NCBI GenBank assembly: GCA_003223835.1 | Contig: QHWR01000107.1 | Coordinates: 1 to 44,163 of the forward strand | DNA length: 44,163 nucleotides | Source of the DNA: Acidobacteriota bacterium | GTDB lineage: Bacteria > Acidobacteriota > Vicinamibacteria > Vicinamibacterales > 2-12-FULL-66-21 | Reading direction: 5' to 3' | Program-made: the position numbers and the translations under genes | Part shown: one piece after another, positions 1 through 44,163 of the stretch | How positions within the stretch are numbered: the first letter of the stretch is position 1 | How the letters are laid out: each line of letters begins with the position of its first letter | Notes under the pieces: generated by a model | Database searches by the model: none | The model's input: only the letters and a program-made list of their open reading frames with translations | What the model was told of the DNA's origin: nothing

Positions 1-236
1 AGCAGCACCACGTGCTGCGAGTACCGGCCGTCGAGCGACAGGGTGAGGACGCTGGCTTCGCGGCCCGCCGCGTCCCACGCGCATCGCGCGCACGTCGCGT
101 GAATGACCGCCGCCGCTTCGCCGTCGGCAGCGGCGTTGAACGTGTGCGTTCGGAGCGTCGCGGACGCCGCCGCGTCCGCGACGGCAACGAACGAAAGAAC
201 GAGGATGCCGAATGCCAATGCGAGACGGCTTGGCAT
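1..236 (-). CDS. Secreted protein of unknown function, N-terminal part only
   Basis: The first 78 codons of a reverse-strand gene are visible; the rest lies beyond the left edge. The product begins MPSRLALAFGILVLSFVAVA, a typical signal peptide with a hydrophobic core and a likely cleavage near the AxA sites at residues 20-27. The mature start contains a Cys-x-x-Cys pair (about residues 50-53). The gene follows the TonB-dependent receptor in the same direction after 45 bp, so the two may be co-transcribed. An in-frame ATG at 257 is an alternative start, but it would place charged residues before the signal peptide. There is no good ribosome-binding site for either start. Function is not recognisable from this fragment. 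Confidence 0.6.
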   Translation of the reverse strand, partial: MPSRLALAFGILVLSFVAVADAAASATLRTHTFNAAADGEAAAVIHATCARCAWDAAGREASVLTLSLDGRYSQHVVL

Positions 237-273
237 TCGGCAATCAGGAATCAGCATTCAGCAATCAGCATTC
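237..273. repeat. Short interspersed AATCAG/ATTCAG repeat
   Basis: The gap between the receptor gene and the next gene is made of alternating units of the type CAATCA and GCATTC, four to five times in a row. It is low-complexity and AT-richer than its surroundings. No function is evident; such strings occur in intergenic DNA of this lineage. Confidence 0.5.
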
Positions 274-281
274 CGTCGGGC

Positions 282-3200
282 TCAGAACGTCGCCCGCAGC
301 GCGAACTGCATGACCCGCGGGTCCCCCGCAAGACGCGAGATCGAGCCGAACGCGCGATTGCTCAGGTTCGTTTCCGGCAACCCGAACTGCGTCGAGTTGA
401 ACAGATTGAAGATTTCCCAGCGCAGCTCCACGGCGCTCCGGCCGCCGATCGCGAAGCGGCGGCTCAACGCCGTGTCCACGTTCATCAGTCCGGGGCCGCG
501 CAGGATGTTGCGTCCCGAGTTGCCGAACGTGCCCGACGTCACCGCCTGGAACGCGGTGATGTCGAACCACTGATCGACCGTCTTCGGGCCGTTGCCGTCG
601 CCGACACGATTGGGCAGCCCGGTCATCAACTGTCCGACGTTGTTGCCGCCCTGCGTGATCGTGAACGGGCGTCCCGTGCGCGCGGTCACGATGCCGCTGA
701 AGTTGAACTGCAGCGGCAGGTCCGCGATCCAGTTCGCCGCGAGGCGATGACGCGTGTCGGCATCCGCGGGTCCCCACCACGACGCCCGATTCGTCGCGTC
801 CTGCAGAAAGCTGGGCGAGCCGCCGGTGAAGAGATGCTCGCCCGCGTCGTCGTTGGCTTTCGACAGCGTGTACGCGACGCGGAACCCGAGGTGGCGAACG
901 AACCGGCGTTCGAGCGACAGCTCGAGGCCGTTGTACTTCGACCGGCCGTCCTGGTCCGCGTACTCGACGGGCCCCAGGCCCGGGTAGGGCAGCGCCTTCG
1001 TCACGGGGTTCGGCTGATTGAGATTCCTGAGCGTCCACAGCTTCTTGCCGCGCGTGCCGACGTAGTCCGCCGAGACCGTGAAGCTCGCGCCCAACTGCCG
1101 CTGGACGCCGGCGCTCCACTGGTGGAAGTACGACTTGTCGCCCGCCGGATTGATCGCGCGGATCCGGACGCGGCGCAGATCGAGCTGCGCCGGGTCGAGG
1201 AAGTTCGACGGGAACCCGTTCTGCAGGAAGAACAGCGGCGCGCCGCCCGAGACGCTCAGCGAGTTGTTGATCAGAAACGGCGGATTGAGCGACAGCTGAT
1301 CCTCGCTGCCGATCCGATCGTACATGTTGTAGAAGAGCCCGTAGCCGCCGCGGAGCACCGTCTCGGGCGTCGCCTGGATCGTGACGCCGGCGCGGGGCGC
1401 GACGTTGTTCCGATCCGGATTGACCAGCGCGCGGTCCGCGAGCGATCCGTCCTTCGCCGAGACGATGCCGCCGATGCCGTCGAAATTCGACATGCGGTTG
1501 TTCGATTCGAGGGCCGGCGTCATGAAGTCATAGCGCAGCCCGAGATTCAGCGTGACGTTCGACCGCGGCTTGTAGTCGTTCTGCACGTACATCGAGTATC
1601 CGTACAGATCCTGGTGCGTCTCGGCGATGTTCGAGAGCTGCGCCTGCGACACGTAGCCGAGGAGGAAATCGCCGAGCACGTTGCCGGTGAACGTGTTGGC
1701 GAACGTCACCGAGCCCCGCATCGCGGGCACGTCGAGGAACCGGTTCGTCATCGGCATCAGCAGATCGGCGCCGAACTTCCACTGGCTGTTGCCGTGGAAC
1801 CAGGAGAGGGTCTCCGCGATCTGAAACTGCTGCGTGTGCTGGAACTTGGGGAGGAAGTCGGGCGATCCGAGACGGTATCCGCCAGAACTGAAGTTGACGC
1901 CCGGCAGCCCGCCGCTGATCCGCGCATCGTCCGGCACGCCTTTGATGCCGTAGTCGCTCAGTTTGTTCTGACCGAACGGGTCCTGCACCGCATCGGACGC
2001 CGCGCGGTCGTAGCCGATCCGCAATTCGTTCAACGCCGCCGCACCCAGGGTGTGGTTCCAACCCGCGGCGAAGGCGTACGCGTCCATCGTCTGGCGTCCC
2101 CACGCGGACGTGCTGGTCCCGTCCGCGACGCCGCCGAAGTTCCCCGGGATGAACCGCTTTCTGTTCGACTGCGAGTACCGCGCGAAGACGTTGTCGCCGG
2201 CGCGCACGTGCAGGTCCGTGCGGAGCAGATAGCGTTGCGCATCGTCGGTCGTGTTCGCGGTCCGGAAGTAGTTGTTCGCGACGGTCGCGTTCGGCAGCGG
2301 GAAGAGATCCATGAGCTGACGCGCGACGGGATCGATCCGATCCGCGGGAATCGTGTTGCTGGCGAACGGCAAGCCGGTCAACGGATCGCGCACGGCGCTC
2401 GAGAGGATGCCTTGACGCTCGAGCGCGGTGGGGACGACGGTCTGGCGGATCACGCCTTGCGTAAGCCGCGTCGCCTCGACGTCGGCGAAGAAAAACGCGC
2501 GGCTCGCCATGATCGGTCCGCCGACATTGCCGCCGAAGTCGTTCTGACGATGATCCGGCTTGGCGGCGCTCTGCCGGTTCGAGAAGAAGTCGTTGGCGTT
2601 GAAGCGGTCGTGACGCGCGTACTCGTATCCCGTTCCATGGAACGTGTTCGTCCCCGACTTCGTCGTGACGCTGATCGCGGCGCCGGGCGACCGGCCGTAC
2701 TCGGCGGAGTAGGGGCTCGTGACGACCTTGAATTCGCCGATCGAGTCCACCGACGGGCGCGACACCTGCGTTGTCAGCTCCTGCACGTTCTCGGAGATGG
2801 AGTTGTTGTCGAGTCCGTCCAGCAGGAAATTGTTCTGCAGCGATCGCACGCCGTGGACGTTGACGCCCCCGGTCCGTCCCGCGGCGGTGCTGCCGGCCTG
2901 TTCGGTGTAGCGGTCTCCCTGCACGCCGGCCGCAAGGCCGAGCAGGTCGTCCCAGTTGCGAAGCGACAGGGGCAGCCGCGCGACCTCGGGCTGCGTGATG
3001 ACCGTGCCCAGCGTCGCCTGCTCGGTGTTGAGCAGCGGCGACGATGCTTCGACGTTGACGGCCTGTTCCAACGCGCCGACGCTCAACTGGAGGTCGAGGC
3101 GCGCGCGCTGCCCGACCTCGAGGGTGATGGCGCGGCTCGTGCGCTGAAAGCCCTGGAGCGCGGCTTCGACGGTGTAATCGCCCGGGATGAGCGCGGCGAC

Positions 3201-3398
3201 GACATAGATGCCCTTGTCGTCGGTCGTCGATTCGGCGGCGACGCCGGTCGCCGTGTTGCGGACCGTCACGGTGACGCCGGGGACGACCGCGTCGGACGTG
3301 TCTTTGACGGTGCCCGTGAGCGTCGCACGATCGACCTGCGCGGCCGCCGCGGCGGGGACCAGGAACAGCAGCAGCGCGGCGTAGAACCCGAGTTTCAT
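282..3398 (-). CDS. Oar-like TonB-dependent outer-membrane receptor
   Basis: A 1038-residue outer-membrane protein. It starts with a signal peptide (residues 1-20, cleavage before QVDRA), then a carboxypeptidase-regulatory-like beta-sandwich (about 22-105, with motifs GTVKDTSDAVVPGV and IPGDYTVEAALQGF). A plug domain follows (about 115-270, with LLDGLDNNSISE and FKVVTSPYSAEYGRSPGA), then a large barrel with many aromatic-ended strands and a terminal Phe. This is the Oar/Cna-B-TonB family, abundant in Acidobacteriota and thought to import oligosaccharides or peptides; the substrate here cannot be told. The start at 3398 is chosen over the upstream ATG at 3428 because GGGAGGAC lies 5 nt before it and the signal peptide begins there. 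No SusD-like partner is next to it. Confidence 0.88.
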   Translation of the reverse strand: MKLGFYAALLLFLVPAAAAAQVDRATLTGTVKDTSDAVVPGVTVTVRNTATGVAAESTTDDKGIYVVAALIPGDYTVEAALQGFQRTSRAITLEVGQRARLDLQLSVGALEQAVNVEASSPLLNTEQATLGTVITQPEVARLPLSLRNWDDLLGLAAGVQGDRYTEQAGSTAAGRTGGVNVHGVRSLQNNFLLDGLDNNSISENVQELTTQVSRPSVDSIGEFKVVTSPYSAEYGRSPGAAISVTTKSGTNTFHGTGYEYARHDRFNANDFFSNRQSAAKPDHRQNDFGGNVGGPIMASRAFFFADVEATRLTQGVIRQTVVPTALERQGILSSAVRDPLTGLPFASNTIPADRIDPVARQLMDLFPLPNATVANNYFRTANTTDDAQRYLLRTDLHVRAGDNVFARYSQSNRKRFIPGNFGGVADGTSTSAWGRQTMDAYAFAAGWNHTLGAAALNELRIGYDRAASDAVQDPFGQNKLSDYGIKGVPDDARISGGLPGVNFSSGGYRLGSPDFLPKFQHTQQFQIAETLSWFHGNSQWKFGADLLMPMTNRFLDVPAMRGSVTFANTFTGNVLGDFLLGYVSQAQLSNIAETHQDLYGYSMYVQNDYKPRSNVTLNLGLRYDFMTPALESNNRMSNFDGIGGIVSAKDGSLADRALVNPDRNNVAPRAGVTIQATPETVLRGGYGLFYNMYDRIGSEDQLSLNPPFLINNSLSVSGGAPLFFLQNGFPSNFLDPAQLDLRRVRIRAINPAGDKSYFHQWSAGVQRQLGASFTVSADYVGTRGKKLWTLRNLNQPNPVTKALPYPGLGPVEYADQDGRSKYNGLELSLERRFVRHLGFRVAYTLSKANDDAGEHLFTGGSPSFLQDATNRASWWGPADADTRHRLAANWIADLPLQFNFSGIVTARTGRPFTITQGGNNVGQLMTGLPNRVGDGNGPKTVDQWFDITAFQAVTSGTFGNSGRNILRGPGLMNVDTALSRRFAIGGRSAVELRWEIFNLFNSTQFGLPETNLSNRAFGSISRLAGDPRVMQFALRATF

Positions 3399-3560
3399 GA
3401 ATGTCCTCCCCTGTGATGGCCGGGCCACGATACCGCACGGGTATGACGGCGCCGTGTCAGAGCCGTCATGTTTCCGTAACTCGGCCTCCGACGCAAGCGC
3501 CGGGTTGGCCGCGCCCCCCGGCGCTCCACGCGACGACGCGCATGGCGCCCGTCGCGCGCC

Positions 3561-3816
3561 GACATTCCCATTTACGGCGTGCAGACGCTGGAAGGGTACG
3601 TCGCGCAGACAACCGAGCAGCCCCGACTGAGCGTGATCCTGCTATCCGGTTTTGCGGCGCTTGCGCTCGGGCTCGCCATCGTGGGGATCTACGGCGTCGT
3701 CTCGTATCTCGTGTGGCAGCGCGGCGCTGCTCGCGCTGGTCGGCGTCGCCGCGCACGACATGCCGGCGCGATCGGCCACGCGTGTCGACCCGCTCGTCGC
3801 GCTGCGCGCGGAATAG
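3561..3816 (+). pseudogene. Remnant of an ADOP/MacB-type ABC permease (C-terminal fragment, deleted and frameshifted)
   Basis: One frame, from 3561, encodes DIPIYGVQTLEGYVAQ, then TTEQPRLSVILLSGFAALAL and GLAIVGIYGVVSYLVWQR. This is the signature segment before the last FtsX domain of acidobacterial duplicated orphan permeases. After about 3720 the homology continues in another frame as ALLALVGVAAHDMPARSATR and VDPLVALRAE, followed by TAG. That is the classic end of the same family. The roughly 80 residues normally between the two segments (two membrane spans) are missing, as are the N-terminal 700 or so residues. There is no start codon with a ribosome-binding site. This is a relic of a lost efflux-type permease, facing the carbamoyltransferase cassette tail to tail. 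Confidence 0.75.
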
Positions 3817-3852
3817 CGCCTGAATGACGTCTCGTCGTTCGATCTCGCGCGG

Positions 3853-4032
3853 TCAGAAGAGCGTGTAGATGAACGGCGCAATCCCTGTCGCCTCGCCGAC
3901 GAGCAGCAACAGGGCGACCAGCAGGAGCGTCCCGACGAACGGCACCATCCACCACAGCTTGCGCGCCCACAGGAAGCGGAACAGCTCGTTGATGGTGCCG
4001 GCCCCACCCGCCACGTTGCGAGCCGCTTTCAT
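3853..4032 (-). CDS. DUF5989-type small membrane protein
   Basis: A 59-residue protein with one membrane span (about residues 30-47) and the conserved ending GIAPFIYTLF. The pattern ELFRFLWARKLWWMVPF followed by a hydrophobic stretch matches the small DUF5989 proteins that accompany carbamoyltransferases of the NodU/CmcH type. Its ATG overlaps the TGA of the carbamoyltransferase (ATGA), so translation is probably coupled. It may anchor or assist the carbamoyltransferase at the membrane; that role is inferred only from the conserved pairing. Confidence 0.75.
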   Translation of the reverse strand: MKAARNVAGGAGTINELFRFLWARKLWWMVPFVGTLLLVALLLLVGEATGIAPFIYTLF

Positions 4033-5822
4033 GACAGATCCTCTCCTTGCTTGAACACAATCGTGCGGTCGAGGACCAGGGCGTCCATGCCGCATCGCTG
4101 AAAGGTACTGAGTGCTTCGGCGGCCGTGTTCACGATCGGCTCGCCGCGCAGATTGAAGCTCGTATTGAGGACGACCGGCACTCCGGTCGCCTCGCCGAAC
4201 GCCGTGATCAATCGATGATATCGCGGATTCGTGTCGCGGACGACCGTCTGCAGGCGGGCGGATCCGTCGACGTGCGTCACGGCTGGGATGATGTCGCGCG
4301 CCTCCTCGCGCACCGGCGTCACGAGCAGCATGAACCGCGCGGCCAGCTGCCGCGCCGGATCGTCGAGGCCGAAGAAGCGGCAGGCGTGCTCCACCGGCAC
4401 GGAAGGGGCGAATGGCCGGTACGGCTCGCGGAACTTGATCTTCGTGTTCACGAGGTCTTTCATTTCGGATCGGCGCGGATCGGCGAGGATGCTGCGGTTG
4501 CCGAGCGCGCGCGGGCCGAATTCGAACCGCCCCTGGGCCCAGCCGATCACCTTTCCTGCCGCGAGCAGCTCGACGACGCGGGCGATCAGGGCGTCCTCGC
4601 TCGGCGCCGTCAGCGACGGCAGATCGCTCGATCCGACCGCGGCTGAAATGGCCCCTTCGTCGAGCGGCGCGCCCCAGTAGGCGTGGTCCATGACGAACCG
4701 CCGCGGTTCACCCAGCAACGCCCGCGCGCCGTACAGCGCGGCACCGACCGCGGCGCCGCCGTCCCCGGCAGACGGCTGCACGTACAGATCGGTGATGGGC
4801 GTCTCGCGCAGGATGCGGCCGTTCGCGACGCTGTTCAGGGCGACGCCGCCGGCCATGCACAGCGCGGTCGCGCCGGTTTTCGTCTGCGCCGCGCGCGCGA
4901 GGCCGAGCACAATCTGCTCGGTGACCGCCTGAATGCTGGCCGCGACGTCGGCGTAATGCTGATTTTCCGCTTCCAGCGCGGAGTAATTCGACGGCCGCTC
5001 GCCGAAGTAGGAGGGAAAACCAGATGCGGCCGTGAAGAACGGGGTTTCGGGCTTGCGCGGAGCGCCGAACAGATCGACGAACCGATCGGTGAACGTGCGT
5101 GACGTGGAGTATTGAAACGAAAAGTAATCGAGGTCCAGCTCGAACGAACCGTCGCGCGACTGCCGGACCACTTTCCACACCTTGTCGACGTATCGCGGCG
5201 TTCCGTACGGCGCCATCCCCATCACCTTGTACTCCCCTTCGTTCACCTCGAAACCCAGGAACGCGGTGAAGGCGGAATACAAGAGGCCGAGCGAATGAGG
5301 GAACCGGATTTCGTCGGTCAACCGGCACGCCGAGCCTTCGCCGGACCCGAGCGCGGTCGTGGTCCACTCGCCGACGCCGTCGACCGTCAGGATGGCCGCG
5401 CGATCGAACGGTGAACAGAAGAACGCGCTTGCGGCATGGGCGAGATGATGCGGGATGAACAGGATGCGATCGGCCGGCACGCCGACGTGCTCGCGGATCC
5501 GGTTCTTGACCCACAGCTTGTCGAGGAGCCACGCGGTCATGGCCTGCCGGAAAACGCCCGAGGATCTCGGCGCCGTCGCAAGCACGGTCGAAAGGATTCG
5601 CTCGAATTTGACGAAGGGTTTTTCGAAGAAGACGACGTAGTCGACGTCGCCCGCGGAAAGCCCCGCATGATTCAGGCAAAAGCGTATCGCGCGATCGGGA
5701 AAGGCGAAGTCGTGCTTGATCCGCGAGAACCGCTCTTCTTCGGCGGCCGCGACGAGTGCGCCGTCCTGCACGAGCGCCGCCGCCGCGTCGTGGAAGTAAC
5801 ACGAGATCCCGAGGACGTTCAT
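4029..5822 (-). CDS. Carbamoyltransferase, NodU/CmcH family
   Basis: A 597-residue enzyme, the normal family length. The N-terminal Kae1/ASKHA-like domain begins MNVLGISCYFHDAAAALV and carries the metal/nucleotide motif HHLAHA (residues 125-130), LTVDGVGEWTTTALG and CMAGGVALN. The C-terminal domain has GRFEFGPRALGNRSILADP and ends with VVLNTSFNLRGEPIV. The family moves a carbamoyl group from carbamoyl phosphate through a carbamoyl-adenylate to a hydroxyl of a sugar or antibiotic; the acceptor here is unknown. The start at 5822 overlaps the upstream gene's stop by 1 nt (TGATG) and the stop overlaps the DUF5989 start, giving a tight three-gene operon. The divergent SGNH hydrolase suggests work on a cell-envelope glycan. 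Confidence 0.92.
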   Translation of the reverse strand: MNVLGISCYFHDAAAALVQDGALVAAAEEERFSRIKHDFAFPDRAIRFCLNHAGLSAGDVDYVVFFEKPFVKFERILSTVLATAPRSSGVFRQAMTAWLLDKLWVKNRIREHVGVPADRILFIPHHLAHAASAFFCSPFDRAAILTVDGVGEWTTTALGSGEGSACRLTDEIRFPHSLGLLYSAFTAFLGFEVNEGEYKVMGMAPYGTPRYVDKVWKVVRQSRDGSFELDLDYFSFQYSTSRTFTDRFVDLFGAPRKPETPFFTAASGFPSYFGERPSNYSALEAENQHYADVAASIQAVTEQIVLGLARAAQTKTGATALCMAGGVALNSVANGRILRETPITDLYVQPSAGDGGAAVGAALYGARALLGEPRRFVMDHAYWGAPLDEGAISAAVGSSDLPSLTAPSEDALIARVVELLAAGKVIGWAQGRFEFGPRALGNRSILADPRRSEMKDLVNTKIKFREPYRPFAPSVPVEHACRFFGLDDPARQLAARFMLLVTPVREEARDIIPAVTHVDGSARLQTVVRDTNPRYHRLITAFGEATGVPVVLNTSFNLRGEPIVNTAAEALSTFQRCGMDALVLDRTIVFKQGEDLS

Positions 5823-6040
5823 CAGAACTGATTGCGCGCCGAGACGAGATCCTCCGCCGGCCGCTCCATCGCCCTCCATCGCGGGGCCGCGGCAGGCTGC
5901 CGCATGAACCACCGCCTCACGAGCGCGACCGGCAGCAGCATGATGAAGTAGAGGAGGAAGAGCAGGACGTGCGACTGCACTTCGGCAGCGCGATGCGCGA
6001 ACCGGCGCCACCGGCGCCACAGACGACTGGCTGGAGACAC
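5822..6040 (-). CDS. Small single-span membrane protein of the carbamoyltransferase cassette
   Basis: A 72-residue protein with a basic N-terminus, one hydrophobic segment (about residues 24-41, LLFLLYFIMLLPVALV) and a soluble tail. Short proteins of this kind sit upstream of carbamoyltransferase plus DUF5989 in polysaccharide regions. I know of no assigned function. The start codon is GTG at 6040 with no clear ribosome-binding site, so the N-terminus is uncertain. The stop is coupled to the carbamoyltransferase start through TGATG. Confidence 0.6.
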   Translation of the reverse strand: MSPASRLWRRWRRFAHRAAEVQSHVLLFLLYFIMLLPVALVRRWFMRQPAAAPRWRAMERPAEDLVSARNQF

Positions 6041-6082
6041 GAGGTGAAGAGTATATCAGCGGCGCCGTATAAAATTCGCCTC
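6041..6082. promoter_or_regulatory. AT-rich divergent start region between the carbamoyltransferase cassette and the SGNH hydrolase
   Basis: Only 42 bp separate the two divergent starts. They contain TATACT on the reverse strand (6050-6055) and TATAAAATT on the forward strand (6068-6076), in an otherwise GC-rich setting. Either could be a -10 box, but no good -35 box was seen, and the forward element would leave almost no leader. This is a weak call. Confidence 0.25.
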
Positions 6083-7207
6083 ATGAGACGAATGCTGCCC
6101 GCCGCGATCGCGATCGCGCTGTTCCTGCTCGCGCTCTTCTTCGCGCTGACCGTCGCGGAATGGAAGGCCGAAGCGGACTTCGCGCGGTCGATCTACGCGG
6201 AGGTCCGCCGGCGTCCGCCCCATCCGTTTCTGCAGGTCCTGCCCGCCGGACAGGTGGGCCATGTGAACGAGGAGGGCTTTCGCGGCGACGCCATTACTCC
6301 GGCGAAACCAGGCCGCACCTTTCGCATCTTCACGCTCGGCGGCTCGACAACCCTTGGCGTCAACAGTGCGTATGAAGAGACGTATCCCTTCCTGGTTCAG
6401 CAAATGCTGCGCGCCAGGCATCCGGGGCGCGACATCGAGGTCCAGAACGCCGCCGCCGCCTGGTACACAACGGCCCACAACGTCGTCGCGTACGATTTGC
6501 GGGTCCGCCGGTTCCATCCCGACGTCGTGATCTTCTTCGAGGCCATCAACGATCTGACGCGAAGCTTCTCGCCATCCTGGTTCGCGCGCGGCAGCTTCAA
6601 GCACGACTACTCGCACTATCTCGGCCCCTACGCGAGATTGAGCGGGCCGGACGTCGAGTTTCCGTCTCCGCCGGCGTCGTGGCTCGACCAATGGCTCATC
6701 TGGCGCCTGGTGAAACGCCGGCTGGCGCACGAACCGTCGCCATTCAATCAGCGCGATCCCGATAACGTCGCCCGCCTGGCGGCATCGATGACGGCGGTCG
6801 ACGACGCGGAGTTCCGCAGCGTGGAGAGCTTCCGCGAGTTCTATGATTCGTTGATTCGCGGCGTCCGCTCGGACGGCGCCACATTCATCGCCGCTTCGCA
6901 GCCGTTCCTCTACTCGGCCTCGCTGCCCGAACCGGAGCGCCGGTCGCTGTATTTCGCGCCGATTTTCTGCGCGGAGAATGGACGCTATCCGTCGATGAAC
7001 GCGATGATCCGCGGCATGACGCTGTTCAACGAAACCGCGCGATCCGTTGCGGACGCCGAACACGTGCCGTTCATCGATTTCGCGGGGACCGTGCCGAGGA
7101 CGGCCCAGTTTTTTTCCGACGATGTGCATCTGCGCCCGGCCGGGAATCGTCTCGTCGCCGAGCGGGCGGTGGATCTGATCGAGCAGATGCACCTGATCAA
7201 CGACTGA
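6083..7207 (+). CDS. Membrane-anchored SGNH/GDSL-like hydrolase
   Basis: A 374-residue protein with an N-terminal membrane anchor (residues 5-24) and an SGNH hydrolase fold outside. Visible blocks are FTLGGSTTLG with nucleophile Ser88 (block I, GGST variant), QNAAAAWYTTAHN (block II), FFEAINDLTR with Asn156 (block III) and DDVHLRPAGNRL with Asp346 and His349 (block V). Such enzymes remove or transfer acyl groups on envelope polysaccharides. The ATG at 6083 is chosen because the anchor begins there; the longer open frame is antisense to the neighbour. It is divergent from the carbamoyltransferase cassette, a recurrent pairing, so both may modify the same glycan. Confidence 0.82.
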   Translation: MRRMLPAAIAIALFLLALFFALTVAEWKAEADFARSIYAEVRRRPPHPFLQVLPAGQVGHVNEEGFRGDAITPAKPGRTFRIFTLGGSTTLGVNSAYEETYPFLVQQMLRARHPGRDIEVQNAAAAWYTTAHNVVAYDLRVRRFHPDVVIFFEAINDLTRSFSPSWFARGSFKHDYSHYLGPYARLSGPDVEFPSPPASWLDQWLIWRLVKRRLAHEPSPFNQRDPDNVARLAASMTAVDDAEFRSVESFREFYDSLIRGVRSDGATFIAASQPFLYSASLPEPERRSLYFAPIFCAENGRYPSMNAMIRGMTLFNETARSVADAEHVPFIDFAGTVPRTAQFFSDDVHLRPAGNRLVAERAVDLIEQMHLIND

Positions 7208-7217
7208 CCCCGGTCGC

Positions 7218-7303
7218 GATCCGGCCCGCGGTCCTGACGCGGCGTCAGGGGCAAGCGCCGGGATCCGGCCCGCGCACAGGCATCCGCGGCTAGACTAATC
7301 TAG
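7218..7303. repeat. Direct repeat and two small palindromes upstream of the HtrA-like gene
   Basis: GATCCGGCCCGCG occurs at 7218-7230 and again at 7262-7274. Between the copies lies the 17-nt palindrome CCTGACGCGGCGTCAGG (7233-7249), which could act as a terminator stem for the SGNH gene, though no T-run follows. A second palindrome, CTAGACTAATCTAG (7290-7303), sits just before the ribosome-binding site of the protease gene and could be an operator or overlap its -10 region. Confidence 0.35.
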
Positions 7304-7314
7304 TTTGGAGGCTG

Positions 7315-8739
7315 ATGAGGCGCGTGCTCCTCGTCTTCATCGTGTCGGCGGCCATCCTGACCGCTCCTGGCGCTGCCCGTGGGCAGACGATGGGGCGCGC
7401 CCCGGCGCTGGCCGAGCTGTCGAAATCGCTCGAAGAGCTCGCGGCGAAGGTCAGCCCGTGCGTGGTGCAGATCTTCGTGACGGGCTATGCGCCCCCCGAC
7501 GAACAGCGGGAACGCGGGACCGGCGAGCCCACGGTCGAGCAGAGCAACGGGTCAGGCGTCATCGTGGACGCGGACGGCTTGATCGTCACCAACTCCCACG
7601 TCGTCGAAAACGCGACGCGACTCGAGGTGGAGCTGCCGTTTGCGGCGACGGGGGGCGCGGCCGGCCGCTCCGCCGTGAAGCGCCGCGGACGAATCGTCGC
7701 GGCGAAGATCGTCGCGATGGACAAGGAGACCGACCTCGCGGTCATCAGAGTGGACGCGCACGGGCTCTCCACGCTGCCGTTCGGCGATTCGGATCTGCTG
7801 CGGCCCGGCCAGATCGTGCTGGCCTTCGGCAGCCCGCTCGGCCTCGACTCCAGCGTGACGATGGGCGTCGTCAGCGCGGTGGCGAGACAGCTCGAACCGG
7901 AAGACCCAATGATCTACATCCAGACCGACGCGCCCATCAATCCCGGCAACAGCGGCGGCGCGCTGGTCGATACCGACGGACGTCTCGTGGGCATCAACAC
8001 GCTCATCTACACGCAGTCGGGCGGCAGTGAAGGGATCGGGTTTGCGGCGCCGGTGAACATCGTCAAGAACGTGTTCGCGCAGATCCGGAAGTTCGGCCGC
8101 GTGCGTCGCGGGCAGGTTGGGCTCGTGCCGCAGACCATCACGCCGCTGCTCGCCGAAGCGCTCGGCTTGCCGGAACAGGCGGGCGTGATCATCGCCGACG
8201 TGGATCCGAACGGCCCGGCGGGGAAAGCAGGCGTGAAGCGAGGGGATCTGCTCCTCGCCCTCGACGGCAAGCCGATGGAGAACGGACGTCAGTTCCGCGT
8301 CAACCTCTACACGCGCCCGATTGGCGACGTCGTGCGCATCGACGTGATGCGGGCGGCGCAGCGGATGACGTTTGCGGTGACGGTGGCCGAGCGCGAGCGC
8401 GATCCGGATCGGCTCGCCGAATTCGCCGCTTTGCAGCAGAGCGCCGTGCGGGAGCTTGGCGCTGTCGTGCTCGACATGACGGATCGGATCGCGGCATTGC
8501 TTCCCGATCTGCGGATGAAGTCCGGGGGCGTCGTGGTCGCGGTGACGGCCGAGACGCCTTACTCGCAGCAGGGCCGGCTCGAACCAGGCGACGTCATTCA
8601 CGCCGTCAACGACACGGGTGTCGCCGATGCGGGCGACGTGCGCAAGGCGATCGCCGCGTTGAAACCGGGATCCGCCGTCGCGCTTCAGATCGAGCGCGAG
8701 GGGGAGTTCATGTTCATTGCCTTCCGGCTCTCACGCTGA
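7315..8739 (+). CDS. HtrA/DegP-like trypsin-type serine protease with two PDZ domains
   Basis: A 474-residue exported protease. It has a signal peptide (residues 1-23, cleavage near ARG-QT). The S1C protease domain carries all three catalytic residues: His95 in TNSHVV, Asp140 in DKETDLAVI and Ser213 in PGNSGGAL. Two PDZ domains follow (about 265-355 and 380-470), with GVIIADVDPNGPAGKAGVKR and VVVAVTAETPYSQQGRLEPG. This is the HtrA/DegP/DegQ architecture: periplasmic quality control or regulated proteolysis. The start follows TTTGGAGG with ideal spacing. It is monocistronic, followed by a repeat-bearing non-coding stretch. Confidence 0.9.
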   Translation: MRRVLLVFIVSAAILTAPGAARGQTMGRAPALAELSKSLEELAAKVSPCVVQIFVTGYAPPDEQRERGTGEPTVEQSNGSGVIVDADGLIVTNSHVVENATRLEVELPFAATGGAAGRSAVKRRGRIVAAKIVAMDKETDLAVIRVDAHGLSTLPFGDSDLLRPGQIVLAFGSPLGLDSSVTMGVVSAVARQLEPEDPMIYIQTDAPINPGNSGGALVDTDGRLVGINTLIYTQSGGSEGIGFAAPVNIVKNVFAQIRKFGRVRRGQVGLVPQTITPLLAEALGLPEQAGVIIADVDPNGPAGKAGVKRGDLLLALDGKPMENGRQFRVNLYTRPIGDVVRIDVMRAAQRMTFAVTVAERERDPDRLAEFAALQQSAVRELGAVVLDMTDRIAALLPDLRMKSGGVVVAVTAETPYSQQGRLEPGDVIHAVNDTGVADAGDVRKAIAALKPGSAVALQIEREGEFMFIAFRLSR

Positions 8740-8767
8740 GCCACTGATTCGACACGGATCCGATCTG

Positions 8768-8960
8768 CCACAGATTCACACAGATAGACACAGATAAGAA
8801 CGATCTCGTTTACGAGATCGCGGTTGGCAAGTCGAGAGCAGAGAGCCGATCACACGCAGAGACGCCGGCGCACGACCCCGCGGAACGTTCCTGATGCGAG
8901 TCTTTCTCCGAGCCCCGGCGTGAGATCCACGTATCTGTGTTTATCTGTGTGCATCTGTGG
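8768..8960. repeat. Intergenic inverted-repeat element with ACAGAT arms and a central hairpin
   Basis: The non-coding gap 8740-8960 holds CACAGATT-CACACAGATA-GACACAGATA at 8769-8796. Its near-perfect inverse, ATCTGTGTTTATCTGTGTGCATCTGTGG, occupies 8933-8960 immediately before the stop of the next gene. Between them is a perfect 8-bp stem with a TTTA loop (8801-8820). No open frame of interest was found. The layout resembles a small intergenic repeat unit; it may also serve as the bidirectional end of the convergent protease and ABC-permease genes. Confidence 0.55.
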
Positions 8961-9767
8961 CTACAGATCCCTGCGGCTGTACATCACGAACGCCGCCGCG
9001 CAGCTCGCGACCGACACGGCGGCGAGCACCGCGGCGTCGCGTGGCCACTGTGTGGCGGTGCCCGCCACGATCGCCATCGCGTCGTAATAGTGGAACGGCG
9101 AGGTCCAGACGACGCGTCGCGCAGGTGACCACAACTGCGCGACGACGTTGAGCAGGTAGAGCACGATCGCGGCGAGACCCGTGGTGCCGAGGACGGCACC
9201 GCGGCGGCTCGCGATGCTCGCCGCCGCGAGCGAGAGGCAGCCGAAACACAGCGCAACGGTCCCGAGGTTCAGCGCGAGCGTCACCGTCACCGCGACCGGC
9301 GGCCACGGGGCGCCGGCGGGGGCGAACGCATGGAGCGCGATACGCGTCGCGGTCGCCATGCAGGTGGCGAGCGCGGCGGTCGTCAAGATCACAACGAGGG
9401 CGCTGCGCGCGATCATCATCCGGCGCGGCACCGGCCTCGCCATCGAGAGGTCGAGCACGCCGGCTTCGACCTCCCACGCGGGCTCGCTGCCGACGAAGAT
9501 GGCCGCTTCCACGAGCGCGAGCACCACGATCGGGTGCGAGTAACCGAACGACACCAGCGCGGGGAACGAGGTGAACGCGAGCCCGCCGAGCGCCTGCTGG
9601 ATCATCGGCGGCACGAGCGCGGTGAGCTGGCTGAATGCCTGCGACTGGTGCACCTCGCCGGCCATGATGACGAGCAGGAACTGAAAGCCGCCCAGCACGC
9701 ACGCCAGGCCAAAGAACAGGGCGCGGCTCCGCGCGAGCGAACGCCCCAGCACCGTCCACATCTTCAT
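8961..9767 (-). CDS. ABC-2 type transporter permease
   Basis: A 268-residue membrane protein with six predicted spans (near residues 17-35, 63-80, 105-125, 135-160, 165-190 and 240-260), in the ABC-2 export permease pattern. It ends in a short basic tail. The ATG (ATGAAGATGTGG) overlaps the stop of the ATPase gene (ATGA), so the two are translated together and should form one transporter. The transported substrate is unknown. The segment AWEVEAGVLDLSMARPVPRR fits the cytoplasmic coupling region of such permeases. Confidence 0.8.
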   Translation of the reverse strand: MKMWTVLGRSLARSRALFFGLACVLGGFQFLLVIMAGEVHQSQAFSQLTALVPPMIQQALGGLAFTSFPALVSFGYSHPIVVLALVEAAIFVGSEPAWEVEAGVLDLSMARPVPRRMMIARSALVVILTTAALATCMATATRIALHAFAPAGAPWPPVAVTVTLALNLGTVALCFGCLSLAAASIASRRGAVLGTTGLAAIVLYLLNVVAQLWSPARRVVWTSPFHYYDAMAIVAGTATQWPRDAAVLAAVSVASCAAAFVMYSRRDL

Positions 9768-10666
9768 GCCCGTTCCCGCGTGTACAGGCCGAGGATGTAT
9801 TCCTCGAGCGTCGGCGTCTTGATGTCGAAATCGGCGACCGGGACGCCCGTCAGCGTCTCGATCACGGGACCGGCGGGCCCCACGATCGAGAACGTCCACT
9901 CCCGATCCGACGTCCGCAGGTCGGCGACGCGATCGCGCAGCGCCTGCGGCGGGGCGGCCGGCGCCGAGAGCACGATCCGCGCCTTGCGGGGCAGCGTACG
10001 ACGGATCTCCCCGAGCGCGGACACGGTGACGAGCCGTCCGCCCGAGACCAGCGCGATCCGATCGCACAGCTTCTCGACCTCGGCGAGCACGTGAGACGAC
10101 AGGAACACGGTGCGCCCGCGGCCGCGCAGCTCCTGGATCGTCTCGGCGAACGCTTCGATCATCAGCGGATCGAGTCCCGACGTCGGCTCGTCGAGCACGA
10201 GCAGCGGCGCGTCGCCCATCAGGGCCTGCACGATTCCGACCTTGCGTCTGGTTCCGTGCGACAGCGCCGTCATCCGTCTGGACAGGTCGGCGTCGTGCAG
10301 GTGAAAGCGCCGGAGCAGCGCATCGCGCCAGCGGGGATCGACGGGGCGGGTCTCGAGCGACGCGAGATAACGCAGATACCCCGCGCCGGTCAGCTCGGGA
10401 AACAGCGGCATCGCGCCCGGCAGGTACCCGACCGTCGCGCGTGCCGCGAGGCTCTCGCGGCGGCTGTCGTAGCCGTTCAACCGCGACCGTCCTCGCGTCG
10501 GCCGCAACAGATCGAGCAGCAGCCTGATCGTCGTCGTCTTCCCGGCGCCGTTCGCGCCGAGGAATCCGAAGACTTCTCCGCGCTCGACCTGCAGCGTCAG
10601 GCCGTCGATGCCGACGGTCCGGCCGTAATGCTTGGTGAGATCTTCGGTCTCGATCGCCGCAGGCAT
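9764..10666 (-). CDS. ABC transporter ATP-binding protein
   Basis: A 300-residue nucleotide-binding subunit. It shows Walker A GANGAGKTT (37-45), a weak signature LSHGT (135-139, canonical LSGGQ), Walker B LLVLDEPTSGLD (155-166) and a switch His in FLSSHVLAEVEK. The C-terminal 90 residues form the extra domain typical of CcmA/NatA-type exporters. It is the partner of the overlapping ABC-2 permease. Upstream there is no sigma-54 element, in contrast to the EPS units that begin just beyond, so this pair marks the left border of the sigma-54 regulon. Confidence 0.88.
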   Translation of the reverse strand: MPAAIETEDLTKHYGRTVGIDGLTLQVERGEVFGFLGANGAGKTTTIRLLLDLLRPTRGRSRLNGYDSRRESLAARATVGYLPGAMPLFPELTGAGYLRYLASLETRPVDPRWRDALLRRFHLHDADLSRRMTALSHGTRRKVGIVQALMGDAPLLVLDEPTSGLDPLMIEAFAETIQELRGRGRTVFLSSHVLAEVEKLCDRIALVSGGRLVTVSALGEIRRTLPRKARIVLSAPAAPPQALRDRVADLRTSDREWTFSIVGPAGPVIETLTGVPVADFDIKTPTLEEYILGLYTRERA

Positions 10667-10733
10667 GAAGACGATGGCGTGTTCCGGCGCAGCTTAACAG
10701 AAAGGAATGGCGCTCGATGGATCGCGCGGCGCG

Positions 10734-11108
10734 TCAGACGTGCGCCGCGCCGGTGAGGCGCCCGATGACGGCAAGGAAGTCCGCAGGATTGAGCCACGGC
10801 GCGACGAGACACGTCGCGCCCAGTTCGCGCGCGTCGATCTCGAGCAGGCGGTCGGGATCCGTGCACGTCACGATCGCGACGACCGGCCGCTCCGTGCGCG
10901 CGCGGATCGCGAGGTGCAGGCCGTTGTGCGTGCCGAGACGTTCGGCGGCCACGACGACGTCGAAGGCCTCCGCCTTGAGCATCTTCAACGCATCCTCGAA
11001 TCCCGCGACGACGGTCGGGTCGTAGCCGGCGCTGGCGAGCGAGTCCGCGAGCCGGCGGCCGAGGGCGGCGTCAGGATTGACGATCAGCACTGGCGAGCGT
11101 TTCAACAC
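10734..11108 (-). CDS. Degenerate receiver (pseudo-receiver) protein 1
   Basis: A stand-alone receiver-fold protein, about 124 residues with the GTG start at 11108. It begins LKRSPVLIVNPDAALG and contains FDVVVAAERLGTHNGLHL. The phospho-acceptor Asp is replaced by Ala (residue 55), and the conserved Lys near the end is also lost (CLVAPWLNP). It therefore cannot be phosphorylated in the usual way. It is a clear paralogue of the protein at 12611-13048, sharing the RLGxxNGLHLxxRxRxERP core, and the pair brackets the enhancer-binding protein gene. An upstream TTG at 11177 would lengthen it, but the sigma-54 element at 11126-11141 lies inside that extension, which favours the shorter form. It probably acts by protein-protein contact in the EPS control module (inference). 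Confidence 0.78.
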   Translation of the reverse strand: MLKRSPVLIVNPDAALGRRLADSLASAGYDPTVVAGFEDALKMLKAEAFDVVVAAERLGTHNGLHLAIRARTERPVVAIVTCTDPDRLLEIDARELGATCLVAPWLNPADFLAVIGRLTGAAHV

Positions 11109-11125
11109 GGCGACGAACGAGTCGG

Positions 11126-11141
11126 AGCAAAACAACGGCCA
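11126..11141 (-). promoter_or_regulatory. Sigma-54 promoter element for pseudo-receiver 1
   Basis: On the reverse strand it reads TGGCCGTTGTTTTGCT, matching TGGCACG-N4-TTGCW with exact GG-N10-GC spacing. Transcription would start near 11115, only a few nucleotides before the GTG at 11108. No clear enhancer repeat lies upstream; the nearest palindrome is ACTAAGT at 11155-11161. Confidence 0.55.
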
Positions 11142-11441
11142 CGGTTCAGCTGATACTAAGTTTAAGAGGCCGTTCAACTTACGTACGATGTATCCCGTGC
11201 CCCGGACGCAGAACTGTCATGGGACGGGTCAATCTGAAACGCGGGTGGGGGTTCGCACGGCGGCCGGCGAGCTCAGCCGAAAAGGCTGCCCCCGAGAAAC
11301 ATTCTGTCTACCAATTCCTCCGCGACGGCGACAACGTGTGTGCGAGTGTGCCGCCGCGGTTCAAGCGCCAGATTGCACGCTTCTTCAATCCTGACCGCAC
11401 TTTGTTCTCTTCCGCTCCGCTGACTTCGTTCTGCCGGGCGA
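11142..11441. other. Non-coding control region between the divergent pseudo-receiver 1 and enhancer-binding-protein genes
   Basis: About 300 bp lie between two divergent sigma-54 elements. The left 80 bp are AT-richer (around TTTAAGAGG and TTACGTACG). An open frame at 11219-11509 crosses the region, but its composition is not protein-like and it lacks a ribosome-binding site, so I regard it as chance. Confidence 0.5.
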
Positions 11442-11457
11442 TGGCCGGTCGCTTGCA
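11442..11457 (+). promoter_or_regulatory. Sigma-54 promoter element for the enhancer-binding-protein gene
   Basis: TGGCCGGTCGCTTGCA has GG-N10-GC spacing. The predicted start near 11468 gives a leader of about 38 nt containing GGGAGA before the GTG at 11506. If real, the regulator needs sigma-54 for its own expression, a possible autoregulatory loop. Confidence 0.55.
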
Positions 11458-11505
11458 GAACTCCCATCGCACCGCGACTTTGTTACTTGTTCCGGGAGAT
11501 CTGCA

Positions 11506-12591
11506 GTGAGAATCCATGGCCAGTTGATGGGCGATAGCCTGCCCTTGATCGAATTGAAGGATGAAATCGAGCGCGTGGCGCGTTCCGATGCCAAGGTGCT
11601 CGTGACCGGAGAGAGCGGCGTCGGCAAGGAGCTGGTCGCCCGCGAGATCCACCGGCGGAGCCTCCGCGCGAGCCGGCCGTTCGTGCCCGTGAATTGCGCC
11701 GGACTCCCCGAGACGCTGCTCGAATCGGAGCTGTTCGGCCACGTCAAGGGCAGCTTCACGGGCGCGTACCGCGACAAGCCGGGCAAGCTCGAAACCGCAC
11801 ACGAAGGCACCGTCTTCCTCGACGAGGTCGGCGAGATGTCGCTGCGGATGCAGGGACTCCTGCTCCGGTTCCTCGAGACGGGCGAGCTGCAGAAGGTCGG
11901 CGCGGAGCGCGCGGCCGGCCTCGTCGACGTCCGGGTGCTCGCCGCGACCAATCGTCCGCTCCCCGATCTGATCGCGCAGGGCCTGTTCCGCGAGGATCTC
12001 TTCTATCGCCTCAACGTGATCCACCTGATGGTCCCGCCGCTGCGTGACCGGCGCGAGGACATTCCCCGGATGGTCGATCACTTCCTGCGCATGTTCACCC
12101 GCGCGAACATTTCGCCGGTGCAGGCGGTCGGGGCGGAGGCGATGGAGGCGCTCGTCCAGTACTCCTGGCCCGGCAACGTCCGCGAGCTGGAGAACGTCGT
12201 CGAGCGGCTCGTCGTCGTCGGCCGCAAGCCGCTCATCGATCTGTCGGATCTTCCGGCGGAGGTGCGCAGCGCGCGGCCGCGCTCGTCACCGATGGCAGCG
12301 CCGCCGCCGCCCAAGACCGTGGACGTCGTCGATCATCTCTACAGCCGCCTGGTGGCCGAGCGAGAGTCGTTCTGGACCGCGGTGTACCCGCTCTATATGC
12401 AGCGGGAGATTACGCGGACGCACGTGCGCGAAGTCGTGCAGAAGGGGCTCGAGGAGGCGCGCGGCAACTACAAAATCATGGTGCAGCTCTTCAACATGGA
12501 GACGCGGGACTACAAGAAGTTCCTGAACTTCCTGCGGAAGCACCAGTGTCAGTTGCCGTTCAAGGAATACCGGCAGGTGACGCACGCGTGA
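11506..12591 (+). CDS. Sigma-54 enhancer-binding protein (AAA+ activator) without a receiver domain
   Basis: A 361-residue activator that starts directly with the AAA+ domain. It shows Walker A GESGVGKE (35-42), the sigma-54 contact loop GSFTGA (82-87, Ala to Ser variant of GAFTGA), Walker B VFLDEV (103-108), the arginine-finger region [11 protein letters not shown] and [17 protein letters not shown]. The C-terminal 90 residues are not a standard Fis domain, but end in [20 protein letters not shown], a divergent helix-turn-helix. There is no regulatory domain of its own. Two pseudo-receivers are encoded on either side and may supply control in trans. The GTG start is backed by GGGAGA 7 nt upstream. 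It is the obvious activator for the sigma-54 promoters across the island. Confidence 0.92.
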
Positions 12592-12599
12592 CGGCGCGC

Positions 12600-12620
12600 G
12601 CCCGCGCCGGTCACGCGGGC
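12600..12620. terminator. GC-rich hairpin between convergent genes
   Basis: GCCCGCG and CGCGGGC form a perfect 7-bp stem with a 7-nt loop, lying between the end of the activator gene and the last codons of pseudo-receiver 2. There is no T-run on either side, so it is at best a bidirectional pause or weak terminator. Confidence 0.35.
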
Positions 12621-13048
12621 AAATAGCCTTCGACGAGCGACGTGGCCGCGCGCGACGCCTGGGCGTCGTTGTCACGCGCGGCGGCTGGGAAAAGCGGCGC
12701 GAGCGCGCCGACCTCGGCCAGAACGGCCTCGACCGTCACGGGCTTCGACATATACGCGGAGGCGCCGAGCGCGAGCGCTTCCTTTTCGATCGTGCGGTCG
12801 GCGATGCCGAGCACGATCACTTTCATCTGCGGGCGCTCGCCCCGGCCGCGCAGCAGCAGGTGCAGACCGTTGTAGGGTCCGAGTCGTACGCCCGCAATCA
12901 GGACGGCCGGGTCGCTGGCGCGCAGCATCCGGCGCGCGTCGCCGAAGGTTTGCGCGCCCATCGCGACATACCCCGATCGGGCGAGCGCGGTGACCAGCGT
13001 CGCCACCAGGCGCGCGTCCTCGTCGACAATCAACACCGTTGTGGCCAT
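12611..13048 (-). CDS. Degenerate receiver (pseudo-receiver) protein 2
   Basis: A 145-residue protein: MATTVLIVDEDARLVATLVT is a proper receiver start with acidic residues, and MSKPVTVEAVL keeps the conserved Lys-Pro. However, the phospho-acceptor site reads AVLIAGVRLGPYNGLHL, with Gly53 where Asp should be. A 25-residue Ala-rich tail follows. It is paralogous to the protein at 10734-11108 and lies tail to tail with the activator gene. The start at 13048 has GGGAAGG with good spacing. Given sigma-54 elements on all three genes, the trio looks like one control module: an activator lacking a receiver plus two phosphorylation-blind receivers. Confidence 0.82.
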   Translation of the reverse strand: MATTVLIVDEDARLVATLVTALARSGYVAMGAQTFGDARRMLRASDPAVLIAGVRLGPYNGLHLLLRGRGERPQMKVIVLGIADRTIEKEALALGASAYMSKPVTVEAVLAEVGALAPLFPAAARDNDAQASRAATSLVEGYLPA

Positions 13049-13079
13049 CAGAAGCCTTCCCGTTTGATCGATCGCCATG

Positions 13080-13095
13080 TGCAATTTGAGCGCCG
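13080..13095 (-). promoter_or_regulatory. Sigma-54 promoter element for pseudo-receiver 2
   Basis: The reverse strand reads CGGCGCTCAAATTGCA, with GG-N10-GC spacing and the TTGCA -12 box. The predicted start near 13069 leaves a leader of about 21 nt that includes the ribosome-binding site of the gene at 13048. Confidence 0.6.
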
Positions 13096-13205
13096 AGACG
13101 TTCGTGTCGCTCGCCGCAATGTGGCGAACGAACTCGAACGGACACTTGCAGCGGTTGTCGCTGGCATCGAGCGAGATTCGGCTCATGCGAATCGGCTCAT
13201 GTCTT

Positions 13206-13237
13206 GACTGGGTAGTCAGTTCGTTGACTGCTCAGTA
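13206..13237. promoter_or_regulatory. Tandem GACT-N4-AGT inverted repeats
   Basis: GACTGGGTAGTC at 13206-13217 and GACTGCTCAGTA at 13226-13237 share GACT/AGT half-sites, with centres 20 bp apart. They lie between the divergent sigma-54 elements of pseudo-receiver 2 and the EPS operon. They share half-sites with the GACT-TT-AGTC repeats elsewhere but have a 4-nt spacer, so they may be further enhancer sites or sites of another regulator. Confidence 0.4.
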
Positions 13238-13261
13238 TCCGTAACGACGAGAGGCGCGGGA

Positions 13262-13271
13262 GAGTTTAGTC
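13262..13271. promoter_or_regulatory. Candidate enhancer (UAS) of the forward EPS operon
   Basis: GAGTTTAGTC matches GACTTTAGTC in 9 of 10 positions. Its first base lies 106 bp before the sigma-54 element at 13368, about ten helical turns. Similar repeats precede other sigma-54 elements in this island. Confidence 0.5.
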
Positions 13272-13367
13272 GCGCTGGCGCGGAACTACAGGCTGCGAAG
13301 ACCTCGCGTGACGCGCGTCCAAGGCCGGTTTTGCTGGCGATTTTTCCCGCGTCTCGTGCCGGATCGG

Positions 13368-13383
13368 TGGCGGTCCCTTTGCT
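13368..13383 (+). promoter_or_regulatory. Sigma-54 promoter element of the forward EPS operon
   Basis: TGGCGGTCCCTTTGCT has GG-N10-GC spacing. The predicted start near 13394 gives a leader of about 22 nt with CTGGAG before the ATG at 13416. It resembles the element at 33691 (shared TCCCTTTGC). Confidence 0.68.
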
Positions 13384-13415
13384 ATCGCCCTGCTCGTTAC
13401 CTGGAGCTCGAAACG

Positions 13416-14042
13416 ATGTGGATTTCTGCCGGCATCTGGCTGGTCATGGCGACCTCTCTCCTCGCTGCGGGCGCGCAGGCCCCCGTCGGCGCCCCCCCGG
13501 GATCGAGTCGCGCCCTGGAAGTGCGGAAGCTCGCCGCGAACCGTGGGATTACGCCGCCGGCGGGTTACCTCATCGGGCCCGACGACCACCTCGCGATCAA
13601 TTTCTGGCGTGACAAAGAGCTGTCCGCGGACGTCATCGTCCGCCCCGACGGACGCATTTCGCTGCCGCTCCTCAACGACGTTGACGCCGCGGGCCTGACA
13701 CCGGAGGCGCTCCGTCTCCGCCTCGTCGAGGAAGCGAAGCGCTTCGTCACGGATCCGACCGCGACCGTCATCGTCACCGAGATCCGCAGCCGCCGGGCGT
13801 TCATCACGGGCAATGTCGAGAAGCCCGGCGCGTACATGCTGAACACGTCGATGACGGTGCTGCAGCTCATCGCAAGCGCCGGCGGACTCAAGGAATTCGT
13901 CGGCGGCCGGAACATTGTCGTGGTGCGCACCGAGGGGGCGCAGCACGCGCGGTTCTCGTTCGATTACCAGGCGGTCGTGAAGGGACGCAACCTGCAGCAG
14001 AACATCGAGCTGAGGCCAGGTGACACGGTCATCGTCCCATGA
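13416..14042 (+). CDS. Polysaccharide export protein (Wza-like, SLBB domain)
   Basis: A 208-residue exported protein with a signal peptide (residues 1-20). The Poly_export domain runs from YLIGPDDHLAINFWRDKELS through VIVRPDGRISLPLLNDVDAA. It is followed by one SLBB beta-grasp domain (ITGNVEKPGAYMLNTSMTVL) and the closing LRPGDTVIVP. It forms or gates the outer-membrane export channel for the EPS. It is shorter than E. coli Wza, as in PEP-CTERM-type EPS loci, and lacks an obvious lipobox Cys. It is the first gene of the operon, and its stop overlaps the next start (ATGA). Confidence 0.88.
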   Translation: MWISAGIWLVMATSLLAAGAQAPVGAPPGSSRALEVRKLAANRGITPPAGYLIGPDDHLAINFWRDKELSADVIVRPDGRISLPLLNDVDAAGLTPEALRLRLVEEAKRFVTDPTATVIVTEIRSRRAFITGNVEKPGAYMLNTSMTVLQLIASAGGLKEFVGGRNIVVVRTEGAQHARFSFDYQAVVKGRNLQQNIELRPGDTVIVP

Positions 14043-15271
14043 GATCGACGGGCAGGCGGCCGTTCTTCGCGGTTCTGATCGGCGTTGTCCTGGCAGGTGG
14101 CGCCGAGACCGCCGTCGCGCAGCAGCCCGCGTCCGGCGCCGACGCGCCGCGGTCCGGCCTGCTGATCTCGACCGACTCCGGGTACGACACCGCGGAGTCG
14201 GGTTCTGGCGACGCGCGCGCCGCTCGCCGCGATTCGCCCGGCCGGCTTCACGCCGAATGGTTTCGCCTGGCGTCGACGCGCCGATCCGTGGTGCGGTTCT
14301 GGACAGGCGTCACGGCTGGCGTCCCCGACAGCGATCGAACGCACGCCGAGGCGTTTGCCTTCGCGGCGTCGACGGTGCTGAGCCGGCGGACGCACTTCGA
14401 TTTCGACGCCCGCGTCAACGCGGCGCCGGTGGACCTGTTCTCGGCGCTCGGCAGCGCCGGGCCGTCCGCGACGCCGGTCACGACGACGTCGTCGTCGTTT
14501 ACGGAAGGGCGGATGATTACTTACGATGCGCGCGCCGTGCTGAGCCGGGCGCTTGGCGCCCGCACGTCGATGAACATCGAGTTGTCGCACACGGGGTCGT
14601 CCACCGAGCGCCGCGGCGTTCGCAACGAACGGATCGGCGGACTCGTGCGCCGTCGCATCGGACCGTTCTCGACGATCCGAGCCGGGTACGCGTTCGACGT
14701 CGCGGTGGCCGCATCGAGCGGCGCACAGGCGATCGATCGGCGTCATGACGTGGATCTCGGCGTCGACTACGCGCGGCCGCTGTCGTTTTCCCGCCATACG
14801 CAGATTGGGTTCGGGACCGGCACGTCGGTCCTGACGAACGCGACGGGACGTCGTTTACGGCTCGCGCTCTCGAGCAGTCTGGCGCGCGATTGGAGCCGCG
14901 CGTGGTCGGCGCGCCTGGAGTACAACCGTCCGATCGAGTACCTCGCCGGCTTTGCGCAGCCGTTTCTCTCGGACGCGGTGACGGTTGGAGCGAACGGACG
15001 CCTCGGGCGTCGTACGACGCTGACGCTCGCGTCAGGATTCTCTCGCGGCGGGGTCGGATTCGGCGCCACGCGACCGCAATTCTCGAGCCGATCCACGTCG
15101 GGCCGGCTCACGGTGCCGATGGGACGTGCGTGGGCCGTCGAGTTCGAGGCGCACGACGCCCGTTATCAGTTGGGAGCGGCCGTGCCGCTTCCGTCGTTCA
15201 TTCCGGAGCGGTTCGTTCGGCGCGGCGCGCGCATCGGGTTCGTGTGGTCGTCGCCGTGGACCGGACGCTGA
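14039..15271 (+). CDS. Outer-membrane beta-barrel protein of the EPS operon
   Basis: A 410-residue protein with a signal peptide (cleavage after ETAVAQ). The rest is an alternation of short amphipathic strands rich in Arg, Thr, Ser and Gly, such as TRRSVVRFWTGVTAGV and RLGRRTTLTLASGFSRGGVG, and it ends in aromatic-rich strands. No enzymatic motif is seen. A barrel gene at this place, between the export protein and the chain-length determinant, is usual in exosortase-associated EPS operons and may provide the pore. It is translationally coupled to the export gene. Confidence 0.72.
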   Translation: MRSTGRRPFFAVLIGVVLAGGAETAVAQQPASGADAPRSGLLISTDSGYDTAESGSGDARAARRDSPGRLHAEWFRLASTRRSVVRFWTGVTAGVPDSDRTHAEAFAFAASTVLSRRTHFDFDARVNAAPVDLFSALGSAGPSATPVTTTSSSFTEGRMITYDARAVLSRALGARTSMNIELSHTGSSTERRGVRNERIGGLVRRRIGPFSTIRAGYAFDVAVAASSGAQAIDRRHDVDLGVDYARPLSFSRHTQIGFGTGTSVLTNATGRRLRLALSSSLARDWSRAWSARLEYNRPIEYLAGFAQPFLSDAVTVGANGRLGRRTTLTLASGFSRGGVGFGATRPQFSSRSTSGRLTVPMGRAWAVEFEAHDARYQLGAAVPLPSFIPERFVRRGARIGFVWSSPWTGR

Positions 15272-15278
15272 GGTTCCC

Positions 15279-16880
15279 GTGCTACCTGGACGTCAATACC
15301 GCGTCGAAGACATCCTGCGCATCGCCTGGCGGCGAAAGTGGCTGATCGTGTTGCCGTTCGTGGTGATCTCGACCGCTACCGTGTTCGTCACCAAGCGGCT
15401 GCCAAACCAGTACCGATCGGAAACGGTGATCCTCGTCGTGCCGCAGAAGGTGCCCGAGAGCTACGTGCGATCCACCGTCAGCGGCCACATCGAGGATCGA
15501 CTGCAGTCGCTGCAGCAACAGATTCTGAGCCGCAGCCGCCTCGAGCGCATCATCGACGACTTCAATCTCTTCACCGCTCAGCGCCGCGTGAGGCCGATGG
15601 AGGCGATCGTCGAAGGGATGCGCGCGGCGATCAAGGTCGAAACGGTCCGGGGCGGCGACGCGTTCAGCGTGTCGTACACCGGGTCGGATCCGCTGATCGT
15701 GAAGGCGGTGACCGAGCGCCTCGCCTCGCTGTTCATCGAGGAGAACGTCCGCGACCGCGAGATGCTCGCGATCGGCACGAGCGATTTCCTGCAGACTCAG
15801 CTCGACGACGCACGCAAACGGCTCATCGAGCAGGAGAAGAGGCTCGAAGAGTACCGGCTCCGGTACGCGGGGCAGTTGCCGTCACAGGCGGCATCCAATC
15901 TTCAGGCGCTCCAGAACGGGCGCATGCAGCTCCAGGCGCTGGATGACGCGCTCGCCCGTGCGCGCGATCGGCAAGTGACGCTCGAGCGTGCGGTCGGGGA
16001 TCTTCTGGCGACCGAGACTCCGACGGCCGCGCCCGTCGCCGCGACGGCGCCCCCGCCGCCAGCCGCCAGCGGGGATCCGGCGGCTCTTGCGGGATCGACG
16101 CCGGCCGAACAGCTTCTCGACGCACGTCGCAGGCTGGCGGCGCTGGAGTCGCGGCTGCTGCCCGAGCATCCCGATATCGCGCGACTGAAGCGCCAGATCG
16201 CCCAGCTCGAACCGAAGGTCGCGGCCGACTCGGCAGCATCGGCCGCGACGACGCCGTCGGCGGCGGCGCGTCCCGCCCGCGACGCCGCGCAGGTGGCACG
16301 CGAGCGGCGCATTCGTGACATCAGGGCGGACCTCGATGCCATCGGACGCGAGATCGCCGCCCGCCAGAACGACCAGCAGCGCGTGCGGACCGAGATGGCC
16401 CTCTACCAATCCCGGCTCGACGCCGCGCCGATCCGCGAAGCGGAGATGACGGAGCTGACGCGCGACTACGACACCATCCAGCAAATCTACCGGGGACTTC
16501 TTGCCAAGCGTGAGGACTCGAAGGTTGCCGCGAACCTCGAGCAGCGTCAGGTCGGCGAACAGTTCCGGGTCCTCGACCCCGCGCGCGTGCCGGAGCGGCC
16601 GTTCAGCCCGGATCGCATGAAGCTCAATCTCATGGGAATCGCGTTCGGCCTGGTGCTCGGACTCGCGTCGGTGGCGGCGATCGAATACTTCGACACGAGC
16701 CTGAAGACGGAAGACGACGTCCGCACGGTGTTGTCGCTCCCGGTGATCGCGACGATTCCGCTGCTGACGCAGACGATGGGGGACGTGAGGGTGCGCGCCC
16801 GGCTGCGTTGGTCCTTTACCGCCGGTGCGGCGGCCATCGTGATCGCGATAGCCACGATCGTGTGGAGATTCAGGGGTTGA
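15279..16880 (+). CDS. Polysaccharide chain-length determinant (Wzz/GNVR family)
   Basis: A 533-residue inner-membrane co-polymerase. The first span (about residues 22-38) follows the Wzz start RQYRVEDILRIAWRRKWLIV. Long periplasmic coiled coils (about 170-270 and 340-430) are split by an Ala/Pro-rich loop. The GNVR-like region ends RVLDPARVPERPFSPDRMKL before the second span (about 446-466). A third hydrophobic segment closes the protein. The kinase domain is absent, being encoded by the next gene. GTG at 15279 with GAGG 6 nt upstream is preferred; the longer frame overlaps the barrel gene. It controls chain length and export together with the kinase. Confidence 0.87.
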   Translation: MLPGRQYRVEDILRIAWRRKWLIVLPFVVISTATVFVTKRLPNQYRSETVILVVPQKVPESYVRSTVSGHIEDRLQSLQQQILSRSRLERIIDDFNLFTAQRRVRPMEAIVEGMRAAIKVETVRGGDAFSVSYTGSDPLIVKAVTERLASLFIEENVRDREMLAIGTSDFLQTQLDDARKRLIEQEKRLEEYRLRYAGQLPSQAASNLQALQNGRMQLQALDDALARARDRQVTLERAVGDLLATETPTAAPVAATAPPPPAASGDPAALAGSTPAEQLLDARRRLAALESRLLPEHPDIARLKRQIAQLEPKVAADSAASAATTPSAAARPARDAAQVARERRIRDIRADLDAIGREIAARQNDQQRVRTEMALYQSRLDAAPIREAEMTELTRDYDTIQQIYRGLLAKREDSKVAANLEQRQVGEQFRVLDPARVPERPFSPDRMKLNLMGIAFGLVLGLASVAAIEYFDTSLKTEDDVRTVLSLPVIATIPLLTQTMGDVRVRARLRWSFTAGAAAIVIAIATIVWRFRG

Positions 16881-16885
16881 CGGCC

Positions 16886-17615
16886 ATGCATGATTTCGCA
16901 TCGAGCGTCGAGCAGCCGTTCCGGATCGCGCCCGTGGACCGGGGCAACGGCGTGCGCGCGACGATCGACCGCCTGCCGGGCAAGGTCGTGCTGAGCCCCG
17001 ACACGCCGTCCGCGGTCGTGGAGCAATACCGCCGGCTGGCGGCGACGCTGCACCACCAAAACGCTGACGGCCACCAACCTGGCCCTGACGCTCACCGAAT
17101 CGTTCCGCCGCCGCGTTCTCGTGATCGACGCGGATCTGCGCCGGCCGTCGATGCACCACACCTTCGGGTTGCCTAACAATACCGGGCTCAACGACGCGCT
17201 GCTCGGGCGCGACAACATGCCCACCGCCTTCGAGATGTCGTCCCGGCTCACCGTGCTGCCGGCAGGCTGCCCCAATCCGGATCCGATCGGCGTGCTCACG
17301 TCACCGGCGATGCGGCAGCTCGTCAAGTTCGCGAGGGACGGCTACGACTGGGTGCTCATCGACACGCCGCCGGTCGGTCTGCTGACCGACGCGCACCTCG
17401 TCGCCCAGATGGTCGATGCGGTCGTGATGGTGGTGAGCGCCGGCGCGGTGCCGTACCGGGTCGTCCAGCGCTCGGCCGACGCGCTCGGCCGCGACCGGAT
17501 CATCGGCGTCGTCCTCAATCGCGCGGCGGCGGCGCCGTTCGAGCGCGCGTATGGGTACGGCGGCTATGGCGGCTATTACGGTGCGCACTCGCACGAGGAT
17601 CAAGAACAGGCATGA
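16886..17615 (+). pseudogene. Bacterial tyrosine autokinase (CpsD/CapB-like), P-loop deleted and frameshifted
   Basis: The gene begins in one frame (MHDFASSVEQPFRIAPVDRG to EQYRRLAATLHH, ending near 17056). It continues in another frame from about 17058 with KTLTATNLALTLTESFRRRV, then the Walker A' segment LVIDADLRRPSMHH, Walker B WVLIDTPPV and the Tyr-rich tail YGYGGYGGYYG. Family members have about 20-25 residues at the junction, including the Walker A loop GEGKT. Here that segment is missing and the frame is broken, so no active kinase can be made from this sequence. The start lies just after the chain-length gene and the end overlaps the next start (ATGA), so the locus is otherwise intact. 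An assembly error cannot be excluded. Confidence 0.82.
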
Positions 17616-18985
17616 ACGGGTTTCTCGTCAGCCGGTTCACCTGGCGCTCGGCCACGCTCGTGATGTGCGAGGGCCTGCTGATCGCGGGAGCGATCGCGGC
17701 GGTCCTGCACGTTCGGCTCGGCGTGCCCGTCTGGCACAGCGCGGACGCCGGTCCGCTGGTCGGACGTCTGCTGCTGATGACGCTGATCTGCCAGGCGTGT
17801 TTGTACTACCGCGACCTGTACGAATTCCGCCTGCTCGCCACGCGCGCCGAATTGATCCCGCGCGTGCTCCAGTCCACGGCGGCGAGCGCCGTCGTCTTCG
17901 CCGCGCTGTCGATCTTCGCGCCCAGCCTCGTGATCGGGGATGGCGTGTTCGGCGCCTCGGCGGTGCCGGTCGTCGTGTGCGTCATCGCGTGGCGCCTGAC
18001 GTTCGATTGGTTGTCGCGCCGGATTCCGGCGCGCGAGCGGGTCCTGCTGCTCGGCGGCGGCGGCGCGGCGCTCGAGCTCGCACGCGAGTTGAACGGCCGC
18101 ACGGAAGGCGCGATCGAGGTCGTCGGCTTCGTCGCCGCTGACGGCGAGGCCGGCGTGGAGTCGCTCGGGACGATCGAAGACATTCCGGCGATCGTTCGCG
18201 GGCGGAACGTCGATCGCGTAGTGGTGAATCTGGCGGATGCACGCGGCAAGCTGCCGATGGACAAGCTGCTCGAGATGAAACTCGACGGCGTCCGGTTCGA
18301 CCATCTCGCGTCGATGTACGAACAGTACACCGGGCGCATCGCGATCGAGCATCTGCGTCCAAGCTGGCTGATTTTCTCGGAGGGATTCCGCAAGACGCGA
18401 CTGCTGCGGATGGCGAAGCGCCTCGTGGATATCGCCGGCGCGGCGCTCGCGCTCGCGCTCGCGGCTCCCGTGATGGCCGTCGTCGCGTGCATGGTTCGCT
18501 TGACGTCACGCGGCCCCGTCCTCTATCGGCAACGCCGCGTCGGCCAGGACGGCCGCGTGTTCACGGTTCGAAAGTTCCGGTCGATGCGACCGGACGCGGA
18601 GGCGGCGACGGGCGCCGTGTGGGCGGGCGAGAACGACGACCGCGTCACGAGCATCGGGCGCTTCCTCCGGCGGTCGCACCTCGACGAGCTGCCGCAGTTG
18701 TGGAACATCCTCGTCGGCGACATGAGCCTGGTCGGGCCGCGCCCGGAACGTCCCGAGTTCGTCAAGGACCTGACGAAGGCGATTCCGTTCTACGGGCAGC
18801 GGCACATCGTACGGCCGGGGCTCACCGGCTGGGCGCAGGTGCGCTACAGCTACGGCGCGAGCGTCGAAGACTCGATGCAGAAGCTGCAGTACGACCTCTT
18901 CTACATCAAACACATGTCGGTGGCGCTCGACGCCTACATCGTATTCAGGACCATCAAGAACGTCCTGCAAGGACGTGGCGTGTGA
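17612..18985 (+). CDS. Exopolysaccharide polyprenyl-phosphate sugar-1-phosphate transferase (priming enzyme)
   Basis: A 457-residue membrane enzyme of the WbaP/EpsB type. Four N-terminal spans (within residues 10-130) are followed by a Rossmann-like segment (VLLLGGGGAALELARELNGR), another hydrophobic segment (about 273-295) and the catalytic domain. That domain carries RRVGQDGRVFTVRKFRSMRP, RSHLDELPQLWNILVGDMSL and VGPRPERPEF. It transfers a sugar phosphate to undecaprenyl phosphate, the first step of EPS repeat assembly. The ending (VRPGLTGWAQVRYSYGASVE) fits the TIGR03013-like group of exosortase-associated loci. It is coupled to the kinase gene by ATGA and to the next gene by GTGA. Confidence 0.9.
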   Translation: MNGFLVSRFTWRSATLVMCEGLLIAGAIAAVLHVRLGVPVWHSADAGPLVGRLLLMTLICQACLYYRDLYEFRLLATRAELIPRVLQSTAASAVVFAALSIFAPSLVIGDGVFGASAVPVVVCVIAWRLTFDWLSRRIPARERVLLLGGGGAALELARELNGRTEGAIEVVGFVAADGEAGVESLGTIEDIPAIVRGRNVDRVVVNLADARGKLPMDKLLEMKLDGVRFDHLASMYEQYTGRIAIEHLRPSWLIFSEGFRKTRLLRMAKRLVDIAGAALALALAAPVMAVVACMVRLTSRGPVLYRQRRVGQDGRVFTVRKFRSMRPDAEAATGAVWAGENDDRVTSIGRFLRRSHLDELPQLWNILVGDMSLVGPRPERPEFVKDLTKAIPFYGQRHIVRPGLTGWAQVRYSYGASVEDSMQKLQYDLFYIKHMSVALDAYIVFRTIKNVLQGRGV

Positions 18986-19908
18986 TCATGGGGCAGCAGC
19001 GCGGCGCGGCAACGACCGACCGGATTGTCAATGCGATGACGGTCGACGTGGAGGAGTACTTCCACGTCACCGCCTTCGACGGCGTCCTCCCGCGCAGCCG
19101 CTGGGACACGCTCGAGAGCCGCGTCTGTGCGACGACGGATCGCGTCCTGCGGATCCTGGACGACGCCGGTGTGTCGGGCACGTTCTTCGTGCTGGGATGC
19201 GTTGCCGAGCGCCATCCGGACCTGGTCCGTCGCATCGCGGCGCAGGGCCACGAGATCGCGTCGCACGGCTACGCGCATCGGCTCGTCTACGATCAGACGC
19301 CTGCGGCGTTCCGCGCCGACGTCGTGCGAGCGAAGGCGATCCTCGAGGACGCGTCGGGAACGCCCGTCCTCGGATTCCGGGCGCCGAGCTATTCGATTAC
19401 GCCGCGGTCGCTGTGGGCGTTCGACGTGCTGATCGAAACGGGGCACGTCTACGACGCGAGCATCTTTCCGATCCATCACGATCGCTACGGCATTCCGGTG
19501 TCGCCGCGAGAGGCGTACGTCATCACGCGGGACGCTGGATCGCTCGTCGAGGTTCCCGCGACGACGTGCCGCTGGGCGGGGTTGAATCTGCCGGTCGGCG
19601 GAGGCGGATACTTCCGGCTCCTGCCGTACGCGTGGACGCGGTTCGGCATCGATCGCGTGAACCGCGTCGAGCGCCGTCCCGCGATCTTCTATATCCATCC
19701 CTGGGAGCTGGACCCGGAGCAGCCGCGGCTGCCCTGCGGGCTGTTGAGCCGCGTCCGGCATTATCGCAACCTGCACCTCACGGAGAGCCGGCTGCGCCGC
19801 CTGCTGCGCGATTTCCGGTTTGCGCCGCTGCGCGCGACCGTCAGCGCGCTGCCCCGGTCTCGGCCGGAGCGCTTGTCGACGGCTTACGCGCTGCCGTATC
19901 TGTGGTAG
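18982..19908 (+). CDS. Polysaccharide deacetylase with DUF3473 (exosortase-system type)
   Basis: A deacetylase of about 308 residues. The NodB core shows MTVDVEEYFHVTAFDG (catalytic Asp), GTFFVLGCVAERHPDLVRRI, the metal motif SHGYAHRLVYDQ and GFRAPSYSITPRSLWAFDVL. The C-terminal DUF3473 segment has RRPAIFYIHPWELDPEQPRL and the closing HYRNLHLTESRLRRLLRDF. This combination is the TIGR03006-like family that marks PEP-CTERM/exosortase EPS clusters. GTG at 18982 overlaps the previous stop and has AAGGA 8 nt upstream; ATG at 18988 is the alternative. It is the last gene of the forward operon and probably trims N-acetyl or O-acetyl groups from the polymer. Confidence 0.88.
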   Translation: MIMGQQRGAATTDRIVNAMTVDVEEYFHVTAFDGVLPRSRWDTLESRVCATTDRVLRILDDAGVSGTFFVLGCVAERHPDLVRRIAAQGHEIASHGYAHRLVYDQTPAAFRADVVRAKAILEDASGTPVLGFRAPSYSITPRSLWAFDVLIETGHVYDASIFPIHHDRYGIPVSPREAYVITRDAGSLVEVPATTCRWAGLNLPVGGGGYFRLLPYAWTRFGIDRVNRVERRPAIFYIHPWELDPEQPRLPCGLLSRVRHYRNLHLTESRLRRLLRDFRFAPLRATVSALPRSRPERLSTAYALPYLW

Positions 19909-19931
19909 CGATCGGCTGAAAAAGCTCGAAG

Positions 19932-21279
19932 CTACAGGCGCGAGATCGTAAAGCGATACTTGCCGGAGGATTCCAACCCGATGGCATCCGTGAATTCCAC
20001 CTCCACCGCCATCGCATCGCCAAGAAACGCGCGGACCTTCGCGATCAGCGTGTCCAGGGCTTCTTGTGACCACCCGGGCCCACGCACGATCCGGGCTCGA
20101 ACGGCGTCACGCCGCTCCTGAATGAACTGGACCTGCCGCAACCCGTCGATGTTCGTGATGCCGTAGGTCGCGAGCACGATGCCGGAGACCTTCTGGCCGT
20201 TGAGCGCGGTCAGAAAATCCGTTGTCCGTCCCCCTCGCAATTCGAGGATCGGCAGACCGCGACCGCAGTCGCATCTCGACGGTTTCAAATATCCGACGTC
20301 GCGGCTTCGATACCGAATGAGCGGCATCGCGTAGTTCTTCAGATCCGTGATGACGATCTCGCCACCGCTGTCAGGCGCCGCCGCCGGATCCTGCAGGACC
20401 TCGAGCAGAAGGTTCTCGGCGTTGACGTGCAGGCCCTGATGCCGATCGCATTCCGAGGCGATGACGGCGAACTCCCGGCATCCGTAGCGGTCGAAGACCG
20501 CGCACCCGAACGTCGACTCGATCAGCGCCCGGCCCTCGCCGGTCAGGACCTCGCCTGAGCAGATAATCGCGCGCGGGCGCATCGGCTCCAGCCCCGCGTC
20601 CTTCACGAATCGCGCGAAGAGCGTCAACGTGTTGGCGTACGCGACGACGAACGCCGGCTGGTAGCGCTGCAGCCGCTCGCAGAAGCGGCGCATGCGTGGT
20701 TCGTCGAGCGCCGACGCGTCGAGCGCCATGTCTCGGCCGAGCACGCGGTTGCGAAACCGGCCCGCACGGGATCCACCGGCGACATCCCTCGGCGCTCCCC
20801 AGAGCAGCGCTCTCTTCTCTCCGATGTCCCACCCCGTCCACCGATCGTGCCGGATGACCGCCGCCTCGCGGCTGTCGCGGCGATCTTCGTCGTAATAGAA
20901 GACCATCGGGCTGCCGGTCGACCCGCCGGTCATGTCCCTGATGAGCGGCCGCGGGCGGTAGTTGTCGGCGACGAGCTCGGAGAGCGACTCCTGGATCTCC
21001 GCCTTCGTCAGGGTCGGAATCCGGTTGATGTCGTCGAGGGACTCGACGTCGCCCGGAGAGACGCCGGCCTCCGTCCATTTCTTCCGGTAAAAGGCGCACT
21101 GGTCGAATGCGTGCTGCAGGATCGCTTTGAGCTGCACCCATTGAAGCTCCCGCAGGGCGTCGGAGGAAAGACGTTCGGTCTTCGCGAGCTCCCGCGCGTA
21201 AACGAGACGGCGGCTTCCGGTTCTTTCGGACCCACGCCGGGAACAGCAGGCTGCGAATGAGAAATGCGGTCGGATCCAT
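19932..21279 (-). CDS. CapK/PaaK-like adenylate-forming enzyme 1, with a 1-nt frameshift near its start
   Basis: The main frame (from 21137) encodes an AMP-forming ligase-like protein with the nucleotide motif MTGGSTGSPMVFYYDEDRR, YGCREFAVIASE and IRYRSRDVGYLKPSRCDCGR. The natural N-terminus lies in another frame: ATG at 21279 gives MDPTAFLIRSLLFPAWVRKN, and then RRLVYARELAKTERLSSDAL appears only after a one-base shift at about 21214-21218, where one extra base is present. Restored, the protein would be about 448 residues, like its relative at 22652-24049. CapK-type proteins occur in capsule loci and may activate an acyl or amino-acid group for polymer decoration. It is the last gene of the reverse operon. 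The shift could be mutation or sequence error. Confidence 0.78.
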
Positions 21280-21293
21280 GAGCCACAGCCACC

Positions 21294-22655
21294 CTATCGG
21301 GAGACCGCCTCCTCGAGTACGGCGGCGAACCGCTCTGTGAGAACCCTGCGGTCGAACCGTTTGATGTACGAACCGTCCGCGCGCCCGCGCAGTGTCCCCG
21401 CGCGCCATCGTGCGTACAGCGAAAGGATCGTGCGTTGGATTTCCTGGACGTCGCCCGGCCGCACCGTGACGCCGAGGCCGCTCCGGTCGAGAATCTCCGT
21501 CAGCGCACCGGGTTCGGCGATCGCAAGGATCGGCCTGCCGATGGCGAGGTACTCGAACACCTTTGCCGGGATGTGCGAAGACCCGTGAGTGCCACTCCGG
21601 GACAGCAGCAGCAGCACGTCGCTGCGTCGCGCCCACGCAAGCGCCGCGGCGTGCGGCTGCGATCCGCGCGACCGGAGAATTCCCGCCGCTGCCAGCCGCC
21701 GAACCGGCGCGCGATCGCCGCCGTCGTCGACGCCGATCAGGTTGATCCGCAGCGCGTCTTTGAGGTGGCCGTTGGCCTCGATGCCCGTGTGGGTAATCGT
21801 CACGTGCGCGGGATCGGGTTCGTCGGTTGCCGCCGTGGAGAAATCCTCCTCGTCATAACCGTTGGTAATCACCGCGATGCGCCGTTCGGCGAGGCGCGGA
21901 AATTCGGCACGCAGCTCGTCGGGCTCGCCGGGAGTCACGACGACGACGTTCGCCGCGTTCGCGAGGATGGCTCGCTTCACCCGCGTCTGCACTCGCATCA
22001 GCGGTCCCTGGCTGAAACCCGGCGGCCGCGTCGAGCCGTTCACAATCCAGGGATCCCGGAAGTCGACGACGTGCGGTTTCCCGAAGCACCTGGCCAGCAG
22101 AAACGCGGCGACGTGGCTCGAATGCGGAGGTGACGAGGAATAGATGACGTCCACGCGCCGGGTCAGTAGAACGCGCGCGCCGCGAAAGAACGCCGCCGGC
22201 ACCCAGAACACGTGCGAATCGGGACACTCGAGCAGGCACCTGGACACGAACTGCTTGAAGCGCGCGAACCACATGCGCCGCGGCGACGTGTTGGTCGCAT
22301 CGCGATTGTCCAGGGGCGCGGTGCTCGTCGCGGCCGGACCGCGGCGTCGAGATCGCCACGCGGACATTCTTGCCAGCCAGTCGGCGGCGTCCGTATCGCG
22401 CGTACGCAGAACGACGACGTCGGGTGGAAGCTGGCGGCTCAGACTTTCGTCCTGAAACGCGTCCGGTCGGGGCTTGATTGTGACCACGATGGACCGCCAG
22501 CCGAACTGTCCCAGATACTTGCAATATTTCAGCGTGCGGCGGCCGCCCACGTACGCTTCGGGCGGGAATGCATACGCGATCATCAGCACCGTCCGCGCAG
22601 GCGACATCGTGGAGCTCACCGGGTCGATCCGGGCCATTGCGGCGTCGGTGGTCAC
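21294..22655 (-). CDS. Glycosyltransferase, GT4-like
   Basis: About 453 residues. The N-terminal Rossmann domain starts RTVLMIAYAFPPEAYVGGRR and continues IYSSSPPHSSHVAAFLLARC and VVDFRDPWI. The C-terminal domain shows ITNGYDEEDF, IPAKVFEYLAIGRPILAI and a closing helical part. The usual segment after ITHTG (roughly 20 residues, typically FYxxRxPxxLLxAL) seems to be missing: the text runs ITHTG-IEANGHLKDALRINLIG. This suggests an in-frame deletion in the loop that shapes the donor site. GTG at 22655 overlaps the upstream stop (GTGA); ATG at 22637 is the alternative. It probably adds a sugar during repeat-unit assembly. Confidence 0.8.
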   Translation of the reverse strand: MTTDAAMARIDPVSSTMSPARTVLMIAYAFPPEAYVGGRRTLKYCKYLGQFGWRSIVVTIKPRPDAFQDESLSRQLPPDVVVLRTRDTDAADWLARMSAWRSRRRGPAATSTAPLDNRDATNTSPRRMWFARFKQFVSRCLLECPDSHVFWVPAAFFRGARVLLTRRVDVIYSSSPPHSSHVAAFLLARCFGKPHVVDFRDPWIVNGSTRPPGFSQGPLMRVQTRVKRAILANAANVVVVTPGEPDELRAEFPRLAERRIAVITNGYDEEDFSTAATDEPDPAHVTITHTGIEANGHLKDALRINLIGVDDGGDRAPVRRLAAAGILRSRGSQPHAAALAWARRSDVLLLLSRSGTHGSSHIPAKVFEYLAIGRPILAIAEPGALTEILDRSGLGVTVRPGDVQEIQRTILSLYARWRAGTLRGRADGSYIKRFDRRVLTERFAAVLEEAVSR

Positions 22656-24049
22656 AGGATTCCCTCCGACGCGAGCGCCGCCAGCGTCTGCGCAGGAACC
22701 GCGCAGACAACTTCCTGGTACTTGCCGGATGTCGGGTTGCGCGGAATGTCCGCGACGACACGCACGCGAATCGCAATCTGGGTCCCCATGATCGAGCGCA
22801 CCTCGTTCACGATGTCCTCCCGAATCGTCGCGGGGGCGCCGGGTTGGAGGACGACGTGAACGTCGAGCGAAGCAATGTCCGATTGCACGAACTGCGCGTC
22901 CGTGATGGACGGCTGCTCCCAGAAGAGATCCGTCAGCATCAAACCGGCAACCGGCGTGCCGTCCGCGCGGTAGAGCGTGTCGGCGACGCGCCCGTGCAGG
23001 GCGGAAAACGTCGGCAGCGCGCAGCCACACCCGCACGGGGACGACGAGGGCATCGCGAGGTCGCCCGTCGCATAGCGAATCAGGGGCATCCCGTAGTTCA
23101 GCAGATCCGTCGTGACGATTTCGCCCGACTCTCCCGGATGGGCGGCGCGGCCGCTCCGGAGGATCTCGACGAGCACGCTGCCCGCATCCACGTGAAAGCC
23201 GTCGTGCCGCTCGCATTCGAAGCCGACGCAGCCGTGTTCCCGCGAGCAGTACAGGTTGAAGACCTCGCCGCCGAACCGTTCCTGAAACAGCGCGCGTTGA
23301 GACGGGCGGAGCGTCTCGGCGGTGCAGATGACGCGCGCTACGCGCACGCGGGCGAGTCCCTCGCGATCGATGAACCTGGCGAACTGCTCGATCGCATTCG
23401 GATAGCCGTACAGGACCGACGGGCGAAACGCTTGCAGGCGGCGGTGGTAGTCGAGCATCTCCTCGCGCCGCATCACCGTGCAGCAGGCCACCGCTTCGGC
23501 GCAGCCGAACTGACGGAAGCGCTGTTTGAGCCGTCCGGTGGCGTCCGGCGGCCGTAGGTCCGCATGCGCTCCCCAAATCAGCGCGCGCTTGTCCCCGGGC
23601 CGGTAACCGCAGCGTTCGAGCACGCCCCACTGGCGCCCGAAGCGTGCGACGGAACACCCCGTGTCGCGGTAGAACGCCGTCTGAACCCCGGTTGTGCCGC
23701 CGGTGTAGTCGAGCCGGAGCGCCGCCGGGTCGAAGCGCTCGGAGACGAAGTCCATTTTTCGCTCGCGGAGCTCGCGCTTCGTGACAAGCGGAAGCCGGCG
23801 CAAATCCTCGACGGTCGTCGTCAGCGACGGCACGAACCCCGCGGCCTTCCACGTCTCACGGTAGTAGGGGGCCGTCGCGTACGCGTGGACGAGGAGACGG
23901 CGCAACGCGTCGAGCGCGTGCCGCTCGATCTCGCGCGGTCCGGATCGCGACAACGTACGAAACCGCCGGCGGTGCGGCTTCCAGCCGGCGAGTCCGTCTC
24001 TCCGCGTCACGACGTCGTACGCGAGGCTTCTCAGGCGCGTCATCGTCAT
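22652..24049 (-). CDS. CapK/PaaK-like adenylate-forming enzyme 2
   Basis: A 465-residue member of the phenylacetate-CoA-ligase-like/CapK group. It shows the phosphate-binding motif LDYTGGTTGVQTAF, LYCSREHGCVGFECERHDGF, MPLIRYATGDLAMP followed by a Cys cluster (CGCGCALP), and a C-terminal domain with the Lys-bearing motif NPTSGKYQEVV. It is intact, unlike its relative at 19932. Two such enzymes, a carrier-thioesterase protein and two asparagine synthetase-like genes together hint at acyl or aminoacyl decoration of the polymer (inference). It starts at ATG 24049, overlapping the asparagine synthetase stop by one base (TGATG); an in-frame GTG lies at 24052. Confidence 0.83.
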   Translation of the reverse strand: MTMTRLRSLAYDVVTRRDGLAGWKPHRRRFRTLSRSGPREIERHALDALRRLLVHAYATAPYYRETWKAAGFVPSLTTTVEDLRRLPLVTKRELRERKMDFVSERFDPAALRLDYTGGTTGVQTAFYRDTGCSVARFGRQWGVLERCGYRPGDKRALIWGAHADLRPPDATGRLKQRFRQFGCAEAVACCTVMRREEMLDYHRRLQAFRPSVLYGYPNAIEQFARFIDREGLARVRVARVICTAETLRPSQRALFQERFGGEVFNLYCSREHGCVGFECERHDGFHVDAGSVLVEILRSGRAAHPGESGEIVTTDLLNYGMPLIRYATGDLAMPSSSPCGCGCALPTFSALHGRVADTLYRADGTPVAGLMLTDLFWEQPSITDAQFVQSDIASLDVHVVLQPGAPATIREDIVNEVRSIMGTQIAIRVRVVADIPRNPTSGKYQEVVCAVPAQTLAALASEGIL

Positions 24050-25923
24050 CACATGAAGCGCTCGTACCAGTTCTGGAACATGACCAGCGCGAAGAGCTGG
24101 CGGTCGTGGGACTCGCGGCGGCTCATGTGCGCGTCGATCAGAGTCCGCACGCCCTCTTCGTCAAAGAGGCCGTGCGCGGCGAGACGTCGAGGCGACAGCG
24201 TGTCGCAGACGTACTCGCGAAGATCGCCCCTGAGCCAGGCCGCCATCGGCGACGCGAAACCCTGCTTTCGATGGTTGAGCACTCCTTCAGGCACCAGGTC
24301 GCGCGCGACTTGCTTCAGCAGGTATTTCTTCGTGACGGACCGCAGTTTGAGCGACGACGGGATCGTCGCGCAGAACTCGACGAGCGTATGGTCCAGGAAC
24401 GGCACGCGAAGCTCGAGGCCGTAGCGCATGCTCAGTCGATCGCTCAGCGCCAGAATGTCTTCCGGGACGTACGAGTGGAGATCGTGATACGCCGCGCGAT
24501 CCAGGAGATCCATCGCGAACGGCGCCTCGAACAGCTGCGTGTCCGTGGCGCCATCTCGATCGGGCAGCGCGCCGGGACGGCAGACGCGCTGTTTCAGACG
24601 CTCGTTGAAGACCGTCACGTAATCGAGATATCGCCGCGACGCGGGCAGATGCGCCGATCGGACGAAGCGCTTCAGATGATTGACGGTGTAATGACCGTCC
24701 TGGCGCTCGGCCAGCTTGTTGACGAGCGGCGCCACGACGCCGCGTCGCAGGAACGACGGCAGCCGCTCGTACTGCGCGCTCAGCTTGAGGCCGAGGTATC
24801 GCTCGTAACCGGCGAACAGTTCGTCGCCTCCCAGGCCCGTCAACGCGACGGTGACGTGCGCCCGGGCCAGCTTGCAGATGTAGTAGCTCGGCACGACGGA
24901 ATCGTCTCCGAACGGCTCGTCGAAGCTCTCGACGACGTCGTGGAGCATTTCCTCGAGGTTCGGTTCGACCTCGAACTCCGTGTGAATCGTCCCGTATCTC
25001 CGGCTGACCGAGCGGGCATAGACCCGTTCGTCGAGGTAGCCTCCGACGCTGCCGCCGAACCCGATCGTGAACGTCTTGATCGGCCCTGCCGCGCATGCGT
25101 TCATCAACGCGACGACGAGGCTCGAATCGACGCCGCCGCTCAGGAACGCGCCAAGCGAAACGTCGCTCATCAAATGCGTCCGAACCGCGTCGGAGAACAA
25201 TTCGAGGAACCGCCGCCCGAGCGCGGATTCATCCGGCTCCTGGACGGGGTTGAACCGGAGCTGCCAGTACCGCTTCGTCTCGGTCCGTGAGCCCTCGCAG
25301 ATCAGGAGATGGGCGGGGTCGAGCTTCCGGATTTCCTTGTAGATGGTCAGCGGGGACGGGATGTACCCGAAGGTCAGGTACCGATCGAGGGCTTCGCGAT
25401 CGAGATGAAGCTGGAACACGCCCGACCGCGCGAGCGCCTTGATCTCCGATCCGAAGAGCACGTACTTGCCGTTTCGGGCGTAAAAAAGCGGTTTGATGCC
25501 CAGCCGGTCGCGGCCAAGAATCAGACGCTGGCGCCGTTCGTCCCACAAGGCGAACGCGAACATCCCGCTGAGACGCGCGACGAACCGCTCGCCCAGGTCT
25601 TCATAGAGATGGACGATCACTTCGACGTCGCTGCGGGTCCTGAAGACATGGCCCGCGGCCTCGAGCTCGCGGCGCAATTCCTGGTGGTTGTAGATTTCCC
25701 CGTTGCAGACGACCGTGACCTGGCCGTCCTCGCTCGAGATCGGCTGATGCCCGCCCATGACGTCGATGATCGAGAGCCGCGCCATGCCCATCTGCAGCCG
25801 GTTCGCGAAGTGAAATCCCTCGTCGTCCGGACCTCGATGCCCGATGGCGCGCACCATCTGCGTGACGATCTCCCGTTCGGGAGTCGCGCCCTGCAGGTCG
25901 TAGACGCCGGCGATGCCACACAT
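24049..25923 (-). CDS. Asparagine synthetase (glutamine-hydrolysing)-like enzyme 1
   Basis: A 624-residue AsnB-family protein of normal length. The class II glutaminase domain begins MCGIAGVYDLQG with the nucleophile Cys2 and has HRGPDDEGFHF and VVCNGEIYNHQELRREL. The synthetase domain carries the pyrophosphate loop FLSGGVDSSLVVALM, LTGLGGDELFAGYERYLG and MRYGLELRVPFLDHTLVEF. In polysaccharide loci such proteins often amidate sugar carboxylates or make amino-acid amides instead of asparagine for protein synthesis. It is coupled on both sides (TGATG with the upstream GT and with the CapK-like gene). A second gene of the same family starts at 44030. Confidence 0.92.
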   Translation of the reverse strand: MCGIAGVYDLQGATPEREIVTQMVRAIGHRGPDDEGFHFANRLQMGMARLSIIDVMGGHQPISSEDGQVTVVCNGEIYNHQELRRELEAAGHVFRTRSDVEVIVHLYEDLGERFVARLSGMFAFALWDERRQRLILGRDRLGIKPLFYARNGKYVLFGSEIKALARSGVFQLHLDREALDRYLTFGYIPSPLTIYKEIRKLDPAHLLICEGSRTETKRYWQLRFNPVQEPDESALGRRFLELFSDAVRTHLMSDVSLGAFLSGGVDSSLVVALMNACAAGPIKTFTIGFGGSVGGYLDERVYARSVSRRYGTIHTEFEVEPNLEEMLHDVVESFDEPFGDDSVVPSYYICKLARAHVTVALTGLGGDELFAGYERYLGLKLSAQYERLPSFLRRGVVAPLVNKLAERQDGHYTVNHLKRFVRSAHLPASRRYLDYVTVFNERLKQRVCRPGALPDRDGATDTQLFEAPFAMDLLDRAAYHDLHSYVPEDILALSDRLSMRYGLELRVPFLDHTLVEFCATIPSSLKLRSVTKKYLLKQVARDLVPEGVLNHRKQGFASPMAAWLRGDLREYVCDTLSPRRLAAHGLFDEEGVRTLIDAHMSRRESHDRQLFALVMFQNWYERFM

Positions 25924-26957
25924 CAGTGGACCTCTTGTTTCAGCAGCGCACAGAGCGCGTCCCGGCGCGTCGTCCACTCGGCGCGCAAGTCGCGCCTGAG
26001 GGCCGCCATCTCGCCGGCGAGCTGCCGGCGCATCCCGAGCGCACGCGTGATCGCGGCGGCGTGCAAGACGGGATCGTGGGCGGAATAGATCGTGCCGTTT
26101 CTGAAGTACTGCCGGAGCGCCGGCGTGTCCGACGTCACGAGGGGTTTGGCGAGCGCGACCGCTTCGTAGGCGCCGCACACCAGGCAGTCGTCCATCATCG
26201 TGAGGTCCACGATGACGTCGGCGCGGGCCAGGAGCTGCTCGTACGCGCTCTCGGAAAGAAAGCCCGTCAGATGCACGTGCGAGGGGACCGCCACCGCACG
26301 TTTCATGCGCCGCGGATTACCCGTGACGTAAAGATCGATCGATGGTCCGATCAGACGCGCGGCGTCGATCACTTCCAGAAACGGCTCGTCCGGAGCGTAG
26401 GTGCACACGAACACGACCGCTGGGCGCGCCGCGTTTTCAAGCGCGTGCGGTCGAACGGCGAGGCCCGGGATCCTGTCCGGCAATGCGAAGGCCCGGCCGC
26501 CGTGCTGCTCGACGACGCGTTTCAGCGCGTCGTTGCTGACGACGCTGACGTCCGCCGTACGGTGGATGAATCGAAGGGCCGCCAGGTACAACCTCCCCGA
26601 ATAGTTGAACGGCACGACCGCTTCGTTGTGCAGGTCGGCGACGAGCCGGTAGCCGAACGCGTGCTTCAACAGCGAGACCCAGACGCCGAGGAGCACCGAC
26701 GGACACTGCACCAGAAGAACTGACGGACGTCGTCGCGCGAGGCGCCAGACCGTCTGCCAGAGCAGAATCGGGTATCTCACAAGCCAACGGGACCGGGACG
26801 TCAACTCGACGAGCTCCGCGTGGAGTGAACGCGACAATTCACGCGTCCGCCGGTGGCGCTCCCACGAGATCCAGACGGCGCCGTCCGGCAGACGCTCCGC
26901 CGGAGCGAACGCCCTCACCGTTTCAGGTGCAACGCGGGACAACTCTGCGCCAATCAT
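25923..26957 (-). CDS. Glycosyltransferase, GT4-like
   Basis: A 344-residue protein with two Rossmann-like halves. The first contains ARRRPSVLLVQCPSVLLGVW and LVADLHNEAVVPFNYSGRLY. The second contains VVFVCTYAPDEPFLEVIDAA and VDLTMMDDCLVCGAYEAVAL-AKPLVTSDTPALRQYF, corresponding to the donor-binding region of GT4 enzymes although the usual ExxxxxxxE motif is relaxed. The start is ATG 26957, 5 nt after the stop of the upstream GT2 gene; the longer frame upstream is antisense-like. Specificity is unknown. Confidence 0.75.
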   Translation of the reverse strand: MIGAELSRVAPETVRAFAPAERLPDGAVWISWERHRRTRELSRSLHAELVELTSRSRWLVRYPILLWQTVWRLARRRPSVLLVQCPSVLLGVWVSLLKHAFGYRLVADLHNEAVVPFNYSGRLYLAALRFIHRTADVSVVSNDALKRVVEQHGGRAFALPDRIPGLAVRPHALENAARPAVVFVCTYAPDEPFLEVIDAARLIGPSIDLYVTGNPRRMKRAVAVPSHVHLTGFLSESAYEQLLARADVIVDLTMMDDCLVCGAYEAVALAKPLVTSDTPALRQYFRNGTIYSAHDPVLHAAAITRALGMRRQLAGEMAALRRDLRAEWTTRRDALCALLKQEVH

Positions 26958-26962
26958 CGTTC

Positions 26963-28096
26963 TCAACCCAGCCGCGGCGTCCACACCGTCTGGCGGCGCC
27001 CGCGCAGAAAGCTGACCAGCGCGTGCGCGGCGGCGGCATTGATCACCACGAAGTAGTAGGGAAGGCTCACGATTCGATTCGAGCGGCCCAGTCGCTCGAC
27101 GACGTGTCCCGCGGCCGCCAGCAGCAACAGGGCTGAACCGGCGAGGAAGCTCGCGCGATAGAACCATCCGGCCGATTGCAGCGTCGCAGCGCTCAGGTAC
27201 AGGGGCGGAAGCGCCGCGAACGCCAGATAGCGAAGCGCTTTGTGCGAGAACAACTGAATCGAAAACAGTCCGTAGCGGCGGACGTCGAAGAGCTCGCGCA
27301 TTTCGGCGAGCGTCCACCAGGCTCTCAGCGCAACCCGCACGCGCATCCGATACTCCGCTCCGGACGTCGTCAGGCTGTCTTCGCGCAGGAGGGCGGCGGG
27401 TTCGTACACGACGCGATAGCCGCGCCGGACGACATCCAGGGGAAGCACGAAATCCGGCAGCTGCTCGTCCCGCATCGAAACGTAGAGTGACTTGCGGACC
27501 GCGTCGATTCCGCCGTTCACGCCGACGATCGATCCGAAGTTCGTTTCCGCGCGCCTCAGCATGTCCTCGTAGGTCATGTACAACGAGCAACCGAGTCCGG
27601 CTCCCGCAACGTCACCGTAGATCAGCCGGCCCGTTACGTAGCCCACTTGCGGATCCTGGAAGTTACGCACGAGCATCCGGATGGCATCGGCGCCGTATAT
27701 TGAGTTCGCGTCCGCGAACACAAGGACTTCTCCGGTCGCGCGCGGAACGGCGAGGTTCAGCGCCGCCGTCTTGCCGCGCTGCGGTTCCTGTCGAAGGACC
27801 ATGACGCGATCGTCACCGGCGGCACGGGCGATCCGATCCGTATCGTCGGTCGAGGCGTCCGACACGACGATGATCTGCAGCTTGTCGCGTGGATAGTCGA
27901 GGCGGACCTTGTTCTCGATCGTGGCGGCGATGCGCGTCGCCTCATTCCGCGCGGCGGTCAGAATGGAAACCGTCGGCTCGTACGTGCCGCGTCCGACGTC
28001 GCGGGTGAACAGGCGGCCGAAGCCGATCGCCAGGGCGGCATAGCCGACGTAGGCATACAGGACGACGCCGAACGAGATCCAGAAGACGTATTCCAC
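26963..28096 (-). CDS. Membrane glycosyltransferase, GT2 family
   Basis: About 377 residues. There is one N-terminal span (about residues 5-25). The GT-A domain has TVSILTAARNEATRIAATIE, IIVVSDASTDDTDRIARAAG, the DxD-like motif VFADANS and, further on, RDEQLPDFVLPLDVVRRGYR. Three or four C-terminal spans (about 275-360) follow. This topology is that of processive or lipid-linked GT2 enzymes. GTG at 28096 follows GAGGTG with a 6-nt spacer and lies just after the O-antigen ligase stop, so I prefer it to an upstream start at 28168. Its role is chain elongation or repeat-unit assembly on the cytoplasmic side. Confidence 0.85.
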   Translation of the reverse strand: MEYVFWISFGVVLYAYVGYAALAIGFGRLFTRDVGRGTYEPTVSILTAARNEATRIAATIENKVRLDYPRDKLQIIVVSDASTDDTDRIARAAGDDRVMVLRQEPQRGKTAALNLAVPRATGEVLVFADANSIYGADAIRMLVRNFQDPQVGYVTGRLIYGDVAGAGLGCSLYMTYEDMLRRAETNFGSIVGVNGGIDAVRKSLYVSMRDEQLPDFVLPLDVVRRGYRVVYEPAALLREDSLTTSGAEYRMRVRVALRAWWTLAEMRELFDVRRYGLFSIQLFSHKALRYLAFAALPPLYLSAATLQSAGWFYRASFLAGSALLLLAAAGHVVERLGRSNRIVSLPYYFVVINAAAAHALVSFLRGRRQTVWTPRLG

Positions 28097-28106
28097 AGGC
28101 AGCACC

Positions 28107-29393
28107 TCAGGAACTCGCCGGCGCCGGGTGAAGAGACCGAGCGTCAACACGGGCGGCCACCCGTTCAACAGCCTGGGCCTCGGCGGGCTGCGTCAGCCGT
28201 CCCAGCACCTCGGTGAGTCCCGCGGTCAAGTACCACTCGTAGCTCGAGAGACCGTAACTGGCGAAGCTGAAGAGGACGTTCATCCCGATGAACACCTGCA
28301 CGGCGGGCACGAGGCCGCAGAGCAGCGTCGGCGGCGCCGCCGAGCGGCGAAGCGCGCGTCCGCCGGCCGCGAGGTCCAACAGCAGCGAACGCATGAACAT
28401 CAGGAAGATCACGAGGCCGCAGACGCCGAGCTCCTGCGAGATCTCGAGGTAGAGGTTGTGCGACAGCTGGTCCACGCTGCCGAAGTTGAAGTTGGCTTCG
28501 CGCGACGTGCCGAGCCCGTGCCCGAACAACGGCCGGTGCATCGTGACCTGGAGGTTGTCCTTCTGGCGATCCAGGCGCGTCTGCACCGTCGCCGAGTTTT
28601 TCGTCTGGCCGCTGAAGATCGAAGTGTAGCGGTCCTGCTGGTCCGGCGAGAGGCGCGGCACCACGATGAGCACGGTGGCGGCGACGACCGCCAGGAGCGC
28701 GACCTTGTGCCGGCTCTTCCACCAGACCAGCGCGAAAATCGCCGCGAGCCCCACGAGCCCCGACCGCGATCCCGTCAGGACCAGCACGTAGATCAGGAAT
28801 GGCAACGAAACCAGATAGATGAGACGTCCCGCCACACTCCTGCCGGTCAGGTAATGGAGGAATGGCAGAACGGTCAGGACGATGGCCGCGAGACCGTTCG
28901 GGTTCACGACGTCATCGGGCGCGCCCGACAGACGATCCATGTACTCCCAATCGGCCATGCTGGCGATGGAACCCCAATACCCCTGCGTGAGGTGCAGGTA
29001 CAGCGGTTCGAACACGCGGAACATCTGGCAGCCGATGAAGACGATCAACAGGTGCTTGAGCCGTCCGCGCGTGGTGACGAGCGCGACGGTGAACGGAAAG
29101 AAAACGAACCCTTTCAGAAACTGCGGAAACCCGGTTTTCACGACGCTGCCGGGCCACTCGACGAGCGGCAGCGTCACGATGATGTAGATGACGAGCGTCC
29201 ACAGGAGACGCCGCGTCCGCCGATCGGCGCGCGGCTCCTGCGAGCCGGCCGTGCTCACGACGCACAGCACGGCGATCAGGCACAACAGTACGAGGTCGGC
29301 TCTGATGGAGGCCAGCGCCTCATAACGCGTCGGCAGGTGCAGAAACCAACTGCACACGAACACGAGGTACAGACGGAATGCCAGCGTGTCCAT
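28107..29393 (-). CDS. O-antigen ligase/polymerase family membrane protein
   Basis: A 428-residue integral membrane protein with about ten to twelve spans. The periplasmic loop signature GHGLGTSREANFNF, followed by LSHNLYLEISQELGVCGLVI, is the hallmark of the Wzy_C/O-antigen ligase family; also seen is LTGSRSGLVGLAAIFALVWW. In an EPS island with a priming transferase it is most likely the polymerase that joins repeat units at the periplasmic face. No Wzx-type flippase was found in the window; it may lie beyond the edge. The gene starts 1 nt after the stop of the upstream GT4 gene. Confidence 0.87.
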   Translation of the reverse strand: MDTLAFRLYLVFVCSWFLHLPTRYEALASIRADLVLLCLIAVLCVVSTAGSQEPRADRRTRRLLWTLVIYIIVTLPLVEWPGSVVKTGFPQFLKGFVFFPFTVALVTTRGRLKHLLIVFIGCQMFRVFEPLYLHLTQGYWGSIASMADWEYMDRLSGAPDDVVNPNGLAAIVLTVLPFLHYLTGRSVAGRLIYLVSLPFLIYVLVLTGSRSGLVGLAAIFALVWWKSRHKVALLAVVAATVLIVVPRLSPDQQDRYTSIFSGQTKNSATVQTRLDRQKDNLQVTMHRPLFGHGLGTSREANFNFGSVDQLSHNLYLEISQELGVCGLVIFLMFMRSLLLDLAAGGRALRRSAAPPTLLCGLVPAVQVFIGMNVLFSFASYGLSSYEWYLTAGLTEVLGRLTQPAEAQAVERVAARVDARSLHPAPASS

Positions 29394-29394
29394 G

Positions 29395-30597
29395 TCAGTG
29401 CGTCAGAACACGCCGGTACAGGTCCGCGTACTCGCGGACCATTTCGCTGGCTCGAAAGGACTGCCGGACGCGGGTCGCTGCCCGGTCAACCAATTCGGCG
29501 CGCAACGCAGCGTCCTGGAGAAGACGTTCGATCGCCGACGCGAGGCTCGACGGATCGCCCGGTTCAACGAGGAGGCCGCAGTGGCTTTCTTCCAGGACTT
29601 CACGGAGACCGCCGACGCGCGATGCGATCACGGGGACGCCGAGCGCCATCGCTTCCAGAAGGACGTACGGGAGTCCCTCGTGCCGGGATGGGATGACCAC
29701 CGCGTCGAGCGCGGCGATGCGCTCGTGCACGGCCGGCGTGAATCCATGGAAGCGCACGCGGTCCGCCACGCCCCATTCCTCCGACCACCGTCGGCACTGC
29801 GCTTCGAGCGGCCCCGTGCCGAAGACGTGCACACGAATCGCGTCGAGGTGTCTCAGGCGGACGAGCGCCTGCAGCAGCTCGCGATGGCCTTTCACCGGAG
29901 CGATCCGTCCGACGATTCCGATGTTGAATGTGCCGGCGTTGCGTTTTCTCCGCGCGATCCCGGACGATCGGGGGGGCGGCATCTCGATGCCGTTGTAGAT
30001 GACCCGCTGCGGGATCGCGCGGCGTCGCAGACGCGCGTGCGACTCGATGTCGTTCGACACGAACGCGACGCCATCGACCACCGCATGAGACGCGAGACGT
30101 TCGATCGCGACGTTGGCCGACAGACGGCAGTGGTTCCACACGCCCCGCCACCCTGCGAGCGGCTCGAGGCGTCCGTGCTCGGTCTTGACGACCTTGATTC
30201 CGAGCGCCCGCGCGGCAAGGCCGCCGACGACAGAGGCTTTGTACCCCTGGACGTGGAGGACGTTGATGCGGTGCCGGCGGAGCACGCCGGCAAGCTGCCG
30301 GAAGTGGCGCGGGTCGTATTTCCCGAAACGATCGAGCACCTCGACCGGAATCCCCGATCCGCGCAGCTTGCGCGCGAGCAACTCGTCATGGAACAGGATG
30401 ACGACCGCTTCGACGTCGCCCGCCCGGAGCCCGTGCGCCAGGGTCAGGACGAACTGCTCGACGCCCCCCCAGATTTCGCCGGCCGCGCAGATGCCGACCC
30501 GCGGCGGCGCGACCTGGTCACGTTCGAGTGCGAGATGGCGATTGGGGGATCCAGAGCAAGGACCCTTCCACACGAGCGCCCCCGTGACACCGATCAA
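29395..30597 (-). CDS. Glycosyltransferase, GT4 family
   Basis: A protein of 400 residues if TTG at 30597 is used. The GT4 N-domain starts VGICAAGEIWGGVEQFVLTL and includes VLHVQGYKASVVGGLAARAL and KTEHGRLEPL. The C-domain has FNIGIVGRIAPVKGHRELLQ, VHVFGTGPLEAQCRR and the donor motif PSRHEGLPYVLLEAMALGVP with both Glu residues. The N-terminal 30 residues before VGIC look unstructured; GTG at 30573 is an alternative start. It retains all expected active-site motifs. Confidence 0.87.
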   Translation of the reverse strand: MIGVTGALVWKGPCSGSPNRHLALERDQVAPPRVGICAAGEIWGGVEQFVLTLAHGLRAGDVEAVVILFHDELLARKLRGSGIPVEVLDRFGKYDPRHFRQLAGVLRRHRINVLHVQGYKASVVGGLAARALGIKVVKTEHGRLEPLAGWRGVWNHCRLSANVAIERLASHAVVDGVAFVSNDIESHARLRRRAIPQRVIYNGIEMPPPRSSGIARRKRNAGTFNIGIVGRIAPVKGHRELLQALVRLRHLDAIRVHVFGTGPLEAQCRRWSEEWGVADRVRFHGFTPAVHERIAALDAVVIPSRHEGLPYVLLEAMALGVPVIASRVGGLREVLEESHCGLLVEPGDPSSLASAIERLLQDAALRAELVDRAATRVRQSFRASEMVREYADLYRRVLTH

Positions 30598-30696
30598 ACG
30601 CTGATTCTGCAGGGGCTTGCGGGCCGTTCGCGGGCGCCCGGTCGGCCGGCCGGAAAGAAGTCTGCCGGCGGCATGACAACGTTCTGCTCTGCCTCG

Positions 30697-31842
30697 TCAG
30701 CGCGCCTGCGACGGAACCGGCACCGGAGCGCCCGCGCCCCCGCGCGCGAGCGTCTCGTAGAGGTCCATATGCGATTCGACCATTCGAGCGCTCGTCAGCC
30801 CGCGAACGCTCTGCGCGGCCCGTCGACCCATGCTCTCGGCGAGCGACGAGGAGTCGAGCAGCCGGGCGATCCGGTCGGCGAGCGACTCGACGTCGCCCGG
30901 ATTGACGAGAAAGCCCGTGACCCCTTCGGTCACGATTTCGCGGTTTCCGCCGACGTTGGTCGTCACGACCGGTTTCCCGCAGTGCATGTATTCGAGCACG
31001 GCGTTGCTGAAGCCTTCCGATTCCGAGCAGAGAACGCCGATGGAGAAGTGCCTGATGACGGGAACGGCGTCGCGCACGCCGGCCACGAAGCGCACGGCGC
31101 CTTCGAGCCGGAGCGCCCGAGTGGCATCGCGAAGCGGCGATTCCAGCTCTCCGCCGCCAACCAGCACCAGCCGCGCGCGCGGGTGGCGGGCGCGCACGAG
31201 AGAGAACGCGCGCAGCAGATCGTCATGGCGCTTCCAGGCGTTGAAATTCGCCACGATGCCGACGATCGGCGCGTCGTCGTCGATGTTGTGACGCTCGCGG
31301 AAGCCCGCGAGCGGTCCGGCCTCGAACCGGGCCGCGTCGTGCCCGTTGTAAAACACATGCATCCGGTCGAGCGGAAATCCTTCGAGGCGATGCGCGTGCT
31401 GCCGCACGGCGTCGCTGTTCGCGATGATGCGCTCGACGAACCGGTTGCTGATGCGAAGGACGGCGAGCTGGCGAGGCGTGTACCAGAATCCCATGTCCCG
31501 TCGTGAGCCGATGACGCGAGCGCCGCCCAGGCGACAGAAGAGCGGCGCCGCGATCGACGCCGCGTTCATGAACACGTGGACGATCTGGAACGCCTCGCGC
31601 CTGACGTGCGACGTCACCGGGATCAACTTGAGCGCGGCCATTGGATGGAGCAGCCGCGGGACGCCGAACACCCGGACCGAAGACGCGAGCGCGGCCAACG
31701 GCTCGAGGTCCGCCGTGGCTCGAAAAACGCCGAGGTGCGGCTCGAATCGACGCCGATCCAGGCGCTTGAGCAATTCGAGAAGCTGTCCCTCCGTGCCGCC
31801 GATTCCGTCCACGGCATCCAGCAGGTACAGGAGTTTGATCAC
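30697..31842 (-). CDS. Glycosyltransferase, GT4 family (first gene of the reverse operon)
   Basis: A 381-residue GT4 enzyme. Its N-domain begins KLLYLLDAVDGIGGTEGQLL, and its C-domain has PIVGIVANFNAWKRHDDLLR, LVLVGGGELESPLRDATRAL and CSESEGFSNAVLEYMHCGKP with the two Glu residues. The start is GTG at 31842. The only promoter found for the 12-kb reverse operon, a sigma-54 element at 31858-31873, would start transcription about 5 nt before this codon. A gap of 99 bp separates it from the next gene; no extra promoter was recognised there. Confidence 0.87.
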   Translation of the reverse strand: MIKLLYLLDAVDGIGGTEGQLLELLKRLDRRRFEPHLGVFRATADLEPLAALASSVRVFGVPRLLHPMAALKLIPVTSHVRREAFQIVHVFMNAASIAAPLFCRLGGARVIGSRRDMGFWYTPRQLAVLRISNRFVERIIANSDAVRQHAHRLEGFPLDRMHVFYNGHDAARFEAGPLAGFRERHNIDDDAPIVGIVANFNAWKRHDDLLRAFSLVRARHPRARLVLVGGGELESPLRDATRALRLEGAVRFVAGVRDAVPVIRHFSIGVLCSESEGFSNAVLEYMHCGKPVVTTNVGGNREIVTEGVTGFLVNPGDVESLADRIARLLDSSSLAESMGRRAAQSVRGLTSARMVESHMDLYETLARGGAGAPVPVPSQAR

Positions 31843-31857
31843 GGTGCGACCAGCAGG

Positions 31858-31873
31858 AGCAAAATGCCTTCCG
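31858..31873 (-). promoter_or_regulatory. Sigma-54 promoter element of the reverse EPS operon
   Basis: The reverse strand reads CGGAAGGCATTTTGCT. The GG-N10-GC spacing is exact and the -12 box is strong, but the -24 box has A instead of C after GG. The UAS-like GACTTAATTC lies 72 bp further upstream, the same phase as at 36175 and 40475. The predicted start near 31847 leaves an extremely short leader before the GTG at 31842. Confidence 0.5.
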
Positions 31874-31935
31874 CCGTTCGGCGGTCAAAGGCACGGGTTT
31901 CTCCGTCGCACGATTCGGAAGTACGCTGTCAGGTT

Positions 31936-31945
31936 GACTTAATTC
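31936..31945. promoter_or_regulatory. Candidate enhancer (UAS) of the reverse EPS operon
   Basis: GACTTAATTC matches GACTTTAGTC in 8 of 10 positions. It lies in the 175-bp divergent region, 72 bp from the reverse sigma-54 element (about seven helical turns). Confidence 0.42.
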
Positions 31946-32017
31946 AGCGCGAGCGGAGAACGCTTTGTCAGGGCGGGGCAGCGGATTGGCACTTCTTTTG
32001 GAGGAGTGGCGCCACCG

Positions 32018-33427
32018 ATGTCGTTGCCCGCGCCCACCCAGGCGGCCGTGCCGCTCGGCCAGTTCCGTCCGCCACAGCGGCGCCATCCGATCCGATGGGC
32101 GCGCGGGCAGATTTCCCCTCGCGTGTCGTCTTTGCGCGACGGCTTCGTCCGCGTCGCGGTGTTCAGAGGCTTGTTCCTCGCCTGGTCGTTCGTCAAGTCC
32201 TTCTGGTATCGATTCATCCGCGACGACTGGCAGTCTGCGGAAGCGACGCTCCGCTACAGTCGCATCATGTCCGGCGGGGGACTCGGCGCGTCGACGCCGC
32301 CGTCGATCGTCCGGCGCAACGACGAGATCATCCGCCGATGCGTTGCGGGCTCGCCGTCGAACCATCTCCTGACGTCGTACGGCGCGAGCACCGAAGCCGC
32401 GCGCTACCGCCGCGAATTCCTGGGATACGGACTCGAACACGCCCTCGCGCTCAAGTACCCGCGTGCGAGCGATCGTCCGGATCGTGAAGGCGATCTGCTC
32501 GTGTTGAAGCCGTGGATGGGGGAGCGCGAGCGTGGGGTCCTGCTCATTCAATACACGGACGGGATCAGGAAGTGGGGTTACGAGGAAGTGACGCTTCTCA
32601 TGCTGCTCGGCCTCCACACGGACGTCGTCGTCGAGGCGCAGTACCATCTGGACTACGAGTACATTCGGCGGCTCGGCCGCAACATGCATCCGCTGAATCT
32701 CGGCGCGGGCGATTGGGCGGATCCCGACACCTTCCGCGACGACCCACGCGTCGAGAAGCGCTACGACGCGATCATGATCGCGAACTGGCAGCGCCTGAAG
32801 CGTCACGAGGTGCTGTTCAGGTCGTTGAAACCGATCGCACGCCGGATCGGACGCGTCGCGCTCGTCGGCTATCCGTGCGCGGGGCGAACCGGCGACGACA
32901 TCCGGAGAGAGGCGGCGCGGCACGGGGTGCTGGACCTGTTGGACATCTACGAGTCAGTGCCTCCAGAGAAAGTCAGTGAACTCCTGCGGCAGTCGAAGGT
33001 CGCGCTCATGCTGACGAAACGCGAAGGAGCCAACCGCGCGATCTACGAAGCGCTGTTTTCAGACGTGCCGGTGCTGGTGTCGGAAAGCAACGTCGGCGTG
33101 AACCGTGCCCACGTGAACGACGAAACCGGGGTGTTCTCGTCTGACGAGGACCTCGGTGAGAATCTCCTGCGGCTGGTCCACGAGCGCGCGCGGTACACGC
33201 CGCGCGCGTGGGCTCTCAAGCACACCGGCTATCAGAACTCGACGCGCCGGCTGAACACGATGCTCAGGAATCTCGCCGTCCAGCGCGGCGAGGCGTGGAC
33301 CGCCGGGATCTACTACAAGAAGAACCGGCCGCACGCGATGTTCCCCGATGCCCGCGAGCGCGACGCAGCGCGGCGTCACCTCGCGACGCTCGAACCGTTT
33401 CTTCGCGTTCCCTCCAAGACCGAGTAA
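32018..33427 (+). CDS. Glycosyltransferase-like protein (GT4 C-terminal type)
   Basis: About 469 residues, soluble. The central part has IMIANWQRLKRHEVLFRSLK and RIGRVALVGYPCAGRTGDDI. The last third carries LLRQSKVALMLTKREGANRA followed by IYEALFSDVPVLVSESNVGV, the GT4 donor-site pattern with paired acidic residues. The N-terminal 230 residues are not a familiar domain. ATG at 32018 follows GGAGGAG at a long spacing; GTG at 32006 sits too close to it. The gene runs alone, divergent from the reverse operon. A TGGCACTTCTTTTGGA sequence at 31986-32001 resembles a sigma-54 element but has GG in place of GC at -12, so its promoter is not settled. Confidence 0.78.
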   Translation: MSLPAPTQAAVPLGQFRPPQRRHPIRWARGQISPRVSSLRDGFVRVAVFRGLFLAWSFVKSFWYRFIRDDWQSAEATLRYSRIMSGGGLGASTPPSIVRRNDEIIRRCVAGSPSNHLLTSYGASTEAARYRREFLGYGLEHALALKYPRASDRPDREGDLLVLKPWMGERERGVLLIQYTDGIRKWGYEEVTLLMLLGLHTDVVVEAQYHLDYEYIRRLGRNMHPLNLGAGDWADPDTFRDDPRVEKRYDAIMIANWQRLKRHEVLFRSLKPIARRIGRVALVGYPCAGRTGDDIRREAARHGVLDLLDIYESVPPEKVSELLRQSKVALMLTKREGANRAIYEALFSDVPVLVSESNVGVNRAHVNDETGVFSSDEDLGENLLRLVHERARYTPRAWALKHTGYQNSTRRLNTMLRNLAVQRGEAWTAGIYYKKNRPHAMFPDARERDAARRHLATLEPFLRVPSKTE

Positions 33428-33690
33428 CGTCGTGCGCGCGCGCGGCGACCGGGCGGGCGCACCGGCGCGTTCATTCGACAGAACCGTTATTTTTCTCGGC
33501 CGCGGCCTGCTCGTCCCGCTTCGTCATCGACTCGCAGATGTGACATTGCCTCCCGGAGAAGGCGCTCTCGCGCGGGGGCTCCGCGCCGTCCGCGGATGCC
33601 GCCGAAAAATGGCAATAACTCATTGAGTCATAGTTAGTTGTGGCGTTCGTGTCAGCGGACGGCGCCGGCGGGCCGCGGCGGCGATCGCCG
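33428..33690. other. Non-coding region upstream of the LamG/Ig-like gene, with an inverted repeat
   Basis: About 260 bp without a convincing gene. A T-rich stretch near 33488-33497 could end the upstream transcript. The inverted repeat ACTC-ATT-GAGT at 33618-33628, flanked to give AACT and AGTC half-sites, is centred 68 bp before the sigma-54 element at 33691. That is the same relative position as the GACT-TT-AGTC repeats at other promoters. Confidence 0.4.
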
Positions 33691-33706
33691 CGGCAGTCCC
33701 TTTGCA
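33691..33706 (+). promoter_or_regulatory. Sigma-54 promoter element of the LamG/Ig-like gene
   Basis: CGGCAGTCCCTTTGCA has GG-N10-GC spacing and shares TCCCTTTGC with the element at 13368. The predicted start near 33717 gives a leader of about 75 nt before the ATG at 33792. Confidence 0.62.
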
Positions 33707-33791
33707 CTCGCGCGGGAGTATCTGGCCGAATCGCGCGTCCGCACGTTGGCAAGAACAACGTGGGGGCCCACGCGTTACGGCGAGGACTCCC

Positions 33792-36092
33792 ATGAACGCA
33801 CGAATGCCCGTTGTCGCATCGATCGCGTTCGCCGCTCTGATCCATCCCTTGACGGTCGGCGCCCAACCCGTGGTGTCCTCCGTCAGTCAGCAAACGAGCG
33901 GCAGCACGCCTGTCCTCGTCGTCTCCGGCAGCCAGTTCGGAACCCACGGCAACTTCAATCCGAGCGGCACCGGCGGGTTTCTCAACGCGGCGTGGCGTGA
34001 CTTCGAGGACGGGCAGTTCAACGGCGGCAACATGTTCCTCGACGACAAGGGCTCGCCGTCGCAGTGGTCGCTGCCGACCAGCGGCAACCGGCCGAACAGC
34101 CTGCGCTACATCAGGAAAGTGTACGTGAACAGTCGCCTCGGCGATTTTCGGTACATGGCGGCGCTTTCCCCCAACAAATGGTTCGTCTCGTTCTGGTTCA
34201 TGGAGGACGTCAACTCCAGGCAGCAGAGCGGCAAATTCTGGCGGCAGTATTACAGCACCACCGACATCGAGCCGAACATCTATCTGGTCAGCGGCGGCGT
34301 CAACGGCATGAGCCTGCGCGGCTTCGCGGAGTGCCGCGCGTGCAGTCCGTCGCCGACGACAGTGTGGGGCTCGCCCGATAGTTTCGTCGGCAATCAGTGG
34401 CACCGCGTCGACATCGAAATCGCGCAGAGCCCGGACTGGTTCGCGCAGTGGCTGCCCGGTCCGATCAGCCCCACGGATCAACCGATGCAGTTCGGCAGCA
34501 TGCTCGACGATTCGTCGACGGAGAACTGGCCGGCGAATGGCTTCTACGCCTTCGACGACATCTACGTCGATTACACGTATGCGCGCGTGGAATTGGGCAA
34601 CGCGTCCACGTGGGCGGCCTGCACGCGGCGCGAGATTCAGCTTCCGCGGCAATGGGCCGCCTCGTCGATCACGGTTCAACTCAACAAAGGCGCGTTCAAC
34701 AACGGACAGGTCGCCTACCTCTACGTCGTGGACTCGAGCGGGAAGGTCAACGCCAACGGGTTCCCGGTCACGATTGGCAACACCGCGCCGGACACGACGC
34801 CGCCGACGGTCACGTCGGTTTCTCCGGCCGGCGGCTCGACGAACGTGGCGGGATCGGCCAGTCTGACGGTGCTGTTCAGCGAGGCGGTCGATCCGGCGAC
34901 CGTGAGCACCAGCACGATCGAGCTCAGGAATCCCTCGAACGTCGTCGTCGCTTCGACGGTGACGTACGACGGCGCCACGGGCACGGCGACGCTTCGACCG
35001 AACGCCACACTTTCGAGTTCGACGACGTACACCGCGACGGTGAAAGGCGGGACGTCGGGCGTGAAGGACCTTGCCGGGAATCCGCTGGGGGCGAACTTCA
35101 CATGGTCGTTCACGACCGGCGTGGTTGACGTCACGGCCCCGTCGGTGTCCATTACGAGTCCGGCCGCGAGCGCCACGGTGACCGGCACGGTGACGGTCTC
35201 CGCGTCGGCCAGCGACAACATCGGCGTGGCCGGCGTCCAGTTCATGCTCGACGGCATCGCGCTCGGGGCGGAAGACGTCGCCAGTCCGTATTCGATCTCG
35301 TGGAACACGCTGGGCGCGACGAACGGATCGCGCGTGTTGACGGCCGTCGCGCGCGATGCGGCGGGGAACAGGACGACGTCGGCGGCCGTGACGGTGACCG
35401 TCGCCAACTCGGCGGCGAGCAGTCTCATCGCCGCGTACGGCTTCGAGGAAGGTTCAGGCGCCACCGTCATCGACCTCTCGGGCAACAGCAACACGGGGAC
35501 GATCAGCGGCGCGACCCGCACGACGTCAGGCCGCTTCGGATCGGCGCTGAGTTTCAACGGCGTCAACAACTGGGTCACCGTCGCGGACGCGGCGTCGCTC
35601 GATCTGTCCACCGGGATGACGCTCGAGGCGTGGGTGAATCCGACCGCTCTCAGCGGCTGGAGAACCGTCGTCTTCAAAGAGACGTCGGCCGGGCTCGCGT
35701 ACGTGTTGTACGCCAACGACAACGATCCGAAGCCCGCGACGTACGTGCGGCGTACGGGCGCCAGCTTGAGCGACGGCGCGTCCGGCACCGTGCAGCTGCC
35801 GCTGAACACGTGGACGCATCTCGCCGCCACGTTCGACGGCGTCAACCTGCGCCTCTTCGTTGGAGGAGTGCAGGTTGACAGTCAGCCGGTCAGCGGGTCG
35901 ATCACGCAGTCGGTCAATCCGCTCCACATTGGCGGAAATGCGATCTGGGGCGAGTATTTCGCCGGATCGATCGACGAAGTGCGGATTTACAATCGCGCGT
36001 TGACCGCCGCGGAGATTGCGACCGACATGTCTACGCCCGTGCGAACGCCGACCAAGCCCGCCCCTCCCACGAATCTGCGCGTCGTCCGATAG
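33792..36092 (+). CDS. Secreted multi-domain protein: unknown N-domain, Big_5-type and Ig-like domains, LamG domain
   Basis: A 766-residue exported protein with a signal peptide (cleavage near VGAQ-PVV). An N-terminal region of about 300 residues is beta-rich (KWFVSFWFMEDVNSRQQSGK, NQWHRVDIEIAQSPDW) and resembles a concanavalin-like fold of unknown activity. It is followed by a Big_5-like domain (about 355-460: DTTPPTVTSVSPAGGSTNVA, GVKDLAGNPL), an Ig-like domain (about 465-560: ITSPAASATVTGTVTVSASA) and a LamG/concanavalin domain (about 565-750: IAAYGFEEGSGATVIDLSGN, NTWTHLAATFDGVNLRLFVG, SIDEVRIYNRALTAAEI). The C-terminus has no PEP-CTERM or other sorting tail. It could bind or cleave the EPS outside the cell. 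The ATG at 33792 follows GAGGAC. Confidence 0.8.
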   Translation: MNARMPVVASIAFAALIHPLTVGAQPVVSSVSQQTSGSTPVLVVSGSQFGTHGNFNPSGTGGFLNAAWRDFEDGQFNGGNMFLDDKGSPSQWSLPTSGNRPNSLRYIRKVYVNSRLGDFRYMAALSPNKWFVSFWFMEDVNSRQQSGKFWRQYYSTTDIEPNIYLVSGGVNGMSLRGFAECRACSPSPTTVWGSPDSFVGNQWHRVDIEIAQSPDWFAQWLPGPISPTDQPMQFGSMLDDSSTENWPANGFYAFDDIYVDYTYARVELGNASTWAACTRREIQLPRQWAASSITVQLNKGAFNNGQVAYLYVVDSSGKVNANGFPVTIGNTAPDTTPPTVTSVSPAGGSTNVAGSASLTVLFSEAVDPATVSTSTIELRNPSNVVVASTVTYDGATGTATLRPNATLSSSTTYTATVKGGTSGVKDLAGNPLGANFTWSFTTGVVDVTAPSVSITSPAASATVTGTVTVSASASDNIGVAGVQFMLDGIALGAEDVASPYSISWNTLGATNGSRVLTAVARDAAGNRTTSAAVTVTVANSAASSLIAAYGFEEGSGATVIDLSGNSNTGTISGATRTTSGRFGSALSFNGVNNWVTVADAASLDLSTGMTLEAWVNPTALSGWRTVVFKETSAGLAYVLYANDNDPKPATYVRRTGASLSDGASGTVQLPLNTWTHLAATFDGVNLRLFVGGVQVDSQPVSGSITQSVNPLHIGGNAIWGEYFAGSIDEVRIYNRALTAAEIATDMSTPVRTPTKPAPPTNLRVVR

Positions 36093-36100
36093 AACAGGCA

Positions 36101-36110
36101 GACTTTAGTC
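36101..36110. promoter_or_regulatory. Candidate enhancer (UAS): perfect GACT-TT-AGTC palindrome
   Basis: GACTTTAGTC begins 74 bp before the sigma-54 element at 36175, exactly the distance seen at 40401/40475. It is the best-formed member of the repeat set. Confidence 0.58.
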
Positions 36111-36174
36111 CGCCCGCCGGCTGAAGAAGCGTTTTGACGGGGCCGGATTTCCCGCCGTCCGCGGCCCGCGCGCG

Positions 36175-36190
36175 TGGCGAGTTCTTTGCT
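36175..36190 (+). promoter_or_regulatory. Sigma-54 promoter element of the AlkP-superfamily gene
   Basis: TGGCGAGTTCTTTGCT has GG-N10-GC spacing. The predicted start near 36201 leaves a leader of about 52 nt that carries CAGGAGAA before the ATG at 36253. Confidence 0.66.
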
Positions 36191-36252
36191 CAAGGCACAG
36201 CACGACACCGCGTCGCCGATCCAGGCGAAGCTGTGTCAGCCCAGGAGAACTC

Positions 36253-37638
36253 ATGAAGACCGCGCAGCGCGTGATGTTGTTGGAATTCAACGAGCTTTCG
36301 CCCCAACTGATGGATCGGTTCATGGGGGAGGGACACCTGCCCAACTTCCGTCGGCTGCGCAGCGAGTCGCAGATTTACGTCACCGAAGCCGCGGAGCGCG
36401 GCTGGGAGCTGAACCCCTGGGTGCAGTGGGTCACGGTGCACTCGGGCCTGGATTATCAGGACCACGGGATCACCGAGCTCGACGAGGGCGCGAAGCTCCA
36501 GGCGGAACGGGTGTGGGACGTCGTGTCCCAGGCGGGACTGCCGGTGTGGGTCTGCGGAAGCATGAACGTGGCGTACCGCCAGCCGGTCAACGGTCTCGTG
36601 ATGCCGGATCCCTGGACGACGAAAGTCCCTCCCTCCGACACGCTGCAGCCGTTCTTTCGATTCGTGAGACAGCACGTCACCGAACATACGAAGGACTCGC
36701 TGCCGCTCGGCCGCGCCGATTACCTGAGATTCGGGGCGTTCATGCTTCGCCACGGACTGTCGTTCGCCACCGTCGCGGCGATCGTCCGTCAGCTCGTGTC
36801 GGAACGGACCACCCCGGACCAGTACTGGAAGCGCGCCGTGCTCCTCGACAAGCTGCAGTTCGACGTCTTTCGCTGGTACTACCGGAAGACGAAGCCGGCC
36901 TTCTCGACGTTCTTCTCGAACAGCACCGCGCACTATCAGCACTATTACTGGCGGGAAATGGAACCGCACCTCTTCAAGGTGCAGTCCACGCCGGAGCAGG
37001 TCGCCGCGCACGAGAAGGCGATCCTGTTCGGGTACCGGGAAATGGACACGATGATGGCGAAGGCGCTCGCGCTCGCGGGGCGCGACACGGCCGTCATCTT
37101 CGCGACCGCGATCAGCCAGCAGCCGTGCCTGGTTTATGAGGAGCAGGGAGGGAAGGTCATCTACCGGCCGCGCGACTTCGAAGCATTGATGAACTTCGCG
37201 GGCGTGACCGAATCGTATTCAATCGCGCCCGTGATGGCCGAAGTATTCAACATCCACGTCCCGAGGGAAGAGGACGCGGCGCGCGTGGAGGCGAAGCTCG
37301 CCGCGCTGCACTCGGGCGGACGTCCCGCGATGCAACTCCTTCGCACGGGTACCATCATCAACGCGAAGTGCCGGCTCCACGAGAAGCTGCCGCTCGACAC
37401 GGCGCTTGGCCGGAAGGATTCGGCGCAAACCGTACCGCTGTTCGACGTCTTCTACCAGATCGAGGACTTGAAGAGCGGGATGCATCATCCGGACGGCATG
37501 CTGTGGATCCGGCTGCCGGACAAAGGGCATCAGCTCCACACGACGAAAGTGCCGCTCGCGTCGCTCGCGCCGACGATGCTCAGGCTGCTGTCGCTGCCGC
37601 GGCCGTCCCACATGAAGGCCTCGCCGATCGCGCTCTAG
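36253..37638 (+). CDS. Alkaline-phosphatase-superfamily protein, cytoplasmic
   Basis: A 461-residue protein without signal peptide. The start RVMLLEFNELSPQLMDRFMG with LPNFRRLRSES is the AlkP/phosphodiesterase-superfamily N-terminus; further matches are PAFSTFFSNSTAHYQHYYWR and the closing LASLAPTMLRLLSLPRPSHM. The usual metal ligands are only partly visible: Asn replaces the first Asp/Ser cluster, and the expected DHG-like region reads ATAISQQPCL. The activity may therefore be altered. Related proteins appear in polysaccharide islands, but their role is not established. The gene is convergent with the next one; the stop codons overlap in CTAG. Confidence 0.72.
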   Translation: MKTAQRVMLLEFNELSPQLMDRFMGEGHLPNFRRLRSESQIYVTEAAERGWELNPWVQWVTVHSGLDYQDHGITELDEGAKLQAERVWDVVSQAGLPVWVCGSMNVAYRQPVNGLVMPDPWTTKVPPSDTLQPFFRFVRQHVTEHTKDSLPLGRADYLRFGAFMLRHGLSFATVAAIVRQLVSERTTPDQYWKRAVLLDKLQFDVFRWYYRKTKPAFSTFFSNSTAHYQHYYWREMEPHLFKVQSTPEQVAAHEKAILFGYREMDTMMAKALALAGRDTAVIFATAISQQPCLVYEEQGGKVIYRPRDFEALMNFAGVTESYSIAPVMAEVFNIHVPREEDAARVEAKLAALHSGGRPAMQLLRTGTIINAKCRLHEKLPLDTALGRKDSAQTVPLFDVFYQIEDLKSGMHHPDGMLWIRLPDKGHQLHTTKVPLASLAPTMLRLLSLPRPSHMKASPIAL

Positions 37639-39398
37639 CAACGCGCGTGGGTGAGGACCGAATCGATGGCGTCCACGATGCGGCGATAGGCGGCCTCGAC
37701 CGCCGCCGCGTCCTTGCGATAGGGATCCGGAATCTGAACGTCTGCTGAATCGGAAGACTCGATCGCGCCCAGCAGATACAGCTTTCCCGCGGAATCCGGA
37801 TAGCGTTTGCGGACCTCCTCGAGGTTCGTCCGATCCATCACGAAGATCAGATCCGCCCATCGAATGAGATCCTCGCTGAGCGGCTTCGATCGGTGCGATG
37901 ACAAATCGATGTTCCAGCCGCGACCCGCCGCGATCGCGCGCGGATCGGCTTCGCGGTCTTGCCGGTCGTAAATCCCGGCGGACGTCGTCTCGATGCGGGA
38001 CCCGTTGCCGGACGTCCGCCGCGCCAGGTACGCGCTCGCGAAGGGGCTGCGGATGATGTTTCCGTAGCAGACGAAGAGCAGCTTCTCCACGGCAGGAAGT
38101 GTCTGGACGAGCACGTTCCTGCGGCGCAATCGGTACCAGCGCGAGCTGAGGCGGCCGGCGCCGCGCGCGATGCGCCGCTTGACGCCGCGTAACTGCTCGA
38201 CGGCCGTTTGCCACAGATCCACGGCGCCCGGAACGGGATCCCAGAACACCTGCACGTCATAGTGTTCCGCGGGGGATGCCATGCGGACGGCTTCGCGCAG
38301 CAACGTGCCGATGGAGCGCGGCCGTACGAATCCTGCCAGGACCGCCGGATCGCGCGGATCGACGCTGAGGTTCGCTTTGAACCACTCGATGTCGTCACGC
38401 AGTCGCCGGCATCGCACGCCGGACCTGTACGGACGCGGCGCGGACGTTTTCTCCCGCACGAGCATCTCGTAGAGATCTTTCGCGAAACACATGCCGGCGC
38501 GCGAGGACAAGGGGAGCGAACCCCAGAAGCGGCCGTTGATTTCCATCAGGCTGGCGGCGCCCGTTTCGTCGTTCACCTTGAACTCGATCATCGCCACGCC
38601 GGTCCAGCGGAGCGCCCCCATCAGCCGGGCTGCATACTCACGCAACGTCCGATCGACGGGGACGCTCATGCGGTACGTGCTGCCGCCACCGGTGAGCGGC
38701 AATTCGTGGAGGCGGCGATGCTGGAAGACCTGGAGGAGCTCGCCGTTTCGGGCGAGCACTTCGACGCCGACGCCAATGCCTTGCGTGTACTCCTGCAGGA
38801 TGACCGGACAGACGTCGATCCGCGCCAGGACTTCGGCCCGCAGCTCGCGGCGATCGAAGGCATAGAAGACGGGAAAGCTTCGAAAGCCCGATGGCGCCCA
38901 GACACTCGACGACAGGGGCTTGCACGCGATCGGGAATTGCAACGTCTCGGCGCGTCTCTCGAGGTCGTCCGCCGATCGGACGACCACGCTCGCCGGCGCT
39001 GGAACGCCGACCGTGCGGGCGAGCTGCAGCGTGCTGGCCTTGTCGCACACGATCTGCATCTTGTCGAACGACTCGGTGGCCAGGGTCGACAAGGTTCCCA
39101 GCCGGTCGAGGTTTTTGGAGATTGGAACGACCGTCAGGTCCGTGACCGGAATGACCAGACTGCAGCGATCGCGTCTCAGCGTTTCTTCCAGCCATTCGAT
39201 GAAGGCGGCCGGGGCGTCAGCGGGGTCCGGATACGTGACGCATGCGCGCGCGAAGCGGCTCCTGAACGCGACGGCGTCCTTGCAAGGGGCGCCCGCCGTC
39301 ACGGACACGCCGGCCCTGCCGAGCCCTCGAACGATGTCGAGCGCCGGGATCTTGTCCCCGTCGAGAACTAGAACGTGGCCGTGCGCCATGCCCGCCAT
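37635..39398 (-). CDS. ATP-grasp ligase fused to a low-molecular-weight protein tyrosine phosphatase
   Basis: 587 residues with two joined parts. The first 330 residues form an ATP-grasp carboxylate-amine ligase: VLVLDGDKIPALDIVRGLGR, VCDKASTLQLARTVGVPAPA, FPIACKPLSSSVW and the metal site MEINGRFWGSLPLSS. After a linker, residues about 440-585 are a low-molecular-weight phosphatase with CX5R motif VCYGNIIRSPFAS (Cys and Arg intact) and general-acid region IPDPYRKD. In EPS systems such phosphatases oppose the tyrosine autokinase (at 16886 here, itself broken). Fusion to ATP-grasp is unusual and suggests coupling of a ligation step to phosphorylation control. Two ATG starts are possible (39398, 39389); both overlap the deacetylase gene upstream. 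Confidence 0.85.
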   Translation of the reverse strand: MAGMAHGHVLVLDGDKIPALDIVRGLGRAGVSVTAGAPCKDAVAFRSRFARACVTYPDPADAPAAFIEWLEETLRRDRCSLVIPVTDLTVVPISKNLDRLGTLSTLATESFDKMQIVCDKASTLQLARTVGVPAPASVVVRSADDLERRAETLQFPIACKPLSSSVWAPSGFRSFPVFYAFDRRELRAEVLARIDVCPVILQEYTQGIGVGVEVLARNGELLQVFQHRRLHELPLTGGGSTYRMSVPVDRTLREYAARLMGALRWTGVAMIEFKVNDETGAASLMEINGRFWGSLPLSSRAGMCFAKDLYEMLVREKTSAPRPYRSGVRCRRLRDDIEWFKANLSVDPRDPAVLAGFVRPRSIGTLLREAVRMASPAEHYDVQVFWDPVPGAVDLWQTAVEQLRGVKRRIARGAGRLSSRWYRLRRRNVLVQTLPAVEKLLFVCYGNIIRSPFASAYLARRTSGNGSRIETTSAGIYDRQDREADPRAIAAGRGWNIDLSSHRSKPLSEDLIRWADLIFVMDRTNLEEVRKRYPDSAGKLYLLGAIESSDSADVQIPDPYRKDAAAVEAAYRRIVDAIDSVLTHARC

Positions 39399-40369
39399 CC
39401 ATCCGCCAGCGTCGTGACGCCGTTGACGGCGCTCCTGAACTTCACCATCTCGCGAGCGGCGCCGATTCGCTCGAGGCGGTACGGATCGGCCGTCGAGACA
39501 ATCGGTCCGCCGTGGGCGACCGTCGCGCAGCGATAGCCCGCCTGCTTCACCGCGAGCACGGCGCGTTCGTCATAGTCGGCCGGCTCTCCGTTCGGATAAC
39601 AGAAGGCTTCGACGGGACGTCCGAGCCGCCGCTCGATAATCCGGCGCGAGTCCCCGACCTCGCGCGCGATGTCGGCCGCCGAGCAGCGCGACAGCACGGG
39701 ATGCGTGCACGTGTGAGATCCGATGTCGATCAACTCGCGATCCAGCCCCCGAATTTCGTCCCAGGTCATGCCGCGGTAAGCCGGCAGCGGCCGCTCGGGA
39801 ATCGCGATTTGCAGTTCGCGCTGCAGCGTCTGGATCACCGTCTCCCTCCCGGCACCATCCATCGCGAGACACCGTTCTCCGATGGCCGACCACGCCCGCT
39901 GCCGCGCCGGCATCGACGATAAATCGAGCTGCAGGATCCCGCCGTCGATCGGGAGTGCGCAACGGGATCTCGCGGTCTGAAGAAGGACGTAGTGGACGGC
40001 GTCGAACCACAGCCAGTAGTCGCCGTCGACGAACCGTGTCACGACGAACAGCGTCGCCGGCACCTCAAACCGTCGAAGCAGCGGATACGCGTGCTCGCGG
40101 AAATCCTCGTACCCATCGTCGATCGTGACGACGACTGTCCGCGCGTCCAGGGCGCGTCCGCCGTGAAGCGCCTGCACGACGTCGCGCAGGGGCGAGACGC
40201 GGAAGTGCCGAACGAGATAACGGAGCTGCTGTTCGAAGCTCGTCGCCGTCATCCGCCGGCCCGCGGCGTCGGTGCCGAAGCGGTGATACATCAGCACCCG
40301 GCCTCCGGATCGGGTGAGGCGCCGCGCGAGCGGCCCGCCAAGCAGGCCCACGATCGGTTTCAGGCTCAT
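39368..40369 (-). CDS. Polysaccharide deacetylase, NodB/CE4 family
   Basis: A 333-residue CE4 enzyme without signal peptide. VLMYHRFGTDAAGRRMTATS starts the fold, VVTIDDGYEDFREHAYPLL carries the catalytic and metal Asp pair, GSHTCTHPVLSRCS supplies the two metal His residues, and EAFCYPNGEPADYDE is motif 3. It likely deacetylates a hexosamine unit or precursor; being cytoplasmic by sequence, it may act on lipid-linked intermediates. ATG at 40369 (MSLKPIVGLLGG) is chosen; the longer open frame runs through the regulatory region. It forms an operon with the overlapping ATP-grasp/phosphatase gene. Confidence 0.87.
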   Translation of the reverse strand: MSLKPIVGLLGGPLARRLTRSGGRVLMYHRFGTDAAGRRMTATSFEQQLRYLVRHFRVSPLRDVVQALHGGRALDARTVVVTIDDGYEDFREHAYPLLRRFEVPATLFVVTRFVDGDYWLWFDAVHYVLLQTARSRCALPIDGGILQLDLSSMPARQRAWSAIGERCLAMDGAGRETVIQTLQRELQIAIPERPLPAYRGMTWDEIRGLDRELIDIGSHTCTHPVLSRCSAADIAREVGDSRRIIERRLGRPVEAFCYPNGEPADYDERAVLAVKQAGYRCATVAHGGPIVSTADPYRLERIGAAREMVKFRSAVNGVTTLADGWRAWRTATF

Positions 40370-40400
40370 GTTCAGGACGGGAGAATTCGCCGATGCGGAA

Positions 40401-40410
40401 GACTTTGGTC
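40401..40410. promoter_or_regulatory. Candidate enhancer (UAS) in the divergent 40.4-kb region
   Basis: GACTTTGGTC, within the larger palindrome GAAGAC-TTTG-GTCTTC, starts 74 bp before the forward sigma-54 element at 40475. This is the same distance as at 36101/36175. For the reverse element at 40493 it would lie downstream. Confidence 0.5.
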
Positions 40411-40474
40411 TTCCGGACACGGACCGCTGGCCCGCACGGCCCGCGTCCGGCGCACCATCGCGTCCGAAGACGGC

Positions 40475-40490
40475 TGGCCGTGGCATTGCA
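40475..40490 (+). promoter_or_regulatory. Sigma-54 promoter element of the GT2/GT4 pair
   Basis: TGGCCGTGGCATTGCA has GG-N10-GC spacing. The predicted start near 40501 is almost at the GTG chosen for the GT2 gene (40503), implying a leaderless message or a later start codon. The phased UAS supports it. Confidence 0.5.
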
Positions 40491-40492
40491 GC

Positions 40493-40508
40493 AGCAACAG
40501 CCGTGCCT
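40493..40508 (-). promoter_or_regulatory. Sigma-54 promoter element of the deacetylase/ATP-grasp operon
   Basis: The reverse strand reads AGGCACGGCTGTTGCT, a near-consensus TGGCACG-N4-TTGCT. It is only 2 bp from the forward element at 40475-40490, so polymerase could not occupy both at once. The leader to ATG 40369 would be about 113 nt. Confidence 0.5.
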
Positions 40509-41426
40509 CCTCGTACCCCACGGGTCTCGGTAATCGTTCCCGCGTTCAACGCCGAGCCCTACATCCGTGAGACGCTCGACAGCGTCCTGGCCCAGGACTA
40601 TCCGGGCCTCGAAGTCATCGTGTCCGACGACGGATCGACGGACGGCACGCGCGAGTGCGTCAGGTCGTATGGCGCGCGGGTCGGATACGTCTACGGCGAA
40701 AACAGCGGTGGCGCCGCCCGTCCGCGCAACGAAGGCTTGCGCGTCGCGACGGGCGAGCTGATCGCTGCGGCGCAGGTTGCATTCTTCGCGAGGCATCCCG
40801 GGGTCGGTATCGTGTTCACCGACTACGAAGAGTTCGGCGCCGACAAGCGAGAGAAGAACGGACACTTTCAGAACTGCCCGCTGCTGAGCGCGCGGCTGCG
40901 GCAGCAGCCAGGCGCGGAAACCGAGGGTCTCGTGCTGTCGTCCGCCGAGGCCACCGAGCTCCTCCTGACCGAGAACTTCGGATCGTCGGCGCCGATGGTG
41001 CGGCGTGACGCGATCGATCGCGTCGGCGGCTACGACGAGGCCGCAATCCCGTCGGAGGACTTCGAGTTCTCGTTTCGCGTGGCCGCCGCCTATCCCGTCG
41101 GCATCGTTCCGCGGATCGATTGGCGGAAGCGGCAGCACCCGTCGAACCTGAGCGCCAACACGCCGCGCGTGCTGCGCCAGAAAATCGCGGTGCGGGAGCG
41201 GCTGCTGGCCGCGGAGCGGTCGCGGCGTCGCCGCCGCAAGTTGAAGCAGCGGATCGCGACGTGGCACGCCGATCTGGCGTACTACTACACCGGCCGCGAC
41301 AACGCGCTGGCGCTGCGCCACGCGCTCAACGGGCTCGCCTTCGACTTCAGGCCGCGTCCTCGCCTGTTGCTGCGGCTGGCGCTGGACCTGGCGGGACGCG
41401 ATTCGCTTCGTGGCGCGCGAGCATGA
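40503..41426 (+). CDS. Glycosyltransferase GT2 family with the DxD segment missing
   Basis: About 307 residues. The start VPPRTPRVSVIVPAFNAEPY and VIVSDDGSTDGTRECVRSYG are normal GT2. However, the text goes from NEGLRVATGELIA straight into AAQVAFFARHPGVGIVFTDY. Family members have about 13-16 residues here of the type FLDADDxWxPxKL, which hold the metal-binding DxD. An in-frame deletion has removed them, so catalysis should fail. The rest (GYDEAAIPSEDFEFSFRVAA, DWRKRQHPSNLSAN) is intact. GTG at 40503 is preferred because the upstream in-frame region is regulatory. The end overlaps the next GT4 start (ATGA). Confidence 0.75.
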   Translation: MPPRTPRVSVIVPAFNAEPYIRETLDSVLAQDYPGLEVIVSDDGSTDGTRECVRSYGARVGYVYGENSGGAARPRNEGLRVATGELIAAAQVAFFARHPGVGIVFTDYEEFGADKREKNGHFQNCPLLSARLRQQPGAETEGLVLSSAEATELLLTENFGSSAPMVRRDAIDRVGGYDEAAIPSEDFEFSFRVAAAYPVGIVPRIDWRKRQHPSNLSANTPRVLRQKIAVRERLLAAERSRRRRRKLKQRIATWHADLAYYYTGRDNALALRHALNGLAFDFRPRPRLLLRLALDLAGRDSLRGARA

Positions 41427-42622
41427 GCGCGATGCGGATTCAGCTCCTGACGTCCGCCGCCGAGTGGGGCGGCACCGAGATGCACACGCTGCAGCTCGCG
41501 CAGACGCTGGGCGATCGCGGGCATGACGTCACCATCGTGGAGCTCGCGCGTCCGGCGTACGAACGCGCCGCCGAGGCCGCCGGTCTGCGCGCGAAGATCG
41601 TGCGGTCGGCGAACCCGCGCAACGGCGCGCGCCGGGGATGCGTCGGCTGGTGGCGCACGCTTCGCCAGTTCGACGGCGACGTCTGCGTCCTCGTGAAAGG
41701 GTTCATCGAGGTCGGCACGTGGCAGCTCGACCTCGCCGCTCGCCTGCGCTTCCCGCGCTACGTGACGATCGAGCACCTCACCGGCGTCATGCCGCCGCGC
41801 ACCACGGGACGGCACGTCTGGGGCATGGTGCCCGGCGTCGGCCTCTGGTGGTACCGCACCATCGTGGCACGCGCCGCGCGGGGCTGGTGGCCCGAGCGCA
41901 TCGTCTGCGTCAGCGACTCGGTGCGGAACGAGCTCGCGACCCGCTATCGCTTCAGTCCGGACAAGCTCGTCACGATCCCGAATGGCGTGAACGTCGATCG
42001 GTTTCAGCGCGACCGTGCCGCGGGCCGCTCGCTCCGGCGCACGTGGCGCATTCCTGAAGACGCGTTCGTGTTCGGCGCGGTGGGACGGCTCAGCGGCATG
42101 AAACGATTCCAGCATGCGCTCGACGCGTTCGCGCGGGTGTGTCAAGCGACGCGCCGGGACGTCCGGTTCGTCCTCGCCGGCACCGGGCCGCTGCGCGAAG
42201 CGCTCGAAGATCAAGTCCTCCGGGCCGGCATCTCGCACCTCGTCACGTTCCCGGGGTACACCGATCGTCCCGAGCAGGTGTACTCGGCGCTGGATGTCTT
42301 CGTGATGCCGAGCCGCAACGAGGGTCTGCCGCTTGCGCTGCTCGAGGCGATGGGGTGCGAATGCTGTCCTGTCGCCGCTTCCGTCGGGGGCGTGCCCGAA
42401 GTGTTGGACGACCCGTCGCTCGGATGGCTCGTGCCCGCCGAGGACGACGAACGCTTCTTCGGCGCGATGCAGGCCGCGGCGGGATTGGCGGCGTCCGACC
42501 TTGCCGCGATGGGCGTCCGCGCACGCGCGCGCGTGGTCGAGCGGTTCGACGCGCGGATGCAGTTCGCCGCGATCGCGGACGTCATCGAACAGCCCGGTGC
42601 ACCCGGTCAGGTCGCAAGATAG
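41423..42622 (+). CDS. Glycosyltransferase, GT4 family
   Basis: A 399-residue GT4 enzyme. It starts MRIQLLTSAAEWGGTEMHTL with the classic GGTE loop, has VCVSDSVRNELATRYRFSPD-KLVTIPNGVNVDRF, VFGAVGRLSGMKRFQHALDA, FVLAGTGPLREALEDQVL and PSRNEGLPLALLEAMGCECC with both Glu residues. It is complete. Its start overlaps the GT2 stop, and its 3' end overlaps the convergent thioesterase gene by 16 bp. Confidence 0.88.
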   Translation: MSAMRIQLLTSAAEWGGTEMHTLQLAQTLGDRGHDVTIVELARPAYERAAEAAGLRAKIVRSANPRNGARRGCVGWWRTLRQFDGDVCVLVKGFIEVGTWQLDLAARLRFPRYVTIEHLTGVMPPRTTGRHVWGMVPGVGLWWYRTIVARAARGWWPERIVCVSDSVRNELATRYRFSPDKLVTIPNGVNVDRFQRDRAAGRSLRRTWRIPEDAFVFGAVGRLSGMKRFQHALDAFARVCQATRRDVRFVLAGTGPLREALEDQVLRAGISHLVTFPGYTDRPEQVYSALDVFVMPSRNEGLPLALLEAMGCECCPVAASVGGVPEVLDDPSLGWLVPAEDDERFFGAMQAAAGLAASDLAAMGVRARARVVERFDARMQFAAIADVIEQPGAPGQVAR

Positions 42623-43746
42623 CGCCGCACCAGTGCCGCCGTCGCGCCGACACCAGGCTCTTCCAGCATCGTCAGATGTCCGCCGGGCATGTCGTGCACC
42701 GACATCCCGCCGGTGGCGAGGCCCGACCAGTGCGGCACCGGGTCTTTATCCGCCATGGCTCGGAACAGCACGATCGGTCCGTCGTAACTCGACGGCGTGT
42801 ACATCGAGAGCAATCGGTTGCCGGTCTTGAGATTGGCGGCGCAGCGGTACATCAGATCCGGCGGAACCGGTTCGCCGTTCGTGCGGCCCCGCCGCCGAAC
42901 GATGTCGTGAGCGCGCGAGGACGCGTCGCGCAGGCCGCCGCCGACACCGCGAAGCAGACCCAGCACTTCCGATTTGTTGCTTCGGATCTTCTCCGACACG
43001 TACCGGACGGCGTCTCCCGCCGGAAGCGTCGAGGCATGACTCAGATGGGATTTGACGCGGTGCCGCAAGGGTGCGGGGCCGACACCGACGATCCCGCTGG
43101 CTGCCGCTTCCGGATTCGCGTCGTTGCGGACGAAGGCGCTGAAAAGCAGCACGGGGTCGCAGCGTTGCCCCTGCGCTCGAAGCTGCCGCGCCATCTCGAA
43201 CGCGACGGTCCCTCCGAAGGAACCCCCGCCGAGGCTGTATGGACCATCGGGCTGAACGGACATTACGAGCGCCAGATACCGCGCCGCGACCTCCTCCATG
43301 CTTCCGAAGCGGTGGAACGGATGGCCGAGGCCATCATCAGAGGCTTCCGCCCTGAGGGCAAAAACCGGACGATCGGGCGCCAGCCGCGCGGCGAGCGCAC
43401 GGTAGAAGAAGACGTAGCCTCCCCCCGCGTGGATAAGGAACAACGGGCGCTCCTTGCCGCGCGGTTGAAGGCAGACGACCAGCGCCGACGGCGGTTGCGC
43501 GTTGTCTTCGATCAGGCGTGACATGGCTGCCACGGTCGGTCTCGTGCCGATCTCGCTGACCGGCAGCCCCTCCGCGAGCAGACCGAACGCAGCCCGAATG
43601 GTTTCGAGTCCCTGCGCGAGCAACGCCGGATCCGCGCCGAGCTCGACAAGCGAATCATGAGCGCCGACAGGCGCGACGTTCAGCAGCTGTTCCCAGATCT
43701 CTTGCACTCTCCGTTCGACGGGCGACTGGCCGGGTGACGCAGACAT
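42607..43746 (-). CDS. Carrier-like domain plus thioesterase (type I TE) protein
   Basis: 379 residues. Residues 1-85 have the acyl/peptidyl-carrier fold (VERRVQEIWEQLLNV, DSLVELGADPALLAQGL). The attachment Ser of the usual GGDSL motif is Pro40, so no phosphopantetheine arm can be attached. Residues about 100-379 are an alpha/beta-hydrolase thioesterase of the non-ribosomal peptide synthetase type: PLFLIHAGGGYVFFYRALAA, nucleophile Ser176 in SLGGGSFGGT, and His357 in MPGGHLTMLEEP. In an EPS island it could release or transfer acyl or aminoacyl groups for polymer decoration, perhaps with the CapK-like enzymes (inference). ATG at 43746 is chosen because a sigma-54 element lies just upstream. 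Confidence 0.82.
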   Translation of the reverse strand: MSASPGQSPVERRVQEIWEQLLNVAPVGAHDSLVELGADPALLAQGLETIRAAFGLLAEGLPVSEIGTRPTVAAMSRLIEDNAQPPSALVVCLQPRGKERPLFLIHAGGGYVFFYRALAARLAPDRPVFALRAEASDDGLGHPFHRFGSMEEVAARYLALVMSVQPDGPYSLGGGSFGGTVAFEMARQLRAQGQRCDPVLLFSAFVRNDANPEAAASGIVGVGPAPLRHRVKSHLSHASTLPAGDAVRYVSEKIRSNKSEVLGLLRGVGGGLRDASSRAHDIVRRRGRTNGEPVPPDLMYRCAANLKTGNRLLSMYTPSSYDGPIVLFRAMADKDPVPHWSGLATGGMSVHDMPGGHLTMLEEPGVGATAALVRRYLAT

Positions 43747-43785
43747 ACGGGTCCGTTCATTGGGTGGGGGCCCGTCGTGCCCATC

Positions 43786-43801
43786 CGCAAGGTTCGTGCC
43801 C
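43786..43801 (-). promoter_or_regulatory. Sigma-54 promoter element of the thioesterase gene
   Basis: The reverse strand reads GGGCACGAACCTTGCG, close to TGGCACG-N4-TTGC. The predicted start near 43775 leaves a leader of about 29 nt before ATG 43746. Confidence 0.62.
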
Positions 43802-43854
43802 CCCGGGCCGCCGTCAGAGCATCCCGTTGCCACGCATCCGGTCTGGCGCCGTCA

Positions 43855-43864
43855 GACCTTAGTC
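43855..43864. promoter_or_regulatory. Candidate shared enhancer (UAS) of two divergent sigma-54 promoters
   Basis: GACCTTAGTC (9 of 10 to GACTTTAGTC; flanks CA and GGC resemble those at 36101) lies 63 bp from the reverse element and 104 bp from the forward element, about six and ten helical turns. Confidence 0.52.
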
Positions 43865-43958
43865 GGCTCCACAGATGATTTCCTTCGGTGGCGGATCCTC
43901 CCCGCCGTTCGGGACGCTGGATTCGCGCCGGCTTCGGGCAAACGACGGCGGCGCGATC

Positions 43959-43974
43959 GGCGTACCTTTTGCTC
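43959..43974 (+). promoter_or_regulatory. Sigma-54 promoter element of the second asparagine synthetase-like gene
   Basis: CGGCGTACCTTTTGCT has GG-N10-GC spacing. The predicted start near 43985 gives a leader of about 45 nt before ATG 44030. Confidence 0.62.
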
Positions 43975-44029
43975 CGTCGATGGCTTACCGCATGAGGACT
44001 CACATGGGAATCCGCGAGTAGCCCGTTCG

Positions 44030-44163
44030 ATGTGCGGGATCGCGGGAATCGTCACGTCCAGGGGAAGGGTCACGCCGGCCCGTGTGGCCGACATGATCGC
44101 CACACTCGATCATCGCGGTCCCGATGACCGCGGACTCCATGTGGAGGCGGCCGTTGGCCTGGC
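44030..44163 (+). CDS. Asparagine synthetase (glutamine-hydrolysing)-like enzyme 2, cut by the right edge
   Basis: The first 44 codons read MCGIAGIVTSRGRVTPARVA, followed by DMIATLDHRGPDDRGLHVEA. This is a class II glutamine amidotransferase start with nucleophile Cys2 and the HRGPDDRG motif. It is a second family member next to the one at 24049-25923 but clearly diverged from it. Being under its own sigma-54 element, it belongs to the same regulon. The rest of the gene, and probably more EPS genes, lie to the right. Confidence 0.85.
   Translation, partial: MCGIAGIVTSRGRVTPARVADMIATLDHRGPDDRGLHVEAAVGL

Follow-up and report, generated by a model that had tools for sequence, protein, structure and literature searches.

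A predicted sigma-54 regulon with a receiverless activator in an XrtA-type EPS island of Vicinamibacterales

Are the polysaccharide-coat genes of a soil acidobacterium activated together, and by which regulator? The question is raised by an island of EPS genes in a stretch of 44,163 nt, here called the window (contig QHWR01000107.1, positions 1 to 44,163 of the forward strand, assembly GCA_003223835.1), from a soil-type Acidobacteriota bacterium (GTDB Bacteria; Acidobacteriota; Vicinamibacteria; Vicinamibacterales; 2-12-FULL-66-21; label G000, 67% GC). Few bacterial groups are as abundant in soil as Acidobacteriota, whose EPS is considered relevant to soil structure and drought survival. A literature search for exosortase or sigma-54 control of EPS in Acidobacteriota found no earlier report, nor was any paper found on the regulation of exosortase-type EPS in this group.

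The EPS core operon (13416..19908, forward strand) is matched by the NCBIfam profiles TIGR03027, TIGR03007, TIGR01007, TIGR03013 and TIGR03006 and keeps the same order in relatives. It encodes an export protein (13416-14042), a barrel-like protein (14039-15271), a chain-length protein (about 15279-16880), a tyrosine autokinase remnant (17121-17615), an EpsB2 sugar transferase (17612-18985) and an XrtA-system deacetylase (18982-19908). A leftward unit (19932..31842, reverse strand) holds AMP-ligase-like, glycosyltransferase (GT) and other genes, including a GT4 pair, an XrtA amidotransferase (24049-25923) and a Wzy-like ligase (28107-29393). Further EPS units on both strands occupy 32018..42622, namely GT 32018, a LamG/Big surface protein gene (33792), gene 36253, GT2 40503 and GT4 41423 on the forward strand and ATP-grasp/LMW-PTP 37635 and deacetylase 39368 on the reverse. 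Among the XrtA-type EPS profiles, TIGR03006 and TIGR03013 score above cut-off and TIGR03007, TIGR03027 and TIGR03108 below it. The exosortase itself lies outside the window (G000:C355:14543-15301), with PEP-CTERM genes adjoining.

The preliminary description had listed eleven GG-N10-GC elements as sigma-54 promoters, and all eleven were recovered at their places and orientations with exact spacing, each of them intergenic and shortly 5' of a gene start. GT 32018, reported as the only gene lacking a good element, turned out to have an overlooked candidate, TGGCACTTCTTTTGGA at 31987-32002 (31987+; -24/-12-like element TGGCACTTCTTTTGG, 31987..32001), which scores 12.4 and carries GG instead of GC at -12. 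The total is therefore twelve: six strong, four moderate and two weak. By a matrix trained on relatives only, and so independent of the window, the strong elements are those of RR1 (11126-, the sign giving the strand; TGGCCGTTGTTTTGC, 11127..11141), the activator gene ACT (11442+; TGGCCGGTCGCTTGC, 11442..11456), the EPS core operon with the export gene first (13368+; TGGCGGTCCCTTTGC, 13368..13382), the LamG/Big surface protein gene (33691+; CGGCAGTCCCTTTGC, 33691..33705), gene 36253 (36175+, the strongest; TGGCGAGTTCTTTGC, 36175..36189) and GT 40503 with GT 41423 (40475+; TGGCCGTGGCATTGC, 40475..40489). The same matrix rates lower the promoter of GT 32018 and the moderate ones of RR2 (13080-; CGGCGCTCAAATTGC, 13081..13095) and the leftward 31842 unit with its glycosyltransferase, Wzy and amidotransferase genes (31858-; CGGAAGGCATTTTGC, 31859..31873), and finds weak the -24/-12-like elements of deacetylase 39368-40369 (40493-; AGGCACGGCTGTTGC, 40494..40508) and an ACP-thioesterase gene (43786-; GGGCACGAACCTTGC, 43787..43801). 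A further moderate element (43958+; CGGCGTACCTTTTGC, 43958..43972) scores 13.8 by the general matrix only and precedes an asparagine-synthase-like gene that is truncated where the contig stops and whose protein begins MCGIAG..., an asparagine-synthase/amidotransferase type of start. As 40493- overlaps the reach of 40475+, only one of the pair could be in use at a time. Downstream of the cleanest elements come, in turn, a predicted transcription start, a ribosome-binding site and an initiation codon (GGAAGG then ATG 13048 after 13080-; GGAG then ATG 13416 after 13368+; GGGAG then GTG 11506 after 11442+). The predicted leaders of several units measure just 2-7 nt. That the elements front EPS units holds for most heads, with the exception of RR1 (10734-11108) and RR2 (12611-13048), which are receiver-like genes and not EPS enzymes.

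Could such a set have arisen by chance? GG-N10-GC is frequent in DNA of 67% GC, and the earlier reader may have picked favourable matches. In keeping with this, a plain scan for YGGCN7TTGC gives 649 matches genome-wide vs 953 for the reversed pattern, without enrichment, and allowing one mismatch within the window gives no more than chance would (40 vs 36 expected). Single matches are therefore meaningless, as the preliminary description had itself cautioned in laying the weight on the set and its placement, and counts of the bare consensus were set aside as uninformative. The value of the evidence lies in where the elements stand. With the general sigma-54 matrix and a site cut-off of at least 11, 10/15 island heads carry a site vs 16/229 transcription-unit heads in a background of 569 kb (40 stretches) from the same genome (Fisher P=7e-8); the relatives-trained matrix gives 6/15 vs 4/229 (P=3e-6). 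The reversed motif yielded 0 promoter-like matches in the island, and 0/5 heads left of 10.7 kb carry an element, in agreement with the earlier account of those gene starts. Chance is strongly disfavoured and barely credible as an explanation, as these placement statistics, the conservation at orthologous loci and the linked enhancer described below are all far off chance.

The sigma factor is encoded at one rpoN locus in the genome (Sigma54_DBD E 5e-65), and the island contains, as previously noted, a sigma-54 activator gene, ACT (11506..12591, forward strand; Pfam Sigma54_activat E 1e-63). The protein has no receiver: the AAA+ match starts at residue 7-8 of 361, and ACT aligns to PspF from position 1. 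The AAA+ domain, beginning at residue 7, retains the Walker motifs and a GSFTGA variant of the sigma-54-contacting GAFTGA loop; the AlphaFold model has a pLDDT of 91, and its Foldseek matches are the AAA+ domains of ZraR, NtrC1 and FleQ. The C-terminal part is a divergent, putative Fis-type HTH, to which its profile aligns weakly (hhalign E 3e-4, probability 39%, 34 columns) with a fitting helical layout; sequence and Foldseek searches with the isolated domain returned nothing significant and no solved relative. ACT is flanked by two stand-alone pseudo-receivers on the reverse strand, RR1 (10734..11108; Response_reg E 2e-6) and RR2 (12611..13048; E 7e-13), in which the aligned phospho-acceptor Asp is replaced by Ala (VAAERLGTHNGLHL) and Gly (IAGVRLGPYNGLHL), respectively.

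Among 157 genomes of the order, 72 encode ACT relatives. Members of the ACT family share roughly 50-72% identity with it. Close copies usually head a conserved EPS operon with the same core gene order, and in several relatives PilZ-type genes stand at the head of the ACT operon. Moreover, exosortase occurs almost only alongside ACT (40/41 genomes, P=2e-16). The -24/-12 element is likewise kept at orthologous loci, with about 24/48 close orthologs showing a strong site in front of their transcription unit vs 1 for the reversed motif; about half of the 48 have no detectable strong site there. Receiverless activators are not unusual per se, PspF being one; what is new is the combination of such an activator with EPS/sigma-54 wiring and order-wide conservation.

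A link between the activator family and the promoters is provided by a palindrome, GCAGACTTTTGTCTGC, which emerged from unseeded motif discovery (EM) on promoters close to the activator gene in relatives. Applied to sigma-54 promoters that had been held out, it is predictive (23/50 vs 17/271 other heads, P=3e-11), and a 10-mer seeded from the window behaves similarly in relatives (17/54 vs 16/349, P=3e-8). The palindrome is found in 6/7 site-bearing intergenic regions of the island (combined P=6e-12) and at 9/11 island promoters vs 1/18 sigma-54 promoters elsewhere in the genome (P=5e-5). The highest-scoring predicted enhancers (UAS) each lie 61 bp upstream of a promoter: GAAGACTTTGGTCTTC before 40475+ (40398..40413, forward strand as are all but one of the following; score 22.7), whose 16-mer recurs letter for letter in two further Vicinamibacterales genomes, and GCAGACTTTAGTCCGC before 36175+ (36098..36113; 19.9), one of 6 strict GNNGACTTTNGTCNNC matches in all 5.75 Mb. 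Candidates also lie between the divergent 31858- and 31987+ promoters (GTTGACTTAATTCAGC, 31933..31948; 15.7, p 0.0002), between 43786- and 43958+ (TCAGACCTTAGTCGGC, 43852..43867; 12.4, p 0.027) and, 93 bp from 13368+, between the promoters of RR2 and the EPS core operon (GGAGAGTTTAGTCGCG, 13259..13274; 11.2, p 0.054), and a weak one without support from the second matrix upstream of 33691+ (33601..33616, reverse strand; 9.4, p 0.12). The candidate GCTGACTTCGTTCTGC (11419..11434; 15.7, region p 0.0002) lies 277 bp upstream of 11126- and 7 bp from the ACT -24, a spacing more typical of repression.

Across the order, the strictest form of the enhancer is clearer but rare, present in 12/72 ACT-positive genomes vs 2/85 others (P=0.003). 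Composite promoters in relatives precede glycosyltransferase, Wzy, ABC-export, UDP-glucose dehydrogenase, epimerase, PrsT-like and PilZ genes; the exosortase operon has sigma-54 sites and lacks the enhancer. Other candidates were discarded: co-occurrence of the looser pattern GNNGACTTTNGTCNNC with ACT was blurred by coding-region matches and an outlier genome (G110, 36 copies), a TTGACTN4AGTCA double palindrome at 13204-13238 is absent from other promoters, and an exact inverted-repeat listing of the island intergenic regions gave no dyad in common. These sequence statistics establish the predicted promoters and enhancer, how they are placed together and that they are conserved, and the motif links the putative promoters to a single activator family.

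Which member of that family acts here is a separate matter. Besides ACT, the genome encodes a second paralog (G000:C13) with 55% identity and a related HTH, which most relatives have too, and about 30 other sigma-54 activators. The promoters and enhancer could be real and the island be driven by this paralog or another activator, with ACT controlling its own operon only. It fits that account that the paralog's contig, too, has a strong enhancer match (17.7) next to a sigma-54 site. We nevertheless think it rather unlikely, as the enhancer came unseeded from promoters adjoining ACT-family genes and, of the 14 genomes in which the strictest matches occur, 12 are ACT-positive, several having the match no more than a few kb away from ACT. 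Furthermore, the paralog could share the site with ACT, without competition between them.

Control might alternatively be negative or poised, the enhancer at the ACT promoter being an operator, ACT repressing some units and housekeeping promoters giving basal EPS. The closeness of the site to the ACT -24 recurs in relatives (7-9 bp in L108, L177, L180 and L183), and the related regulators FleQ and VpsR offer precedents in that they also act without sigma-54. This account appears quite improbable, given that ACT retains the sigma-54-contacting loop and that many relatives' enhancers fall within the classical range for activation, at 40-165 bp. Also against it, a scan of 30600-44163 for sigma-70-like promoters, a scan that is weak in such DNA, gave 0 vs 0.9 expected. 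At most relatives' activator promoters the enhancer distance is 115-142 bp, and within the window it is mostly about 40-165 bp upstream.

The preferred reading, to which we assign a probability of roughly 0.8, is that the XrtA-type EPS island is a sigma-54 regulon driven by RpoN and the PspF-like ACT, in parallel to PrsK/PrsR. RNA polymerase with RpoN would be poised at the -24/-12 promoters of most units; ACT would bind the palindromic enhancers as a dimer of Fis-type HTHs, assemble into a hexamer and, through DNA looping, open the promoters together, its own operon included. Against this reading stand the weak elements 40493- and 43786-, the weak enhancer candidate at 33691+, the close orthologs without a strong site, the 7 bp spacing at the ACT promoter, the paralog and the other activators of the genome, the short predicted leaders and the lack of the enhancer at the exosortase operon. 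We infer that ACT rather than a paralog occupies the enhancer and that the island forms a single, co-expressed regulon. As the same rare type of switch and a matching activator site stand at nearly every coat-gene group, the whole coat is probably activated together, by a control system unlike that known in other bacteria. Lacking a receiver, ACT would have to obtain its on/off signal from a partner protein, likely the adjoining RR1 and RR2 here and the PilZ-type proteins in several relatives. The original idea of an EPS island on sigma-54 with a receiverless activator, apart from PrsK/PrsR, is thus supported at the level of sequence. A broader proposal seems evenly balanced: that Vicinamibacterales possess their own receiverless activator family as order-wide master switch of exosortase-type EPS, replacing PrsK/PrsR, with a new palindromic enhancer, a signal from separate partners (non-phosphorylatable pseudo-receivers or adjoining PilZ c-di-GMP receptors) and target promoters spread with the shuffling of EPS modules.

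The result is a concrete proposed circuit, in which a single sigma factor and a single activator family are linked through a 16-bp enhancer to a list of directly testable target promoters. The enhancer with -24/-12 is a genomic handle for locating EPS modules, and ACT is an example of a receiverless activator whose input pseudo-receivers or PilZ proteins may supply in trans.

The closest known system is PrsK/PrsR/PrsT, the PEP-CTERM regulatory system of Proteobacteria (Haft et al. 2006, PMC1569441); in Aquincola, pepA is RpoN-dependent (PMC9850573). Both arrangements combine sigma-54 promoters with an upstream activator motif at a similar spacing (mean 62.8 bp there; mostly 38-163 bp, twice 61 bp, here), an exosortase/EPS setting and an AAA+ activator, of Fis type there and putatively so here. 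They differ in that the proteobacterial activator carries a receiver, is paired with a cognate histidine kinase and has a motif ending in TTTACA, mainly before PEP-CTERM genes, whereas ACT lacks a receiver and GCAGACTTTTGTCTGC precedes EPS biosynthesis and export units. As previously suspected, the arrangement is distinct: ACT scores 271.9 against the TIGR02915 cut-off of 502.6, and PrsK (TIGR02916) has no match at E 1e-40 or better in the source genome and is rare in the order (5/157). The part consulted of a sigma-54 survey predicts RpoN to govern EPS and envelope genes (Francke et al. 2011, PMC3162934), the same theme of RpoN over the bacterial exterior; that part mentions neither Acidobacteria nor exosortase and does not define ACT or the enhancer. 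PspF shares with ACT the directly N-terminal AAA+ domain, a C-terminal HTH (putative in ACT) and control presumably by a partner protein, whereas ACT belongs to an Acidobacteriota family with a distinctive linker and a divergent HTH and is linked to EPS instead of membrane stress, with no pspA seen in the window. FleQ and VpsR are receiver-degenerate bEBPs controlling polysaccharide genes, and in this they resemble ACT; they bind c-di-GMP directly and are able to function in the absence of sigma-54, whereas ACT has no such N-terminal domain, and the PilZ genes adjoining it in relatives may supply a c-di-GMP input.

The placement of the -24/-12 sites in the EPS island is the decisive argument against chance. 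All eleven GG-N10-GC elements listed in the preliminary description were found, with the orientation and spacing claimed, and its caution that single matches may be fortuitous was well founded: the plain sigma-54 pattern is not enriched genome-wide, so that single matches are uninformative. Enrichment upstream of island genes, which had been proposed as a check, was evident when heads, i.e. the first genes of transcription units (gene starts predicted by a home-made caller), were compared with 229 background heads drawn from 569 kb of the window's genome. A first, literature-style matrix with approximate weights placed a site at 10 of the 15 island heads and at 16/229 background heads (P=7e-8), and a second matrix trained on relatives only yielded 6/15 against 4/229 (P=3e-6). 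Left of 10.7 kb, neither matrix detected a site at any of the five heads, in agreement with the initial claim, and the reversed motif gave zero promoter-like matches at the same threshold in the whole window.

Under the second matrix, the sites at 11126 (reverse strand), 11442, 13368, 33691, 36175 and 40475 (all forward) are strong, the promoters of RR2 (a pseudo-receiver gene, 12611-13048, reverse), 31842 and 32018 are moderate, and the reverse-strand sites at 40493 and 43786 are weak. Gene 32018 had been described as lacking a good element, which has to be corrected, as the candidate TGGCACTTCTTTTGGA is present at 31987. The forward element at 43958, which scores well on the first matrix, lies upstream of an asparagine-synthase-like gene which is truncated by the contig end. 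At 40475-40508, two -24/-12 elements in opposite orientation each overlap the start region of the other, and thus only one could be occupied at any time.

A shared activator site is a requirement of any sigma-54 regulon. GACTTTAGTC-like words were spotted by eye in island intergenic regions, and unseeded motif discovery in those promoters of relatives which adjoin the gene of the sigma-54 activator ACT returned AGgcAGACTTTTGTCT, a portion of the palindrome GCAGACTTTTGTCTGC. In relatives, the GACTTTAGTC 10-mer with one mismatch occurs at 17/54 sigma-54 promoters and 16/349 other heads (P=3e-8), and the discovered motif at 23/50 held-out sigma-54 promoters far from ACT and 17/271 others (P=3e-11); the relatives are mutually non-independent, which makes the enhancer P-values optimistic, and the effect sizes are large. 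At their activator promoters the enhancer mostly lies 115-142 bp upstream of the -24 element, the usual position of activator sites, at times paired about 21 bp apart. The matrix derived from relatives identified island copies of the palindrome at 40398 (score 22.7), 36098 (19.9), 31933 and 11419 (both 15.7), 43852 (12.4), 13259 (11.2) and, weakly, 33601 (9.4). The site-bearing intergenic regions of the island reached a combined enhancer P of 6e-12 against intergenic DNA of the same genome, in which the enhancer accompanies 9 of 11 sigma-54 promoters inside the island and 1 of 18 elsewhere (P=5e-5).

A further strong match (14.7) is located at 30650-30665 between two glycosyltransferase genes, with no sigma-54 site there. 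Another genome of the order Vicinamibacterales, G110, contains 36 copies of GNNGACTTTNGTCNNC, perhaps a repeat family, yet has no ACT match above the cut-off.

ACT (11506-12591, forward) is an AAA+ sigma-54 activator by domain match and lies inside the island, as previously noted. Its AAA+ domain begins directly at the protein start, with no N-terminal receiver, its loop sequence is GSFTGA, and its C-terminus is a divergent helix-turn-helix, likely of Fis type though not proven to be so (profile comparison E 3e-4, probability just 39%). It is flanked by RR2 and RR1 (10734-11108, reverse), stand-alone receiver-like genes with Gly (RR2) or Ala (RR1) in place of the phospho-acceptor aspartate; the residue is retained in several related genes near ACT-family genes of other genomes. 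The motif RLGxxNGLHL is common to RR1, RR2 and small genes adjoining ACT-family genes elsewhere. The enhancer at 11419-11434 is just 7 bp from the -24 element of ACT itself, a distance which suggests negative autoregulation or repression; loci L108, L177, L180 and L183 are similar (7-9 bp upstream). A second ACT paralog (55% identity) is encoded on contig C13 of the same genome, where position 2989 matches the enhancer strongly and a sigma-54 site lies at 3085.

The window is the entire contig C332 of a fragmented genome (5.75 Mb, 400 contigs, a single rpoN copy), and terminates within the island. Pfam and NCBIfam profiles identified an XrtA-type EPS core, composed of an export protein, a barrel-like protein, a chain-length protein, a tyrosine-kinase remnant, an EpsB2 sugar transferase (TIGR03013) and a deacetylase (TIGR03006), together with an XrtA-type amidotransferase, a Wzy-like ligase and many glycosyltransferases. 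The tyrosine-autokinase gene (16868-17615) is apparently broken, with its N-terminal part in one frame, the remainder (17121-17615) in another and the expected Walker A loop stretch absent, which seems to reflect a real deletion or an assembly error. A low-molecular-weight protein tyrosine phosphatase fused with an ATP-grasp domain is encoded within the island at 37635-39398.

Conservation, another check proposed, was likewise observed. ACT relatives occur in 72/157 genomes of the order, and sufficient upstream sequence is available for 48 close orthologs. In about 24 of these, ACT itself or the first gene of its unit is preceded by a strong -24/-12 element, the reversed motif being found in one. 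In relatives, enhancer and -24/-12 element occur together in front of ACT, GT4 glycosyltransferase, Wzy-type ligase, ABC export permease, UDP-glucose dehydrogenase, epimerase, PrsT-like TPR and PilZ-domain genes. Close relatives usually head one operon (ACT, export, barrel-like, chain-length, kinase, EpsB2, deacetylase); in the window, RR2 sits between ACT and the export gene, which has a separate promoter. Since most relatives have just one or few sigma-54 promoters per locus, the dense wiring of the window is unusual. Exosortase was detected in 41 genomes of the order, 40 of which encode ACT (P=2e-16). In the window's own genome, the exosortase operon, which also contains EpsI-like and PrsT-like genes, is on a separate contig (C355, 11605-16336). 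Its two PEP-CTERM-type genes each have a sigma-54-like site in front; the enhancer palindrome was not found at these sites, and the operon may use the same sigma factor with a different activator.

The sequence statistics establish the elements, where they stand together and how they are conserved; from these we infer that, most likely, ACT binds the palindromes, its GSFTGA loop touches the RpoN-polymerase at the -24/-12 sites, and the island promoters, that of its own operon included, are opened together, so that their genes would be co-expressed. As ACT lacks a receiver, gating by a partner protein would be needed, and likely candidates are the pseudo-receivers in the window and the PilZ genes in relatives. 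At L102, L108, L149, L151 and L177, the latter come first or nearly first in the ACT unit and lie under composite promoters of enhancer and sigma-54 site, hinting at a c-di-GMP input. If such partners gate ACT, the signal would be transmitted by c-di-GMP or protein-protein control and not by phosphorylation.

Sigma-54 control of EPS genes is already known in general (PMC3162934). The closest known system to the ACT circuit is PrsK/PrsR (Haft et al. 2006, PMC1569441; for the RpoN-dependent pepA of Aquincola, PMC9850573), which has the same regulatory logic and differs in its receiver-bearing activator, its kinase, its motif ending in TTTACA and its PEP-CTERM targets. PrsK was detected in 5/157 genomes of the order, with no match at E 1e-40 or better in the window's own genome. 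The assignment of ACT to PrsR was rejected, as it scores 271.9 against a cut-off of 502.6 and has no receiver. The arrangement is thus distinct from PrsK/PrsR, as had been anticipated, and ACT, though not a PrsR member, would appear to act like one.

Follow-up and report, generated by a model that had tools for sequence, protein, structure and literature searches.

To our knowledge, how bacteria coordinate the decoration of surface polysaccharides with polymerisation and export is an open question, and the polymer structures of XrtA bacteria are largely unknown. A single open reading frame in a 44,163-nucleotide stretch of Acidobacteriota DNA (contig QHWR01000107.1; hereafter the window) poses this question within one protein. 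The original prediction, made from the sequence, described an ATP-grasp ligase fused to a low-molecular-weight tyrosine phosphatase (LMWPc) and proposed that the ligase step is thereby tied to export control. Here we ask how far such a coupling is borne out by the protein, its relatives and their genomic surroundings.

Domain architecture and active sites

The predicted fusion gene was recovered as an open frame at exactly 37635 to 39398 on the reverse strand, encoding 587 amino acids plus stop. Its product is an ATP-grasp domain (residues 5-385; 38244 to 39386, delimited by PF15632 and fold matches), followed by a basic linker helix (residues 388-436; 38091 to 38237), seen in the structure model and holding 11 Lys/Arg against 2 Asp/Glu, and by an LMWPc phosphatase domain (residues 438-585; 37644 to 38087), assigned by PF01451 and by its Wzb fold with the first model; all lie on the reverse strand. 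Both domains exceed their Pfam cut-offs, LMWPc (PF01451) at residues 441-579 (E 8e-24, 84.9 bits, cut-off 23.2) and ATPgrasp_Ter (PF15632) at residues 198-333 (E 2e-8, 34.8 bits, cut-off 29.1). Ter (tellurite-type) genes were absent from the part of the window ORFs scanned with Pfam, and none of the NCBIfam equivalogs reaches its cut-off on the fusion protein.

Both halves were expected to keep their key residues, and this is indeed the case. The reverse-strand frame contains the metal/ATP motif MEINGRFWG (residues 285-293; 38520 to 38546), the CX5R loop CYGNIIRS (residues 444-451; 38046 to 38069), which is without the second Cys of CxGNICRS, and the general-acid motif PDPY, with DPY at residues 558-560 (37719 to 37727). 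Across an alignment of 14 fusion proteins, one row of which is partial, the invariant ATP-grasp positions include K120, K160, E272, E286, N288, R290, W292 and G293; we take the first five of these to be ATP/Mg residues, namely two lysines, acidic residues and the Asn of the ExN motif. Invariant positions of the phosphatase in the same 14 proteins include C444, G446, N447, I448, R450, S451, D558 and P559, so that the domain combines its Pfam score with a CX5RS loop and the general-acid Asp of a DP motif. Seventeen of the 18 fusions carry another residue in place of the second P-loop Cys, and all 17 read C(Y/H)GNI(N/M/I)RS. Every one of the 18 has Ile as the fifth residue of this loop, which we take to mark the tyrosine type as opposed to an arginine phosphatase (YwlE-like).

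Fold comparisons

With the second model, the ATP-grasp domain matches 2pn1 (Z 29.0, rmsd 2.6, 289 aligned) and PylC 4ffr (Z 28.1, rmsd 2.9, 294 aligned), and the top Foldseek match is the L-amino acid ligase 3vot, followed by PylC. In the second structure comparison, PurK folds score at least as high as the amino acid ligases, and the ATP-grasp fold therefore leaves the substrate unfixed. The fusion shares its fold over about residues 4-402 with ATPgrasp_Ter (PF15632) and carbamoyl-phosphate-synthase-like ATP-grasps (PRK12767), PylC and L-amino acid ligases (3vot, RizA), and the ATP-grasp residues of these relatives, including the ExN motif, are invariant in the fusions too. It differs from them in its added C-terminal phosphatase and is 11-18% identical to the listed solved structures.

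The phosphatase domain has the CX5RS loop, DPY and the Wzb fold in common with the Wzb and AmsI phosphatases of BY-kinase systems. The Wzb structure 7dhe aligns with Z 23.9 and rmsd 1.2 over 142 residues at 32% identity, and YwlE folds fit equally well; both comparisons use the first, weaker model, on which the phosphatase fold match rests because the match list of the second was filled by ATP-grasp. By sequence, the closest solved relatives are Wzb-type, with YwlE and AmsI just behind. Unlike Wzb and AmsI, the domain is joined to another rather than free-standing, and its P-loop is set apart by the replaced Cys; the Wzb equivalog NF007520 gives the fusion 64.7 bits against a curated cut-off of 243.

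The window as an exopolysaccharide locus

Directly upstream of the fusion gene lies the anticipated deacetylase neighbour, a polysaccharide deacetylase (PF01522; 39368 to 40549, reverse strand) with TIDDG and HTCTH motifs, whose true start is probably further in. Its end (39368) overlaps the start of the fusion (39398) by 31 nt on the same strand. The setting in an exopolysaccharide (EPS) locus was also supported: the forward strand carries both an XrtA-system polysaccharide deacetylase over its curated cut-off (18487 to 19908; TIGR03006, 387.8 bits, cut-off 276.2) and a BY-kinase gene with a tyrosine-rich tail (16886 to 17615; TIGR01007). The frame of the latter is broken near the Walker A region, although its kinase domain (17052-17567) still scores 114.1 bits against a cut-off of 108.05. 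A chain-length determinant (Wzz, GNVR; 15126 to 16880) precedes it on the same strand. Two CapK-like genes (19932-21137 and 22652-24052) and a carrier-protein–thioesterase gene (42607 to 43833, reverse strand) were located as foreseen. Two AsnB-like enzymes had also been claimed, of which we found one: a home-made AsnB profile matches only the amidotransferase at 24049 to 26178 (reverse strand) in the window, and the ORF at 25926-27590 is a weak GT-like match.

The XrtA deacetylase is a feature that the window has in common with XrtA/PEP-CTERM exopolysaccharide loci. Two further genomes show more of this system above cut-offs: XrtA, FemAB, kinase and deacetylase in G806, and acyl-CoA ligase, decarboxylase, acyltransferase and FemAB in G456. 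Among the NCBIfam models inspected, none describes the fusion protein.

Distribution of the fusion

We found the fusion in 18 genomes. Besides the window's own, nine belong to Porticoccaceae, four to the phylum of a Planctomycetota MAG and four to the order that includes G806. Their ATP-grasp domains form one clade (100/95) with one unfused member, L259, inside it. The phyla of L034 (Pseudomonadota) and L037 (Planctomycetota) likely differ from that of the window. The original prediction named absence of the fusion from orthologous loci as a refutation, and close to the window it is indeed absent: 99 relatives from the window's family and order gave no match spanning the fusion, and among 396 genomes of its phylum only the window's own carries it. 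Distant lineages, however, do carry it.

This distribution also bears on whether the fusion might be an artefact of assembly or annotation. The assembly is a draft of 400 contigs and the window's BY-kinase is frame-broken, yet the fusion frame is open without stops, a further 17 genomes have fusions (that of G1012 being frame-broken) and three of these lie on contigs of 2.4-4.4 Mb (G806, G1238, G1433). The homologues already refute this reading, and we regard its probability as negligible. A triple fusion with a third, hydrolase domain had been suggested by open frames of 870-875 aa in some Porticoccaceae and was rejected, stop-to-stop translation giving 571-576 aa that contain both domains. 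A tree of the LMWPc domain was poorly resolved over 148 columns and is compatible with one or with several origins of the domain; it included 14 background rows only, most of the background LMWPc loci having been lost to a length and E-value filter, and L161, which is no duplicate, was left out together with duplicates listed by hand.

Gene neighbourhoods

Ligase, deacetylase and phosphatase genes recur together beyond the window's genome. We compared 39 loci, left after hand dereplication had removed 14 of 53; they are not independent of one another. In 17 of the 39, a deacetylase and the ATP-grasp are no more than 400 nt apart, measured between profile-matched segments, and in 16 of the 17 both are on the same strand. 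Three of the 17 depend on the looser PDA2 profile, one of whose two seeds (L236) is without a Pfam match of its own, and 14 remain without it. All neighbour families are home-made profiles seeded on proteins of the loci studied, and the binomial tests on neighbourhood counts used simple uniform or two-in-fourteen-slot nulls that we set ourselves. Among control families, copies adjacent to ATP-grasp numbered 1/11 for DegT, 0/7 for AsnB, 0/8 for FemAB and 2/22 for GT2; GT4 (11/38) and flippase (3/10) were more often adjacent.

Unfused loci have an LMWPc within 7 kb in 11 of 29 cases, nine of the 11 within 1.7 kb. Separate neighbouring genes exist in L150, L156 and L250. The phosphatase domain was also found on other partners beside an ATP-grasp gene, namely a GT4 glycosyltransferase in four loci (L114, whose copy is without the DP-aromatic motif, L147, L148 and L149) and a polysaccharide deacetylase in one (L256). 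A fifth GT4-fused LMWPc (L160) had no ATP-grasp match nearby.

BY-kinases and additional phosphatases

A BY-kinase-type domain lies on the fusion contig at up to 45 kb in seven of the 13 fusion genomes tested (three of the seven below cut-off), and all seven linked domains carry Tyr-rich tails. No BY-kinase match was found near the fusion on a 334-kb contig of G913, nor on the 68-kb contig of G458, where the fusion is near one contig end. In the window's genome (93% complete), we found no LMWPc other than the fused domain and an ArsC-like one, against four BY-kinase-type domains over cut-off; hence some of these kinases are without an LMWPc of their own. Conversely, another LMWPc with the P-loop CRHNICRS is present in all five Porticoccaceae fusion genomes tested, of nine. 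It lies 18-25 kb away on the fusion contig in G456, where it adjoins XrtA-associated genes, and in G457, G1445 and G1435, and on another contig in G1442. Thus, calling the fused domain 'the kinase-antagonising phosphatase', as had been done, accords with the BY-kinase in the locus and with a lone non-ArsC LMWPc in the window's genome, but the further LMWPc of the five Porticoccaceae means that it is not the whole story and counts against a simple Wzb replacement.

Discussion

Our best explanation, which we put forward tentatively, is that the fusion is an EPS tailoring ligase with its own tyrosine phosphatase, combining tailoring and regulatory roles in its two domains within an XrtA-type pathway. 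On an amino sugar of the repeat unit, the neighbouring deacetylase would unmask an amine. An amino acid or comparable carboxylic acid, activated by the ATP-grasp domain to its acyl phosphate, would then be ligated to this amine. The tethered phosphatase would dephosphorylate tyrosines of the EPS machinery, most likely in the Tyr-rich tail of the BY-kinase or in a phosphorylated biosynthetic enzyme, so that the export and polymerisation machinery could be reset where decoration occurs. We infer this amide chemistry, the ligase substrates, the phosphatase target and the ligase–phosphatase coupling from a domain make-up with conserved active sites that is found in distant lineages, from the recurring ligase-deacetylase-phosphatase neighbourhood and from BY-kinases that are nearby in part of the genomes. 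The same pairing in distant bacteria suggests that polymer decoration and export control may be linked.

The tether could instead serve co-location and stoichiometry only, ligase and phosphatase both being EPS machinery with neither step controlling the other. That the phosphatase domain rides on three partners (ATP-grasp, GT4, deacetylase), as though the choice of partner within the machinery mattered little, and that separate neighbouring genes exist too would fit; nevertheless, the ATP-grasp fusion has been kept in one clade across distant lineages despite the unfused L259 inside it, and we consider this reading somewhat unlikely. Alternatively, the phosphatase may act on a small phosphorylated pathway intermediate, a sugar or acid phosphate that the ligase produces or consumes, rather than on a protein. 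The separate LMWPc kept by the five tested Porticoccaceae and the differing, Cys-replaced P-loop of the fused domain argue for such a substrate, as does a PHP-type gene (home-made profile; Pfam-confirmed in L151 only) beside the ATP-grasp in five loci without an LMWPc within 7 kb. The Wzb-type protein tyrosine phosphatases heading its solved relatives and the Tyr-tailed BY-kinase-type domains linked in seven of 13 genomes speak against it. We consider it decidedly unlikely.

It is also conceivable, if highly improbable, that the ATP-grasp domain is itself a kinase. PPIP5K-type proteins reportedly combine kinase and phosphatase domains in a single polypeptide, and we take the kinase domain to be an ATP-grasp; a bifunctional kinase/phosphatase would then have a precedent. 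PPIP5K, however, has another phosphatase class and belongs to eukaryotic inositol chemistry, the Pfam, NCBIfam and fold matches of our domain are to carbamoyl-phosphate-synthase-like proteins and ligases, and the deacetylase neighbourhood suits a ligase.

Titles and opening lines of abstracts returned by searches of open-licence papers, and NCBIfam, yielded no description of this ligase–phosphatase fusion; the domains are known, and their combination is apparently undescribed. Since a probable amide ligase and a tyrosine phosphatase are joined physically, in a conserved manner and often beside a deacetylase, coupling becomes testable in one protein. It further provides a defined gene trio for seeking aminoacyl- or acyl-amide-decorated EPS in XrtA bacteria.

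It is tempting to go further and speculate, although we think it unlikely, that a subfamily of LMW phosphatase lacking the second Cys of the P-loop (mostly C-x-G-N-I-[NMI]-R-S) serves EPS assembly as a mobile checkpoint domain. Carried by whichever deacetylation-reacylation enzyme is present (ATP-grasp, GT4), it would let tyrosine dephosphorylation, and hence the polymerisation and export cycle, proceed only where the repeat unit is decorated.

As a separate observation, the five PHP-type genes beside ATP-grasp (PF02811 in the case of L151) are suggestive of PHP genes standing in for LMWPc in those loci.

Domain architecture and predicted structure

A minus-strand gene at 37635-39398 encodes 587 amino acids in an uninterrupted reading frame, and the original prediction of a ligase fused to a phosphatase holds: Pfam ATPgrasp_Ter (residues 198-333) and LMWPc (residues 441-579) both exceed their curated cut-offs. 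Each domain is already known. For their combination, NCBIfam returned no equivalog above cut-off, and searches of open-licence papers turned up no mention in titles or the opening parts of abstracts. A convergent gene (36253-37638, plus strand), overlapping by 4 nt, matches type I phosphodiesterases only below threshold (E 0.02).

A first structure model built from four input sequences reached pLDDT 70.9, and a second built from 14 reached pLDDT 88.9 with pTM 0.73. The latter predicts an N-terminal ATP-grasp domain to about residue 385, a single long helix (388-436) and then the phosphatase; across 14 aligned fusion proteins this linker is basic, with 8-18 lysines and arginines versus 0-7 aspartates and glutamates. 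Fold and residues together make the ATP-grasp class well supported. On a second look with the second model, the best match was 2pn1 (Z 29.0, rmsd 2.6, 289 aligned), followed by PurK proteins (10bm: Z 28.8, rmsd 3.7, 336 aligned), PylC (4ffr: Z 28.1, rmsd 2.9, 294 aligned) and, slightly lower, 3vot (Z 27.4, rmsd 3.5, 335 aligned), an L-amino acid ligase that Foldseek ranked top. The phosphatase domain of the first model resembles Thermus TT1001 (2cwd: Z 24.8, rmsd 1.4, 145 aligned), YwlE (4kk4: Z 24.1, rmsd 1.5, 147 aligned) and Vibrio Wzb (7dhe: Z 23.9, rmsd 1.2, 142 aligned, 32% identity); a PDB sequence search placed Wzb-type proteins best, with YwlE and AmsI close behind.

Distribution of the fusion

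Among 80 loci kept from a genome-contig scan, three additional full-length homologues share 34-38% identity in their best segments: two from Porticoccaceae MAGs (L034, L035) and one from a Planctomycetota MAG (L037). Profile searches at unequal spanning-match thresholds matched both halves in 1/396 genomes of the window's phylum, namely its own (1e-20); in 2/369 of L034's class, genome G806 among them, and 4/343 of L037's phylum, one frame-broken (both 1e-35); and in 4/197 of G806's order and 9/112 of L035's family, where a tenth (G1432) is cut by a contig end (both 1e-60). In all, 18 distinct genomes carry the fusion. The original prediction would be refuted if orthologous loci lacked it. That applies close to home, with no spanning match in 99 relatives (11 of the same family, 88 of the same order), while the fusion does occur in the Porticoccaceae, L037's phylum and G806's order. 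These counts give the fusion a patchy distribution, rare in lineages close to the window's and commoner in Porticoccaceae, which may reflect horizontal spread. In an ATP-grasp tree of 52 of 53 loci (L248 was too short), all 18 fused rows fall in one clade (bootstrap/SH-aLRT 100/95), with the unfused L259 inside.

Ligase, deacetylase and phosphatase as neighbours

The phosphatase family is not confined to this partner. In four loci of the window's phylum the ATP-grasp gene is followed directly by a GT4-LMWPc fusion (L114:11748-13556, L147:9531-11429, L148:7137-9050 and L149:8562-10466); a fifth such fusion (L160:5928-7823) lies in an examined stretch with no ATP-grasp profile match. In genome G762 a deacetylase-LMWPc fusion (L256:6449-8008, minus strand) adjoins a divergent ATP-grasp gene. 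Thus, one and the same phosphatase family has three fusion partners, all from this neighbourhood. Separate LMWPc genes adjoin the ATP-grasp gene in L150, L156 and L250 and lie about 1.5 kb away in L263-L265; among unfused loci, 11/29 have LMWPc within 7 kb, nine of them within 1.7 kb.

Polysaccharide deacetylases are frequent neighbours too. Of 39 loci dereplicated by hand, 30 have a deacetylase-profile match within 7 kb of the ATP-grasp gene and 17 within 400 nt, 16 of these on the same strand; three of the 17 (L260, L262, L267) depend on our looser PDA2 profile, one seed of which lacks a Pfam match, leaving 14 without them. Simple pattern searches found a TFDDG-kind first motif in 41/45 deacetylase-profile ORFs and H-x3-H or a like motif in 42/42 stronger matches. 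Adjacency was mostly lower for other polysaccharide genes (DegT 1/11, GT2 2/22, AsnB 0/7, FemAB 0/8, flippase 3/10, GT4 11/38), and was 5/5 for PHP-profile genes. In L151, L152, L155, L159 and L260 the family's ATP-grasp gene stands beside a PHP-profile gene with no LMWPc within 7 kb; this is possibly a different hydrolase filling the LMWPc slot.

Eight Porticoccaceae loci (L034, L035, L241-L246) have an alpha/beta hydrolase just downstream of the fusion, which in six of the eight, and in L247, is itself preceded by a polysaccharide pyruvyl transferase; these Porticoccaceae neighbours were Pfam-checked in L034.

Phosphatase type and kinase linkage

By their P-loops the fused phosphatase domains form a type in sequence terms. 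At the second cysteine of CxGNICRS the 18 fusions carry asparagine (12), methionine (3), isoleucine (2) or cysteine (1), and all five GT4-fused domains carry isoleucine; the cysteine is kept in the deacetylase-fused domain and in 7/8 stand-alone LMWPc proteins of these loci (tyrosine in L250). In classical LMW phosphatases this residue is the redox partner, so its replacement means that the fused type probably lacks the classical redox switch. Motif inspection found no DP-aromatic motif in L114's GT4-fused domain.

The window's genome (assembly 93% complete) has four BY-kinase-type domains over cut-off. Its sole further LMWPc match is ArsC-like (P-loop CVHNAGRS), beside a gene that we read as arsenite methyltransferase-like; hence, the fused domain is the only LMWPc candidate found there. 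The window's BY-kinase domain (17052-17567), which scores 114.1 bits where the cut-off is 108.05, keeps its tyrosine tail, AYGYGGYGGYYG. Unlike its relatives, its gene (16886-17615, plus strand) has no readable Walker A, and the frame is broken upstream of the domain, at the place expected for that motif, through real mutation or assembly error.

Thirteen of the 18 fusion genomes were tested, with five others; seven of the 13 have a BY-kinase-type domain on the fusion's contig within 45 kb (the window's own G000, G456, G457, G806, G1238, G1326 and G1445), those of G456, G457 and G1445 scoring 87-100 bits, below cut-off. The six besides the window's have 5-7 tyrosines in their last 60 residues. 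Of the six genomes with no linked kinase, four have fusion contigs of just 10-21 kb (G1012, G1059, G1442, G1333); no match occurs on the 68-kb contig of G458, where the fusion is close to one end, or on the 334-kb contig of G913. G458's unlinked BY-kinase has no tyrosine in its last 60 residues. Models above cut-off mark the G806 and G456 regions as XrtA loci.

A functional reading

The reading that we find best supported, though tentative, makes the fusion a tailoring ligase equipped with a tyrosine phosphatase, at work in exopolysaccharide assembly. In the preceding step, de-N-acetylation would free a sugar amine, to which, given the deacetylase neighbourhood, the ligase may join its acid through a putative amide. 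Wzb likeness and kinase linkage point to a putative phosphatase target in the exopolysaccharide machinery; that ligation and dephosphorylation are coupled is our hypothesis. Mere tethering of the two enzymes is a main rival, albeit an unlikely one. The other, a phosphatase of small molecules, we think more improbable again, given the same Wzb likeness and kinase linkage. A simple story for the fused phosphatase is weakened by the Porticoccaceae: five of their nine fusion genomes were tested, and all five encode a further LMWPc with the P-loop CRHNICRS. It shares the fusion's contig, at a distance of about 18-25 kb, in G456 (adjoining XrtA-associated genes), G457, G1445 and G1435, and is on a different contig in G1442.

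The window's genome has a second site (G000:C148:28265-31255; L002, L003) with two ATP-grasp-like stretches scoring below Pfam cut-off, one on a phosphatidylserine-decarboxylase-like protein; a YdjC-family gene follows them.
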